DNA of 64,000 bases from Zingiber officinale (taxonomy: Eukaryota > Streptophyta > Magnoliopsida > Zingiberales > Zingiberaceae): positions 29,495,598 to 29,559,597 of the forward strand of contig NC_055986.1 of NCBI RefSeq assembly GCF_018446385.1. Reading direction: 5' to 3'. The translations under genes were made by a program, and so were the position numbers. Positions 1-64,000 of the stretch are shown in pieces. Under the pieces are notes generated by a model. The model searched no databases. It had not been told where the DNA came from and was given only the letters and a program-made list of their open reading frames with translations. The first letter of the stretch is position 1. Every line of letters starts with the position of its first letter.

Positions 1-82
1 GAACAACTCTAATTAAGTAAAGTTAGTAGTCCAGTAGCGCTCCACCCTCGTAGACTAGTAGTGAGGAGGGTGGGGTGTTACA
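1..82 (+). mobile_element. 3' end of an LTR, cut by the window edge
   Basis: The stretch ends in a GTTACA terminus preceded by a run of the gag-tag-tag and gaggagggtgg type. This resembles the 3' ends of the other Tekay-like LTRs in this window (6326, 13500, 39919, 47609). The next base begins the sequence CACATTGC, which is the second half of the U5 upstream sequence element. The element therefore inserted inside the promoter of the first U5 copy. Its 5' part and the matching target duplication lie outside the window, so solo LTR versus full element cannot be decided. Confidence 0.75.
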
Positions 83-153
83 CACATTGCTTGTGCGTGG
101 TGAGCTTCCTGCAGAAGTCATTATAAATTGGATCAAGGTTGCTTCATAATAAA

Positions 154-280
154 ACATGTAGCTGTGTGATAGGTACAAAGCGAATTATTCTTTCGCCTTT
201 TACTAAAGAATACCGTGTGCTTGTCACTAAAAATAGCATATATTAATTTTTGAAAGGGGTTTTTTTTACAAAGGAGCCCT
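154..280 (+). ncRNA. U5 snRNA gene copy 1 (class D), promoter half lost
   Basis: This is a U5 spliceosomal snRNA homologue. Its invariant loop CGCCTTTTACTAAAG is intact and is flanked by ATTCTTT/AAAGAAT stem arms. An Sm-site-like AATTTTTGA and a 3' hairpin ending in ggagccc follow. In the tri-snRNP, U5 loop 1 aligns the exons. A TATA box lies at 122-127. The USE has been cut: only CACATTG (83-89) remains after the LTR terminus, so transcription is doubtful. The mature 5' end is placed at acatg by the distance from the TATA box and by pairing of ATGC with the later GCAT, and is approximate. Confidence 0.85.
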
Positions 281-766
281 AACAAATTACAAGTTAAATT
301 TGTTCCTAACAATTTTTAAATTAATTACTTTAGTTGTAAGAGGTATAATGATTCATATATTTAATTTTCTCATAATTTTTAATAATTTAGAAAATTTGGT
401 CCTCTTTACATTGATTATTAGGATATATTTAGATAGTACACTGACTATTAGGATACATTTTGAAAGTAGTGTGGTGGATGACTAAGCATCATGAGTGTGG
501 TTCAAATATTGTGGTTGTACAATATACTTTGTGAGAGTTTTGATTGCATGAGTCAACATCATAGTGGCTTAAATATCGTGGTTGTATGATATACTCCGTG
601 AGAGTTTTGAACTCTTGTTGCACGAGTTTGTGTCATCTTTTACCATTACACTATATCCAAAGGTAAGAGAAGAGGGTTTACGGAGCCTAGCGCATAGGAA
701 ATGAAGGAGGATGCAAAGAGAGGCAAGGTTCAGCGTTCGAGGGGTGATTAGTATGGCTACTGTTTA

Positions 767-815
767 GTCCCACATTGCTTGTGCATGGTGAGCTTCCTAC
801 AGAGGACATTATAAA
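767..815 (+). promoter_or_regulatory. Plant snRNA promoter (USE + TATA) of U5 copy 2
   Basis: The USE is GTCCCACATTG at 767-777, a 10/11 match to the plant consensus RTCCCACATCG. TATAAA lies at 810-815, leaving 32 bp between them. Known plant snRNA genes use about 33 bp for RNA polymerase II and about 10 bp less for polymerase III, so a Pol II-type promoter is expected. That suits U5. Confidence 0.85.
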
Positions 816-841
816 TTAGTTCAGGGTTGCATCATAATAAA

Positions 842-969
842 ACATGCAGTTGTGTGATAAGAACAGAGAAAATTATTCTTTCGCCTTTTACTAAAGAATA
901 CCGTGTGCTTGTCACTAAAAATAGCATATATTAATTTTTGAAAGGGGTTTTTTTTTACAAAGGAGCCCT
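842..969 (+). ncRNA. U5 snRNA copy 2 (class A), altered lower stem
   Basis: The loop CGCCTTTTACTAAAG, the Sm site and the 3' hairpin are present, and a 3' box (CA, seven bases, AGTTAAA) follows within 20 bp. The segment before the loop reads gaacagagaaaattattc where other copies have gcacaaagcgaattattc. Several changes fall in an internal-loop and stem region, which weakens the case that this copy makes a functional RNA. The promoter at 767-815 is intact. Confidence 0.8.
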
Positions 970-2412
970 AACAAATTACAAGTTAAATTTGTTCTTAACA
1001 ATTTTTAAATTAATTATTTTAATTGTAAGAAATATAATGTTTCATACATCTAATTTTCTAATAATTTAGAAATTTTTGGTCCTCTTTACATTAATTATTA
1101 GGATATATTTAGATAGTACACAAACTATTAGGATATATTTAGAAAGTAGTGTGGTGGAAGACTAAGCATCATGAGTGTGGTTCAAATATCGTAGTTGTAC
1201 AATATACTCTGTGAGAGTTTTGATTGTATGAGTCAAAATAATGGAGGTTTAAATATCCTGGTTGTATGATATACTCTATGAGAGTTTTGAACTCTTGTTG
1301 CATTAGCCTGTCTCATCTTTTACCATTACACTGTATCCCAAGGGAAGAGTAGAGGGTTTTCGGAGCGTAGCACACAAGAAACGAAGGAGGTTGCTGTAAC
1401 AACCCAAATTTCCTCAATTCGAGTCCTAAAAGTAATTTAAAAATATTTAAAAATATTTAAAAATGCTATAGAAATATTCTAGGGATTTTTAGAAATTTTT
1501 ATAGTATTTTTATGCAATCTTTGGAGGTCGTTTGATATTTTTACTAAACGAAAGAAGTTTCGACAAAAAAATGTCCAAGCCGAGATTCGAACCCGTGACC
1601 TCCTGCTGAACCAATGTCTTAAGCGAATCCGGCTGACCAGGAAACCCAAGCGGGCGTGCTGATCAAATAGGGAAAGAAAATATATTTAAGTAGTAAGGAA
1701 ATCGAAAATAAATTGAAATAAAAAGGGCGCGTCTGAGGAATCGAACTCGCGACCTTTGACTCGGTTAAAACCCGGCTGACCAAGTGTTCACGCGGTCGTT
1801 GCTGAATAAGGAAAGAGCGACAAATATTTAAGGTATAGTATTTAATAAAAAAAACCCTAGTTACAAAAGAGGGCTTAATTTTTCCCGAGACCGAAAACCT
1901 TTCCTCTCCTCTCTCGCGACGGCGCTTCTCCTCTCGGGCGGAAACGAAGCCACACTTAGGGCACGTCTCCGGCGGCCGGAGAGCACCTTTCTCTGTGAGC
2001 TCTTCACACCTTCTCGGTCGTCTCGTCGAGGGGAGCACGCTGACATAGAGGAATCACTGAGAGCTCGAGTTCTCCTGAAACCCTAGTGCTTCCTTTCCGG
2101 CTGTAAGTCCAAGAAAACCTAAGGTAAGTCGCTACTCACCTGCAGTAGGATAGTTTCGGGTTCTTATTCCTTTTGTTTTTGAATTCTCTGTGAAGATTGT
2201 GGGTTGGGTTTGCTGCCGTGAGGTTCAAGGAAGAACATGAATGGTACAGTTTAAGCATGCAAGCGGTTTACCTCAAGCTTTGTAGCTGGATTTCGGATTT
2301 TGTTGTTCTAGGCAAAGAACATGAAGAACAATTAGGATTTTAAGTTCACAGTAGCAATTGTTTATAGTAGCAACTTTTTCTCTGGTTCCCTTGCCGTGGC
2401 ACATAGCAATCA

Positions 2413-4248
2413 TGTTAGTTAGAGCACTAGAGTCAATCATTTGATGATTGTATTATGGACTTGTTGTATCATATTCTTATATAAATAAAGGCATGTGTTT
2501 TGGTTATTATACTTACTTGTATTGGTGCCAAATAAACTAAGTATAATAGCGCCCTTGAGTAGAAGGTTCTCACCTATATCAATCGGTTAGTTGAACCGAT
2601 AGTGAGATGATATAGGGAACACTACTCTTAATCATTCCTAGTCGAGTATTAACATTCAGGGACAATGTTAATGCAATAAGACTAGCATGTAGGTCAACTC
2701 GATGACTTGATCTCACAAGTCATGGATATAGAGATATCAAGTTGACACATGTATATGCATTGTAGAATGTATACTGAATGACCCACCATGAGAAAGTATC
2801 ATGGATCGTTATATGAGTGTCATATACTTTCTCATGTGGCTATTAGTATGACTACTAGTCCTTGGACCTGAAGTCACCATGGATCCCTACATAAAGAGTT
2901 ATGTACTTTGGTTTCGTCAAACGTCACCCGTAACTGGGTGGACTATAAAGGCGATTACTGGGTATGTAACGAATTATGCAGAGGGATGTGAGTGATGTAG
3001 ATGTGATCTATCCCTCCTATATGACGGGAGCGACATCGATATTCTTGATAGAGTGAGACCATGAAGTGCATGGCCATGCCCAAATGAGTCAATATAAGAT
3101 ATTGAGCTCATTTAATTTAGTGAGTCTACTTGGAGATCAAGATTTAGATTGGTCAGAGGATGACACGGTCTATGCCTCACATTGATCAATCTAGATGTCT
3201 AGAATAGAAGGACACTTGTCATATATTGTGAAGAGTCACAAATAGTAGTCACAAGGTGATGTTGGATCTCAACATTCTTGTAACTTGGGTAGTAATGATG
3301 TGTTGCTAGATACCGCTCATTACTTATGCTCCTAAATGGGTTTAGGGGCATTGCCAACGTTACAAGAACCTATAGAGTCACACACTAAGGATAATTAGAT
3401 GGAGATTAGGTTTATATGATGAACCAAGAGGATTAGATTCATTTGATGAATCAAATTGGATTAAGAGTAATCCTAATTAGGTTAATTGAGTTAGACTTAA
3501 GTTGATTCGTGTGTTCAATGAGTCTAATTTAGATTATGACTCATTGAATCAATTTAATTAAATGAATTAGATTCATTATATTAAATTGGCTTGAATTAAA
3601 TGGTTGGATTAGATCAACCATGAGAGAGATTAAGTCAAGTTTGACTTGACTTGAGAGGAAGAGGAAGAGTCAAGTTTGACTTGACTTTATGCCACATCAT
3701 TTGTGACTTGGCATTAAGTGGCCAATGATGATGTGCCACATCATCATGTTTAGCACATGTGTGTGCCACCTAATGGGGGTTACAAATTTACTTTCAATTA
3801 AATGTGGCCCTCCACATTTAATGAAAAAGGAGTTACACTCCATGAAGGTGGCCGGCCACTTTTGATTGTGAATGGAATTCAATTTTATTCAAGGCTCATT
3901 TACATCTTCTTCTTCCTAGAGCTCTCTCTTCTTTCTCTCCCTCTCCTCTCTTGGCCGAACACCCTAGGTGCTAGCACACCTTTGTTTTGTCCTCTCCACC
4001 TAATTTTGTTCGTGTGGATACGCATAGAGAGTTGTCTACCTTGACAACTTGAGATCCGGCACCTTGGACGAGCGGGATTCGTGAAAGGCACGCATCAAGG
4101 GTAAAACTCGTACTCTAATGTAGATCTAGATTTTATAAACTCGTACTCGTAAGTTTTAGAAAGTTTTATTCTTCGCACGGATCCGGTGGGGGGTTTCGGG
4201 TTTCCACGACGTGTAAAAGCGATTTTTCGCGGCCCGAAAAATCCAACA
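2413..4248 (+). mobile_element. Solo LTR nested in TE1's 5' LTR
   Basis: The sequence begins TGTTAGTTAGAG and ends CCAACA, with perfect 5-bp target duplications aatca at 2408-2412 and 4249-4253. The uninterrupted 3' LTR of TE1 reads straight through (catagcaatcacccttttaa at about 11420), which proves both edges. There is no PBS, coding region or second LTR, so this is a solo LTR of about 1.84 kb. A 5'-truncated relative lies at 49979-51504. The TGTTAG start and non-gypsy internal sequence suggest a copia-type family, but the superfamily is not proven. Confidence 0.93.
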
Positions 4249-4896
4249 AATCACCCTTTTAATAGCATGTGCTTAACAGAAATCTGCCAATGCATTTCTT
4301 AACAGAATAATTGATGTTTGGTTTGAGTTTATAGTGTAGTATTTCAGTTTGAATCATGAATGTAACATGCCTAAGGATCTCTATTGCCCTATAGAAGTAT
4401 AAGCTTTACATAGGTATCAAGCTTTACCTAAGTTTTAAATTCCAGCAGATTCAAGCATTCTATCATCTTTATGTAGCAATTTCTTTTATAGTAATAGCAT
4501 TCTTACCTTATGCGTTGCTTTACTGGAAACGAATCAGAATATGTAGACCTACTGAGTGCATGCTTTAGTATATCATGGGTTAACTTTTGATAGCAGCAGT
4601 GATTACCTCTTCCTTATGCTTTGCTTTGCTAGAAGTAATTTAGAAGGTGTAGGTTTGTTAAGTGTATGTCCTAGTATATTGCTATCTTTACATAGAAATT
4701 TCTGATAGTAGCAGCATCTTTTCCTCATGCTTTGCCTTGTTGGAAACAGCTAAGAAGTGTAGACCCATTAAGTGCAGATTTTTGCATTTTGAAGTAATAC
4801 AGATTTTTACCTTTTGTAGTAGTGCAGATTTTTGCATTTTGTAGCATTGCAGTTTATCTCCTTTAGCAGTGTAGATTCTTTGTTTCTTATTTTGAA

Positions 4897-5110
4897 GCAT
4901 GCTTAAAGAATTTAGATGCTTCCCTTTGTTTTAATTCTGACATAGCATGCTTAAGGAATTCAGATGTGGTTTCCTTTATTTAATTCTGTTGTAGCATACT
5001 TAAAGAAGTCAGATTCAGTTTTCCTTTGAATTATATCTGTTGTAGCATGCTTAAAGATGTTAGGTATGCTTTCCTTTGATTTATTCTATTGATATATGCT
5101 TAAAGAATCC
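4897..5110 (+). repeat. About 50-bp tandem subrepeat in TE1 5' LTR
   Basis: Five diverged units each begin with (a)GCATGCTTAAAG and continue with a TTTCCTTTG-type tract and TTCTGTTGTA. Unit starts fall near 4897, 4945, 4994, 5044 and 5095. The same block occurs in the 3' LTR at about 12070-12290, and a related block lies on the minus strand in the LTR at 53866-56863. The repeat is therefore an old feature of this LTR lineage. Confidence 0.75.
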
Positions 5111-6328
5111 TGTTGCTCTATAAAAAAAACTCTAGGATTTGCATGTAAGTAGAAAAAAAATAAGAGTTCTATTAAATCCTTAGAGGTTTAAGTAGTTATA
5201 AGAAAGAGAGACCAAGGTCTTAATAGGATCCCTAAGTTTAAGAATTGGGATCAGTAGCACACCAAGTGCTCAAACAAATGCCAAGGTGTTTTAATATAAG
5301 AATATTAAAAGATAACAAGTATTTTATTTTAAAGAAAGGCTAGTACCCGACTTTCGAGGTTGTCGTTAAATAAATTCAGGTGACCAATTCCGAGGTCTTG
5401 GCCCTGGTAAGACCGAGGTCTTTACCCTCATAGAACTGGTGGCTCGCTACCCCAGTCTCTATTAGGGAGCATGCTTTGGTACTACGCCTGGGCCCAAGAA
5501 GAAAGTTGATTATTATTTTGAAGTATTAAAGTATAAGTTTTGAAATAAATGAAACAAGCTTCACTTATGTTTAGAGTCAGCAAGTTTAGCTTCTTTTAAT
5601 TCGAAGCATGCAATATTAGTTGTATTTGTTTCCTGAGTAGTTATTTAGCATGATTAGCTTTATCTTCCAGCATGCAGTTTTTATTCTTGTATGTCACGAG
5701 TATGCTAATTTTATTGCTTTGCTATTAGTTGGGCATGAGTAATCTTTATTGCTATTAGATTAACATGAGTAGCTATATATGCTTTATTTTAGAGCATTCA
5801 ATTTCTAGTTTCTTCTTGTATACATGCACATTCGTGTTTTTGTGAGTTAGACAGCGCTTACTAAGCATTCACTTATAGTTTGCATTTGTTCTTACTACAG
5901 ATACAGGAAAGGAAAAGTTTTAGCAAAGGAATGCGACAAGGAGGTGTTCGATGATGTGTGATGCTTGGACTATGGAGAGATCTGGGGATTTGCCAAGAAT
6001 TTATTAAGACTATTTTCATTAAATTGTTAAAAGAATTTAGAACTTGTACATGCTATTCTATGGATCGTTTTATCGTGCTTTGCGAGAGTTGATTATTTTG
6101 GTTATATATGAACTGCGTGGTTGTTTGATATATGTTCCAGCCGCCTGTGGCTGAAGTATACTATGTATGTATCTCATTGTATGGTCACCGGTATAGGGGA
6201 GATGCTGCCGAAATTTGTCGGTAGAGACTTATCGTAGTTTCGATCATACCGGTTAAGTAGAGTTAGTAGTTAAGTAACTGTCATCCTTAGAAAGTAGTAG
6301 TAGTAGTAAGAAGGGTGGTCGTTACAGT

Positions 6329-6340
6329 TGGTATCAGAGC
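6329..6340 (+). other. Primer-binding site of TE1 (initiator tRNA-Met)
   Basis: TGGTATCAGAGC lies 2 nt after the LTR end. It is the standard plant initiator-methionine tRNA PBS used by Ty3/gypsy elements to prime minus-strand DNA synthesis. Confidence 0.92.
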
Positions 6341-6556
6341 AGTTCCCATTCTCCAGCATCACACATCAGCACCAACCTTGTCGTCTTCAAGTAAGAATGT
6401 ATTTATACTTTCTTTTATGCTTTTCCTTTAGTGCTTGCAGTATAGAGAAATGTTTAGAAGTACCTGCTCATATGTGTTTAAAGTCAAGAATCATGCTTAA
6501 GTAAGATATATCTAGAAAGTATAGTGATGATTTCAAGTTTTTCCCTACATGACGAG

Positions 6557-7421
6557 ATGTCAAAAAGAGGGCGTTCTCGTACCACTCGTACTGAGAATCG
6601 AGCACGGGAGAACGAAGAGCCCAGAACAACTGAACCTAATCTCTCTGAAGTTGTTGTTCAACTCCAGAGACAAGCAGCAGAGTAGCAACAAGTGATCGTC
6701 AACATGATGGCGAATCGGCAGCCAGTCCCTCTCACCCCTCCAACTATCAATGTGGAGACTCCAGTGGTGACTGAGGTTCCACTAGCCGCCCTGGAAGTCC
6801 CCACAGTACCTAGAAGACAAGAAGCATACCTGATACAGTGGCTGAAACTGAAGCCAGAAAACTTCTCAGGCACGACTGAGACCTGGGATACCCAGGCTTG
6901 GTTCAAGTAATTAGAGGGCACGATGGAGCTTCTTGACTGGCCAGAAGTCGAGAAGGTCAAGTGTGCCTCTTTCTGCCTATCAGGAAATGCTCGTATGTGG
7001 TGGGAGAGAGAGAGTTAAGTGCAAGAGAGTAGTCAATCAGATGAGCTGGATTGACTCTGAGACAGAGTTTCACAAAGAATTCTTCCGCCAATGGATCACC
7101 AATAAGCCCTATGAAGAGTTTATAAAATTCAGACAAGGTGACCTGTCAGTAGAAGAAGCAGTTAAAAGATTCAATAGGCTAGCTCGTCTCTATCTAGAGC
7201 TAGTAAGTATGGAGAAGGTACGAGTCAGACTGATGCTCAGGATGCTGAGACCAGTGATAGCACTTAATGTGAGTAGTGGAACTCACCAGCCCCAGACTGG
7301 CGAGGAGCTGGTTAGCAGAGCATTAGTCGCTGAGCACTATCTGAACAACATCAAGGCACAACAAACGCAACTCAAGCCAATCAAGATAGAGGGCAAGACA
7401 GCAGGGAGTCAGAAACCCTAG
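6557..7421 (+). pseudogene. gag: TE1 gag pseudogene (capsid part)
   Basis: Gag forms the virus-like particle. The start is placed at the ATG at 6557, which opens a basic Arg/Thr-rich N-terminus of the kind seen in Tekay Gag. The TE2 gag starts at the matching place (40171). The frame is broken by TAG at 6683-6685 and TAA at 6908-6910, and then shifts near a gagaga run at about 7005-7015. The remaining piece (6933-7421) carries the capsid-type region with the EFFRQ, EFIKFRQG and AVKRFNRLARL phrases. The CCHC zinc knuckle that should follow is missing (see the junction near 7440). Confidence 0.85.
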
Positions 7422-7439
7422 GCAATTAAGCAGAACAGA

Positions 7440-10384
7440 AGGACAAAAAGGACCCAAGCAGGAAGAAGTTCGGATAGTCTGCGAGTATCCAGAGGTATTT
7501 CCAGAAGGTATTTCCAGAAGAGCTACCTGGACTACCTCCCAATAGAGAAGTGGAGTTTGAAGTTGAATTGGTTCTTGGTACTAGTCCAATTTCAAAAGCA
7601 CCGTACCGAATGTCTCCAGCAGAGTTGAAAGAGTTACAAGAACAACTTCAGGAGCTGCTTGACAAAGGCTTCATCCGCCCTAGTCATTCACCATGGAGAG
7701 CTCCTGTGTTGTTTGTCAAGAAGAAGGATGGATCTATGCGGATGTGCATAGATTATAGGGCGCTGAACAAAGTGACAATCAAAAACAAGTACCCACTGCC
7801 CAGAATCGACGACTTATTTGATCAATTGAAAGGGGCAACAGTGTTCTCCAAGATAGACCTGCGCTCTGGGTACCATTAGCTGAAAGTGAAAGAAAGTGAT
7901 ATACCCAGAACAGTTTCCAGGACCAGATATGGACACTACAAATTTATAGTCATGCCATTTGGTGTGTCTAATGCACCTGCAGTCTTCATGGACTTAATGA
8001 ACAGAGTGTTCAGAGAATACCTTGACAAATTTGTTATCGTGTTCATCGACGACATTTTAGTCTGTTCCAGAACCCCAGAGGAGCATGACACGCACTTGAG
8101 AATAGTCCTGCGGACCCTACAGTAGAAACAACTTTATGCCAAATTCTCGAAGTGCGAGTTCTGGTTAAATCAGGTGGCATTTCTATGTCACATTATTTCT
8201 AAAGAAGGCATCCAAGTGGATCCTGCGAAAATAGAAGCGGTAGTCAACAACTGGAGTAGATCCAAGAATGCTAGGGAGATCAGAAGTTTCCTTGGTTTAG
8301 CTGGGTACTACAAGAAATTTATGGAGGACTTTTCCAGGATAGCTTCCCCACTAACGATCCTAACTAGGAAGAACAAGAGGTTTGAATGGTCAGACAAATA
8401 TGAGTAGAGTTTCCAAGCATTGAAGAAGAGATTAACCAGTGTTCCTATTCTGATAGTTCCAGAAAGTGACAAGAGTTTTGACATCTACAGTGATGCTTCC
8501 AAGATGGGCCTAGGAGCTGTACTCATGCAAGAAGGAAAAGTTATAGCTTATGCTTCCAGACAACTCAAAGATTATGAGAAGAACTACCCCACTCATGATC
8601 TCGAGCTGGCAGCTGTGGTCTTTGCACTGAAACTCTGGCGACGCTACTTGTATGGAGTCCAGTGCAGAATTTTCACTGACCATCAGAGTTTAAAGTATTT
8701 CTTCACCCAGAAAGACTTAAACATGAGACAACGCAGGTGGCTAGAGTTGGTCAAAGACTATGACTGTGAAATCTTCTACCACCCAGGCAAAGCTAACAAA
8801 GTGGCAGATGCACTAAGCAGAAAATCCAGTGCATTGCTGATGTCTTTGTCATCATTAGTCCTGCCACTGCAGAAGGAGTTATCAGATTTTGGAATCGAAA
8901 TTATTGAAGGGCAACTCTCTGCATTGACCTTAGAGTCTACCTTGCTTGAGGATATACAGAGAAAGCAGAGTGAAGATCCAGACATCCAGAAGATCAAGCA
9001 AGGGATACAGAAAGAAGAAGATATAGAGTTTCAAGTATCAAACAGTGGAGTTCTTTATCAGGGGAATTGCCTTTGTGTCCCCAACGATGAGGAATTAAGA
9101 AGGAAGATTTTAGAGGAAGCTCATAGTACACCCTACTCCATGCATCCTGGTTCTACCAAGATGTACCAAGACGTGAAACAGAGGTTCTGGTGGTCTGGAC
9201 TCAAAAGAGATGTAGCTAATTATGTCAGTACCTACCTGACATGTCAGAGAGTCAAAGCAGAGCACTAGAGACCAGGAGGAGTTCTACAACCCCTTCCAAT
9301 ACCAGAGTGGAAGTGGGAAGACATATCCATGGACTTTATAACAGGTCTTCCGAGAACCACGAATGAATATGACGTGATATGGGTAATAGTGCACCGATTG
9401 ACCAAATCTGCTCATTTTCTAGCCATCAAGGTGTCCCACTCTATAGAGTAGTTGGCACAGCTGTATGTTAAGGAGGTGATCAGACTTCATGAAGTTCCTA
9501 AATCTATTGTTTCTGATAGAGATGGACGTTTCACCTCTCACTTTTGGGAGTGTGTTCAGAATGCACTAGGCACCAAACTCAAGTTCAGCACAGCCTTCCA
9601 TCCTCAGACTGATGGACAGACAGAGCGAGTAAATCAGATCCTAGAAGATATGCTCAGAGCTTGTGCGCTAGATTTCAAGGGAAGTTGGTACAAGTATATG
9701 TGCTTAGCTTAATTTGCCTACAACAATAGTTATCATGCTACCATCAAGATGTCATCATATGAGGCGTTGTATGGCAGAAAGTGCAGATCACCCATGTGCT
9801 GGCAAGAAGCAAGTGAAAGAAAAGAAATGGAAGTGGAGCTGGGCATTCAGACAGAGCTGATAGATGAGACTACTCAGGCTATCCAGAAGATTAGACAGAG
9901 AATTGAGACTTCATAGAGCGGACAGAAGAGTTATGCTGACACACATCGTAGGCCACTTGAGTTCCAAGTAGGGGATTCAGTTTTTCTCAAAGTCGCTCCT
10001 ATGAAGGGAGTGATGAGATTTGGCAAGAAGGGAAAATTAAGTCCCCGCTATGTAGGACCTTACCTGATCACAGAAAGGATTGGGAAAGTAGCTTACAAGT
10101 TGGATTTACCACAGGACATGTCAGCAATACATAACGTATTTCATGTCTCCATGCTAAAAAAGTGTCTCCACGACCCTATCCAAGTGATTCAGCCTCAGTC
10201 TGTGCAGATCCAGGAGGATCTTAGCTATGAGAGCAGACCTACACAGATAATGGACAGAGCAGTTAAGAGACTAAGGAATAAAGAAGTGCCACTAGTGAAG
10301 GTCATCTGGCAGAATTAGAAGCACGAGGAAGTTAATTGGGAGCGTGAGGACAGTATGAGAAAGAAATATCCAGAGTTATTCTAA
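7440..10384 (+). pseudogene. pol: TE1 pol pseudogene (RT-RNase H-integrase-chromodomain)
   Basis: From about 7510 the whole of pol is in one frame, broken only by stop codons: TAG at 7877, 8123, 8405, 9266, 9449, 9914 and 10316, and TAA at 9710. The natural stop is TAA at 10382-10384. Visible parts in order are RT ([15 protein letters not shown] near 8050), RNase H ([10 protein letters not shown] near 8480), the integrase zinc-binding region (HPGSTK near 9140), the integrase core (SDRDGRF near 9510; QTDGQTERVN near 9610) and a chromodomain-like tail ending PELF. Protease is absent because DNA was lost around 7440, and a 13-nt duplication (aggtatttccaga) nearby adds a frame shift. Seven of the eight stops replace glutamine codons. 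Confidence 0.92.
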
Positions 10385-10405
10385 GTTCGAGGATGAACTT
10401 TTTAT

Positions 10406-10418
10406 AAGGTATGGGGAA
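10406..10418 (+). other. Polypurine tract of TE1
   Basis: AAGGTATGGGGAA lies directly before the 3' LTR, at the position where plus-strand DNA synthesis is primed. TE2 has the same sequence at 44691-44703, and TE3 has a shorter version on the minus strand. Confidence 0.8.
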
Positions 10419-10419
10419 T

Positions 10420-13400
10420 TGTAACAACCCAAATTTCCTCAATTCGAGTCCTAAAATTAATTTAAAAATATTTAAAAATGCTATAGAAATATTCTAGGGA
10501 TTTTTAGAAATTTTTAGAGTATTTTTATACAATTTTTGGAGGACGTTTGATATTTTTACTAAACGAAAGAAGTTTCGACAAAAAAATGTCCAAGCCGAGA
10601 TTCGAACCCGTGACCTCCGGCCAAACTAATGTCTTAAGCAAATCCGGCTGACCAGGAAACCCAAGCGGGCATGCTGATCAAATAGGGAAATAAAATATAT
10701 TTAAGCAGTAAGGAAATCGAAAATAAATTGAAATAAAAAGGGCGCGGCTGAGGAATCGAACCCGCGACCTTTGACTCGGTCAAAACCCAGCTGACCAAGT
10801 GTTCACGCGACCGTTGCTGAATAAGGAAAGAGAGACAAATATTTAAGATATAGTATTTAATAAAAAAAAAACCCTAGTTACAAAAGAGGGCTTAATTTTT
10901 CCCGAGACCAAAAGCCTTTCCTCTCCTCTCTTGCGACAGCGCTTCTCCTCTCGGGCGGAAACGAAGCCACACTTAGGGCACGTCTCCTGCGGCCGGAGAG
11001 CACCTTTTTCCGTGAGGTCTTCACACCTTCTCGGTCGTCTCGTCAAGGGGAGCACGCTGACACAGAGGAATCACCGAGAGCTCGAGTTCTCCTGAAACCC
11101 TAGTGCTTCCTTTCCGGCTGTAAGTCCAAGAAAACCTAAGGTAAAGTTGCTACTCACTTGCAGTAGGATAGTTTTGGGTTCTTATTCCTTTTGTTTTCGA
11201 ATTCTCTGTGAAGATTGCGGGCTGGGTTTGCTGCCGTGAGGTTCAAGGAAGAACATGAATGGTAAAGTTTAAGCATGCAGGCAGTTTACCTCAAGCTTTG
11301 TAGCTGGATTTCGGATTTTATTGTTCTAGGCAAAGAGCATGAAGAACAATTAGGATTTTAAGTTCACAGTAGCAATTGTTTATAGTAGCAACTTTTTCTT
11401 TGGTTCCCTTGCCGTGGCACATAGCAATCACCCTTTTAATAGCATGTGCTTAATAGAAATCTACCAATGCATTTCTTAATAGAATAATTGATGTTCGGTT
11501 TGAGTTTATAGTGTAGTATTTCAGTTTGAGTCATGAATGTAACATGCCTAAGGATCTCTATTGCCCTATAGAAGTATAAGCTTTACATAGGTATCAAGCT
11601 TTACCTAAGTTTTAAATTTCAGCAGATTCAAGCATTCCATCATCTTTATGTAGCAATTTCTTTTATAGTAATAGCATTCTTACCTTATGCCATGCTTTGC
11701 TGGAAACGAATCAGAATCTGTAGACCTACTGAGTGCATGCTTTAGTATATCATGGGTTAACTTTTGATAGCAGTGATTACCTCTTCCTTATGCTTTGCTT
11801 TGCTAGAAGTAATTTAGAAGGTGTAGGTTTGTTAAGTGTATGTCCTAGTATATTGCTATCTTTACGTAGAAATTTCTGATAGTAGCATCATCTTTTCCTC
11901 ATGCTTTGCCTTGTTGGAAATAGCTTAGAAGTGTAGACCCATTAAGTGCAGATTTTTGCATTTTGAAGCAGTGCATATTTTTACCTTTTGTAGTAGTGCA
12001 GATTTTTGCATTTTGTAGCATTGCAGTTTATCTCCTTTAGCAGTGTAGATTCTTTGTTTCTTATTTTGAAGCATGCTTAAAGAATTTAGATTTGCTTCCC
12101 TTTGTTTTAATTCTGACATAGCATGCTTAAGGAATTCAGATGTGGTTTCCTTTATTTAATTCTGTTGTAGCATACTTAAAGAAGTCAGATTCAGTTTTCC
12201 TTTGAATTATATCTGTTGTAGCATGCTTAAAGAAGTTAGGTTTGCTTTCCTTTGATTTATTCTGTTGATATATGCTTAAAGAGTCCTGTTGCTCTATAAA
12301 AAAAACTCTAGGATTTGCATGTAAGTGGAAAAAAATAAGAGTTCTATTAAATCCTTAGAGGTTTAAGTAGTTATAAGAAAGAGAGACCAAGGTCTTAATA
12401 GGATCCCTAAGTTTAAGAATTGGGATCAGTAGCACACCAAGTGCTCAAAGAAATGCCAAGGCGTTTTAATATAAGAATATTAAAAGATAACAAGTATTTT
12501 ATTTTAAAGAAAGGCTAGTACCCGACTTCCGAGGTTGTCGTTAAATAAATCCAGGTGACCAATTTCGAGGTCTTGGCCCTGGTAAGACCGAGGTCTTTAT
12601 CCTAGTAGAACTGGTGGCTCGCTACCCCAGTCTCTATTAGGGAGCGCTCTTTGGTACTACGCCTGGGCCCAAGAAGAAAGTTGATTATTATTTTGAAGTA
12701 TTAAAGTATAAGTTTTGAAACAAATGAAACAAGCTTCACTTATGTTTAGAGTCAACAAGTTTAGCTTCTTTTAATTCGAAGCATGCAGTATTAGTTGTAT
12801 TTGTTTCCTGAGTAGTTATTTAGCATGATTAGCTTTATCTTCAAGCATGTAGTTTTTATTCTTGTATGTCACGAGTATGCTAATTTTATTGCTTTGCTAT
12901 TAGTTGGGCATGAGTAATCTTTATTGCTATTAGATTAATATGAGTAGCTATATATGCTTTATTTTAGAGCATTCAGTTTCTAGTTTCTTCTTGTATACAT
13001 GCACATTCATGTTTTTGTGAGTTAGATAGCGCTTACTAAGCATTTGCTTATAGTTTGCATTTCCTCTTATTGCAGATACAGGAAAGGAAAGTTTTAGCAA
13101 AGGAAGGTGACAAGGAGGAGTTCGATGATGTGTGATGCCTGGACTATGGAGAGATTTGGGGATTTGCCAAGAATTTATTAAGACTGTTTTCGTCAAATTG
13201 TTAAAAGAATTTAGAACTTGTACATGCTATTCTATGGATCGTTTTATCGTTCTTTGCGAGAGTTGATTATTTTGGTTATATATGAACTGTGTGGTTGTTT
13301 GATATATGTTCCAGCCACCTGTGGCTGAAGTATACTATGTATGTATCTCCTTTTATGGTCACCGGTACAGGGGAGATGCTACCGAAATTTTTCGGTAGAG

Positions 13401-13500
13401 ACTCATCGTGGTTTCGATCATACCGGTTATGTAGAGTTAGTAGTTAAGTAACGGTCATCCTTAGAAAGTAGTAGTAGTAGTAAGAAGGGTGGTCGTTACA
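10420..13500 (+). repeat. 3' LTR of TE1
   Basis: This is a full-length LTR of 3,081 bp with the same TGTAACAACCC and GGTCGTTACA ends as the 5' copy. It lacks the nested solo LTR. Scattered substitutions and small indels separate it from the 5' LTR, so TE1 is older than TE2. The acceptor-like TTCCTCTTATTGCAG ends at 13075. The donor-like site seen in the 5' LTR has become GTAAAG here. Confidence 0.93.
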
Positions 13501-13632
13501 GTTACAAAGTGGGGGAAGGTTCAACATTTGAGGGGTGATTAATTTGGCTACTGTTTAGTCCCTCATTGCTTGTGTATGGTGAGCTTCCTATAGAGGACAT
13601 TATAAATTGGTTCATGGTCGCATCATAATAAA

Positions 13633-13736
13633 ACATGCAGCTGTGTGATAAGCACAAAGTGAATTATTCTTTCACCCTTTTTTTAAAGAATATCGTGTAA
13701 TTTTCACTAAAAAACATCATACATTTTGAAGATCCC
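13633..13736 (+). pseudogene. U5 copy 3 (class B) pseudogene
   Basis: The U5 5' half is clear, but the loop reads CACCC followed by a T-run and AAAG. The invariant TTTTAC is gone, the Sm region has collapsed (acatacattttgaag), and no 3' hairpin is present. The promoter-like sequence is GTCCCTCATTG at 13558-13568 with TATAAA at 13601-13606. TE1 lies in the same monomer upstream. Confidence 0.8.
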
Positions 13737-14251
13737 TGACAAATTGCAAGTTAAATTTGTTCGTAACAATTTTTAAATTAATTATTTTAGTTGTAAGAGT
13801 TATAATGTTTCATAAATTTAATTTTATCTCATATTTTTATTTTTGTAATGACTTAGATATTTTTGGTCCTATAGTAGTTTACACTAATTATTTGCATATA
13901 TTTTGAAAACACACCGACTATTAGGATATGTTTTGAAAGTATAGATGAAGTGTGGTGGACAACTAAGCATCATGAGTGTTCTTCAAATATCATGGTTGTA
14001 CGATATACTTTGTGAGAGTATTGATTGCATGAGTCAACATCATGGGTGGTTCAAATATCATGGTGGTATCCCAAGGGAAGAGAAGAGGGTTTACGAAGCC
14101 TCGCTCAGGTAAGGAAGGAGGATGCGAAGAGAGGGAAGGTTCGACGTTTGAGGGGTGATTAATTTGGCTAGCATTTAGTCTCACATTGCTCGTGCTTGGT
14201 GAGTTTCCTACTTGGACATTATAAATTGGTTCAGGGTTGCTTCATAATAAA

Positions 14252-14377
14252 ACATGTAGTTGTGTGATAGGAACAAAGCGAATTACTCTTTCGCCTTTTA
14301 CTAAAGAATACCGTGTGCTTGTCACAAAAAACAACATACATTAATTTTTGAAAGAGCTCCTTTTACAAAGGAGACCT
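14252..14377 (+). ncRNA. U5 snRNA copy 4 (class C)
   Basis: The loop CGCCTTTTACTAAAG and Sm site AATTTTTGA are intact. The 3' hairpin is the cleanest in the array: CTCCTTT, TAC, AAAGGAG at 14357-14373. The USE variant GTCTCACATTG lies at 14178-14188 and TATAAA at 14220-14225, with a 31-bp gap. The 3' box is slightly diverged (aaattataagttaaat). This is a plausible transcribed U5 variant; expression is unknown. Confidence 0.87.
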
Positions 14378-14812
14378 AACAAATTATAAGTTAAATTTTT
14401 TCCTAAAAATTTTTAAATTAATTATTTTAGTTGTATGAGCTATAATGTTTTATATATTTAATTTTATCTCATATTTTTTTTTATTTTACATTGATTACTA
14501 GGGTACAGATGGGGTGTGGTGGGCGACTGAACATCATTGAGTGTGGTTCAAATATTGTGGTTGATGATATACTTTGAAAGAGTTTTGATTGCATGAGTCA
14601 ACATCATGGGTGGTGCAAATATCGTGACTGCATGATATACTTACTGAGAGTTTCGAACTCTTGTTATATGAGTCTGTCTAATCTTTTACCATTACATTGT
14701 ATCGCAAGGGAAGAGAAGAGGGTTTACGGAGCCTAGCGCTAGGGTAAGGAAGGAGGATGCGAAGAGAGTGAATGTTTGTCGTTTGAGGGGTGATTAATTT
14801 GGCTAATGTTTA

Positions 14813-14861
14813 GTCTCACATTGCTCGTGCATGGTGAGCTTCCTGTAAAAGACATTATAAA
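14813..14861 (+). promoter_or_regulatory. USE + TATA of U5 copy 5
   Basis: The USE variant GTCTCACATTG lies at 14813-14823 and TATAAA at 14856-14861, spaced 32 bp apart as expected for a plant Pol II snRNA promoter. Confidence 0.8.
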
Positions 14862-14887
14862 TTGGATCAAGGTTGCTTCATAATAAA

Positions 14888-15012
14888 ACATGCAGTTGTT
14901 TGATAAGCACAAAGCGAATTATTCTTTCGCCTTTTACTAAAGAATACCGTGTGCTTGTCACTAAAAACAACGCATATTAATTTTTGAAAGGGGTTTTTTT
15001 ACAAAGGTGCCC
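14888..15012 (+). ncRNA. U5 snRNA copy 5 (class D)
   Basis: The stem arms and the loop CGCCTTTTACTAAAG are intact. The Sm site is AATTTTTGA and the 3' hairpin ends ggtgccc (one change from ggagccc). A 3' box of the CA-N7-AGTTAAA type follows. The lower stem (tttgataagcac) retains pairing with gtgcttgtca, including a G-U pair. This is one of the better candidates for a working gene. Confidence 0.88.
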
Positions 15013-15487
15013 AAACAAATTACAAGTTAAATTTATTCCTAACAATTTTTAAATTAATTATTTTAGTTATAAGAGCTATAATGTTTCATATATTTTATTG
15101 TCTCACAATTTTAAATAATTTAGAAATTTTTAGTCCTCTATACATTGATTCTAAGGATATATTTTGATAGTACACTGACTATTAGGATATTTTTAGAAAG
15201 TAGTGTGGTGGATGACTAAGCATCATGAGTGTGGTTTAAATATCGTGGTTGTACAATATACTCTGTGAGAGTTTTGATCCAAAGGTGGTTTAAATATTAT
15301 GGTTGTATTATATACTCTGTGAGAGTTTTGAACTCTTGTTACACGAGTTTGTCTCATCTTTTACCATTACACTGTATCCAAAGGTAAGAGAAGAGGGTTT
15401 ACGGAGCCTAGCACATAGGAAATGAAGGAGGATGCAAAGAGAGGGAAGGTTCAACGTTTGAGGGGTGATTAATATGGCTACTGTTTA

Positions 15488-15536
15488 GTCCCACAATGCT
15501 TGTGCATGGCGAGCTTCCTACAGAGGACATTATAAA
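15488..15536 (+). promoter_or_regulatory. USE + TATA of U5 copy 6
   Basis: The USE GTCCCACAATG at 15488-15498 has one change from its neighbours. TATAAA lies at 15531-15536, with a gap of 32 bp. Confidence 0.8.
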
Positions 15537-15562
15537 TTAGTTCAGGGTTGCTTCATAATAAA

Positions 15563-15688
15563 ACATGCAGCTGTGTGATAAGCACAGCGCGAATTATTCT
15601 TTCGCCTTTTACTAAAGAATACCGTGTGCTTGTCACTAAAAACAGCATATATTAATTTTTGAAAGGGCTTTTTTTTACAAAGGAGCCT
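15563..15688 (+). ncRNA. U5 snRNA copy 6 (class A)
   Basis: All core parts are present: lower stem gtgtgataagcaca pairing with gtgcttgtcac, loop CGCCTTTTACTAAAG, Sm site AATTTTTGA, 3' hairpin and 3' box (AGTTAAA). The 3' hairpin has a T-rich left arm, so it folds less well than class C. The copy looks intact by eye. Confidence 0.9.
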
Positions 15689-16232
15689 TAGCGAATTACA
15701 AGTTAAATTTATTCCTAACAATTTTTAAATTAATTATTTATTTGTAAGAGCTATTATGTTTCATACATTTACTTTTCTTATAATTTAGAAAATTTTGGTC
15801 CTCATTACATTGATTATTAGGATATATTTAGATAGTACATAGACTATTAGGATATATTTAGGAAGTAGTGTGGTGGATGACTAAGCATCATGAGTGTGGT
15901 TCAAATATCGTGGTTGTACAATATAGAGTTTTGATTGCATGAGTCAACATCATGGTGGTTTAAATATCATGGTTGTATGTTATACTTTATGAGAGTTTTG
16001 AACTCTTGTTGCATGAATCTGTCGCATCTTTTACCATTACACTGTATCCATAGGGAAGAGAAGAGGGTTTACAGAGCGTAGCGCACAAGAAACGAAGGAG
16101 GATGCAAAGAGAGGGAAGGTTCAGCGTTTGAGGGGTGATTAATTTGACTACTGTTTGGTCCCACATTGCTTGTGCATGGTGAGCTAACTACAGAGTACAT
16201 TATAAATTTTTTCATGGTTGCATTATAATAAA

Positions 16233-16344
16233 ACATGCAGCAGTGTGATAAGCACAAATTGAATTATTCTTTCGCCTTTTTTTTTTAAAGAAAATCATGT
16301 ACTTTTCACTAAAAAATAGCATACATTAATTTTTGAAGAACCCT
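16233..16344 (+). pseudogene. U5 copy 7 (class B) pseudogene
   Basis: The loop is CGCC followed by a run of T and AAAG, so TAC is missing from the invariant segment. The body then reads atcatgtacttttcac, and no 3' hairpin follows (gaagaaccctgac). The USE GTCCCACATTG (16158-16168) and TATAAA (16201-16206) are intact, so it could still be transcribed. Confidence 0.82.
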
Positions 16345-16801
16345 GACAAAATGCAAGCTAAATTTGTTCCTAACAATTTTTATTTTTTTTATTATTATTT
16401 TACATTGATTATTATAGTACATAAGGAGAGTGGTGGACGACTCAACATCATGAGTGTGGTTCAAATATTGTGGTTGTATGATATTCTTTGATAGAGTTTA
16501 GATTGCATGAGTCAGCATTATGGGTGGTTCAAATATTGTGGTTGTATGATATACTTAGTGAGAGTTTCAAACTCTTGTTATATGAGTCTGTCTATTCTTT
16601 TACCATTACATTGTATGGTAAGGGAAGAGAAGAGGGTTTACAGAGCCTTGCGCTGGGGCAAGGAAGGAGGATGCGAAGAGAGTGAATGTTCAACATTCGA
16701 GGGGTCATTAGTTTGGCTAATGTTTAGTCCCGCATTGCTCGTGCTTGGTGAGCTTCCTGCAAAAGACATTAGAAATTGGATCAAGGTTGCTTCATAATAA
16801 A

Positions 16802-16927
16802 ACATGCAGCTGTGTGATAGGCACAAAGCGAATTATTCTTTCGCCTTTTACTAAAGAATACCTTGTGCTTGTCACTAAAAACAGCATATATTAATTTTTG
16901 AAAGGGATTCTTTTTACAAAGGAGCCC
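16802..16927 (+). ncRNA. U5 snRNA copy 8 (class D), TATA mutated
   Basis: The RNA body is near canonical, with an intact loop, Sm site, hairpin arm ggagccc and 3' box. The base after the stem changes from ccgtgtgc to ccttgtgc. The USE is GTCCCGCATTG at 16727-16737. The TATA box is TAGAAA at 16770-16775, which probably weakens transcription. Confidence 0.83.
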
Positions 16928-17493
16928 TAACAAATTACAAGTTAAATTTGTTCCTAACAATTTTTAAATGTATTATTTTAGTTGTAAGAGCTATAATGTT
17001 TCATATATTTTACTTCCCCCTCATAATTTTTAATAATTTAGAAATTTTTAGTCCTCTATACATTGATTATTAGGATATATTTTGATAGTACACCGACTAT
17101 TAGGATATATTTAGAAAGTCGTGTGGTGGATGACTAAGCATCACGAGTGTGGTTCAAATATCGTGGTTGTACAATATACTTTGTGAGAGTTTTGATTGCA
17201 TGAGTCAACATCATGGTGGTTTAAATATCATGGTTGTATGTTATACTTTATGAGAGTTTTGAACTCTTGTTGCATGAATCCGTCGCATCTTTTACCATTA
17301 CACTGTATCCATAGGGAAGAGAAGAGGGTTTACAGAGCGTAGAGCACAAGAAACGAAGGAGGATGCAAAGAGAGGGAAGGTTCAGCGTTTGAGGGGTGAT
17401 TAATTTGACTACTGTTTGGTCCCACATTGCTTGTGCATGGTGAGCTAACTACAGAGTACATTATAAATTTTTTCATGGTTGCATTATAATAAA

Positions 17494-17604
17494 ACATGCA
17501 GCAGTGTGATAAGCACAAATTGAATTATTCTTTCGCCTTTTTTTTTAAAGAAAATCATGTACTTTTCACTAAAAAATAGCATACATTAATTTTTGAAGAA
17601 CCCT
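17494..17604 (+). pseudogene. U5 copy 9 (class B) pseudogene, near-identical to copy 7
   Basis: The same loop loss (no TAC) and missing 3' hairpin are seen as in copy 7. The two differ at only a handful of bases because this B-D pair duplicates the one before. USE 17419-17429, TATAAA 17462-17467. Confidence 0.82.
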
Positions 17605-18060
17605 GACAAAATGCAAGCTAAATTTGTTCCTAACAATTTTTATTTTTTTTATTATTATTTTACATTGATTATTACAGTACATAAGGAGAGTGGTGGACGA
17701 CTCAACATCATGAGTGTGGTTCAAATATTGTGGTTGTATGATATTCTTTGATAGAGTTTTGATTGCATGAGTCAGCATTATGGGTGGTTCAAATATTGTG
17801 GTTGTATGATATACTTAGTGAGAGTTTCAAACTCTTGTTATATAAGTCTGTCTATTCTTTTACAATTACATTGTATGGTAAGGGAAGAGAAGAGGGTTAC
17901 AGAGCCTTGCGCTGGGGCAAGGAAGGAGGATGCGAAGAGAGTGAATGTTCAGCATTCGAGGGGTCATTAGTTTGGCTAATGTTTAGTCCCGCATTGCTCG
18001 TGCTTGGTGAGCTTCCTGCAAAAGACATTATAAATTGGATCAAGGTTGCTTCATAATAAA

Positions 18061-18187
18061 ACATGCAGCTATGTGATAGGCACAAAGCGAATTATTCTTT
18101 CGCCTTTTACTAAAGAATACCTTGTGCATGTCACTAAAAACAGCATATATTAATTTTTGAAAGGGATTTTTTTTACAAAGGAGTCCT
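18061..18187 (+). ncRNA. U5 snRNA copy 10 (class D)
   Basis: The loop and Sm site are intact and the 3' hairpin ends ggagtcc. Changes from copy 8 include gctatgtgat and ccttgtgcatg, which disturb the lower stem slightly. USE GTCCCGCATTG is at 17986-17996 and TATAAA (intact here) at 18029-18034. Confidence 0.85.
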
Positions 18188-18677
18188 AACAAATTACAAG
18201 TTAAATTTGTTCCTAACAATTTTTAAATGTATTATTTTAGTTGTAAGAGCTATAATGTTTCATATATTTTACTTCCCCCTCATAATTTTTAATAATTTAG
18301 AAATTTTTAGTCCTCTATACATTGATTATTAGGATATATTTTGATAGTACACCGACTATTAGGATATATTTAGAAAGTCGTGTGGTGGATGACTAAGCAT
18401 CATGAGTGTGGTTCAAATATTGTGGTTGTACAATATACTCTGTGAGAGTTTTGATTACTTTTGTCAACATCATGGTGGTTTAAATAACGTGGTTGTATGA
18501 TATACTCTGTGAGAGTTTTGAACTCTTATTGCACGAGTTTGTGTCATCTTTTACCATTACACTGTATCCAAAGGTAAGAGAAGAGGGTTTACAGAGCTTA
18601 GCGCATAGGAAATGAAGGAGGATGCAAATAGAGGCAAGGTTTAGTGTTTGAGGGGTGATTAATATGAGTACTGTTTA

Positions 18678-18726
18678 GTCCCACATTGATTGTGCATGGT
18701 GAGCTTCCTACAGAGGACATTATAAA
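18678..18726 (+). promoter_or_regulatory. USE + TATA of U5 copy 11
   Basis: GTCCCACATTG at 18678-18688 and TATAAA at 18721-18726, with a 32-bp gap. Confidence 0.82.
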
Positions 18727-18752
18727 TTAGTTCAGGGTTACATCATATTAAA

Positions 18753-18877
18753 ACATGCAGCTGTGTGATAAGCACAGAGAGAATTATTCTTTCGCCTTTT
18801 ACTAAAGAATATCGTGTGCTTGTTACTAAAAACAACATATATTAATTTTTGAAAGGTTTTTTTTTACAAAGGAGCCT
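18753..18877 (+). ncRNA. U5 snRNA copy 11 (class A)
   Basis: The loop CGCCTTTTACTAAAG is intact. Small changes flank it (agagagaattattc before; atcgtgtgcttgttac after). The Sm site and 3' box are present. The left arm of the 3' hairpin is a T-run, so its fold is weak. Confidence 0.84.
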
Positions 18878-19426
18878 TAACAAATTACAAGTTAAATTTG
18901 TTCCTCACAATTTTTAAATTAATTATTTTAGTTTTAATATCTATTATGTTTTATACATTTATTTTTCTTATAATTTAGAAATTTTTGGTCCTCATTACTT
19001 TGATTATTAGGATATATTTAGATAGTACAGACAATTAGGATATATTTAGAAAGTAGTTTGGTGGATGACTAGGCATCATGAGTGTGGTTCAAATATCGTG
19101 GTTGTAAATATACTCTGTGAGAGTTTTGATTGCTTGAGTCAATATCATGGTGGTTTAATATCATGGATGTATGTTGTACTTTGTGAGAGTTTTGAACTCT
19201 TGTTGCATGAGTCTGTCTCATCTTCTACCATTACACTGTTTGCCAAGGGAAGAGAAGAGGATTTATAGAGCGTAGCGCGTAGGAAACGAAGGAGGATGCG
19301 AAGAGAGGGAGGGTTCAGCATTTAAGGGGTGATTAATTTGGCTACTATTTAGTCCCACATTGCTTGTGCATGGTGAGCTTCCTACAGAGGGTATTCTAAA
19401 TTGGTTCAGGGTTGCATTATAATAAA

Positions 19427-19535
19427 ACAAGCAGCTGTGTGATAAGCACAAAGTGAAATATTCTTTCGCCTTTTTTTAAAGAATACCATGTACTTTTCAC
19501 TAAAAAACAGCATACATTAATTTTTTAAGAGCCCT
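19427..19535 (+). pseudogene. U5 copy 12 (class B) pseudogene
   Basis: The loop is CGCC, T-run, AAAG without TAC. The Sm region is AATTTTTTAAG and the 3' hairpin is missing. The USE GTCCCACATTG (19352-19362) is good, but the TATA box has decayed to TCTAAA (19395-19400). Confidence 0.82.
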
Positions 19536-20047
19536 GACAAATTGCAAGTTAAATTTGTTCCTAACAATTTTATGTTAATTATTTTATTTGTAAGAGTTAT
19601 AATGTTTTATATATTTAATTTTTTCTTATATTTTTATTTTTTAATAAATTAGATATTTTTGGTCCTATAGAAGTTTACACTAATTATTTGCATATATTTG
19701 GAAAGTACACCGACTATTAGGATATATTTTGAAAGTATAGATGAAGTGTGGTGGACAACTAAGCATCATGAGTGTTCTACAAATATCATGGTTGTACGAT
19801 ATACTTTGTGAGAGTATTGATTAGATGAGTCAACATCATGGGTGGTTCAAATATCGTGGTGGTATCCCAACGGAAGAGAAGAGGGTTTACGGAGCCACGC
19901 TCAGGTAAGGAAGGAGGATGCGAAGAGAGGGAAAGTTCGACGTTTGAGGGGTGATTAATTTGGCTAGCATTTAGTGCCACATTGCTCCTGCTTGGTGAGT
20001 TTCCTACTTGGACATTGTAAATTGGTTCACGGTTGCTTCATAATAAA

Positions 20048-20173
20048 ACATGCAGTTGTGTGATAGGAACAAAGCGAATTATTCTTTCACCTTTTACTAA
20101 AGAATACTGTGTGCCTATCACTAAAAACAACATACATTAATTTTTTATAGAGCTCCTTTTACAAAGGAGCACT
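20048..20173 (+). pseudogene. U5 copy 13 (class C), loop and promoter changes
   Basis: The loop reads CACCTTTTACTAAAG, so the G that opens the invariant GCCTTTTAC is lost. The Sm region is AATTTTTTATA. The 3' hairpin is still clean (ctccttttacaaaggag). The USE is GTGCCACATTG at 19974-19984 and the TATA box is TGTAAA at 20016-20021. The combination of changes suggests a pseudogene. Confidence 0.75.
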
Positions 20174-20608
20174 AATAAATTATATGTTAATTTTTTTCCT
20201 AACAATTTTTAAATTAATTATTTTAGTTGTAAGAGCTATAATGTTTTATATATTTAATTTTATCTCATTTTTTTAATTATTTTACATTGATTATTAGGGT
20301 ACAGATGGAGTGTGTTGGACGACTCAACATCATGAGTGTGGTTCAAATATTGTGGTTGTATGATATACTTTGAAAGAGTTTTGATTGCATGAGTCAGCAT
20401 CATGGGTGGTTCAAATATCGTGACTGTATGATATACTTAGTGAGAGTTTCGAACTCTTGTTATATGAGTCTGTCTAATCTTTTACCATTACATTGTATCG
20501 CAAGGGAAGAGAAGAGGGTTTATGGAGCATAGCGCTGGGGTAAGGAAGGAGGATGCGAAGAGAGTGAATGTTCGGCGTTTGAGGGGTGATATATTTGGTT
20601 AATGTTTA

Positions 20609-20656
20609 GTCCCACATTGCTCGTGCTTGGTGAGCTTCCTGCAGAAGACATATAAA
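20609..20656 (+). promoter_or_regulatory. USE + TATA of U5 copy 14
   Basis: GTCCCACATTG at 20609-20619 and TATAAA at 20651-20656. The gap is 31 bp because one T before the TATA box is missing. Confidence 0.82.
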
Positions 20657-20682
20657 TTGGATCAAGGTTGCTTCATAATAAA

Positions 20683-20807
20683 ACATGTAGCTGTGTGATA
20701 GGCACAAAGCGAATTATTCTTTCGCCTTTTACTAAAGAATACCATGTGCTTGTAACTAAAAACAACATATATTAATTTTTGAAAGGGGTTTTTTACAAAG
20801 GAGCCCT
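20683..20807 (+). ncRNA. U5 snRNA copy 14 (class D)
   Basis: The loop, Sm site AATTTTTGA, ggagccc hairpin arm and 3' box are intact. Two changes in the 3' side of the lower stem (accatgtgcttgtaac) slightly reduce pairing. It is a reasonable candidate for a working gene. Confidence 0.87.
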
Positions 20808-21297
20808 AACAAATTACAAGTTAAATTTGTTCCTAACAATTTTTAAATTTATTATTTTAGTTGTAACAGCTATAATGTTTCATATATTTTACTTCCCCCT
20901 CATAATTTTTAATAGTTTAGAAATTTTTAGTCCTCTATACATTGATTATTAGGATATATTTTGATAGTACACTGACTATTAGGATATATTTAGAAAGTAG
21001 TGAAGTGGATGACTAAGCATCATGAGTGTGGTTCAAATATCGTGGTTGTACAATATACTCTGTGAGAATTTTGATTGCATGAGTCAACATCATGGTGGTT
21101 TAAATATCGTGGTTGTATGATATACTCTGTGAGAGTTTTGAACTCTTGTTGCACGAGTTTGTCTCATCTTTTACCATTACACTGTATCCAAAGGTAAGAG
21201 AAGAGGGTTTACGGAGCCTAGCGCATAAGAAATGAAGGAGGATGCAAAGAGAGGGAAGATTCAACATTTGAGGGGTGATTAATATGGCTACTGTTTA

Positions 21298-21346
21298 GTC
21301 CCACATTGCTTGTGCATGCTGAGCTTCCTGCGGAGGACATTATAAA
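21298..21346 (+). promoter_or_regulatory. USE + TATA of U5 copy 15
   Basis: GTCCCACATTG at 21298-21308 and TATAAA at 21341-21346, with a 32-bp gap. Confidence 0.83.
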
Positions 21347-21372
21347 TTAGTTTAGGGTTGCATCATAATAAA

Positions 21373-21498
21373 ACATGCAGCTGTGTGATAAGCACAGAGC
21401 GAATTATTCTTTCGCCTTTTACTAAAGAATACCGTGTGCTTGTCAATTAAAACAGCATATATTAATTTTTGAAAGGGCTTTTTTTTACAAAGGAGCCC
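21373..21498 (+). ncRNA. U5 snRNA copy 15 (class A)
   Basis: The 5' stem, loop CGCCTTTTACTAAAG, Sm site and hairpin arm ggagccc are present. One region differs: tgtcaattaaaacagc in place of tgtcactaaaaacagc. The promoter matches well. A Harbinger-type MITE sits 70 bp beyond the 3' end, outside the gene. Confidence 0.87.
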
Positions 21499-21501
21499 TA
21501 A

Positions 21502-21517
21502 CAAATTACAAGTTAAA
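21502..21517 (+). terminator. Plant snRNA 3' box (example, copy 15)
   Basis: CAAATTACAAGTTAAA fits the plant snRNA 3'-end signal CA(N)3-10AGTNNAA and starts four bases after the terminal hairpin. Most non-B copies have the same box. Class B copies read caagttaaat or caagctaaat without the preceding hairpin. Confidence 0.75.
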
Positions 21518-21567
21518 TTTGTTCTTAACAATTTTTAAATTAATTATTTTAGTTGTAAAAGCTATAA

Positions 21568-21942
21568 GAGCATCCACAGTGGGAGCTCCCACTGTGATGT
21601 GGCACATTCGTGTCACATCAAAAGTTAAAAACCTCATATCTCTTTCCACTATAAAAAAACCTTTCAACAATTCTTTCATTGGTCTGACACTTTTCATTAT
21701 ATAATTCTCATTTCTCCTCCATATTTTATATTATACACCATTAAATTTTTATAAAATTTAAATTTATAAATTTCTAACATAAAATAACATTAATAATTAA
21801 AAAATAATTTATAAAAAAATAATTTTTATACACACTTTTTATATTTTTATAATTATTAAAATAAAAATAATATATAAAAAAATAAAAAACACGGAGCCGC
21901 TTCGAAGAAGCTCTTGATGGGCTCTAACCACTGTGGATGCCC
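21568..21942. mobile_element. PIF/Harbinger (Tourist-like) MITE in a U5 spacer
   Basis: Terminal inverted repeats are GAGCATCCACAGTGG and the reverse complement of CCACTGTGGATGCCC. A 3-bp TAA target duplication lies at 21565-21567 and 21943-21945. Other U5 monomers read gctataatgtttc here, which confirms the insertion. The element is 375 bp with an AT-rich middle and no coding capacity. TAA duplications are typical of PIF/Harbinger. Confidence 0.88.
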
Positions 21943-22388
21943 TAATGTTTCATACATTTAATTTTCTAATAATTTAGAAATTTTTGGTCCACTTTACATT
22001 GATTATTAGGATATATTTAGACAGTACACTGACTATTAGGATATATTTAGGAAGTAGTGTGGTGGATGACTAAGCATCATGAGTGTGGTTAAAATATCAT
22101 GGTTGTACAATATACTCTGTGAGAGTTTTGATTGCATGAGTCATAATCATGGTAGTTTAAATATCGTGGTTGTATGATATACTCTATGAGAGTTTTGAAC
22201 TCTTGTTGCATGAGTCTGTTTCATCTTTTACCATTACACTGTGGTTAAATGAAGGAGGATGCAAAGAGAGGGAAGGTTTAGCATTTGAGGGGTGATTAAT
22301 TTGGCTACTATTTAGTCCCACATTGCTTGTGCATGGCGAGCTTCCTACAGAGGACAATATAAATTAGTTCAGGGTTGCATCATAATAA

Positions 22389-22515
22389 ATCATGCAACTG
22401 TGTGATAAGCATAGAGCGAATTATTCTTTCGCCTTTTACTAAAGAATACTGTGTGCTTGTCACTAAAAACAGCATATATTAATTTTTGAAAGGGCTTTTT
22501 TTACAAAGGAGCCCT
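22389..22515 (+). ncRNA. U5 snRNA copy 16 (class A-like)
   Basis: The loop CGCCTTTTACTAAAG, Sm site, hairpin arm ggagccc and 3' box are intact. The 5' start reads tcatgcaactg, and agcatagagcg replaces agcacaaagcg. The USE GTCCCACATTG is at 22315-22325 and TATAAA at 22358-22363. Upstream, part of the usual spacer (ccaagggaagagaagagg) is missing. The minus-strand solo LTR cuts its downstream spacer at 22669. Confidence 0.86.
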
Positions 22516-22918
22516 AACAAATTACAAGTTAAATTTGTTCCTAATAATTTTTAAATTAATTATTTTAGTTGTAAGAGCTATAATGTTTCATACATTTAAT
22601 TTTCTAATAATTTAGAAAATTTTGGTCCTCTTTACATTGATTATTAGGATATATTTAGATACTACATTTGTCACGCCCCCAAAGGAGTCCTTACCAAAAA
22701 ATCAACGCAGTTATATATATATGGGTGACAATTTGAGACAATTTGAGACATACATACATACATTGATTATTAGGGTTCATCTCCCTTGTATGAGTGACAA
22801 TTTGAGACATACATACATACAAAATACATCAGTCACATGCTGCTGGAATATATATACACAACTACGCAATTGAATAGTCAGTCCGCTCGGCTGGAACAAG
22901 AATAAAACACAACCACGC

Positions 22919-22921
22919 AGT

Positions 22922-22949
<28 letters not shown>
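22919..22949. repeat. (TA)n microsatellite left of foldback element
   Basis: This is an uninterrupted TA run. A second run starts right after the foldback element (23488-23549), so the element probably inserted into one TA tract. Confidence 0.85.
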
Positions 22950-22953
<4 letters not shown>

Positions 22954-23483
22954 ATCCTGCGCGACGCCACAGTGCGCGACTGTGCGCGCCGCGCAGGATA
23001 ACAACTATTTTTATTTTTTTTAATTTTTTTTTTCATTTATGAATTAAAAAATAATTGAAAAAAATAAAAACATAATAATTTAATTTTTTAAGAGTTTATT
23101 TTTTTGATTTTTTTAATATTTTAAATTTAAAAAATCAATTTAAAAATTTAACATTTCCTTATATAAATTTTTAATACCTTAATATATCCCCTTAACATAT
23201 TACAATACTCAATAAATGCTTAAATTATTTTTTTTTTATTTTTTTTTTAACCAAACACTATAACCTAATTGGGAAACCTAAACCCCATAGGTAAAATCTA
23301 AAAAAAAAAAATAACTTTAATACTATAACCAAAGCCTGAACCCTAGAAATAAACTCTTAAAAAAATATTTTATTTTTTTCAATTATTTTTTAATTCATAA
23401 ATTAAAAAAAATTAAAAAAAAAAACAGTTGTTATCCTGCGCGGCGCGCACAGTCGCGCACTGTGCCGTCACGCAGGATAACAA
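22949..23483. mobile_element. Foldback/MITE-like element with hairpin termini
   Basis: The ends are TTGTTATCCTGCGCG and the matching CGCAGGATAACAA. Each end (22951-23002 and 23430-23481) is itself close to a palindrome: GTTATCCTGCG opens it and CGCAGGATAAC closes it, around a GC-rich CACAGT/ACTGTG core. The two ends are also inverted copies of each other. Farther in, an AT-rich arm containing gaattaaaaaataattg is mirrored near 23380-23420. There is no coding capacity. A TA tract on both sides hides the target duplication, so the superfamily is open. Confidence 0.75.
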
Positions 23484-23487
23484 GTTC

Positions 23488-23549
<62 letters not shown>
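23488..23549. repeat. (TA)n microsatellite right of foldback element
   Basis: About 60 bp of pure TA. The apparent Tyr-Ile ORFs over it are artefacts of the repeat. Confidence 0.9.
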
Positions 23550-23552
<3 letters not shown>

Positions 23553-25355
23553 AAACAACCCACTCGGCTGTATTAAAAAAAACCAACACAGCGGAAAAAC
23601 GATAACGGAAAGCCCAATACAAAATAAATCAACACACTGCTAGCCGACTAGGCATTATACAACAACCACAACAACAAATATAACAACACACCAAATACAG
23701 CAAATGCCAAATACAAATAAAACATATACAAAACCCGAAACGATCTTCGGATGTGACGTAGGACCCGACAGACAGGATACTCCGAGCGACACTCCAACCA
23801 TCTACCTGAAAACATAAAGACATATATGCGGTGGTGAGTATAGGCAACTCAGCGGGTAATAGATAGGATAGTGCATGGTCTATAAATAAACATAGAGATT
23901 AAAGTATACAGTCTCAGTAGAGAATAACGAACCTGATCATACCAACATATCCAATAAACACAACTACTAGTACTAGTCTATCTCACATGGTATAACGATC
24001 ACGACTGACATACAAAAACTACACATACTACAACCGACAAAATGATAAACACATACCCAATCTGGAAACGACACATGGTACAATGATCAGTAAACTCACC
24101 GGATCTGCAACAAACACACTCATGCCGCCTGTGCAATATAAATACAACTGCATATACATGTAAAATAAATGACATGTATGCAGCATGACAACCATATGCA
24201 ACAAGCATATCCCAATCAAGTGCAACAACCATAATCACATGTATCTAGTATCTACTAGGGATGTATGCAAATATATCTCCAAAGATGCACCGCACATGAT
24301 ATGCAAAAATACGTATGTATACTCCATGGTCACCCCGCCACCTCTCTAGACACCACGACCCTTGTATGACCAAGAGGTTTGGGTCCATGACAAACTGTAC
24401 TAGCCTCCAGTACATGCATTGCTATAGGCAGTCGAAGCGGACGGTCAGTTAAGTAGTTATCTAACTACATAGCTAAGGGTCCCTGACCACTCACATCTCT
24501 AGCCCTCTGACTATTGTACCCTCAAGACTCACTACTCCAGAGTAGTCGAGGCTGACAGAACACTGAGCGACTGAGTAAGCATGACAGGACTAGCTCCACT
24601 CCTAGCTACCACTCTCCATCAGTGGTCGAAAGGACAGCTATAAATGACTGACGACTCTCTCAACCACAAGGAAGACAATAGTCGTCAGCAATGCAATGAA
24701 TGATGAACATGATATATATATAATCATGATACGAACACCATCATCATCCATGTAAACTCTAAATCCACCTAAGTACCCCACAACATGAGTATGATCATCA
24801 TGATACCTCCACATATCCCACCAAACGCAAATACACAACTACATATGCATAATCAACCAAGAATCTCCTATAATCCCCCTAAACACATGTACACAGAACA
24901 TATGTACAATCAACATGTATCCTCCAGTAAAACACATCAGACATGTGTATATACAACAAATATACAATCAACACAACTCCTCCAAACATCACACCAGACA
25001 AATGTATATACGACATACAAATAGGAAATCATCATATGAATACCACCAATGAAGTATCCCCTACCATACATACTCTACATGTAAAAATATCACAGAGTAT
25101 AGATAACCAAAGTGCAGACTGTATAAGAATTAAAGAGATCATCATAAGGGTCAAGCATAAGTATCAAACAGGAAAGCAACAAATGAGCACGATATAAGGT
25201 AAAGCAGCCTAAACCATCACATAATAACCATGCACTAAGATCAAGAAAAAATACGTAGAGGCCAAGGAAGAAATACCCGCCTTAAATCTGTAGATCGTGA
25301 TAAAACAAATCCCACATCATGATGATCGTCCCATACCAGGGCCCTACATAAATCA

Positions 25356-25357
<2 letters not shown>

Positions 25358-25383
<26 letters not shown>
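25358..25383. repeat. (TA)n microsatellite
   Basis: A short TA run inside the minus-strand solo LTR. The surrounding 23.6-26.5 kb is AT-rich LTR sequence with no gene that I can support. Confidence 0.8.
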
Positions 25384-25387
<4 letters not shown>

Positions 25388-26689
25388 TAGCTAAATTCAT
25401 AAGAAATAAATTAGCTAAATAAAATCTCTGCACAATTAGGATAACTCCACTCAAATCTAATCTCTGATAAATCCTCCAATTAATCCTCAATCATACAACC
25501 TTATTAGCATGGGTTTATACACAATTCATCTCCAAAAACTCACCCAAATCAACATATCACAATACTTCCAAATACGATAATCATCCAATCATTTAATCCA
25601 TTAAATCAACCACTAAACAACATGCATAATTCTTCCACATAATCAATCCCTAACCCCCACATCTGATAATCCAACCATAATCAATCCAATGATCCTAAGA
25701 ATAATCACATAACCAACTATATAAATCAATCGCCATCAACAACTAATTAACCAAAATGCAACAACTTGCAACTAGAAGTAAAACCTTAATCCTTCTTTCA
25801 ACCTTCCATGATCACCCAAAACAAAGCAAACCTAAACATTCCGAATAAATTTCAGATTAGGTTTACACTCTTAAAACTCCCAACTATGCATAGTTTCAAA
25901 TCTAAAATTCCTAACCTAATGTCAGCAAGAAATATAACAATACATACCAATACATCTACATCACTTACCTTAAGAGGTAGCAGCAGATCAATACTCACAA
26001 CCTCACAAGAACCCCTACCGAATACCACCAAGATCCCTACACCACTTCTTCCCAAAAATAAATCCAGAACCTAGCTGTAGAGAAATTAGTTTACTGAAAT
26101 CCTTAACCAACAGAGCTCTACTCACCTCAAACAGCCCCCAAATCTTCAACCGAAACCTTACTCGGCCGTAAGAATGCAGAGGGTAGTGATCTGCCCGAAG
26201 GAATTCCATCTAGGAGCTGTTCCGATGCCTTCCCCTAGTCCAAAACAGGAGAAACATCGCAATTGGAAACCTATAAACCACAATCCTTGAATCTACAATA
26301 TTTCCAAAAAAAAACATACCTAGACAATCGTCGCAGTGCCATAGATACCGAATCGTCGACGATCGTGCACAAAGAATGCTAGAGAAGGTGGTAGCTCCTC
26401 CCATCCAGGCAACGGCGAGGCGATCGGAGATCGATGACGCTGTGGCTCGGTGTCCGTCAAGCATCACAGTGTCGGGCAGCGTCTGCTGGCAGCGCGACAT
26501 AGGGCAGCGTCGGTGTAACGACCCAATTTTCCCTATTTTGAGTTCTAAATATCTTTAAAAATATTTAAAAATGCTTTTGAAATATTCTAGAGATTTTTAG
26601 GAATTTTTAGAGTATTTTTATGCAATATTTGGAGTCCGTTTGGTATTTTTACCGAGTGGAGAAAGTTTAAAAAAAAAAATTTCAAGAGC

Positions 26690-26754
26690 TAGGGTTCGAA
26701 CCCAGTCTCTCGGCCCAAGCAGTATTCGACCCAACCAACCGAGCTGAGCTCGTT
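26690..26754 (-). other. tRNA-like motif, antisense, in solo LTR
   Basis: On the minus strand this reads like a tRNA without its acceptor stem: an A-box-like CAGCTCGGTTGGT, then a B-box-like GGTTCGAACCC with matching T-arm bases (CTGGGTTCGAACCC). No full cloverleaf is apparent. It lies about 180 bp inside the LTR. Confidence 0.6.
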
Positions 26755-27966
26755 TTGTTAACTAAGTGTGGGAACAAATATATTTAAGTAATAGATGGAA
26801 CCGAAATAACCCAGGTTATTTAAGGAGATTAATTTCCTTCCCGAAACCTAAAACCTAATCTCTCCTTTTCTCCTCACGCACGCGACGCCGTTTTCTTCTC
26901 TCGGGCGAAAACCGCAGCCAAGGCTAGGGTTTCCTTCCTCTGGCGTCGGCGAAGGGTTTTCCGGCCGGTTTCCACCCGTGGGTGACCATTCCGACAAGGA
27001 GAACTCGGGAAATACAAGGAACCGGTAGAATCGAAGCTCCACCGAAACCCTAAAGCATTTCCCTTCGGTTGTAAGTCCAAGAACCCGATGTAAGTGCTTC
27101 TCACCTGCGGTAGGAGTAGCTCTCGGGGTTTTGTTTTGCATTTTGGTTGTAAAATGAACAATAGTAGCCTTTTCATTCTAGAATATGGAATTTATTTCAA
27201 CCCTTGTTTTTAACAATCCGGGTTAAGATTTGGGATAAGTTCTTTTGGTTATTTTGATGCACGGCAGAGCCTTGATGTTTCCCTTGTTTGTCACAGCATG
27301 TTGTTGATGTGTTTTTAGTGCTCGGATGGAAATTCTTGAGGGTTTTTCCTTGATTACCACAGCATGCTATTTAGATGTATTTACCTTACACTTTAAGCAT
27401 GATTAAGTAGTTAAACTTCCTTCAAGTTACAGCATGATCAAGGGACTGTTAAGATTTGAAATAAGGTAGTTTTTACAGGCTTATTGTGGGGAAAACTATC
27501 ACTGCTGTGAGCCTAACTAAGGATACCATCTATGACCATGTAGTTTTTGGTTATTGGCTGTTGAAATTCAGTTTGAACATATCATGTTACATTCCAGTGG
27601 TATAGTTGTTCTTTTTAAATTACTGTGGAATTTAGTTTGAGTAGGTACTGGTTTATATTTTTATATCAGTGACATATGGTTTAGAACCTCTTGTGTAACG
27701 ACCCGCCTTCTACTACTAGGCTGTAAGGCGAATCGCCACAGTTATTGCTAAACTATGCTGTGCGGAAAGCTAGGCTAATTAAAATTTTTCTACTAAACTG
27801 ATCAAAACTTAATGCTCTGGGTGTACCTAAGGGTTGTACACTTGCTAGGGGAGATAACCTATGCCTCCTGGATGACCTGCTAGCTGTAATCAGGCATTTC
27901 AATCGATCCACAGCTCGATTGGGCTGTCGGATCGATCACGGGATCGATCCAGAGCGCAGGAGTCTC

Positions 27967-28254
27967 TGGATCGGTCGGCGGACCGATCCACAAGCTTTCT
28001 CTTCTCCTTTCGCTTCTGGATCGATCGGCCGATCGATTCAGACCCATTCTGTGCTCTCGCGTCCGTGCGGCTGGATCGGTCTACCGGCCGATCCCACCTC
28101 GATCGGTCGGTAGACCGATCACCTCCATGTCTCTGTTAGCCTGGATCGGTCGCTGACCGATCCATGAGGATACAGAAGCATACTGATCTGTCTGGATCGG
28201 TCGGTTGACCGATCCAGTGGCACAGCAGTCCACCGATCGGTCTAGAGACCGATC
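27967..28254. repeat. Array of seven hairpin palindromes in TE3 LTR
   Basis: Palindromes lie at 27967-27990 (10-bp arms, loop GGCG), 28016-28041 (13-bp arms, one mismatch), 28073-28094 (imperfect), 28101-28120 (8-bp arms, loop GGTA), 28142-28164 (10-bp arms, loop GCT), 28192-28217 (11-bp arms, loop GGTT) and 28235-28254 (8-bp arms, loop TAGA). The core arm is GATCGGTC. Loops and spacers vary freely while the arms stay paired. In the right LTR this array is mostly ruined; the first palindrome survives near 34748-34771. Confidence 0.85.
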
Positions 28255-29865
28255 AGAGTTCTGATTTCGAATCTGAACTCTGATTTCAGCCCCTGGGTTG
28301 TGCCAAGACTCCACCTATCAACTATCCCATGCATGATAACTATTCTAACAACATGTAATAACAATTTTAGACTTAAGCTAGAGCAAGGTTCACTGGTTCA
28401 TGGCATTTTAAGTCACTAAACACATTTAACAATTGAAAGTGTATGAAAGTAAAAACTGCTAGAGTTCTAATTGGTTAAACTTGCTAAGTCCCCTAAGGAC
28501 CTTTGATTCCGGTTCCTGCCACACACACCATCTTTGCATTGCCCTCCAGCTTCCTCTGTTAGTCCATTTTCCTTTTTCCTGTATCTGCAGTATAAGGAAA
28601 ATAGTATCTGTAAGCCAAAAGCTTAGTAAGAAACCATCTACCTCACAAAAACATGCGGCGATGCAAATATGCTTTGAAATCATGCTGTTTAAAACATATG
28701 CTGATTGTACTGAATAAACTAAGTATGGCATGGCATAGAAGCATACAATCATGGCAAAGCAACCAAATAAACACTGAACTGAATATAGGCTAAACTAACT
28801 GGAATTAAATCTGTAACTGGAAACAAACTCAACTAGCATCACTGATTTTGAGTTTTGAAATCTAATACATAATAAGTGAAAATACTAAACATGCTGTTGG
28901 GCATTTGTACTGTACTTTGTATGCGCATCCCTACTAGACCGGGGTTGCAAGACCCGAATTTAGCAGGTTGTCTAGGCTATCTGAACCTAGGGACGACAGG
29001 AGTCCAACCCAATGGATATCTAATCGATGCAGTGCCACGAAAAATAAAATACTGATATCTATAGCTAACTGATATAACATGCTGTTTCTAGGTTATCTGA
29101 ACCTAGAGCTAGGTTATCTGAACCTAGAGGCGACTGTGGGAGCCCACCCATTGGACCGTAGTCCCATAAAACTGAACTAAACTAATGTGCTGGTTTAAAT
29201 GCCTCTAATGCATTTAACTGAGCTTTTAAACATAACTGAGGTGGTATTTAGCTACACTAACATTTTACCGAACACTTGGTGCGCTCCAACTCTCTCATCT
29301 AATAGGGAGATCACCTTTAGGCACCCGACAACGTCTAGAATCTCCAACTAAAGGAGAACAACGTGTCCGGCCCGTCTAGAGGTGTTCAACTAGATCCCTA
29401 AATCCTCGAGGAGGGTTAAAACACACCCTATGTGCCGAAAAAACCTACATATAGCTAAATCTAACAGTATGCAATCAAACGAAAGCTATTATACTACAGG
29501 TGAGGGGTTTCTTACTTCTTGATCGTAATTTCTTACGATTCTATTCGCTAGAGTTCCGGTGGAGGTGATCCTCTCGACGCTCCGATCACGTCTTCGCGTT
29601 CCTCTCGCGGAGAAGAACCTCTTTCGTGTTGGAGTCGTCGCCGGAAGGTGATCCGAGAGCCCTCGGGATTTGGGCGCCGAGAGAGGGAGAGGAAGAGGTG
29701 TGGGCAGCGGTGAGGTTTTTTTTGGAAGAGGGATAGGTCACGGTGAAAATAATGTGCCGAACCAAAACAAAATAACCCAACTCCCACTTAACCTTCCTTT
29801 TTATACTAAAGACTTAATTCGCCCAACTCCAATATAAATTTTATTGGTTCCCTTTCCTTTCAGCA

Positions 29866-29940
29866 CGGCCCTGCAGGGTTCAACTGGTTCCCAACATTAT
29901 CCCTAAGCCATAGGTCTCGGGTTCGATTCCCGCCTAAGCT
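29866..29940 (+). other. tRNA-like motif antisense to TE3 LTR
   Basis: The + strand carries a perfect B-box consensus GGTTCGATTCC (29920-29930) preceded by ggtctc and followed by cgcc, as in a T arm. An A-box-like region (gggttcaactggttccc) lies about 45 bp upstream. It is repeated in the right LTR near 36655 with one change in the B box (GATTCGATTCC). Confidence 0.55.
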
Positions 29941-30029
29941 ATTTTGCGGTTCTAATTATTTTTGCTACTTCCGTTACTTGGAAAATTCCGAAAAAATACC
30001 TACAATTCCAGAAAAATAACAGAATATTT

Positions 30030-30533
30030 CTAAAATAGTTTTGAGAATTTTTTGGGCGTTACAATCCCCCATACATTATAAAAAGTTTGTCCTCGAACTT
30101 TGAACAATTCTGGGTACTTCTGTCTCATGCTGGCCTCTGTCTCCCAAGTCGCCTCTGCTGCTGTGTGATTTTGCCAGCTGACTTTGACTAATGGTACTTC
30201 CTTGTTCCGTAATTTCTTTACTGCTCGGTCTATTATCTGAATAGGCCGACTGTCATAGCTGAGATCATCACGGACCTGTACCAACTGGGGCTCAATCACC
30301 TGGGTGGCGTCTGGGATATGCTTCTTCAGCATGGAGACATGAAATACGTTGTGGACGGCTGACATCTCCTGAGGTAGCTCTAACTCATATGCTACCTTGC
30401 CCACTCTCTTCGTGATAAGGTATGGTCCCACATATCTGGGAGCTAGCTTGCCCTTCTTCCCAAAACACATGACTCCCTTCATGGGAGCTACTCTGAGGCT
30501 GTATCCCCAGAAAACTCTAGGGTTCTGCGTCAT
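30030..30533 (-). pseudogene. pol: TE3 integrase C-terminus and chromodomain-like tail
   Basis: A 167-residue open stretch covers the integrase C-terminal domain (GKLAPRYVGPY; VFHVSMLKK) and the chromodomain-like tail (VPLVKVSW; TWETEASMRQKYPELF). In TE1 and TE2 a TAA stop follows PELF. Here the codon is AAA, so the frame runs on through the PPT into the 3' LTR and adds about 23 residues. This is the best-kept coding piece of TE3. The chromodomain-like tail targets integration in chromoviruses. Confidence 0.88.
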
Positions 30534-30650
30534 GTATCAAGATAGCTTTTCCAAGGCTGCTGTGCTATCTCTATCCTCCGGGATCTGGATGGACGGCTTG
30601 TGGTATCCGCCACTAGATCTGCTCAAGCTCTAGTTCCTTCTTCACCACTC

Positions 30651-32660
30651 TCATACCAACAGTTGGTGATCTGCACCTCCGCCCATAGAGTGCCTCATAA
30701 GGTGCCATGCCGATAGTGGCATGATAGCTTGTTGTATGCAAATTCTGCTAAACTCGGATATTTGCACCAACTTCCTGAAGTCTAGGGCACACGCTCGAGC
30801 ATATCTTCGAGTACCTGATTTACGATGGAATGCTGTGCTAAATTTCAATTTGGTGCCCAATGTTGACTGTACTCCCTAAGTGTGATGTGAATCACTGCCT
30901 CTCTGTCCGAAATGATGGTTCGTGGGACTCCATGTAGTCTCGCGAGATACAACTGAGCTAGCTTCTCCATGGAGTAGGATATCTTGATAGTTAAAGTGGG
31001 CTGATTTAGTCAACCTGTCGACTATTACCGGATGGCATCAAAACCATTCGTGGTTCTGGGTAGCCCACTATGAAGTCCATCGAGATATCCTCCCACTTGG
31101 GATCAGATAGGCGAACTCCTCCTGGTCGCTGATGTTCTGCCTTGACCCTCTGACAGGTGAGGTAGATGCTAACATATCTGGCGATGTCTCGCTTCATCCC
31201 GGGCCACCACAAACGTTTCTTCAGGTCTTGATACATTTTGGTGGAGCCTGGATGCATCGCATAGGGAGTCCTGTGAGCCTCATCTAAAATCTGTCTCCGT
31301 AGCTCCTCCTGATCTGGAACACGTAGTCTATCACCAAAATACAACACCCCGCCATCGGACACTCAATTCTCTACTGTTAGCCCTTGCTTGATTTTCTGAA
31401 TTTCGGGGTCCCGATCCCGAGCCGACTGAATATCACCAAGCAAGGTAGACTCTAAGGTCATAGTAGAGCCGTCCGACAATGAGTTCGAGACCAAAATCCG
31501 ATCTCCTTCTGTAGGGGTGGTGACATGGTTGCTAGAGATAATAAGGTAGCACTGGATTTTGCTAAGTGCATCTGCTACCCTATTTGGGTTTCCGGTGGTA
31601 GAGGATGTCTATGTCATAATCTTTGACCTTCTAGCCACTGTCGCATATTCAAGTCCTTCGGTGAAGAAGTACTTGACTACGATGATCTAGTATACACTCT
31701 GCCGAGCTCCATACAAGTAATGTCTCCAAATTTTGAGAGCGAACACTCTGCTGCAAGCTCAAGATCATGAGTAGGGTAGTTCTTCTCATAATCCTTGAGT
31801 TGGAGGCATAGGCGATTACCTTGCCATCTTGCATCAAGACCGCTCCTAATCCCATTTAGAGGCGTCACTATATATATCGAAGCTGTCTGTATTTTCGGCA
31901 AAGGTAGAATAGGTGCACTAGTCAATCTCCTCTTGAGTTATTTGTTCTCAGATCCTCCGTCCTACCGAAATTTCTTGTTCTTCCCGTGAGTCAGGTTGGG
32001 AGGCTATCCTGAGAAGTCCTCTACAAATTTTCTGTAATATCCTCTAATCCCGAAAGCTCCTGATCTCGTTGGCGTTCTTAGGTCTCCTCCAGTTACTACG
32101 CTTCTATCTTGCCGGGATCTACCATAATACCATCCTTTGAGATGACGTGACACGGGAAGGACACTGATTAGCCAAAACTCACATTTCGTGAACTTGGCGT
32201 ATAGTTGGTTCTGAAGGGTCTGCAATACTAGTTTCGGGTGCTCTGTGTGTTCCTGAGTAGATAAGAATGTCATCGATAAACACAATAACAAACTTATCTA
32301 AATACTCCCGAATACCCTGTTCATGAGATCCATGAATGTAGCTGGAGCAAAAGGCATGACTACGAACTCGTAATGTCCGTATCTGGTCCTGAATGCTGTC
32401 TTTGGTATATCACCCTCCTTGACTCGACTTGGTGATATCCCGATCCGAGGTCAATTTTGAGAACACTTTGCTCCTTTAAGCGGTCGACAGTCATCTATTC
32501 GGGAAGAGGATACCGTTCTTGATCGTGACTGATTGATGCTTTGTAGTCTATACATAGCCGCATGCTTCCATCCTTCTTCTTCACGAATATACAGGCGCTC
32601 CCATGGTGAGTGACTAGGGCGTATGAAGTGAAGTTCCTTCGGTTCTGCTGGAGCCATGCG
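30651..32660 (-). pseudogene. pol: TE3 pol remnants: integrase core, zinc-binding region, RNase H, RT
   Basis: Reading on the minus strand from right to left, RT fragments lie at about 32660-32450 and 32290-32000 (PSHSPW; then a piece with FVEDFSG at its end). RNase H is at 31925-31650 ([22 protein letters not shown] in another frame). The integrase zinc-binding region is at 31362-31006 ([21 protein letters not shown]) and integrase core scraps at 30860-30651. Each piece is joined to the next by frame changes. Compared with TE1 and TE2, many breaks are 1-3 bp losses at CAG or CTG, for example taccacccaggc versus taccaccgga. Confidence 0.85.
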
Positions 32661-34320
32661 GTAGGGCGCTTTGGAAATAGGATTGGTGCCGGAAGATCTC
32701 TATCTCAAATTCAATCTCCCTGTCTGGTAAGGGAAGACTGCTGGTAGTCACATACAACTCGGACCTCTGCTAGTTGTTGGTCCTCCCGTCTGTGGTAGTG
32801 ACTACATGTGCTAGGTACCCCGACATCCCGAATCCATCAACCTCGTGCCTTCATAGCAGAGAAATTTTCCGGCTTTCCTCTTTGGTTCTCCGATGTACTC
32901 GAGCATCGCCGGGTTGGAATACGACTTTGCTTACTGCACCTTCTGGAAGCACCATATTTGATCGTAAAGTCCATCCAAGGATGACGTCGTAGTCGATTTC
33001 TAGCGTGATCGGATCACAAAGAGTTCCGATCTGCTATAATGACCGCTTTGCGGAGGTGCGTGGATGCCATGACCTCTCCCAGAAGGCCGATCAAGCCCAC
33101 CGAGTATCTGGGGTATTTCTAATTTCTCGGAGAACACCGCTATATATGAATGGGTTGCCCCATGTCAAATAGAACAAAGTAGCACTATAATCAAAATGCT
33201 AATCGATGACGACGTCGAGGCATTTTCGTCCTCTGGTGAGTGAGTAGATCCTGCGCCCATATTGGAGGGGCTTCTAATCGCCCGCGATGAGTGGACCTTC
33301 TAGGCGCTGCATCCTGGTAACGATGTGGTGCTGGCTCATCGGATCTGCGTGGTGAGGAAGACTGGTCTTGTTCGGAAGACGGCTGTGCCCTTCTTGTCCA
33401 CATTCAAAGCATCCTCGTGCGCCCTCGACAACCCTGGTGGAATCCCTGGGACTTTGGATAACCGGGTCGCCTTAGATGGCCCTCCTTTGAGTCACTCACA
33501 GGAGGTTGTTGAGTTTCCTCAGCGCTAGAGCCTTCGCTTTGCTTGAGAGTTTCCTGCCTTGGACTCGAGGAGACTTGCTTCACGCCTCATGCTATAGTAA
33601 TCGCGGTCAAGGCACCGCCAACTCTGGTTTGTGGCCTATGTATGCCCACCACATTCATCGCTATCTCGGCCTCAGATCTTGAGCATCAACCGATCCGCTT
33701 TTTCTCGCTGACTAGCTCGGGCAATGCAGGCCGGCGTTGAATTTCTTCACGACTTCCTCAATGATAGGTTGCACTGAAACTCGGTGAACTCATAGTAGTG
33801 GCGGTTTGTAACGCTATGAAAGAACTCCTCAAAATTCCTTCTCAAAGTCAGCATGTCATCGGTTCCCTCGGGTTGCCGATTCTTCCCACCACATGCGTCG
33901 TCGCTCTGTCAAAGAGGAAGGCACCACTTCGTGTTACGGCGACCCGTAAGCTCCATCGTGCTTCAGTGTTTTGAACCATGCTTGGGCATCCCATGGTTCA
34001 CTAGTGCCCAGAAGTTCTCTGACGACGGCGCCTTATCGGATAGGCTTTCTTGGCTTTCGCCGTTGGGGACCCGGTGTTGAGGTAGCCGTGTTGGTCTTGT
34101 AGGTGGAGTGTGGTGGAACCTCTAAGACTGAGTCGTCGATTCGGGTTCCGGTGGTATTCTGCGATTAGCCTTAAGGTGGCTATCTCCGCTCATGTGAATC
34201 GCGCTAGCGCTCGAGCCACCGGTCTGTGGAGGTGCGAGGAGCGGCAACCCTTCTTTGGGGCTCAGGAGCTAGTGCCCTTCAGGCTGGGCGTCCTCGTGCC
34301 ATTTCTAAAGACATAGAGAA
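32661..34320 (-). pseudogene. gag: TE3 gag-protease remnants
   Basis: No long frame survives. On the minus strand a zinc-knuckle sequence CFECGQEGH is encoded at 33411-33385. A protease-site relic (LFD.G in the place of LFDTG) lies near 33165, with one base missing from the CTG of the active-site codon region. The rest can be matched to Gag only in short frame-shifted bits, so boundaries are approximate. Confidence 0.65.
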
Positions 34321-34488
34321 CATATGTATATAATACTATCAGTTCTATAATCACGATATCATGTTCAAAACTATCTCTAACTAGCGAGTAGGCATATAAA
34401 CAAGAACTGTAATAAAAAGCATAAATAAAGTAGAGGTGTTCTTACTTGGGTAGTGCACAATGTGTGTGTGTGGAAGTATGGAACACCG

Positions 34489-34500
34489 CCTCCGATACCA
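34489..34500 (-). other. Primer-binding site of TE3
   Basis: On the minus strand this is TGGTATCGGAGG, 3 nt after the end of the 5' LTR. It is an iMet-type PBS (TGGTATCAGAGC) with changes. Confidence 0.75.
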
Positions 34501-34503
34501 CTC

Positions 34504-36792
34504 TGTAACCACCCGCCTTCTACTGGCTAATCACCACAATTATTGCTAAACTATGCTGTGCGGAAAGCTAGGCTAATTAAAATTTTTCTACTAAACTGAT
34601 CAAAACTTAATGCTCGGGTGTAAGGTTATATACACTTGCTAGGAGACAACCTATGCCTCCGGATGAGACAGCATCAGCATTGTCAATTTCAATCCGCATG
34701 ATTGGGGCTGCGGATCGATCACGGATCGATCTGGGTACGATCCTGTCTGGATCGGTCGGCGGACCGATCCACAAGCTTTCTCCTCTTCCTCGACGGACGA
34801 TGCTTCGCCGATCGATCAGGATCTCACGGGGACCGGCGCGAGCCTCGATCGCGTGGCTTGTCGCTGCCGGCTGCGATGCTCTAAGCCGATCGATCGTATC
34901 GGTCCAGGGCGATGACAGGTCCACCTCCCATGTCTGTTAGCCCGGATCGGTTGCCGATCCATGATGATGATAAGATATCAGATGTATATCATGGTCTGGC
35001 CTGACCGCATCCAAACCGCCTGATCAAGCCTTGTGGTAATCGATAGTTCAATCGAACTTCGACCAGACCAGGTTGTGCCAAGACTCCACCTATCAACTAT
35101 CCCATGCATGATAACTATTCTCACAACATGTAATAACAATTTTAGACTTAAGCTAGAGCAAGGTTCACTGGTTCATGGCATTTTAAGTCACTAGACACAT
35201 TTAACAATTGAAAGTGTATGAAAGTAAAAACTGCTAGAGTTCTAATTGGTTAAACTTGCTAAGTCCCCTAAGGACCTTTGATTCCGGTTCCACACACACC
35301 ATCTTTGCATTGCCCTCCAGCCTCTCCGTAGTCCATTTTCCTTTTCCATATTCGCGTAGATAAGGAAAATAGTATCAGTCAAAAGCTTAGTAAGAAACCA
35401 TCTACCTCACAAAAACATGCGCGATGCAAATATGCTTTGAAATCATCTTTCATGAAAACATATGTTGATTGTCTTATCGAATAAACTAAGTATGGCATGG
35501 CATGAAGCATACAATCATGGCAAAGCAACCAAATAAACAGAATGAATATAGGCTAAACTATGGAACTAAATCAGGCGAAACAAACTCAACTAGCATCGAT
35601 TTTGAGTTTTGAAATCTAATACATAATAAGTGAAAATACTAAACATCTTTGTTGGGTCTTATACATTTTGTTGTGCCAGCATCCCTACTTGACCGGGGTT
35701 GCAAGTCCGAATTTAGCAGGTTGTCTAGGCTATCTGAACCTAGGGACTGGAGTCCAACCCAATGGATATCTAATCGATCAAGTGCCACTAAAATAAAATC
35801 GATATCTATAGCTAACGATATAACATCTTGTTTCTAGGTTATCGAACCTAGAGCTAGGGTATCTGAACCTAGAGGCGACTGGGAGCCCACCCATTGGACC
35901 GTAGTCCCATATAAACTAAACTAATGTGCTGGTTTAAATGCCTCTAATGCATTTAACTGAGCTTTTAAACATAACGAGGTGGTATTTAGCTACACTAACA
36001 TTTTCTAGAACACTTGGTGCGCTCAACTCTCTCCTCTATAGGAGATCACCTCCAGGCACCAGACAACGTCTAGAATCTCCAACTAAAGGAGAACAACGTG
36101 TCCGCCCGTCCAGAGGTGTTCAACTAGATCCCTAAATCCTCGAGGAGGGTTAAACACACCCTATGTGTCAAAAAACCTGCATATAGCTAAATCTAAGATA
36201 TGCAATCAACAAAGCTATTATACTACAGGTGAGGGGTTTCTTACTTCTTGATCGTAATTTCTTACGATTCTATTCGCTAGAGTTCCGGTGGAGGTGATCC
36301 TCTCGACGCTCCGATCACGTCTTCGCGTTCCTCTCGCGGAGAAGAACCTCTTTCGTGTTGGAGTCGTCGCCGGAAGGTGATCCGAGAGCCCTCGGGATTT
36401 GGGCGCCGAGAGAGGGAGAGGAAGAGGTGTGGGCGGCGGTGAGGTTTTTTTTGGAAGAGGGATAGGTCACGGTGAAAATAATGTGCCGAACCAAAACAAA
36501 ATAACCCAACTCCCACTTAACCTTCCTTTTTATACTAAAGACTTAATTCGCCCAACTCCAATATAAATTTTATTGGTTCCCTTTCCTTTCAGCACGGCCC
36601 TACTGGGTTCAACTGGTTCCCAACATTATCCCTAAGCCATAGGTCTCGGATTCGATTCCCGCCTAAGATATTTTGCGGTTCTAATTATTTTTGCTACTTC
36701 CGTTACTTGGAAAATTCCGGAAAAATATCTACAATTCCAGAAAAATAACAGAATATTTCTAAAATAGTTTTGAGAATTTTTCGACCGTTACA
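34504..36792 (-). repeat. 5' LTR of TE3 (right copy)
   Basis: This copy is 2,289 bp. From 34504 to about 36230 it differs from the left LTR by many short deletions and substitutions. From 36231 to 36792 it is almost identical. Examples in the bad part include atctgaacc to atcgaacc, aactgagg to aacgagg, and ctctggg to ctcggg. Confidence 0.9.
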
Positions 36793-37010
36793 TCTTGTAT
36801 ACTGAATAAACGAGAGAAGTGCAAGTAAAGTGAGATAAAGTCACAATCTGATCCTAAATTTCAGAATTTAGAATCAAAGCACACTAAGTGCTTAAATCAA
36901 TGCCAAGGCATTTTATTACAAGAAGTATTTAAAGAAGGATATAAAGAAAAGTATTTTACTTTTAAAAGGGCATGTACCGGACACAAGGTCCAAGGGATGG
37001 GCTCCAAGTT

Positions 37011-39919
37011 TGTAACGACCCAATTTTCCCTATTTTGAGTTCTGAATATCTTTAAAAATATTGGAAAATGCTTTTAAAATATTCTAGAGATTTTTTAGGA
37101 ATTTTTAGAGTATTTTTATGCAATTTTTTTAGTCCGTTTGGTATTTTTACCGAGTGGAGGAAGTTTGAAAATAAAAAAATAAAAAAATAATAATAATAAT
37201 AAGTTGAATAAACTGGGTTTCGAACCCACAGCCTCGGGCCCAAGCAGAACCGGCCCGACCAATCGAGCTAAGCTCGTTTTGTTAACCTTATATGGAGTGA
37301 ATAATATTTAAGGTATAGTATTTAATAAAATAACCCTAGGTTATAAAAAGAGGTTAAGTTAAGAGAGGAAAACCTAAAATTTTCTCTCGAAATTTCTCTT
37401 CTCTTCTCACGCGACGGCGCCGACTCCTGCTCGGGCGAAAACGCAGCACCTCCTAGGGCTCCGTTTCCGACGGCCGGCGAGGATTTCTTTTCGGGAGTTG
37501 TTCACAGATTCGTGGTCTCCTCGTCAAGGAGAACACGCGGATAGGAAGGGATCGCCGGGACCTTCACTTCATCCAAACCCTAGAGCACTTCCCCTTCGGT
37601 TGTAAGTTCAAGAACCCAAGGTGAGTTGCTTCTCACCTGCAGTAGGAGTAGTTCCGATTGGTTTATGTTTTCTGGTTGTTTGAGTTTCCTGTGAAGCATG
37701 CTAGGGTTGCTATTTTACTGCCGTGTACTCTAAGAAGTTAGACAAAATCCTTTTGTGAAGTTTGATCTGTAAAGAATTCTTCGATTAGACTTAACAAAGG
37801 CTTAATACAAGATTTTTGATCTCTAATCTATGAAGAACCAACTATAGTTTCTGTGGTTTCGGGTTGGTTTATAATGGTTGCTGCCATAATTGTTAAATCC
37901 GAATATGCTAGGTGGAATATGGGATCATTTTATGGTTGAGTAAGTCAGATTTGAGTTTGTGCCATGCAATGGGTGTAGATCAACCTTATTTGAGAGAGTC
38001 CTGTTGGTTTCTTTTAATGGCTTAATTTATTTCCTTAAGTTTAGAACCATGTTAGAACAGTTTGAAGTTAGAAGAGTAGTTAAGGAAATATTTTGCAACG
38101 AGCTAGGTTTTGGTTCCTTATATGCTTAATGTGCATGATTAAAAGTATGATAACAGCAGCATTCTTTTAGTTGATAACTACATTAAAGCCTTAATCAGAA
38201 TGCTCATGTTCCTTTACAAGTTTTATTAGTTTTGGCTTGGTTTTAATAAGCAATGAATATGAGATAGCTTGATTAAATTTTGAGCTTGTAGTTAGTTTTC
38301 TGTATTGCTGTTAGAAGTTTAAAAAAAAAGAGACCAAAGTCTTAATAGAATCCCTAATCTTTTTAAGAATTGGGATCAGTAGCATATCAAGTGCTCAAAG
38401 AAATGCCAAGGCATTTTATCAGAAGAAGTATTTAAAGTAAGATATAAAGAAAAGTATTTTATTTTTAAAAAGGGCATGTACCGGACACAAGGTCCAAGGG
38501 ATGGGCTCCAAGTTGCCCCTAGACATAAAGTCTAGAAGTGTCTTAATGGTTTTGGGATTAGCTACCTCAATTCTCATTAAGAAAGGCGCGCAAAGTGGTA
38601 CAATGTCGGGCCCAAGTAAAGTTGAGTATTATTTTAAAGTATAAAAGTATTAAATTTGGAAACAAATAGAACAAGTTTCTTTTATCTAAATTGAAAGATT
38701 CTAACAAGATAAATTGTTGTTTCCTTTAGAGATGCATGATGTAGTTTCACTTCTATTTCATGTTGAGCATGTACCTCCTGTTTTCTTTTACGTATATGCA
38801 TTTCTTATCGGATTTTATGAGTAGAAAGCACTCACTAAGCTTTTAGCTTATAGATGCTACTTTTCCTCCTACTGCAGATATGGATAAAAATAAAGGAAAG
38901 GCTAAAATGGCATAGAAGAAGGCGACAAGGAGACACTGGTGATGTGTGTGTGGATGGCGGTGATGGAAGATTTGGGGACCTTGCTTTTAAATTTCTGCAA
39001 GTTAAATTATTTAGGTTTTTTCTTAAATAACTAGGAGAATTAATAAAAAATTCAGATTCTTTATGCTCTCCCTGTTTTACTGTTTTGAAGTTGATTAAAT
39101 ACGTTGGTTCTGTTGAGTACAATATGAATTGTTTGAGTTATAGGAAATTCGGTTTTGGTGCATTGCTTAAATCTGGAGTTTCAGATTGTTGCCGTGGAGT
39201 TTGGAAAATTCAGATCCTTTCATGTTGCTTAAAACTGTAAAGTTCTATATTATTGTAGCCTGAATTGCATTGCTTAAGCTTGAGAACTATTTCGGCCGTG
39301 ATACTTATCTGCTCTTGTGTTATCTGTTGCTGCTGGAAGTTTGGTTTTTTAATTGCAAAGTAACTTTCTGTGAAAACTGATATGCCATGAGTTTGCTCAA
39401 GATGAGTAATAGCCATATATGCTAATCTGTTAATGGTTGTTAGATGTATGATTGGTAGAAGTACATGCAAAATGTTAACTGGTAGTTTACAAATTTATCA
39501 TGTGCAAGTTTGCTTAAATTCTTAATGTGAACAAATGATGGATTTCGTTTGCTGGGTTAACTAATTCAGTTTGCAAGTTTTAAATGCCTACACATTTGTG
39601 GCTATACATGTTAACTGGAATTCGTTTGCAAGTTAACTGAATTGGTTTACAGATCTATACATGCCTATAAGTGTTAAATGCTAAACACTATCATGGTAAC
39701 ATGTTAATACATTTTAGCATGATTGATAAGCTTGGTTGAGGGTAGTACTGAGATAATTAGAAGTGATAGCATGCTAAAAAAAAAAAAAAAAAAAAAACAA
39801 CAACAGATATTATGATAAGTTTATTTTCTTTAAGTTAAGAGAAATTTCAGTTTAGTAGGAACGAGTAGTAGGTAACGGTCGTCATCAGAGTAGTAGTAGT
39901 AAGGAGGGCGTCCGTTACA
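37011..39919 (+). repeat. 5' LTR of TE2
   Basis: Starts TGTAACGACCC and ends CATCCGTTACA-like (here gcgtccgttaca). The antisense tRNA-like motif lies at 37212-37277. The donor-like GTGAGT is at 37621 and the acceptor-like CCTCCTACTGCAG ends at 38877. A poly-A run lies at 39776-39797, about 120 bp before the end; it is longer than in the 3' LTR. Confidence 0.94.
37212..37277 (-). other. tRNA-like motif antisense to TE2 LTR
   Basis: On the minus strand it reads an A-box-like TTAGCTCGATTGGTC and, about 30 nt on, a B-box-like GGTTCGAAACCC with T-arm pairing (TGGG/CCCA). The 3' LTR repeats it at about 44899-44963. No full cloverleaf with an acceptor stem was found. Confidence 0.6.
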
Positions 39920-39921
39920 GT

Positions 39922-39933
39922 TGGTATCAGAGC
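39922..39933 (+). other. Primer-binding site of TE2 (initiator tRNA-Met)
   Basis: TGGTATCAGAGC lies 2 nt after the LTR end, the same arrangement as in TE1. Confidence 0.93.
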
Positions 39934-40170
39934 AGGTCCATTTTCCTGCAACACACACACATCAGCATTTACCTTGCCGTCTTCAAGTAAGAAAGTATTT
40001 AAGTTCTTTCTTTAGTGCTTTCCTTTATTATTATTATTTGCAGTATGGATGGATTGTTTATAAGTGATTAAGTAAGATAAGAGGTTTTAGCTATTTCCTT
40101 TCTTAATATATAAATGTGTATGTTTAGAAAGGGTAGAGAAATTATCAAATTTTCTTATTTGTTTTACTAG

Positions 40171-41252
40171 ATGTCGAAGAGGCGTCCCGCTCGTCTTGAG
40201 GACAAGTTCGGGAGGAAGAGGCCAGCTCAATCGAGCCCAATCTTTCTGAGTTGTTGCCCAACCGTAAACAAGTAGGTGACGCGACAAGTAATTGTCAATC
40301 GATGGCAAATCAACAACCATCCCTCCTACTCCTCAAGCAATGCATGGAGACTCGGTAAGCGAGGTTCTGACTACCAGTCGTCACACCCATAGACAAGAAG
40401 CTTCGTTATCGATGGTGGCCGAAACGAGAGAGCTTCTCGAACGATGAGCCACGGGATGCGTGCTTGGTTCAAGACTGGAGAGCACCATGGAGCTTCTTGA
40501 TGGAAGTCGAGAAGGTCAAGTGTGCCTCCTTCTGACCGAGACGCATGTGGTGGGAGAGAGTCAAAAGCAAGAGGGCAATCAATCAGGTGAGATGGATTGA
40601 TTTTGAGACGAGTTCTCTGACGAGTTCTTTCGCCAAAAGATCACCAACAAGCACTACGAGGAGTTTATGGAGTTGAGGCAGGGATCGGCGGTGGAGGAAG
40701 CGGTTAAAAGATTCAACAGGCTAGCTCGTCTACGAACTAGTAAGTCTGAGAGAAGGAGCGAGTCGGACTAATGCTCGAATGAAGGATATCACTTAATGTG
40801 ATGGAACTCATCACCGATGGAGAAGAGTTGGTCAAGAGAGCCTTAGTGGCGAGCACTACACAGCGGCATGAAGGCACAGAGAGCAACACAAGCCAATCAA
40901 GATGGAGACCAAGACTGGGAAATCAGAAACCCCAAATAATCGGAAAGGCAAGGGCACTAAAAGAAAGCAGTGGGATTCAGGAAGTAACCGGAAGGGAGGA
41001 CCAGAAACCAAGCAGACTAAGCTCCTTCCCTGCCCTAAATGTGGGAGAACACATCCAGAGCCTGCCTCTTGGGTAAGATCGATGTTATTCTTGTGGTCAA
41101 GAAGGACACATGGCCAAAAAGGTCCTAATAAGTTCAAAGCACCCCAACCACACCAATACAATATGGAGCCAAGCCTCAACTACATTATATGCCTGCAACT
41201 CTGGAAGGACCTCAGATCACCAAGGAAGGTTGGAAGCTCCACCAGTTCTTGA
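40171..41252 (+). pseudogene. gag: TE2 gag, broken by many small deletions
   Basis: The ATG at 40171 (MSKRRP) matches the TE1 gag start. After that the frame is lost repeatedly. Aligned to TE1, the losses cluster at CAG and CTG: tcagg to tcg, gactgag to gatgag, cctggga to cacggga. The capsid phrases VKRFNRLARL (near 40705) and the zinc-knuckle region are recognisable. CPKCGRTHPE (near 41030) is in frame 0. The second half CYSCGQEGHMAKK (from 41083) is in frame +1, so a further frame change lies between them. Either TE2 is a non-autonomous copy or the assembly is wrong here. Confidence 0.85.
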
Positions 41253-43535
41253 CAATGCCGAGTATTCTCCCTTACCAAAGAGGAAGCTGCTAGTGGTCAA
41301 GTAGTTATTTTTCAGCATATAGCTACTGCACTATTTGATACTGGGGCGACCCATTCTTTTGTATCCATACCTTTTGCCAAAGAATTACAGGTACCTACAG
41401 AAAGCATGAATTCCAAGTTCCTGACAACCCTACCTTCTGGGGAAGTCATGGAATCTAGTCAGTGGCTTCGGTCTATACCAGTCAGAATTTCAGACCGAGA
41501 GCTATGTGTTAATCTGGTAGTCCTCGCTATGCAGGATTTCGATATCATTTTAGGTATGGATTTCCTCAGCAAGTACAGTGCTTCAGTCGACTGCCGCAGA
41601 AGAAAAGTGGTCTTTAGTCCAGAAGGTGAATCATCCTTTGAATTTACCGGAGTACCAAAGAGGAAGACCCAGAAATTTCTCTCTTCCCTCACAGCTCACC
41701 AGATGCTAGCTAAAGGGTGTGCTGGTTTTCTTGCATTCATTGTGAGTACAGAAGAAGAAGAAAGACCTAAGCAGGAGGAAGTTCGGGTAGTCTGTGAGTA
41801 TCCAGAGATATTCCTAGAAGAGCTACCTGGACTACCTCCCAACAGAGAAGTGGAGTTTGAGATTGAACTGGTTCCTGGTACCGGTCCAATTTCAAAAGCT
41901 CCATACCGCATGTCTTCAGCAGAGCTAAAAGAGTTACAAGAGAAACTTCAGGAGCTACTTGACAAAGGCTTCATCCGTCCTAGTCACTCACCTTGGGGAG
42001 CTCCTGTGTTGTTTGTCAAGAAGAAGGATGGATCTATGCGGATGTGCATAGATTATAGAGCTCTGAATCAAGTGACCATCAAGAACAGGTACCCACTGCC
42101 CAGGATCGATGATTTATTTGATCAATTGAAAGGGGCAACAGTGTTCTCCAAGATAGATCTGCGCTCTGGGTACCATCAGTTAAAAGTGAAGGAGAGTGAT
42201 ATACCCAGAACTGCTTTCAGGACCAGATATGGACACTATGAATTCGTGGTCATGCCTTTTGGTGTGACTAATGCACCTGCAGTCTTTATGGACTTGATGA
42301 ATAGAGTGTTCAGTGAATACCTTGACAAGTTTGTCATTGTGTTCATCGACGACATTCTAGTCTATTCCAGAACTTCAGAGGAGCATGACACGCACTTGAG
42401 AATAGTTCTGCAGACCCTTCAACAAAAGCAACTCTATGCTAAATTCTCAAAGTGCGAGTTCTGGTTGGAGCAGGTGGCATTTCTAGGTCACATTGTTTCA
42501 AAAGAAGGCATTCAGGTAGATCCAGCCAAAGTAGAAGCGGTCAGCAACTGGAAGAGACCCAAGAATGCCAGGGAGATCAGAAGCTTCCTTGGTTTAGCTG
42601 GGTACTACAGGAAATTTGTGGAGGACTTTTCCAGGATAGCCTCTCCCCTTACAGCCCTCACCAGGAAGGACAAGAAGTTTGAATGGTCAGATAAATGTGA
42701 GCAGAGTTTTCAAGAACTCAAGAGGAGACTGACCAGTGCTCCTATACTGGCTGTTCCAGAGGGTGACAAGAGTTTTGACATCTACAGTGATGCTTCCAAG
42801 ATGGGCTTAGGAGCTGTACTCATGCAGGAAGGAAAAGTTATAGCTTATGCTTCAAGACAACTCAAAAACTACGAGAAGAACTATCCCACTCATGATCTAG
42901 AGCTGGCAGCTGTAGTCTTTGCACTGAAACTCTGGCGACACTACTTGTATGGAGTCCAGTGCAGAATCTTCACAGACCATCAGAGTCTTAAGTACTTCTT
43001 CACTCAGAAGGACTTAAACATGAGACAGCGCAGGTGGTTAGAGTTGGTCAAAGATTATGATTGTGAAATCCTCTACCACCCAGGTAAAGCTAATAAAGTG
43101 GCAGCTGCACTAAGCAGAAAGTCCAGTGCATCCTTGATGTCCTTATCATCATTAGCCCTGCCACTACAGAAGGAGTTGTCAGATTTCGGACTTGAAATTA
43201 TTTATGGGCAACTTTCTGCATTGACCCTAGAGTCAACCTTGCTTGAGGATATACAGAAAAAGAAAAGTGAAGATCCAGATATCCAAAAGATCAAGCAAGG
43301 AATACAAGAAGAAGGAAATTCAGAATTTCGAGTATCAGACAGTGGAATTCTTTATCAGGGAAATCGCCTTTGTGTTCCCAATGATGAAGAGCTGAGAAAG
43401 AGAATTTTAGAAGATGCCCATAGTACGCCATACTCTATGCATCCTGGTTCTACCAAGATGTACCAAGACATGAAACAGAAATTCTGGTGGTCTGGACTCA
43501 AAAGGGATGTAGCTAAATATGTCAGCACCGCCTGA
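41253..43535 (+). CDS. pol: TE2 pol: protease, reverse transcriptase, RNase H, integrase N-terminus
   Basis: The frame is open for 760 codons. The first ATG is at 41406, but the reading starts earlier because the protease active site [10 protein letters not shown] (residue 29 counted from 41253) lies upstream of it. Tekay elements make Pol as part of a Gag-Pol polyprotein. RT has FVKKKDGS and FIDDILV (near residue 364). RNase H begins [10 protein letters not shown] (residue 509) and includes [10 protein letters not shown] and FTDHQSLKY. The integrase zinc-binding region starts at HPGSTK (residue 730). The frame stops at TGA 43533-43535, where TE1 has ..[12 protein letters not shown]. The stop results from one of three small deletions at 43520-43560 that together total 12 bp. 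Confidence 0.93.
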
Positions 43536-44669
43536 CATGTCGAGGGTCAAAGCAGAACACCAGGAGTTTTACAACCTCTTCCAATACCAGAGTGGAAGTG
43601 GGAAGACATATCCATGGATTTCATAACAGGTCTCCCAAGAACCACAAATGGATATGATGCGATATGGGTGATAGTGGACAGATTGACCAAGTCTGCTCAT
43701 TTTCTAGCCATCAAAGTGTCTCACTCTATAGAGCAGTTAGCACAGCTGTATGTAAAAGAGGTGATCAGACTTCATGGAGTTCCCAAATCTATTATTTCTG
43801 ATAGAGATGGGCGCTTCACCTCTCACTTTTGGGAGTGTGTACAGACTGCACTAGGCACCAAGCTCAAGTTCAGCACAGCCTTCCATCCTCAGACTGATGG
43901 ACAGACAGAGCGTGTAAATCAGATCCTAGAAGATATGCTGAGGGCTTGTGCACTGGATTTCAAAGGAAGTTGGTGTAAGTACCTATGCTTAGCTGAATTT
44001 GCCTACAACAACAGTTATCAAGCCACCATCAGGATGGCACCATATGAGGCGTTGTATGGTAGAAAGTGCAGATCACCTATATGCTGGCAAGAAGCTGGAG
44101 AAAGAAGAGAAATGGAAGTGGAGCTGGGTATTCAGACTGAGATGATAGAAGAAACCACTCAGGTTATTCAGAAGATCAGACAGAGGATTGAGACTGCCCA
44201 GAGTAGACAGAAAAGTTATGCTGACACACGCCGTAGGCCACTGGAATTCCAAGTAGGAGATTCGATCTTTCTCAAGGTTGCTCCTATGAAGGGAGTGATG
44301 AGATTTGGCAAGAAGGGCAAATTAAGTCCTCGCTATGTAGGACCATATCTGATTTCAGAAAGGATTGGTAAGGTAGCTTATAAGCTGGACTTACCACAGG
44401 ACATGTCAACAGTACACAATGTGTTTCATGTCTCTATGTTAAAGAAGTGTCTTCATGATCCTAGCCAAGTGATTGAACCTCAGTCAGTGCAGATCCAAGA
44501 GGATCTTAGTTATGAGAGTAGATCTACACAGATAGTGGACAGAGCAGTCAAGAGACTAAGAAATAAAGAAGTGCCACTAGTGAAGGTCGTCTGGCAGAAC
44601 CAGAAGCACGAGGAAGTCACTTTGGAACAAGAGGACAGCATGAGGCAAAAATATCCAGAACTATTCTAA
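43536..44669 (+). CDS. pol: TE2 pol: integrase core and chromodomain-like tail
   Basis: The same frame resumes because the three local deletions add up to a multiple of three. Taking the ATG at 43614 as residue 1, the integrase catalytic residues are D2 (MDFITGLP), D63 (SDRDGRF) and E99 (GQTERVN). This is the D-x35-E spacing of retroviral-type integrases. The C-terminal domain carries GKLSPRYVGPY and VFHVSMLKK. The final 30 residues (VPLVKVVW to PELF) are a chromodomain-like tail, which in chromoviruses directs insertion into heterochromatin. The natural stop is TAA after PELF. Confidence 0.92.
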   Translation, partial: HVEGQSRTPGVLQPLPIPEWKWEDISMDFITGLPRTTNGYDAIWVIVDRLTKSAHFLAIKVSHSIEQLAQLYVKEVIRLHGVPKSIISDRDGRFTSHFWECVQTALGTKLKFSTAFHPQTDGQTERVNQILEDMLRACALDFKGSWCKYLCLAEFAYNNSYQATIRMAPYEALYGRKCRSPICWQEAGERREMEVELGIQTEMIEETTQVIQKIRQRIETAQSRQKSYADTRRRPLEFQVGDSIFLKVAPMKGVMRFGKKGKLSPRYVGPYLISERIGKVAYKLDLPQDMSTVHNVFHVSMLKKCLHDPSQVIEPQSVQIQEDLSYESRSTQIVDRAVKRLRNKEVPLVKVVWQNQKHEEVTLEQEDSMRQKYPELF

Positions 44670-44690
44670 GTTCGAGGACGAACTTTTTAT

Positions 44691-44703
44691 AAGGTATGGG
44701 GAA
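44691..44703 (+). other. Polypurine tract of TE2
   Basis: AAGGTATGGGGAA lies just before the 3' LTR and is identical to the TE1 tract. Confidence 0.82.
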
Positions 44704-44704
44704 T

Positions 44705-47609
44705 TGTAATGACCCAATTTTCCCTATTTTGAGTTCTGAATATCTTTAAAAATATTGGAAAATGCTTTTAAAATATTCTAGAGATTTTTAGGAATTTTTA
44801 GAGTATTTTTATGCAATTTTTTTAGTCCGTTTGGTATTTTTACCGAGTGGAGGAAGTTTGAAAATAAAAAAAAATAATAATAATAATAAGTTGAAGAAAC
44901 TGGGTTTCGAACCCACAGCCTCGGGCCCAAGCAGAACCAGCCCGACCAATCGAGCTAAGCTCGTTTTGTTAACCTTATATGGAGTGAATAATATTTAAGG
45001 TATAGTATTTAATAAAATAACCCTAGGTTATAAAAAGAGGTTAAGTTAAGAGAGGAAAACCTAAAATTTTCTCTCGAAATTTCTCTTCTCTTCTCTTCTC
45101 ACGCGACGGCGCCGACTCCTGCTCGGGCGAAAACGCAGCACCTCCTAGGGCTCCGTTTTCGGCGGCCGGCGAGGATTTCTTTTCGGGGGTTGTTCACAGA
45201 TTCGTGGTCTCCTCGTCAAGGAGAACACGCGGATAGGAAGGGATCGCCGAGACCTTCACTTCATCCAAACCCTAGAGCACTTCCCCTTCGGTTGTAAGTT
45301 CAAGAACCCAAGGTGAGTTGCTTCTCACCTGCAGTAGGAGTAGTTCCGATTCGTTTATGTTTTCTGGTTGTTTGAGTTTCCTGTGAAGCATGCTAGGGTT
45401 GCTGTTTTACTGCCGTGTACTCTAAGAAGTTAGACAAAATCCTTTTGTGAAGTTTGATCTGTAAAGAATTCTTCGATTAGACTTAACAAAGGCTTAATAC
45501 AAGATTTTTGATCTCTAATCTATGAAGAACCAACTATAGTTTCTGTGGTTTCGGGTTGGTTTATAATGGTTGCTGCCATAATTGTTAAATCCGAATATGC
45601 TAGGTGGATTATGGGATCATTTTATGGTTGAGTAAGTCAGATTTGAGTTTGTGCCATGCAATGGGTGTAGATCAACCTTATTTGAGAGAGTCCTGTTGGT
45701 TTCTTTTAATGGCTTAATTTATTTCCTTAAGTTTAGAACCATGTTAGAACAGTTTGAAGTTAGAAGAGTAGTTAAGGAAATATTTTGCAACGAGCTAGGT
45801 TTTGGTTCCTTATATGCTTAATGTGCATGATTAAAAGTATGATAACAGTAGCATTCTTTTAGTTGATAACTACATTAAAGCCTTAATCAGAATGCTCATG
45901 TTCCTTTACAAGTTTTATTAGTTTTGGCTTGGTTTTAATAAGCAATGAATATGAGATAGCTTGATTAAATTTTGAGCTTGTAGTTAGTTTTCTGTATTGC
46001 TGTTAGAAGTTTAAAAAAAAAAAAAAAAAAAAAGACCAAAGTCTTAATAGAATCCCTAATCTTTTTAAGAATTGGGATCAGTAGCATATCAAGTGCTCAA
46101 AGAAATGCCAAGGCATTTTATCAGAAGAAGTATTTAAAGTAAGATATAAAGAAAAGTATTTTATTTTAAAAAGGGCATGTACCGGACACAAGGTCCAAGG
46201 GATGGGCTCCAAGTTGCCCCTAGACATAAAGTCTAGAAGTGTCTTAATGGTTTTGGGATTAGCTACCTCAATTCTCATTAAGAAAGGCGCGCAAAGTGGT
46301 ACAATGCCGGGCCCAAGTAAAGTTGAGTATTATTTTAAAGTATAAAAGTATTAAATTTGGAAACAAATAGAACAAGTTTCTTTTATCTAAATTGAAAGAT
46401 TCTAACAAGATAAATTGTTGTTTCCTTTAGAGATGCATGATGTAGTTTCACTTCTATTTCATGTTGAGCATGTACCTCCTGTTTTCTTTTATGTATATGC
46501 ATTTCTTATCGGATTTTGTGAGTAGAAAGCACTCACTAAGCTTTTAGCTTATAGATGCTACTTTTCCTCCTACTGCAGATATGGATAAAAATAAAGGAAA
46601 GGCTAAAATGGCATAGAAGAAGGCGACAAGGAGACACTGGTGATGTGTGTGTGGATGGCGGTGATGGAAGATTTGGGGACCTTGCTTTTAAATTTCTGCA
46701 AGTTAAATTATTTAGGTTTCTTCTTAAATAACTAGGAGAATTAATAAAAAATTCAGATTCTTTATGCTCTCCCTGTTTTACTGTTTTGAAGTTGATTAAA
46801 TACGTTGGTTCTGTTGAGTACAATATGAATTGTTTGAGTTATAGGAAATTCGGTTTTGGTGCATTGCTTAAATCTGGAGTTTCAGATTGTTGCCGTGGAG
46901 TTTGGAAAATTCAGATCCTTTCATGTTGCTTAAAACTGTAAAGTTCTATATTATTGTAGCCTGAATTACATTGCTTAAGCTTGAGAACTATTTCGGCCGT
47001 GATACTTATCTGCTCTTGTGTTATCTGTTGCTGCTGGATGTTTGGTTTTTTAATTGCAAAGTAACTTTCTGTGAAAACTGATATGCCATGAGTTTGCTCA
47101 AGATGAGTAATAGCCATATATGCTAATCTGTTAATGGTTGTTAGATGTATGATTGGTAGAAGTACATGCAAAATGTTAACTGGTAGTTTACAAATTTATC
47201 ATGTGCAAGTTTGCTTAAATTCTTAATGTGAACAAATGATGGATTTCGTTTGCTGGGTTAACTAATTCAGTTTGCAAGTTTTAAATGCCTACACATTTGT
47301 GGCTATACATGTTAACTGGAATTCGTTTGCAAGTTAACTGAATTGGTTTACAGATCTATACATGCCTATAAGTGTTAAATGCTAAACACTGTCATGGTAA
47401 CATGTTAATACATTTTAGCATGATTGATAAGCTTGGTTGAGGGTAGTACTGAGATAATTAGAAGTGATAGCATGCTAAAAAAAAAAACAACAACAGATAT
47501 TATGACAAGTTTATTTTCTTTAAGTTAAGAGAAATTTCAGTTTAGTAGGAACGAGTAGTAGGTAACGGTCGTCATCAGAGTAGTAGTAGTAAGGAGGGCA
47601 TCCGTTACA
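44705..47609 (+). repeat. 3' LTR of TE2
   Basis: Starts TGTAATGACCC (one change from the 5' LTR) and ends CATCCGTTACA. The low number of differences from the 5' LTR is spread over 2.9 kb, and the poly-A tracts also differ in length (46013-46033; 47478-47487). The donor-like GTGAGT is near 45312 and the acceptor-like CTACTGCAG ends near 46578. Confidence 0.94.
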
Positions 47610-49264
47610 AAGTTGCCCCTAGACATAAGGTCTAGAAGTGTCTTAATGGTTTTGGGATTAGCTACCTCAATTCTCATTAAGAAAGGCGCGCAAAGTGGTA
47701 CAATGCCGGGCCCAAGTAAAGTTGAATATTATTTTAAAGTATAAAAGTATTAATTTGGAAACAAACAGAACAAGTTCTTTTATCTAAGTTGCAAATTCTA
47801 GCAAGTTAAATGGTTGTTTCCTTTAGAGATGCATGATGTAGTTCTATATTGCTATTTTCATGTTGAGCATGTACTCCCTGCTTTCTTTAATGCTTATGCA
47901 TTCCTTATCGGATTTTGTGAGTAGAAAGCACTTACTAAGCTTTTAGCTTATAGATACTACTTTTTCCTCCTACTGCAGATATAGATAAAAATAAAGGAAA
48001 AGCTAAAGTGGTGTAGAAGAAGGTGACAAGGAGTCGTTGATGGTGTGTGTGTGGTGGCTGTTATGGAAGTATGGGATCTTGCTAGAAGAGTTTGGAGATG
48101 TTGCTTGCTAGTGCTCGTTTGATTTTTGCCATAGTAGAACTATATTGCTATGTTAAAAATTGTTAGATACTAGTATGCTATATAAGTTTGCTTTAATGGA
48201 ACTGTCACATGATTTACTTCTGCTGTAGTGAAATTTGTTTTCAATTGCAATGAGTAGGATATATGAGTAGCTAGCGAATTCCTATGCTTAGTTTTCCTTT
48301 TGTTACTGCTGGAAATTTTAATCTGCTGTGAAATGCTAGAAATATTCTTATGCTCAGTACTTCCTTATAAATCTGCTGGAATGTTAAGTTGCTGGATTTA
48401 TTCGGATGTTAAATGCATATAGTTCGGCTTGTTAGGTAATGAATGAGTAGTAGTTTATATCACTTTCTCTTAATTACGATTTGGTTGTAGAATGAATAAC
48501 TACATTCTGTAACAAGGGATGTTAGGTAGGATTTCATGAATGCAAGTTAATAAAGGAAGTAGCAAACAGTAGAGATACTTAAGCTTCATTGCCTATATGT
48601 TACACTTGCTTGTGTTACACTTATTTGCATGTTTAAATAAGTAAGAAAAAAAAAAAACATCAGAGCAGTTTAAAGTTTTAGTTGATATGTGATATGTTTA
48701 AAACAAATAGATTAAAGCATTTCTAGTGTTAAAGTAGGTAGTACCAGTTATGTGTAGATAGTAGATTCAGTAGCGGTCACCCTTAGAGGAGTAGTAAGGA
48801 GGGTGGTCGTTACAGTCGGTGATGGTTTGACGGTAAGGAGGAAGGAGAGGACGGCTTGAAGAGGGCTTCACCACGGTGAGGCTTGTTGGAGGAGAAGACC
48901 TCCATCGGCAGTGAATTCGTGAGCGGCCGACGATCAGGCGAGGAAAGGTCGCTAGAGGGGGATCGGGAGAAAAATTTCGCATGAAGGAGGAGGAAATCGG
49001 GGAAAGAAAGGAAAGAATAGGGAATTAGGGATTAATTAAATACTTAGGTTTAATTTAATTAAACTCAAAGTTTTCTCTTTCATCAACTCCCACTTAAATG
49101 GTATTTCAAACAGGCCCCGCTTAGTACCACTGATTCATCCCCTCAAAACGAGCCATACAGACTCCATTTAAATACCAAAAAATTTATAAAAATTCCTAAA
49201 AAATTCAATAAGATTTTTCATCCAATAATATTTATTATTTAATTTTACGATATCTTACAACATT

Positions 49265-49978
49265 GTCTATTTGGAAATATTTAGAAAGTAGTGTGGTGGA
49301 TGACTAAGTATCATGAGTGTGGTTCAAATATCGGGGTTGTACAATATACTCTGTGAGAGTTTTGATTGCATGAGTCAACATCATGGTGGTTTAAATATCA
49401 TTGTTGTATGATATACTCTATGAGAGTTTTGAACTCTTATTGAATGAGTCTGTCTCATCTTTTACCATTGCGTTGTATCCCAAGGGAAGAGAAGAGGGTT
49501 TTTGGAGCCTAGCGCGCAGGAAATGAAGGAGGATGCAAAGAGAGGGAAGGTTTAGCGTTTGAGGGGTGATTAATTTGGCAACTGTTTAGTCCCACATTGC
49601 TTGTGCATGGTGAGCTTCCTACAGAGGACATTATAAATTGGTTCAGGGTTGCATCATAATAAAACATGCAGCTGTGTGATAAGCATAAAGCGAATTATTC
49701 TTTCACCTTTTTTTAAAGAATACCGTGTACTTTTCACTAAAAACATCATACATTAATTTTTGAAGAGCCCTGACAAATTGCAAGTTAAATTTTATCCTAA
49801 CAATTTTTAAATTAATTATTTAATTGTAAGAGTTATAATGTTTCATATATTTAATTTTATCTCATATTTTTTATTTTTTAATAAATTAGATATTTTTGTC
49901 CTATAGAAGTTTACACTAATTATTTGCATATATTTGGAAAATACACCGACTATTAGGATATATTTTGAAAGTATAGAT
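49265..49978 (+). repeat. U5 snRNA tandem array, segment 3
   Basis: The array resumes exactly after the acatt duplication with the spacer of unit 16, followed by a complete class B monomer start and U5 copy 17. It ends in the class B spacer phrase gaaagtatagat, where a truncated LTR begins. Confidence 0.88.
49664..49772 (+). pseudogene. U5 copy 17 (class B) pseudogene
   Basis: The loop is CACC, T-run, AAAG without TAC, and there is no 3' hairpin (gaagagccctgac), as in copies 3, 7, 9 and 12. The USE GTCCCACATTG (49589-49599) and TATAAA (49632-49637) are intact. Confidence 0.82.
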
Positions 49979-51504
49979 AGGTCAACTCGATGACTTGATC
50001 TCACAAGTCATGAATATTAGATATCAAGTTGACACAGGAGTATGCATTGGAGAATGTATACTGAATGACCCGCAATGAGAAAGTATCATGGATCATTATA
50101 TGAGTGTCATATACTTTCTCATGTGACTATTAGTATGACTATCAGTCCTTGGACCTGAAGTCACCATGGTTCCCTACATAAGAAGTTGCATACTTTGGCT
50201 TCGTCAAACGTCACCCGTAAATGGGTGGACTATAAAGATGACTACTGGGTATGCAACAAATTATGTGGAGGGATGTGAGTGATGTAGATGGGATCTATCC
50301 CTCCTATATGACGGGAGTGACATCATGATTTTTGATAGAGCGAGATCACTAAGTGCATGGCCATGCCCAAATAAGTCAATATAAGATATTGAGCTTATTT
50401 GATTAGGGTGAGTCTACTTGGAGTTCAAAACATAGATTGATTAGAGGATGACATGGTCTATGCCTCAATTTAATCAATCTAGATGTCAAGGATAGAAGGA
50501 CATTTTCATATATTGTGAGAGTCACAATTAGTAGTCACAAAGATGATGTTGGATCTCAACATTCTTGTAACTTGGGTAGTAATGATGTGTTGCTAGATAC
50601 CGCTCATTACTTATGTTTCTAAATGGGTTTAGGAGCATTGCCAACGTTACAAGAACCTATAGGGTCGCACACAAAGGGCAATTAGATGGAGATTTGGTCC
50701 ATATGATGGACCAAGAGGATTAGGTTCATGTGATGAACTAAATTGGATTAAGAGTAATCCAAATTAGACTAATTGAGTTGGACTCAATTTGATTCATGTG
50801 TTGAATGAGTCTAGTTTAGACTATGATTCATTGAGTCAATTTAAACCAATGAATTTAGATTCATTAAATTAAATTGATTTGAATCAAAGGTTAGATTTGA
50901 TCAACCATGGGAGATAAGAGGTCAAGTTTGACTTGACTTGAGAGGGAAGATGAAGGGTCAAGTTTGACTTGACCAAATACCACCTCATTTGTGACTTGGC
51001 ATGGGCCGACCAATGATGGTGTTCCACATCATTATGGCTACATCAATGTATGTCACCTCATGAGGGAGACCAAGATCCATGACTCTTGGTATTACATGGA
51101 GGTTTAAAACCTCTCAAGAGTGGTTGGCCACATTAAGTGAATTTAAGGGGTGTGAATTCAAGGCTTCATCTTCTTCCTCTCTTCTTCTTCTCTCCCGCTC
51201 CTCCATTGCCGAGCCACTCAAGGGTGCTAGCACATTCTAAGTGGTTCTCTCCACCTTTTTGTCCGTGTGGATACGTGTAGAGGAGTGTACACTTGACACT
51301 CTACGAGATCCGACAACCTTTTGGACGAGCGGGATAAGCGAAGGGCATCGCTACAAGGGTAACGCTCTTTTCATGTAGATCAAAGGTAGATCTAGTGTAG
51401 ACAAACATGTACATGAATTTTTATTTATCTTCACACGGATCCGTTGCTAGCTTCGAGGTTTTCGCAACGCAAAAAGCGGTTTTTACGGCTCGAAATTGCT
51501 AACA
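49979..51504 (+). mobile_element. 5'-truncated LTR, relative of the solo LTR at 2413
   Basis: The sequence matches the 2413-4248 LTR from its position of about 279 onward (aggtcaactcgatgacttg) to a 3' end GCTAACA. The TG start and roughly 278 bp are missing and no target duplication flanks it. On the left the array stops in a class B spacer, and on the right it resumes inside a U5 promoter region, just before the RNA start. A deletion or unequal exchange has removed the LTR start together with array DNA. Confidence 0.85.
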
Positions 51505-51858
51505 TGTTCATGCTTGCTTCATAATAAAACATGCTTTTTGATAGACACAAAGTGAATTATTCTTTTGTCTTTTACTAAAGAATACCATGTGCTTGCCACT
51601 AAAAATGGCATACATTAATTTTTGAAAGGACTCTTTTTACTAAGGAGCTCTAACAAATTGTATGTTAAATTTGTTCCTAATAATTTTAAGTTAATTATGT
51701 TAGTTGTAATCACTATAATGTCCCATATATTATTTAATTTTATTTATTTATTATTTTTATTATTATTATTATTTAATAATTTATATATTTTTGGTCTTAT
51801 AAAAGTTTACACTTATTATTAGGATATATTTGGAAAGTACATTGACTATTATGATAAT
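51505..51858 (+). repeat. U5 snRNA tandem array, segment 4 (right edge)
   Basis: A partial monomer runs from just before the RNA start to the spacer phrase tatttggaaagtacattgac. No further U5 sequence is visible to the right in this window. Confidence 0.82.
51539..51660 (+). pseudogene. U5 copy 18 (class C-like), promoter lost
   Basis: The body is U5-like with loop TTTGTCTTTTACTAAAG, so the GCC is changed to GTC, with Sm site AATTTTTGA and a weak 3' hairpin. The USE and TATA have been replaced by the truncated LTR. It is the most diverged copy, as is common at array edges. Confidence 0.8.
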
Positions 51859-52090
51859 TTACAATTTTATTAAGAATCTGCTCCCTTACTAACTAATTTT
51901 GGTAAAGTCTAAAATGAAATTATGTTAATATTTTTATTTTTTTCACACCAAAAATAATTTTAAGTTTTATTAGTAATTTCCACAAATGTATCAATCAGGG
52001 ATCTAAAGTTCAAGACTCAACCACGGTGTATTATTCTGATTTTTTCTCAATAATCAATCAGTTGTTAGTGCAGTTGGTACCAATGATTAA
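51859..52090. other. Unassigned AT-rich stretch
   Basis: No gene or complete mobile element was recognised. Short bits (aaagttcaagactcaacc near 52010; ttagtgcagttggtacc near 52066) look like decayed tRNA-type promoter boxes from a SINE, but their order does not fit one element. Confidence 0.35.
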
Positions 52091-53206
52091 TTCTATTAGA
52101 GTGTATACTAAAAGCCTAGCTTTTGTAAATATTTATTTTAAAATAAAGAATCACATTGGTTAAATGTCTACATTTATATGCTAAGTGTAGTTGTTCAATT
52201 AATTTATATTGTAGATAACATGGTGTGTGGTGTCACATATAGAAGATCATGTTATCAATTCCTTATAAATTATATACAGTAGCTCATGACTAAGATGGAA
52301 AGAAAAAAATCATTGGAATAGTCGTAGTGTAATTTGGTATTAGTTTATCTTAACTATAAAATTACACTAGTACACTCTGAGTGTATTGAGCAGGTTCATT
52401 TAAGGTAAGTTCTTTTTATACTGACCGCATAAAAAAACAAGACCTTTGTTATTATGGAAGTGTGTGCTCTTAATCATAATATAATAACAAGCACATATAC
52501 TCAATATTTATTTCTTTAATTTATCAAAGGGTGCGATTTAGTTCGATAAATCAATAGGTCCGATAAGTTGGGAAATGGTATTATTTATATGGTGTGTTGT
52601 TGATTATAGTATGAAACTGTGTCCTAGTAATCTAGGTTGATGATGTCCCCAAGAGGAGCTCATAAAGATTGTCATGTAAACCCTACAGGTGGACTTACTC
52701 CGACATGACGATAAGGTTGAGTGGTACTACTCTTGGAGCTAGATATTAATTAAGTGAGTTGTCAGTAACTCATTTAATTAGTGGACATTCTATATCTTAA
52801 ACACAGGGAGACTAACACACTCATGATAAGAAGGAGCCCATATAGTAATATGGGATTGGTGCGGTAATTCAATAATAACTATTTAGTGGAATGAGATATT
52901 ATTGATGAACTCGAGTTGGGTGTTCGAGACGAACACGGGAAGCTCAAGTTCATCGAGAGACCAAAACCAATTCCTCCTCTCGGTCCCTGTCGTAGCCTCT
53001 TATTTATAGCATCTTATATCCACCCATATCCACCTTCTTACCCACCTTAAGGTGGCCGGCTAAGCCTAGCTTGGAGCCCAAGCTAGGGTCGGCCAAACCA
53101 AGGTGCATTGGTGGCCGACCCTAGATTGAACCCAAGCTTAGGTGGCCGACTAAAATAAATTAAAAGGATTTTATTTTTAAAATCTTTTCTTATGTGGAAG
53201 CCGTGG

Positions 53207-53560
53207 TTTTAAAAGAGAGTTTAAAATTTAAATCTTTCCTTTTATAGTTTTTTACAAAAGATTAAGAGAAAGGTTTGATATCTTTCCTTATTTGTAGTTA
53301 AAAGGAAGATTTTAATTTTTGTTAAAACTTTTCTTTTTTGTAATCATCCTCATGATTTTAAAAGAGAGTTTTAAAATTAAATCTTTCCTTTTATAGCTTT
53401 CTACAAAAGATTAAGAGAAAGATTTGATATCTTTTCTTATTTGTAGTTAAAAGGAAGATTTTAATTTTAGAGAAAACTTTCCTTTTTGTAAATCATCCAC
53501 ATGTTTTAATAGAGAAAATTTAATTTATAAAAGTTTCCTTTTATAACCAACCATGAAGGG
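53207..53560 (+). repeat. About 149-bp tandem duplication in the copia-like LTR
   Basis: Starts at 53207 (ttttaaaagagagttt), again near 53356 and in part near 53506. Each unit holds tctttccttttatag, acaaaagattaagagaaag and gttaaaaggaagattttaa. Confidence 0.75.
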
Positions 53561-53865
53561 AATTTTTAAAGATAAATTTTTATTTCCGGAAACAAATTAG
53601 AAAGTTTTAATTTTGTGTTTAAATATTTCCTTGTTTGGAGGAATTGAGGTGGCCGACCACATTGATAGAGAAAAGGAATTTTTTTTATCAATTAAATTTT
53701 CCTTTCTATGGAAAAGAAAATAAGGAAGTTTTTATTAAAACTTTCCTTATTTTTCAAGACCAAGGAATATAAAAGAGAGGGTAGAGGTGTCTTACCTTAT
53801 AACAATATACATCTAATATTCCTCTCTTCTATTCCTTGTGGTGGCCGACCCTCCCTCTCTTCTTC

Positions 53866-56863
53866 TGTAACGACCACCCTTCTTACAACTTATATTCTCT
53901 AAGAGTGACCGTTACTTAACTACTAACTCTACTTAACCGGTGTAATTAAAAACCACATGGAAACCCTACCGAAAAATTTCGGCAGAGTCTCCCCTATACC
54001 GATGACCTTAAACTGACATACATAACATAATATACACAGCCACAGGGGGCTGGAACACATATCAAACACACAAAAGGAATAACATCACCACGCAGTTTAA
54101 TGAAATCAAATCATGCAAGTAATGAATAGCGGAAACAAAATAAAACATACAATTAACTAACAGCGGAAGACTAAATGACTCATCTAATACATTATTAATA
54201 AATTGCAATCTTAATAAATTCTTAAACTAAGTTCCAAGGCTTCCATAGTCCAGGCATCACACACCATCCGCACCACCTTGTCGCCTTCCTTTCTATATCT
54301 TTTCCTTTCCTGTATCTGCAGTAAGAGGAAGTGTAGTCTATAAGCAAAATTTGCTTAGTAAGCGCTATCTAAATCACGAATGTGCATGTATACGAAAAGA
54401 ACTAAAAACTATATGCTCTAAAAAGAAATAAAGCATAAACATAACTGCTCATGTCAAACTAATAGCAAAGAAAAACTAAGAAATCTACTCATGTAATTCT
54501 AATCGCTAATCATGCTACTCATCTAATAGGTAAACATGAAAACTACTCATCCACTAGATAAACATGGTAGAATAAAGAACTAAACTTACTGAATTCTAAA
54601 CACCTTCTAAATCTTATTCCACTTGTTTAAAGACTTATTCTTTAATACTTTATACTTATGTAAAACTTTCAAAAACTTATACTTATAATACTTTAAAATA
54701 ATAATCAACTTCTTCTTCTTGGGCCCGACAACTGTGCTTTTACTTTTGTAACGACCCGACCCATTCGGCGGCCCATTTGGCGACCCTATGGTCGTCGACC
54801 GTCGGCCGAGCCGTTACTACTAGGTTATCTAAACCTAGGGACGACTAAAGGACAGAGAGTCCAACACAGTGCCACTGATAAAAGTAAAATACTTGTTATC
54901 TTTTAATACTTCTATATAATGCCTCGGCATTTTCTTTAGCACCTTGTGTGCCAAAATCCCTAAAGTCTTGACTTTGGGATCTTCTTAAGGCCTTGGCCTT
55001 TTTCTTTCTTTTCTTTATCTTTCTTATATTTTTCTTAAACTCTTAAAAGAATATAGGCATGCTACAACAGGATTAAATCAAAGGAAAGAAAATCTGACTT
55101 CTATAAGCATGCTATATCAGAGACAAATCAAAAGAAAGCATATCTAACTTCTTCCAACATGCTACGACAGGTTTAATACAAAGGAAAACAATTCTGAAAT
55201 CTTGAAATAAACAACATATATATAACTGCTCAGGTTAATCTAATAGCATAGGAAAACTAGAAAGTATACCCATGCATATCTCGTGGCAAAGGAAACTGAT
55301 CATGCTCAACACATAGCAAACAAAACTAGGAATTAAATCAATATTGCTCATGCTATAATCAATAACAAATGAAAACTAAAGAAACTGCTCATGTATATCT
55401 AGTAGTAAAGAAAACTACACATGCTTAACTAACAACAAATAGGAAGGTCTAAACAACATACTAGAATAAATCAAAAATCTGTAGTGCTAACAATTCAAAG
55501 TCTATAATGCTAACAATTCGAAATCTGCTAAGCTAACAATCAAATATTTGCACTGTTTCAATTGTTGCTCACGCCTACCACAACACTAAGAAGCTAGAGG
55601 ATAAATGAGAAATCCAACTATCTGCTTGGAATAAAAAGGCAATTCGGGTTTGTACAGCAGCAAAGGAAACGAAAGGGATAATATAAGCATAAATTCTAAA
55701 TTCTGCTACAACCATATGCCTACCAAACTTGAACTTTACCATTCATAATCCTTCTTTGAAACCCACTAAGAACCATTACTAATCAGAGAACCATTACTAA
55801 TCAGATTGAAAATCCTTCCAGAGTAATAATTGCGAAGAAGCAAAACCTATTAAAATTTCTCTCTTTACCCTATGAAACTCTCGGCAACAACATGGTAGCA
55901 AACAAAATCCCTAAATTAAGCAACAAGGTCCAAAGAAATTAGGCACAAGCTAAACAACAAAAACCCTTTTCCCTTTTCTTTAAAGCACACGGCAACAAAC
56001 AGATCCAAAAGCTGAAACGCAAGAAAATTCAAGCAAAGCTTCGGAAAACAGGAGAGGAATACAAAATATGCTTCGGAGCTATCTTACTGCAGGTGAGGAA
56101 GCTACTTACCTTCGTTTCCTTGACTCACAGCCGAAGGAGGAACCTTCTAGTGCTTCTAGGGTTCGGGTAACTTGAAATCTTCGGCGACTCCTTGCGTCCA
56201 CAGCTTCCCCTCGACGAGAGGATCTCGAAATGGTGAAGAGCTGTCGACGTTAGCTCCCTCGCTGGCCGTCGGAGGTGAAAACCCTAACCTTCCTCGCCTT
56301 CCGCCCGAGCACGGCCGTCGCGCGCAGAAGAGAGACGCGAGGAGAGGAGAAAGGAAAATTTAGGTCACTGTAATCAATCAAGCCCTAAGTTCTCCCTTTT
56401 TATAATCCAATATTCTGTTATGGCTTAAGACCAATTCCTTATAAATTTGTTTAAGAAATATCAGCTAGCGCACTTGGTCCGCTGGAAAGATGAATTCCCA
56501 AAGGTCTCGGGTTCGAGCCGCCCTCGGTTCCTTTTTAAACGGAATTTTTATTTCGTTTCTTAAGACTGCTTAATCATATTTAATTCCCTTAAATTATAAC
56601 AAAATAGCTGTGGACCAGCTGGTTGTCTGAGTTCGGTTAAGACTCGGGTCAAGCCCGAGGTCTTGGGTTCAAAACCCAGCTTCAACATTTTTCTTTCTTC
56701 TTTTTTTTAAACTTCTTCCTCTTGGTAAAAATACCAAACGAACTCCAAAAATTATATAAAAATACTCTATAAATTACTAAAAATCTCTATAATTTTTTTA
56801 AAATATTTCTAAATATTTTAAAGCACTTTTAGAACTCCTAATGAGGAAAATTGAGTCGTTACA
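53866..56863 (-). mobile_element. Minus-strand Tekay-like solo LTR
   Basis: The + strand ends are TGTAACGACCACCC and GAGTCGTTACA. Target duplications tcttc lie at 53861-53865 and 56864-56868. It is 2,998 bp with no internal region. It is related to the TE1 LTR: the minus strand shows GTAAGT near 56108, an acceptor-like ctgcag (rc at 54317) and GCATGCT subrepeats at 55060-55160. Two tRNA-like B boxes on the + strand lie at 56510-56520 and 56666-56676. A 70-bp module at 54747-54816 matches the head of the foldback units at 57161. Confidence 0.9.
54747..54816 (+). repeat. 70-bp TGTAACGAC...CCGTTAC module
   Basis: It reads TGTAACGACCCGACCC through GGCGGCCCATTTGGCGACCC to GGCCGAGCCGTTAC. The same module heads each full unit of the cluster at 57161-58022. 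Its ends are inverted (GTAACG/CGTTAC). Confidence 0.7.
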
Positions 56864-57160
56864 TCTTCTTCTTCCCCTTTTCTTCTTCCTTGGTTGGCGG
56901 CATCAACTCTCTAGGAGACCCTTGGTGGCCGGATTTTGCTTGGAGAAGAAGTAGAGAAAGGAGGCTTTGTTTCTTAGCATCCCTTGGAGCTTGGTTGGTG
57001 GTCGAAGACCTTTATCTCTAGGAGATTCTTGGTGGCCGAAATTTGCAAGGAGCAGAAGGAGTCTTGGGTGGATTCTCGTCTCGGTAGATCGTCGCCCACA
57101 CAACGTTCGAGATAATAAGAGGAATACGGCAGAAGATCGTGAAGTCTATAAGTTATAAAA

Positions 57161-58022
57161 TGTAACGACATGACCCATTTGGCGGCCCATTTGGTGACCC
57201 TCGGGTCGTTGACCGTCGACCGTCGACCGTCGGCCGTGCCGTTACTCACAAGGACTTTCCACCCCTAGCAGTGGATTTTTGCCTCCCCCAGGATTTAAAC
57301 TCTAAACCTCCAAGCTTAAGTATTAGAGTTTATGAATCCTGGTAACCTAGTGAGTTATTGTAACAACTCGACCCATTTGGCGGCCCATTTGGTGGCCCAT
57401 TTGGCGACCCTCGGGTCGTCGACCGTCGGCCGTGCCATTACTCACTATGACTTTCCACCCCTGATCAATGGATTTGGCCTCCCCCAGGATTCGAACTCTA
57501 AACCTCCAGGCTTAAGTATTAGAGTTTATGAATCCTGGTAACCAAGTGAGAGGTTTATGAATCCTGGAGGTTTAGAGTTCGAATCCTGGGGGAGGCAAAA
57601 ATCCACTGCTAGGGGTGGAAAGTCCTAGTGAGTAATGGCACGGCTAAGGGTCGTCGGTCGACGACATGAGAGGTCGCCAAATGGGCCGACGACATAAGGG
57701 CCGACGGTCGACGATCCGAGGGTCGCCAAATGGGCCACCAAATGGGCCAAGAGGGCTGGGTCGTTACACGAACTCTAAACCTCCAGGCTTAAGTATTAGA
57801 GTTTATGAATTCTGGTAACCAAGTGAGTCTCACTTGGTTACCAGGATTCATAAACTCTAATACTTAAGTCTGGAGGTTTAGAGTTTGAATCCTGGGGGAG
57901 ACAAAAATCCACAGCCAGGGGTGGAAAGTCCTAGTGAGTAACGGCACGACCGACGGTCGACGGTCGACGATCGACGACCCGAGGGTCGCCAAATGGGCCG
58001 CCAAATGTGTTGGGTCGTTACA
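57161..58022. repeat. Foldback cluster of about 190-bp TGTAACGAC units
   Basis: Five copies lie back to back: 57161-57354 (+), 57359-57550 (+), 57551-57768 (-), 57769-57827 (+, head missing) and 57828-58022 (-). A full unit has the 70-bp module, a middle part (ggactttccacccct ... tggatttttgcctccccc) and a tRNA-like end whose reverse strand reads AGAGTTCGAATCC. The whole cluster starts TGTAACGAC, ends TCGTTACA, and is flanked by ataaaa on both sides (57155-57160, 58023-58028). It may therefore have inserted as one unit. Confidence 0.75.
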
Positions 58023-58067
58023 ATAAAAAGGCTGGCAGTGGATTTTTGCCTCCCCCAGTATTCGAAC
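58023..58067 (+). other. Fragment between foldback cluster and next LTR
   Basis: After ataaaa comes ggcagtggatttttgcctcc to ttcgaac, the middle part of another foldback unit. It is cut by the LTR beginning at 58068. Confidence 0.6.
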
Positions 58068-60766
58068 TGTAACGACCACCCTTCTTACTACTACTCACTA
58101 AGGGCGACCATTACCTAACTACTACTCTACTTACTAGTGTCACTTATGCTATTATTAGCAACACTTAGATTTATCACTACCCTAGAGGAATTCCTACCGA
58201 AAAATTTCGACAGAGTCTCCCCTGTACCGGTGACCAAATCAACAATACAAATAATCTATACTCAGCCACAAGCGGCTGGAACATATATTTTCACAACCAC
58301 ACAGTAATAATACACACTATAACTAAAAGAAAGCTATTCTAGCAATAGTAACCAAACATAACTTTAACAGTAGGACATATCAAGCTACAAATACGAATTA
58401 AACTCCATTATAATCTCAACTTCATAATTGCATTTAAGAAGAAAACTAAAAACATAAACTGAAACTCTAAACAGGTAGGTCCTGAAAATTTGCTAGCAAA
58501 CTCTGGATCTCTCCATAGTCCAGTCATCACACACCTTCATCACCACGACCTTGTCGCCTTCCTTTCATACTTTAGCTTTTCCTTTATCTGCAGTAGGAGG
58601 AAAAATAAATCTATAAGCGAAATGCTTAGTAAGTACTAAACTATCTCACAAAAACTCGAAGTGCATAAAAACGCAAACGATACTGAAACTGAAATGCTAA
58701 AAGAAAAGCTACATGTACTCATCTAATAGCAAAGTACTCAAATAAACTGCATACTCATGATATACCAGAATAAAGCTGAATACTGGAAATAGAACTAAAC
58801 ATGCTCACTAAACTGATAAGAAAAGTAATGAAACTCATGCTATAAGCTTAGAATTAAGAGAACTAAACTTCTATTGAATCTAAACATAGGTGGTAACTGT
58901 TTCATTTACTTATAGCTTTATACTTGAAATTAATATTTTAATTTCACTTTTACTTTCTTCTTCTTTTTCTTTTTTTCTTTCTTCTTCTTTTTCTTTTTTT
59001 CTTTCTTCTTCTTTTTCTTTGGGCCCAGGCTTAGTACCATCTTATGCGCGCTCTCTAATAGTGACTGAGGTAGCGAGCCTCTAGTCCTATGAGGGTAAAG
59101 ACTTCGGTATTACCAGGGCCAAGACCTCGGAATTGGTCACCTGGATTTGTTTGACAACAACCTCTGAAGTTGGGTACTAGCCTCTTACTTTAATTTACTT
59201 GTTATCTTTTATAACTAGACCTTGGTCTTTTTCTTACTTGTAGTTACCCATAATCCTCAAAAGGTTTAATAGGGCACATAATCATTCCACTAAAATACAT
59301 GGCTATTCATCTTATTAAAATAGCAAAAACAACTAACTATATGCTTTAGGTTAAAGAGCTATTAAAAGCTAACTAACACATATATGCATATGTATCAAAA
59401 CAAGGAACAAGAACTAAATTATAATTCAATTCGTTAAGACTTGCTGTGAAAATAAGGAATTTGCATCTACTGAGCATGCTGTCCAATAACAAGAAATCTA
59501 AGATTTGCATGCTTTAAATTAGATCATTCAAGCTCACTGATTTGCAAGGAAGTAAAACTGTAAAGTTAAAGGAGAAAGCCAGTTGTCCATACTTAATACC
59601 TTTTTGCAAAAGAACTAAACTGAATCATTGACCTAAAACTAGTCATACTCATTAATTTACCAAAGAAGCTACATTTGACACGCTAACTACAAGGTTGTTC
59701 TTGCTTGTGGATTTAATCTTCATACTTCTACAACCACCTACAACGTACGGGCAATGCACAGATACCACAACACTAGGCTGAAATGCAAGGGAAAGAAACC
59801 TGCCGTTCGTGCTTGCTGGATAATAAGGGTTTCACCCAAAAATTGAAATGAAAGGGAAAAACTATTCGGCCATGCTAAAGCAGCAACTAGAGGTTTACTA
59901 CATGCTCAAGGGAAATAATTTAGGGATCTGTTCGTGCCCCTTAAATGGCACTAGATCTAAGCAGTATGGGAAATTACTGCGTGTACTAAAGGGAACTAGA
60001 AGCTTAATGGATAATAAAATTCTGAAATGTTTCATTTGTTGTGATAAACCTTTGACTGCTAAAAAAAACTACCTCAAAGCTAAATCTGGAATACTCCAAG
60101 GCTGTTCAAATAGAACAAAGCTTTATTTATGCAAACAGAAATGACGCCTATGCGAAACTTGCTGAAATTTAAACAAACCTATATAACCTGTTTTGTTTGT
60201 TCAAAATTTGTATTTTCATTGAGCAGTAGAGGTCTTAAAGCACACTACAGCAGGGATGAAAAGAAGAAAACAAATCCTGAAACTACACTTAAGGCTTCAG
60301 CAACTCAATTCTGCGTGGTATAATTCAAACACTCAAAGGAAATAAAACATGTCCCTAGCAACCACAATTTAAACTGTACGTTTCGGTAACAAAAGGAAAC
60401 CTAAACAATCTCTTCTTTTTATTTCCAGATTCCTTCTCTCACGATAGTAACATCAAAAACCCCAATCTTATGGCATGCTTCAGATTCAAGAAACTCAGGA
60501 AACAAGGAAACGAAACCAAAAGTTTGAATCAACTCCTACCATAGGTGAGTAGTACTTACTCCTTGATTGCTTGGACTTACAACCGAGAGGGAGAGGCGGC
60601 TAGGGTTCCGGGTGGAGCTTGAAACTCGGTGGCTCCTTTGTGCTTCTGAGCTCCCTTCTCGTCGGGATGACCACCCACGGGTGAAGACTGGCTGGAAAAG
60701 GGCTTCGCCGGCGCCGGAGAACAAAGCTCTAGCTTTGCTGCGTTTCCTCCTGAGTCCGGAAGCACC
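58068..60766 (-). mobile_element. Minus-strand Tekay-like LTR, cut by the next insertion
   Basis: Starts TGTAACGACCACCC on the + strand. On the minus strand it carries the usual landmarks: an acceptor-like ctgcag (rc near 58590), the gggcccaagg module with the ccgaggtctt phrase (59020-59170), and a GTAAGT donor region (rc near 60557 and 60580). The sequence stops at 60766 where a copia-like LTR begins. Its other end is not in the window, so solo versus complete is undecided. Small ORFs here (for example 59848-60144) do not resemble any protein. Confidence 0.8.
58950..59020 (+). repeat. CT-rich tandem repeat
   Basis: About three copies of a 24-bp pyrimidine unit (ctttcttcttctttttc and a T run). 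On the LTR's own strand it is a purine tract. Confidence 0.8.
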
Positions 60767-61437
60767 TGTTGGTGCGGTTAGCACTAACGATTTAACCCAG
60801 GTTTTGATGAATGACAAATCAGGTTAAGTTAGTTTGTTGTTGTCTAACACTCTGATCGAGTGTGCAGGAGAAGCCCAGACAGGTCGACGGGCTGATCGGA
60901 TGTCTAGCACGAAACCCAGCTAGGTCGACGGGCTGACCGGATAGCTGGCGAGAAGTCCAGCTAGGCCGACGGGCTGACCGGATAGCTGGCGAGAAGTCCA
61001 AGCGGGTCGACGGGCTGACCGGACGCTTGGCGAGAAGTCCAGCTAGGTCGACGGGCTGACCGGATAGCTGGCGAGAAGTCCAAGCGGGTCGACGGGCTGA
61101 CCGGACGCTTGGCGAGAAGTCCAGACGGGTCGACGGGCTGACCGGACATCTGGCAGGTAAGTAAGGTAAGTCACTAGAAGGGAGTGACTGTGAGGACGCG
61201 TTCCCGGGAAGGGAACATTAGGTGTCGATCCGGCTTAGATCCATTTCAGATATCTAAGTCGAGATCGTGACTAGATTCCGGTCTCGGAAAGACGGAATCT
61301 AAGTTATACTCTTTTTTATTTATCCGTTGAACTTTAACTGTGCTGACAATCTGTTTTACAGGATATATATTTGCCTTGGACTAACTTTGTTTTGCAGGAA
61401 AAGGGAGTTTTCTGGAACAAGGTGGTCCGGGCGCCCG
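60767..61437 (+). mobile_element. Copia-like LTR with 41-bp minisatellite, interrupted
   Basis: Starts TGTTGGTGCGGTTAGCAC inside the previous LTR and is itself cut at 61438. It contains the seven-unit minisatellite at 60868-61154 and ends here in ggtggtccgggcgcccg. Neither the end nor the target duplication is visible. The TGTTGG start and the tttgatgaatgacaaa phrase are typical of plant copia LTRs (family knowledge, not proven here). Confidence 0.7.
60868..61154 (+). repeat. 41-bp minisatellite of hairpin units with covarying arms
   Basis: Seven units start at 60868, 60911, 60950, 60991, 61032, 61073 and 61114; the last five are exactly 41 bp. The core ggtcgacgggctgaccgga is constant. The outer arms differ between units but stay complementary within each: CCAGCTA with TAGCTGG (units 2, 3, 5), CCAAGCG with CGCTTGG (units 4, 6), CCAGACA with TGTCTAG (unit 1, one mismatch) and CCAGACG with CATCTGG (unit 7, one mismatch). 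An inner GGTC/GACC stem extends each hairpin. Confidence 0.9.
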
Positions 61438-64000
61438 TGTAAAGACCACCCAGTTTCTTTCCTACTACTCTGAGGGTGACCGCTACTGTTTCTACTAACT
61501 ACTGTAACTTGTACTACTTGCATTAAGACTAGGGAAAATTTAAACTATTGGGAACATATCACATATCAGAACATGCCTCTTATTAGTAGCATAAAATTTC
61601 TTGATACTTTTTTTTTTTAAGATTTAACATGCAACATGTGTAACAGCAAGTATAACATATAGACAACTAATGCTCAAGTGTCTCTACTGCTTATTACTTC
61701 CTTAACTATATTGCATTTATATCATTCTAAATCTTAACAGGAATGAAAAGAAATTACTTAAACCTTCTGTTCATTCATTCCAACAAAACCGAACAGCACA
61801 CATATATCATGCAATTTCTATTTGGTATGGCAAATGAGCATGCAGATTTTTCTGTATTTAAGCAGCAGTGTATCCCAACACAAATAATGCTACAACGTTG
61901 ATAACAGAACAACACGTACATGGCAGCTCAAATGCAAGAAATTTCAGAAATAACTAAACTCCATTAGTGCAAGGAATTACAATACTGCACCAAATTTTAG
62001 CATGCAACCAAAGCAATCAAGTCCGGACACACTTTCAGCAACATCTAACAATCCTTTAACAGATTAGCATATATGGCTATTACTCATCTTTAGCAACTCA
62101 TGGCATATCAGTGTTCACAGAAATTTCTTTGCAAATAAAAAAAACCAAATTTCCAGCAGCAACAGATAACACAATAGCAGATAAGTATCACAGCCGAAAC
62201 AGTTCCCAAGCTTAAGCAATGCAAATCAGGCTACAATAATATAGAACCTTACAGTTTTAAGCAACATGAAGGATCTGAATTTACCAAACTCCACGGCAAC
62301 AAACTAAAACTCCAGATTTAAGCAATGCACCAAAACCGAATTCCATATAACTCAAACAATTCATATTGTACTCAACAGAACCAACGTATTTAATCAACTT
62401 CAAAACAGTAAAATAGGGAGAGCATAAAGAATCTGAATTTTTTATTAATCCTCCTAGTTATTTATGAAGAAACCTAAATAACTTAACTTGCAGAAATTTA
62501 AAAGCCAGGTCCCCAAATCTTCCATCCCCGCCATCCACACACACATCACCAGTGTCTCCTTGTCGCCTTCTTCTATGCCATTTTAGCCTTTCCTTTATTT
62601 TTATCTATATCTGCAGTAGGAGGAAAAAGTAGTATCTATAAGCATAAAGCTTAGTAAGTGCTTTCTACTCACAAAATCCGATACGGAATGCATAAGCATA
62701 AAAGAAAGCAGGGAAATACATGCTCAACATGAAAAATAGCAATTAAACTACATCATGCATCTCTAAAGGAAACAATAATTTAACTTGCTAAAATTTGCAA
62801 CTTAGATAAAGGAACTCGTTCTATTTGTTTCCAAATTTATACTTTTATACTTTAAAATAATATTCAACTTAACTTGGGCCCGGCATTGTACCACTTTGCG
62901 CGCCTTTCTTAATGAGAATTGAGGTAGCTAATCCCAAAACCATTAAGACACTTCTAGACCTTATGTCTAGGGGCAACTTGGAGCCCATCCCTTGGACACT
63001 GTGTCCAGTACATTTAAAAGTAAAATACTTTTCTTTATATCTTTCTTTTAATACTTCTTCTAATAAAAATGCCTTGGCATTTATTAGAGGCAATTTAAGC
63101 AACTCATTTAGCAGCTCAATCACATGCCACGTTCACATTAAGGGTTTAAGCAATTTAAGCATATCCCTGTTTCACTTTAAGCTACAGAACTAACTCCAAT
63201 ACCAACTTTTCATACCTAACAGATGTAAAGGTAAGAATTCTAGAAATAACCCAAAAATATAGCCTCATGAGACATGGCTGAATCAACTCAATATATATCA
63301 CATCTCAAGAAATCAGTTTTCTACTGCGAAACTATCCATAACCAATTATGATCAATTTGCATGCTTTAACATGATTGAATTGCTAGGAAGACTAAAGTTC
63401 GAACCTACTGCATTCATCACTAAAACTAGTTTCTATTGAACTAAAATTTGCTTCCAATAGAAAACATCTGAGGATGATGGCATCCAAACAAAGCACTACT
63501 ACATCAGCACTAGCATTTCTAATTCGGTACTAATACATGAGGTTAGCCAATTCTATCAACAATAATATTCCAGGCAATGCAAGATAGTATAATTCCAGTG
63601 GTAACACAACAGGCTTAAACTAGAATATATCTACTTAAACATGCTTAATGTGTAAGGTAAATACACCTAACTAGCATGCTGTAGTAATCAAGGAAAACCC
63701 TCAAAACTTCTGTTCGTGCCCTAAATAAAACACATTAACAGATTAAAATCAACTTAAACCGAATTGGCTAGAGCAAGGATCAAATCCGAAACCATATGCT
63801 AAGATGAAAGGCTACTGTTATCATTTTACAACAAAACGCAAGATAACAACCCGAGAGCTACTCCTACCGCAGGTGAGAAGCACTTACATTGGGTTCTTGG
63901 ACTTACAACCGAAGAGATAGGGCTACTAGGGTTCGGAGAAGTTGTTTCCTCAACGATCTCTTGGTATCTACTTGTTCTTCTCGACGAGGGGATCACGAAG
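61438..64000 (-). mobile_element. Minus-strand LTR of the TE2 lineage, cut by the window edge
   Basis: Starts TGTAAAGACCACCC on the + strand. Its reverse complement closely matches the TE2 LTR: the ggcatagaagaaggcgacaa phrase (rc near 62560-62580), cctcctactgcag (rc near 62611-62623) and the gccccta-gacataaggtc phrase (rc near 62955-62975). The GTAAGTGC donor-like site is at rc 63884. It runs off the window, so its other end and type are unknown. Confidence 0.85.

Follow-up and report, generated by a model that had tools for sequence, protein, structure and literature searches.

A tandem array of U5 snRNA genes in Zingiber officinale, a probable case of gene-family decay into satellite DNA

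A 64,000-nucleotide stretch of Zingiber officinale DNA (here called the window) carries U5 snRNA bodies in tandem, and this raises the question of whether such an array is a working U5 locus or satellite DNA. Searching the window and its flanking DNA with the Rfam U5 model RF00020, a check named beforehand, confirmed the 18 U5 genes and pseudogenes that an earlier note had placed there. All 18 lie on the plus strand, and 17 reached the gathering score of 40 bits (41.2 to 93.8 bits), while the body at 13638 gave a weak match below it (Table 1). The note was thus correct that U5 genes and pseudogenes form an unusually large tandem cluster amid retrotransposons, and that their promoters are of the plant Pol II snRNA type. 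Its count of 18 holds for the window and is not the full extent, since the array continues outside, with at least 59 RF00020 matches over 220 kb in the 259.6 kb examined of the window's contig (C1), and a second array lies on the homologous contig C2 (34.32 to 34.45 Mb). A default Rfam scan detects the array at once. The unit length of about 570 to 690 bp applies to directly adjoining units, which are spaced 568 to 692 bp from body to body, and not to the four remaining steps (1017, 1861, 12790, and 27274 bp). The exact invariant loop CGCCTTTTACTAAAG was present in 11 of the 18 copies, the very number given before. With up to three mismatches it was matched 18 times versus 2.6 expected, a count reached by none of 100 shuffles, and 3 of these 18 matches sit in 3′ hairpins, not loops.

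Table 1. Features of the window (positions are those of the window; bits are RF00020 scores)
Feature	Position	Strand	Details
U5 unit, full-length type	160..278	+	85.5 bits; loop, Sm site, TATA (122) intact
U5 unit, subtype A3	848..967	+	76.8 bits; USE 767, TATA 810, loop, Sm, 3′ hairpin, 3′ box
Nested LTR-retrotransposon block within array	1395..13503	.	Repeat pairs 1395-2412/10420-11430 (94.5%) and 4249-6329/11426-13503 (96.3% identity); Ty3/gypsy RNaseH-integrase fragment at 8420-9268 (Pfam RT_RNaseH, Integrase_H2C2)
B-type dead U5	13638..13752	+	30.8 bits; loop replaced by a T-run, damaged Sm site, 3′ hairpin missing; upstream, exact TATA and a USE with one mismatch
U5 unit, subtype A1	14258..14375	+	84.9 bits
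U5 unit, subtype A2	14894..15011	+	84.5 bits
U5 unit, subtype A3	15569..15687	+	91.1 bits
B-type dead U5, exact USE and TATA	16238..16360	+	41.2 bits
U5 unit, subtype A2, TATA mutated (TAGAAAT)	16808..16924	+	84.5 bits
B-type dead U5, exact USE and TATA	17499..17620	+	41.8 bits
U5 unit, subtype A2	18067..18184	+	78.7 bits
U5 unit, subtype A3	18759..18877	+	81.2 bits
B-type dead U5, TATA mutated (TCTAAAT)	19432..19551	+	60.7 bits
U5 unit, subtype A1	20054..20171	+	84.5 bits; mutated loop CACC, Sm (AATTTTTT), TATA (TGTAAAT)
U5 unit, subtype A2	20689..20806	+	77.1 bits
U5 unit, subtype A3, top score in window	21379..21497	+	93.8 bits
U5 unit, subtype A3	22396..22513	+	87.9 bits
Complete higher-order repeat B-A1-A2-A3, ~2.6 kb	13638..16237	+	Order, spacings, permutation test
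Second B-A1-A2-A3 round, four bodies	19432..21497	+	Order, spacings
Ty3/gypsy LTR-retrotransposon between array fragments	37010..47609	+	Repeat pair 37010-39919/44704-47609, 98.1% identity; open pol frames 41406-43535, 43614-44669 (Pfam RVT_1, RT_RNaseH, RVP_2, SH3_Tf2-1)
B-type dead U5, exact USE and TATA	49670..49786	+	61.5 bits
Last U5 body of array	51531..51649	+	69.9 bits; loop mutated (TTTTGTC)

The USE (GTCCCACATTG) preceded 16 of the 18 window units with at most one mismatch (exact in 9), and the TATA box was exact (TATAAAT) in 14. In 16 of 18 units the two elements were 31 to 32 bp apart, in agreement with the ~32 bp noted before, the gap being 32 to 33 bp in 15 of 17 dispersed U5 loci. 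A USE for every unit did not hold at unit 160, where an LTR-retrotransposon split it and left only the remnant CACATTG at 83 to 89 (the paralogous insertion in the other duplicated block has CACAT on both sides), nor at unit 51531, where unrelated DNA replaces the promoter, TATA box included. The claim of a complete promoter in most units stands on these counts, which take in dead copies; 9 of 18 units combine a USE (up to one mismatch) with AATTTTTG and with TATA and loop in exact form. Behind 13 of 18 units lay a 3′ box matching CA-N(3-10)-A(A/G)(G/C)TTAA, a pattern slightly looser than the CAN3-10AGTNNAA consensus (PMC545797), and in most of them it read CA-N7-AGTTAA.

These promoters bear on the proposal that the units are U5 retrocopies, or were carried round by a transposon with a captured U5. 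Retrotransposons do lie between units, but reverse-transcribed RNA would come without USE and TATA, the retroelements interrupt units and do not carry them, and the units run head-to-tail, with array-type clusters seen at one place each on C1 and C2. With promoters before 16 of 18 units and clusters seen at a single place per contig, we rejected this origin, which we consider very improbable. Ages from repeat identity, for which a rate of 1.3 × 10−8 was assumed, were used for relative order only, and several pairs are not clean LTRs. One open gypsy pol frame matched distant relatives only, with a best identity of 75% among the 120 matches listed of 7978; those with a name were apparently all eudicots. 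The window also contains matches to microRNA models, which are weak and below their cut-offs.

The array proved to be built from four diverged subtypes, which recur in the order B-A1-A2-A3 as an ~2.6-kb higher-order repeat. On C1, 29 of 38 neighbour steps obeyed B-A1-A2-A3-B (permutation mean, 9.7; 0 of 20,000 as high), and the C2 pieces compared kept the order in 8 of 9 steps, with a run of B A1 A2 A3 B A1 A2 A3. Diverged monomers in fixed order were therefore found on C1 and on the C2 pieces, a plain monomeric satellite was ruled out, and the plain tandem of one repeat unit read before gave way to a four-subtype repeat. In alpha satellite, too, diverged monomers recur in a set order that spans several of them; in the present array, by contrast, each monomer is a promoter-bearing RNA gene. 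Spacer p-distances were 7 to 11% within and 14 to 17% between subtypes, so the array does not consist of near-identical units kept by concerted evolution in the manner of RNU2. In a tree, all 63 array units compared grouped apart from 17 dispersed loci (support 0.60, with the root set by us).

On C1, ~100 kb of array and retrotransposons is present as a segmental duplication. The first reading had missed it, as it had the full extent, the four-unit repeat, and the signs of array-wide decay versus mostly intact dispersed genes. Long repeats are hard to assemble, and C1 has 43 core sites with up to two mismatches where C2 has 18, a difference in copy number that collapsed or mis-joined repeats might produce; but the units are individually distinct, two contigs have the same subtype order, and some retrotransposon insertions are common to the duplicated blocks while others are private. 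We consider an assembly artefact very improbable.

The subtypes differ in whether their RNA could work. A1 to A3 are U5-like and have the same promoter layout as dispersed U5 genes, while B is broken in 13 of 13 full-length copies. Of 39 full-length A units, 30 carried the invariant loop I GCCUUUUAC and 36 the Sm site AATTTTTG; of 13 B units, none had the loop and 8 had the Sm site, and the 3′ hairpin region was deleted in all 13. Main-stem pairing in A was 96.3%, above all 2000 shuffles, versus 85.9% in B, a value that 1218 of 2000 shuffles equalled or exceeded. When four A copies were folded, the minimum-energy structure of only one showed the canonical upper stem, and the fold of one copy (A2) was not significantly stable. 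In Euglena gracilis, with multi-copy U5 genes and convergent U3-U5 pairs, a U5 without the 3′ stem-loop is described (PMC2784804), so that loss of this hairpin is not necessarily fatal by itself; unlike that U5, B also lacks the loop and stem pairs. B still has USE and TATA, and most of its copies retain the Sm site. The tetramer might be a functional unit, a transcribed satellite making three U5 isoforms in fixed proportion plus a loop-dead, hairpin-less U5-like B RNA, which might act as a competitor in Sm assembly or seed an snRNA-gene nuclear body; we regard this as a long shot.

The changes within the U5 core point to different histories for A and B. Core/spacer distance was 0.15 to 0.25 between A subtypes and 0.71 to 0.91 between A and B. 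On the A tree, the 27 core sites took 11 changes and the remaining 57 body sites 85 (p = 3.2 × 10−6), and none of 27 core columns differed between the A1 to A3 majority sequences, whose spacer columns differed at 37/120 and 34/131. For B, the corresponding changes were 8 and 27 (p = 0.28), and core constraint was not detectable there (ratio 0.63, mildly low, not significant); since the B core rate is mildly low too, part of the low A rate may reflect base composition. Judging from these sequence comparisons, the U5 core was under constraint while A1 to A3 diverged, which suggests that they made working RNA. Against this, the core/spacer ratio within A1 alone was 0.65, much like the 0.66 within B.

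Since the segmental duplication, A bodies have not evolved detectably slower than spacers: in 18 A unit pairs, bodies differed at 42/2116 sites and spacers at 86/5433 (p = 0.23), with 6/486 = 0.012 per site in the 27-base core versus 0.016 in the spacer, a test of modest power. USE and TATA in A units also change no slower than their surroundings. For B, bodies differed at 3/470 sites versus 39/1803 in spacers (p = 0.03), a slower rate that our preferred explanation does not predict. Among core sites with at most two mismatches, 26 of 61 in the array were exact versus 30 of 35 dispersed ones (p = 3.5 × 10−5), and 26 of 46 array core mismatches fell on the 4 CpG bases out of 30; as paralogues have mutations in common, neither the 46 mismatches nor the 61 sites can be counted as independent. 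CpG observed/expected was 0.52 in the array core versus 0.79 in ten dispersed loci, and TG/CA was 1.21 versus 1.05. Array copies read CATGCAG..GTGTGATA and dispersed genes CACGCAGCTGCGTGG. The aligned USE ends in ATTG in the array versus ATCG in 14 of 17 dispersed loci (ATCT in 3 of 17), indicating that a CpG turned into TpG. Such CpG loss is expected of methylated repeat DNA.

For an array with the anatomy, subtype order, rates, and CpG bias observed here, we think it probable that it is a decaying, presumably methylated snRNA-gene satellite, with dispersed loci supplying most U5 and some array copies perhaps transcribed; to all appearances, an essential gene family is on its way to becoming satellite DNA. 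One U5 gene, complete with Pol II-type promoter and 3′ box, would have been duplicated head-to-tail in an ancestor of the plant, and four diverged tandem copies would then have become the amplification unit, presumably through unequal crossing-over, with B already dead and carried along. LTR-retrotransposons would have split the array into islands, and on C1 the ~100-kb stretch would have been duplicated again. As a class, the array would now be near-neutral and, under putative methylation, losing CpG sites, while the dispersed loci keep the core; those array copies, a minority, in which promoter, loop, Sm site, and hairpin are all intact might still be transcribed into variant U5.

That the array is instead a working dosage locus, a main U5 source in the way of the human RNU2 array for U2, with dead copies tolerated, appears unlikely to us. 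It would fit the half of the window copies that combine USE, TATA, loop, and Sm site, the TATA-to-body distance (38 bp, versus 38 to 39 bp in 15 of 17 dispersed genes), the stem pairing kept in A, and the past core constraint, but not bodies no slower than spacers since the duplication, cores so much less often exact than the dispersed ones, or copies not homogenised between subtypes. Neutral recent rates, CpG loss, decayed cores, and LTR-retrotransposons throughout would also suit a completely dead satellite with no copy transcribed, a somewhat doubtful reading that overlaps our preferred one, which leaves transcription open; had it always been dead, however, the core and Sm site should not change so slowly in A, nor should no core column differ between subtypes with spacers so far apart.

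Tandem snRNA gene arrays are already known. Human RNU2 is described as a head-to-tail array of near-perfect 6.1-kb units under concerted evolution, with 6 to 82 copies per allele (PMC3795722). The present array shares with it the head-to-tail repetition of a Pol II snRNA gene, but has ~0.6-kb units, four diverged subtypes (one dead) in a higher-order repeat, much decay, and additional dispersed U5 genes. The Arabidopsis ASRG survey reports USE, TATA, and terminator, 14 U5 genes, all judged active, and small clusters, namely seven U1-U4, one U2-U5, and single tandem duplications at U2-10 and at U5.1 (PMC545797); promoter grammar and several U5 genes per genome are shared with it, whereas cluster size and the activity of all U5 genes are not. 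In morabine grasshoppers, U1, U2, U5, and U6 were found from reads among tandem multigene families (PMC7754599), a likeness in tandem U5 repeats, though no fixed order of live and dead subtypes like that seen here is described for them. A Salicaceae centromere paper mentions snRNA annotation only. In the literature searched (titles, abstract openings, and passages), we found neither a plant snRNA tandem array of comparable size nor a higher-order satellite of whole snRNA-gene monomers with a permanently dead member. If our reading is right, nature has supplied an internally controlled experiment: A and B units have location and promoter in common but not the potential of their RNA to work, which makes it possible to separate selection on U5, CpG decay, and the silencing of Pol II snRNA promoters. 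Such arrays can also inflate plant snRNA gene counts.

Finally, the C2 array pieces match C1 at ~92.7% at best; identity is 94 to 96% over 1.8 to 3.1 kb for three locus pairs on C3/C4 and C9/C10, and 86 to 90% for the C17/C18 pairs, whose allelism is unsure. C1 and C2 may be haplotypes or homoeologues.

Scanning the window with the Rfam U5 covariance model (RF00020) gave 17 matches at or above threshold, all on the + strand, and one weak match of 30.8 bits (Table), bearing out the U5 bodies that an earlier note had read from the sequence. The invariant loop was exact in 11 copies, the number claimed there, and the proposed unit of ~570 to 690 bp was measured at 568 to 692 bp between directly adjoining units, the remaining steps being 1,017, 1,861, 12,790, and 27,274 bp. 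The note had also described a complete promoter in most units, with TATA ~32 bp after the USE, and a 3′ box behind the body, and this held: USE (≤1 mismatch) was present in 16 of the 18 window units, with a USE-TATA gap of 31 to 32 bp in these 16, exact TATAAAT in 14/18, and the 3′ box in 13/18.

A further 200 kb was scanned on C1, the contig on which the window occupies 29,495,598 to 29,559,597 (scanned stretch, 29.30 to 29.50 Mb, of which 4.4 kb fall in the window), and this raised the U5 matches at or above threshold to at least 59 (31 + 13, 2 of these in the window, + 17 from the window scan), a lower bound because the flank was scanned in 10-kb pieces and matches cut at piece ends may be missed. 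One A unit (full U5-like) and one B unit (dead type), used as BLAST queries, located units at 69 places, full-length at 52 (39 A and 13 B) and partial at 17; the partial units were excluded from rate counts, save one pair (29382283/29495757) in the comparison of duplicated pairs. Across the 3.09-Gb assembly, a 30-base U5 core with ≤2 mismatches, a pattern that type B escapes, occurred at 96 sites, and the reversed pattern used as a control at 0. By hand count from the listing, the C1 array contains 43 of these sites and a second array on C2 contains 18; the other 35 are isolated or form small groups on C1/C2 (2 to 3 Mb; 29.0/33.7 Mb), C3/C4, C9/C10, C17/C18, C5, and C19. U5 sites recur across the contig pairs C1/C2, C3/C4, C9/C10, and C17/C18, and paired loci are 94 to 96% identical on C3/C4 and C9/C10 and 86 to 90% on C17/C18; judged from sequence, the paired contigs would represent either an allotetraploid or a phased diploid of very high heterozygosity.

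Coordinates of U5 loci and other elements
Feature	Position	Remarks
C1 array	C1:29.327–29.547 Mb	U5 matches at or above threshold
C2 array	C2:34.32–34.45 Mb	
Block 1	C1:29.313–29.437 Mb (about)	
Block 2	C1:29.449–29.549 Mb (about)	
Dispersed-type U5 core pair, including L026	C1:28,996,426	opposite orientation; about 330 kb before C1 array; L026 has GATAAAA in place of other genes' TATAAA
Dispersed-type U5 core pair	C2:33,669,090	similar to the C1:28,996,426 pair
U5 unit	window 160	USE removed by LTR-retrotransposon; paralogous insertion in other block has CACAT on either side
Weak U5 match	window 13638	
U5 unit	window 51531	foreign DNA in promoter's place
Ty3/gypsy pol	window 41406–44669	
149-bp tandem repeat	window 53206–53545	2.3 copies, 87% matches; just past array's right end
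~196-bp repeat	window 57161–57550	two copies
Weak microRNA-model matches	window 57472–57601	both strands, below cut-offs; overlap ~196-bp repeat
Possibly a palindromic, MITE-like element	window 57161–57601	
41-bp GC-rich tandem unit	window 60868–61154	seven copies amid AT-rich DNA

Type A is a complete U5 with stem, loop, Sm site, and 3′ hairpin, and 15 of the 39 full-length A units jointly carry exact USE, TATA, loop, Sm site, and AAGTTAAA. All 13 B units have two main-stem pairs broken, have lost the 3′ hairpin, and lack GCCTTTTAC, with a T run in 12 and CTTTTAT in one; exact USE, exact TATA, and AATTTTTG are still found in 8, 9, and 8 of them, respectively. Four A copies were folded: stability clearly exceeded that of shuffles in three (z −2.8 to −3.8) but not in the fourth, an A2 copy (z −1.1), and the canonical upper stem appeared in the minimum-energy fold of only one. 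Three folded B copies were no stabler than shuffles (z 0.07 to 0.89). The TATA-to-body distance is 38 bp in the array and 38 to 39 bp in 15 of 17 dispersed U5 genes, those outside the arrays.

A tree of the 52 full C1 units, 11 C2 units, and 17 dispersed loci, rooted on one dispersed locus of our choice, grouped all 63 array units together (support 0.60 with this root), and from it we read four subtypes, A1, A2, A3, and B. Of the 38 C1 neighbor steps shorter than 800 bp, 29 followed the order B-A1-A2-A3 (mean of permutations, 9.7; 0/20,000 as high), the exceptions being A2-B (three times), B-A2 (three), A1-A1 (two), and A1-A3 (one). Self-comparison of C1 revealed two copies of one block, with matching stretches of about 94 to 98.5% identity and with offsets shifting along the block, which indicates insertions after duplication. 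Since this segmental duplication would otherwise be counted twice, block 2 was tested alone, and 15/19 of its steps kept the order (0/20,000 permutations). The C2 pieces did so in 8/9 steps (7/20,000), one stretch running B A1 A2 A3 B A1 A2 A3.

For rate counts, the core was defined as the upper stem plus loop. Core/spacer distance ratios were 0.15 to 0.25 among A subtypes and 0.71 to 0.91 for A versus B; inside subtypes, they were 0.65 (A1), 0.18 (A2), 0.35 (A3), and 0.66 (B). Parsimony on the A tree assigned 11 changes to the 27 core sites versus 85 to 57 sites in the rest of the body (P = 3.2 × 10−6) and 113 to 109 promoter-region sites (P = 0.0015); the Sm site was likewise slow (3 changes/10 sites; P = 0.0008 versus the rest of the body), and the remainder of the A body evolved at about the spacer rate. 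On the B tree, the core (8 changes/27 sites) showed no significant slowing relative to the rest of the body (27/57; P = 0.28) or the promoter region (45/110; P = 0.49), nor was the Sm site slowed, and the rate of USE plus TATA was not significantly below its surroundings in A or B. Main-stem pairing exceeded all 2,000 shuffles in A, a value that kinship of units can inflate, and failed to do so in B.

We then compared unit pairs that the segmental duplication had separated (18 A and 5 B), pairing them by hand according to position. The A bodies differed at 42/2,116 sites versus 86/5,433 in the spacer (P = 0.23), with 6/486 in the core; that the A body has been no slower than the spacer since the duplication counts against continued selection. 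The B bodies differed at 3/470 sites versus 39/1,803 in the spacer (P = 0.03), the opposite of expectation; this may be chance among several tests, and a reading of decay does not explain it.

In the genome-wide set of 96 sites, an exact core was found at 26/61 array sites versus 30/35 dispersed sites (P = 3.5 × 10−5). Of the 46 mismatches in array cores, 26 fell on the four CpG positions among the 30 core bases, and 23 of these 26 were C>T or G>A. In an alignment read by eye, the array, compared with dispersed genes, has lost CpGs from the USE (ATCG to ATTG) and the outer stem, has two G-C stem pairs replaced by A-U, and retains three CpGs in or adjoining the core. The array core had a CpG observed/expected ratio of 0.52, against 0.63 for the window and 0.79 for ten dispersed loci. 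CpG loss of this sort is commonly due to methylation.

As the simplest account of these sequences, a working U5 gene would have been amplified into a higher-order satellite that then drifted into decay, with function kept by the dispersed loci; some A copies may still be transcribed. The odds of the rival readings, namely, a working dosage locus, a completely dead satellite, retrocopies, or an assembly artifact, overlap with those of amplification followed by decay, a reading that allows for some transcribed copies. In kind, the array belongs with known tandem snRNA arrays such as RNU2; it is set apart by the higher-order order, the dead member, and the lack of homogenization. No plant equivalent was found in searches of the open-access literature, subscription papers lying mostly outside their scope.

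The Ty3/gypsy pol in the window spans two long open frames, of 709 and 351 aa, and lies in an element whose repeats are 98.1% identical; the best relative of the 709-aa frame among the matches listed is 75% identical.
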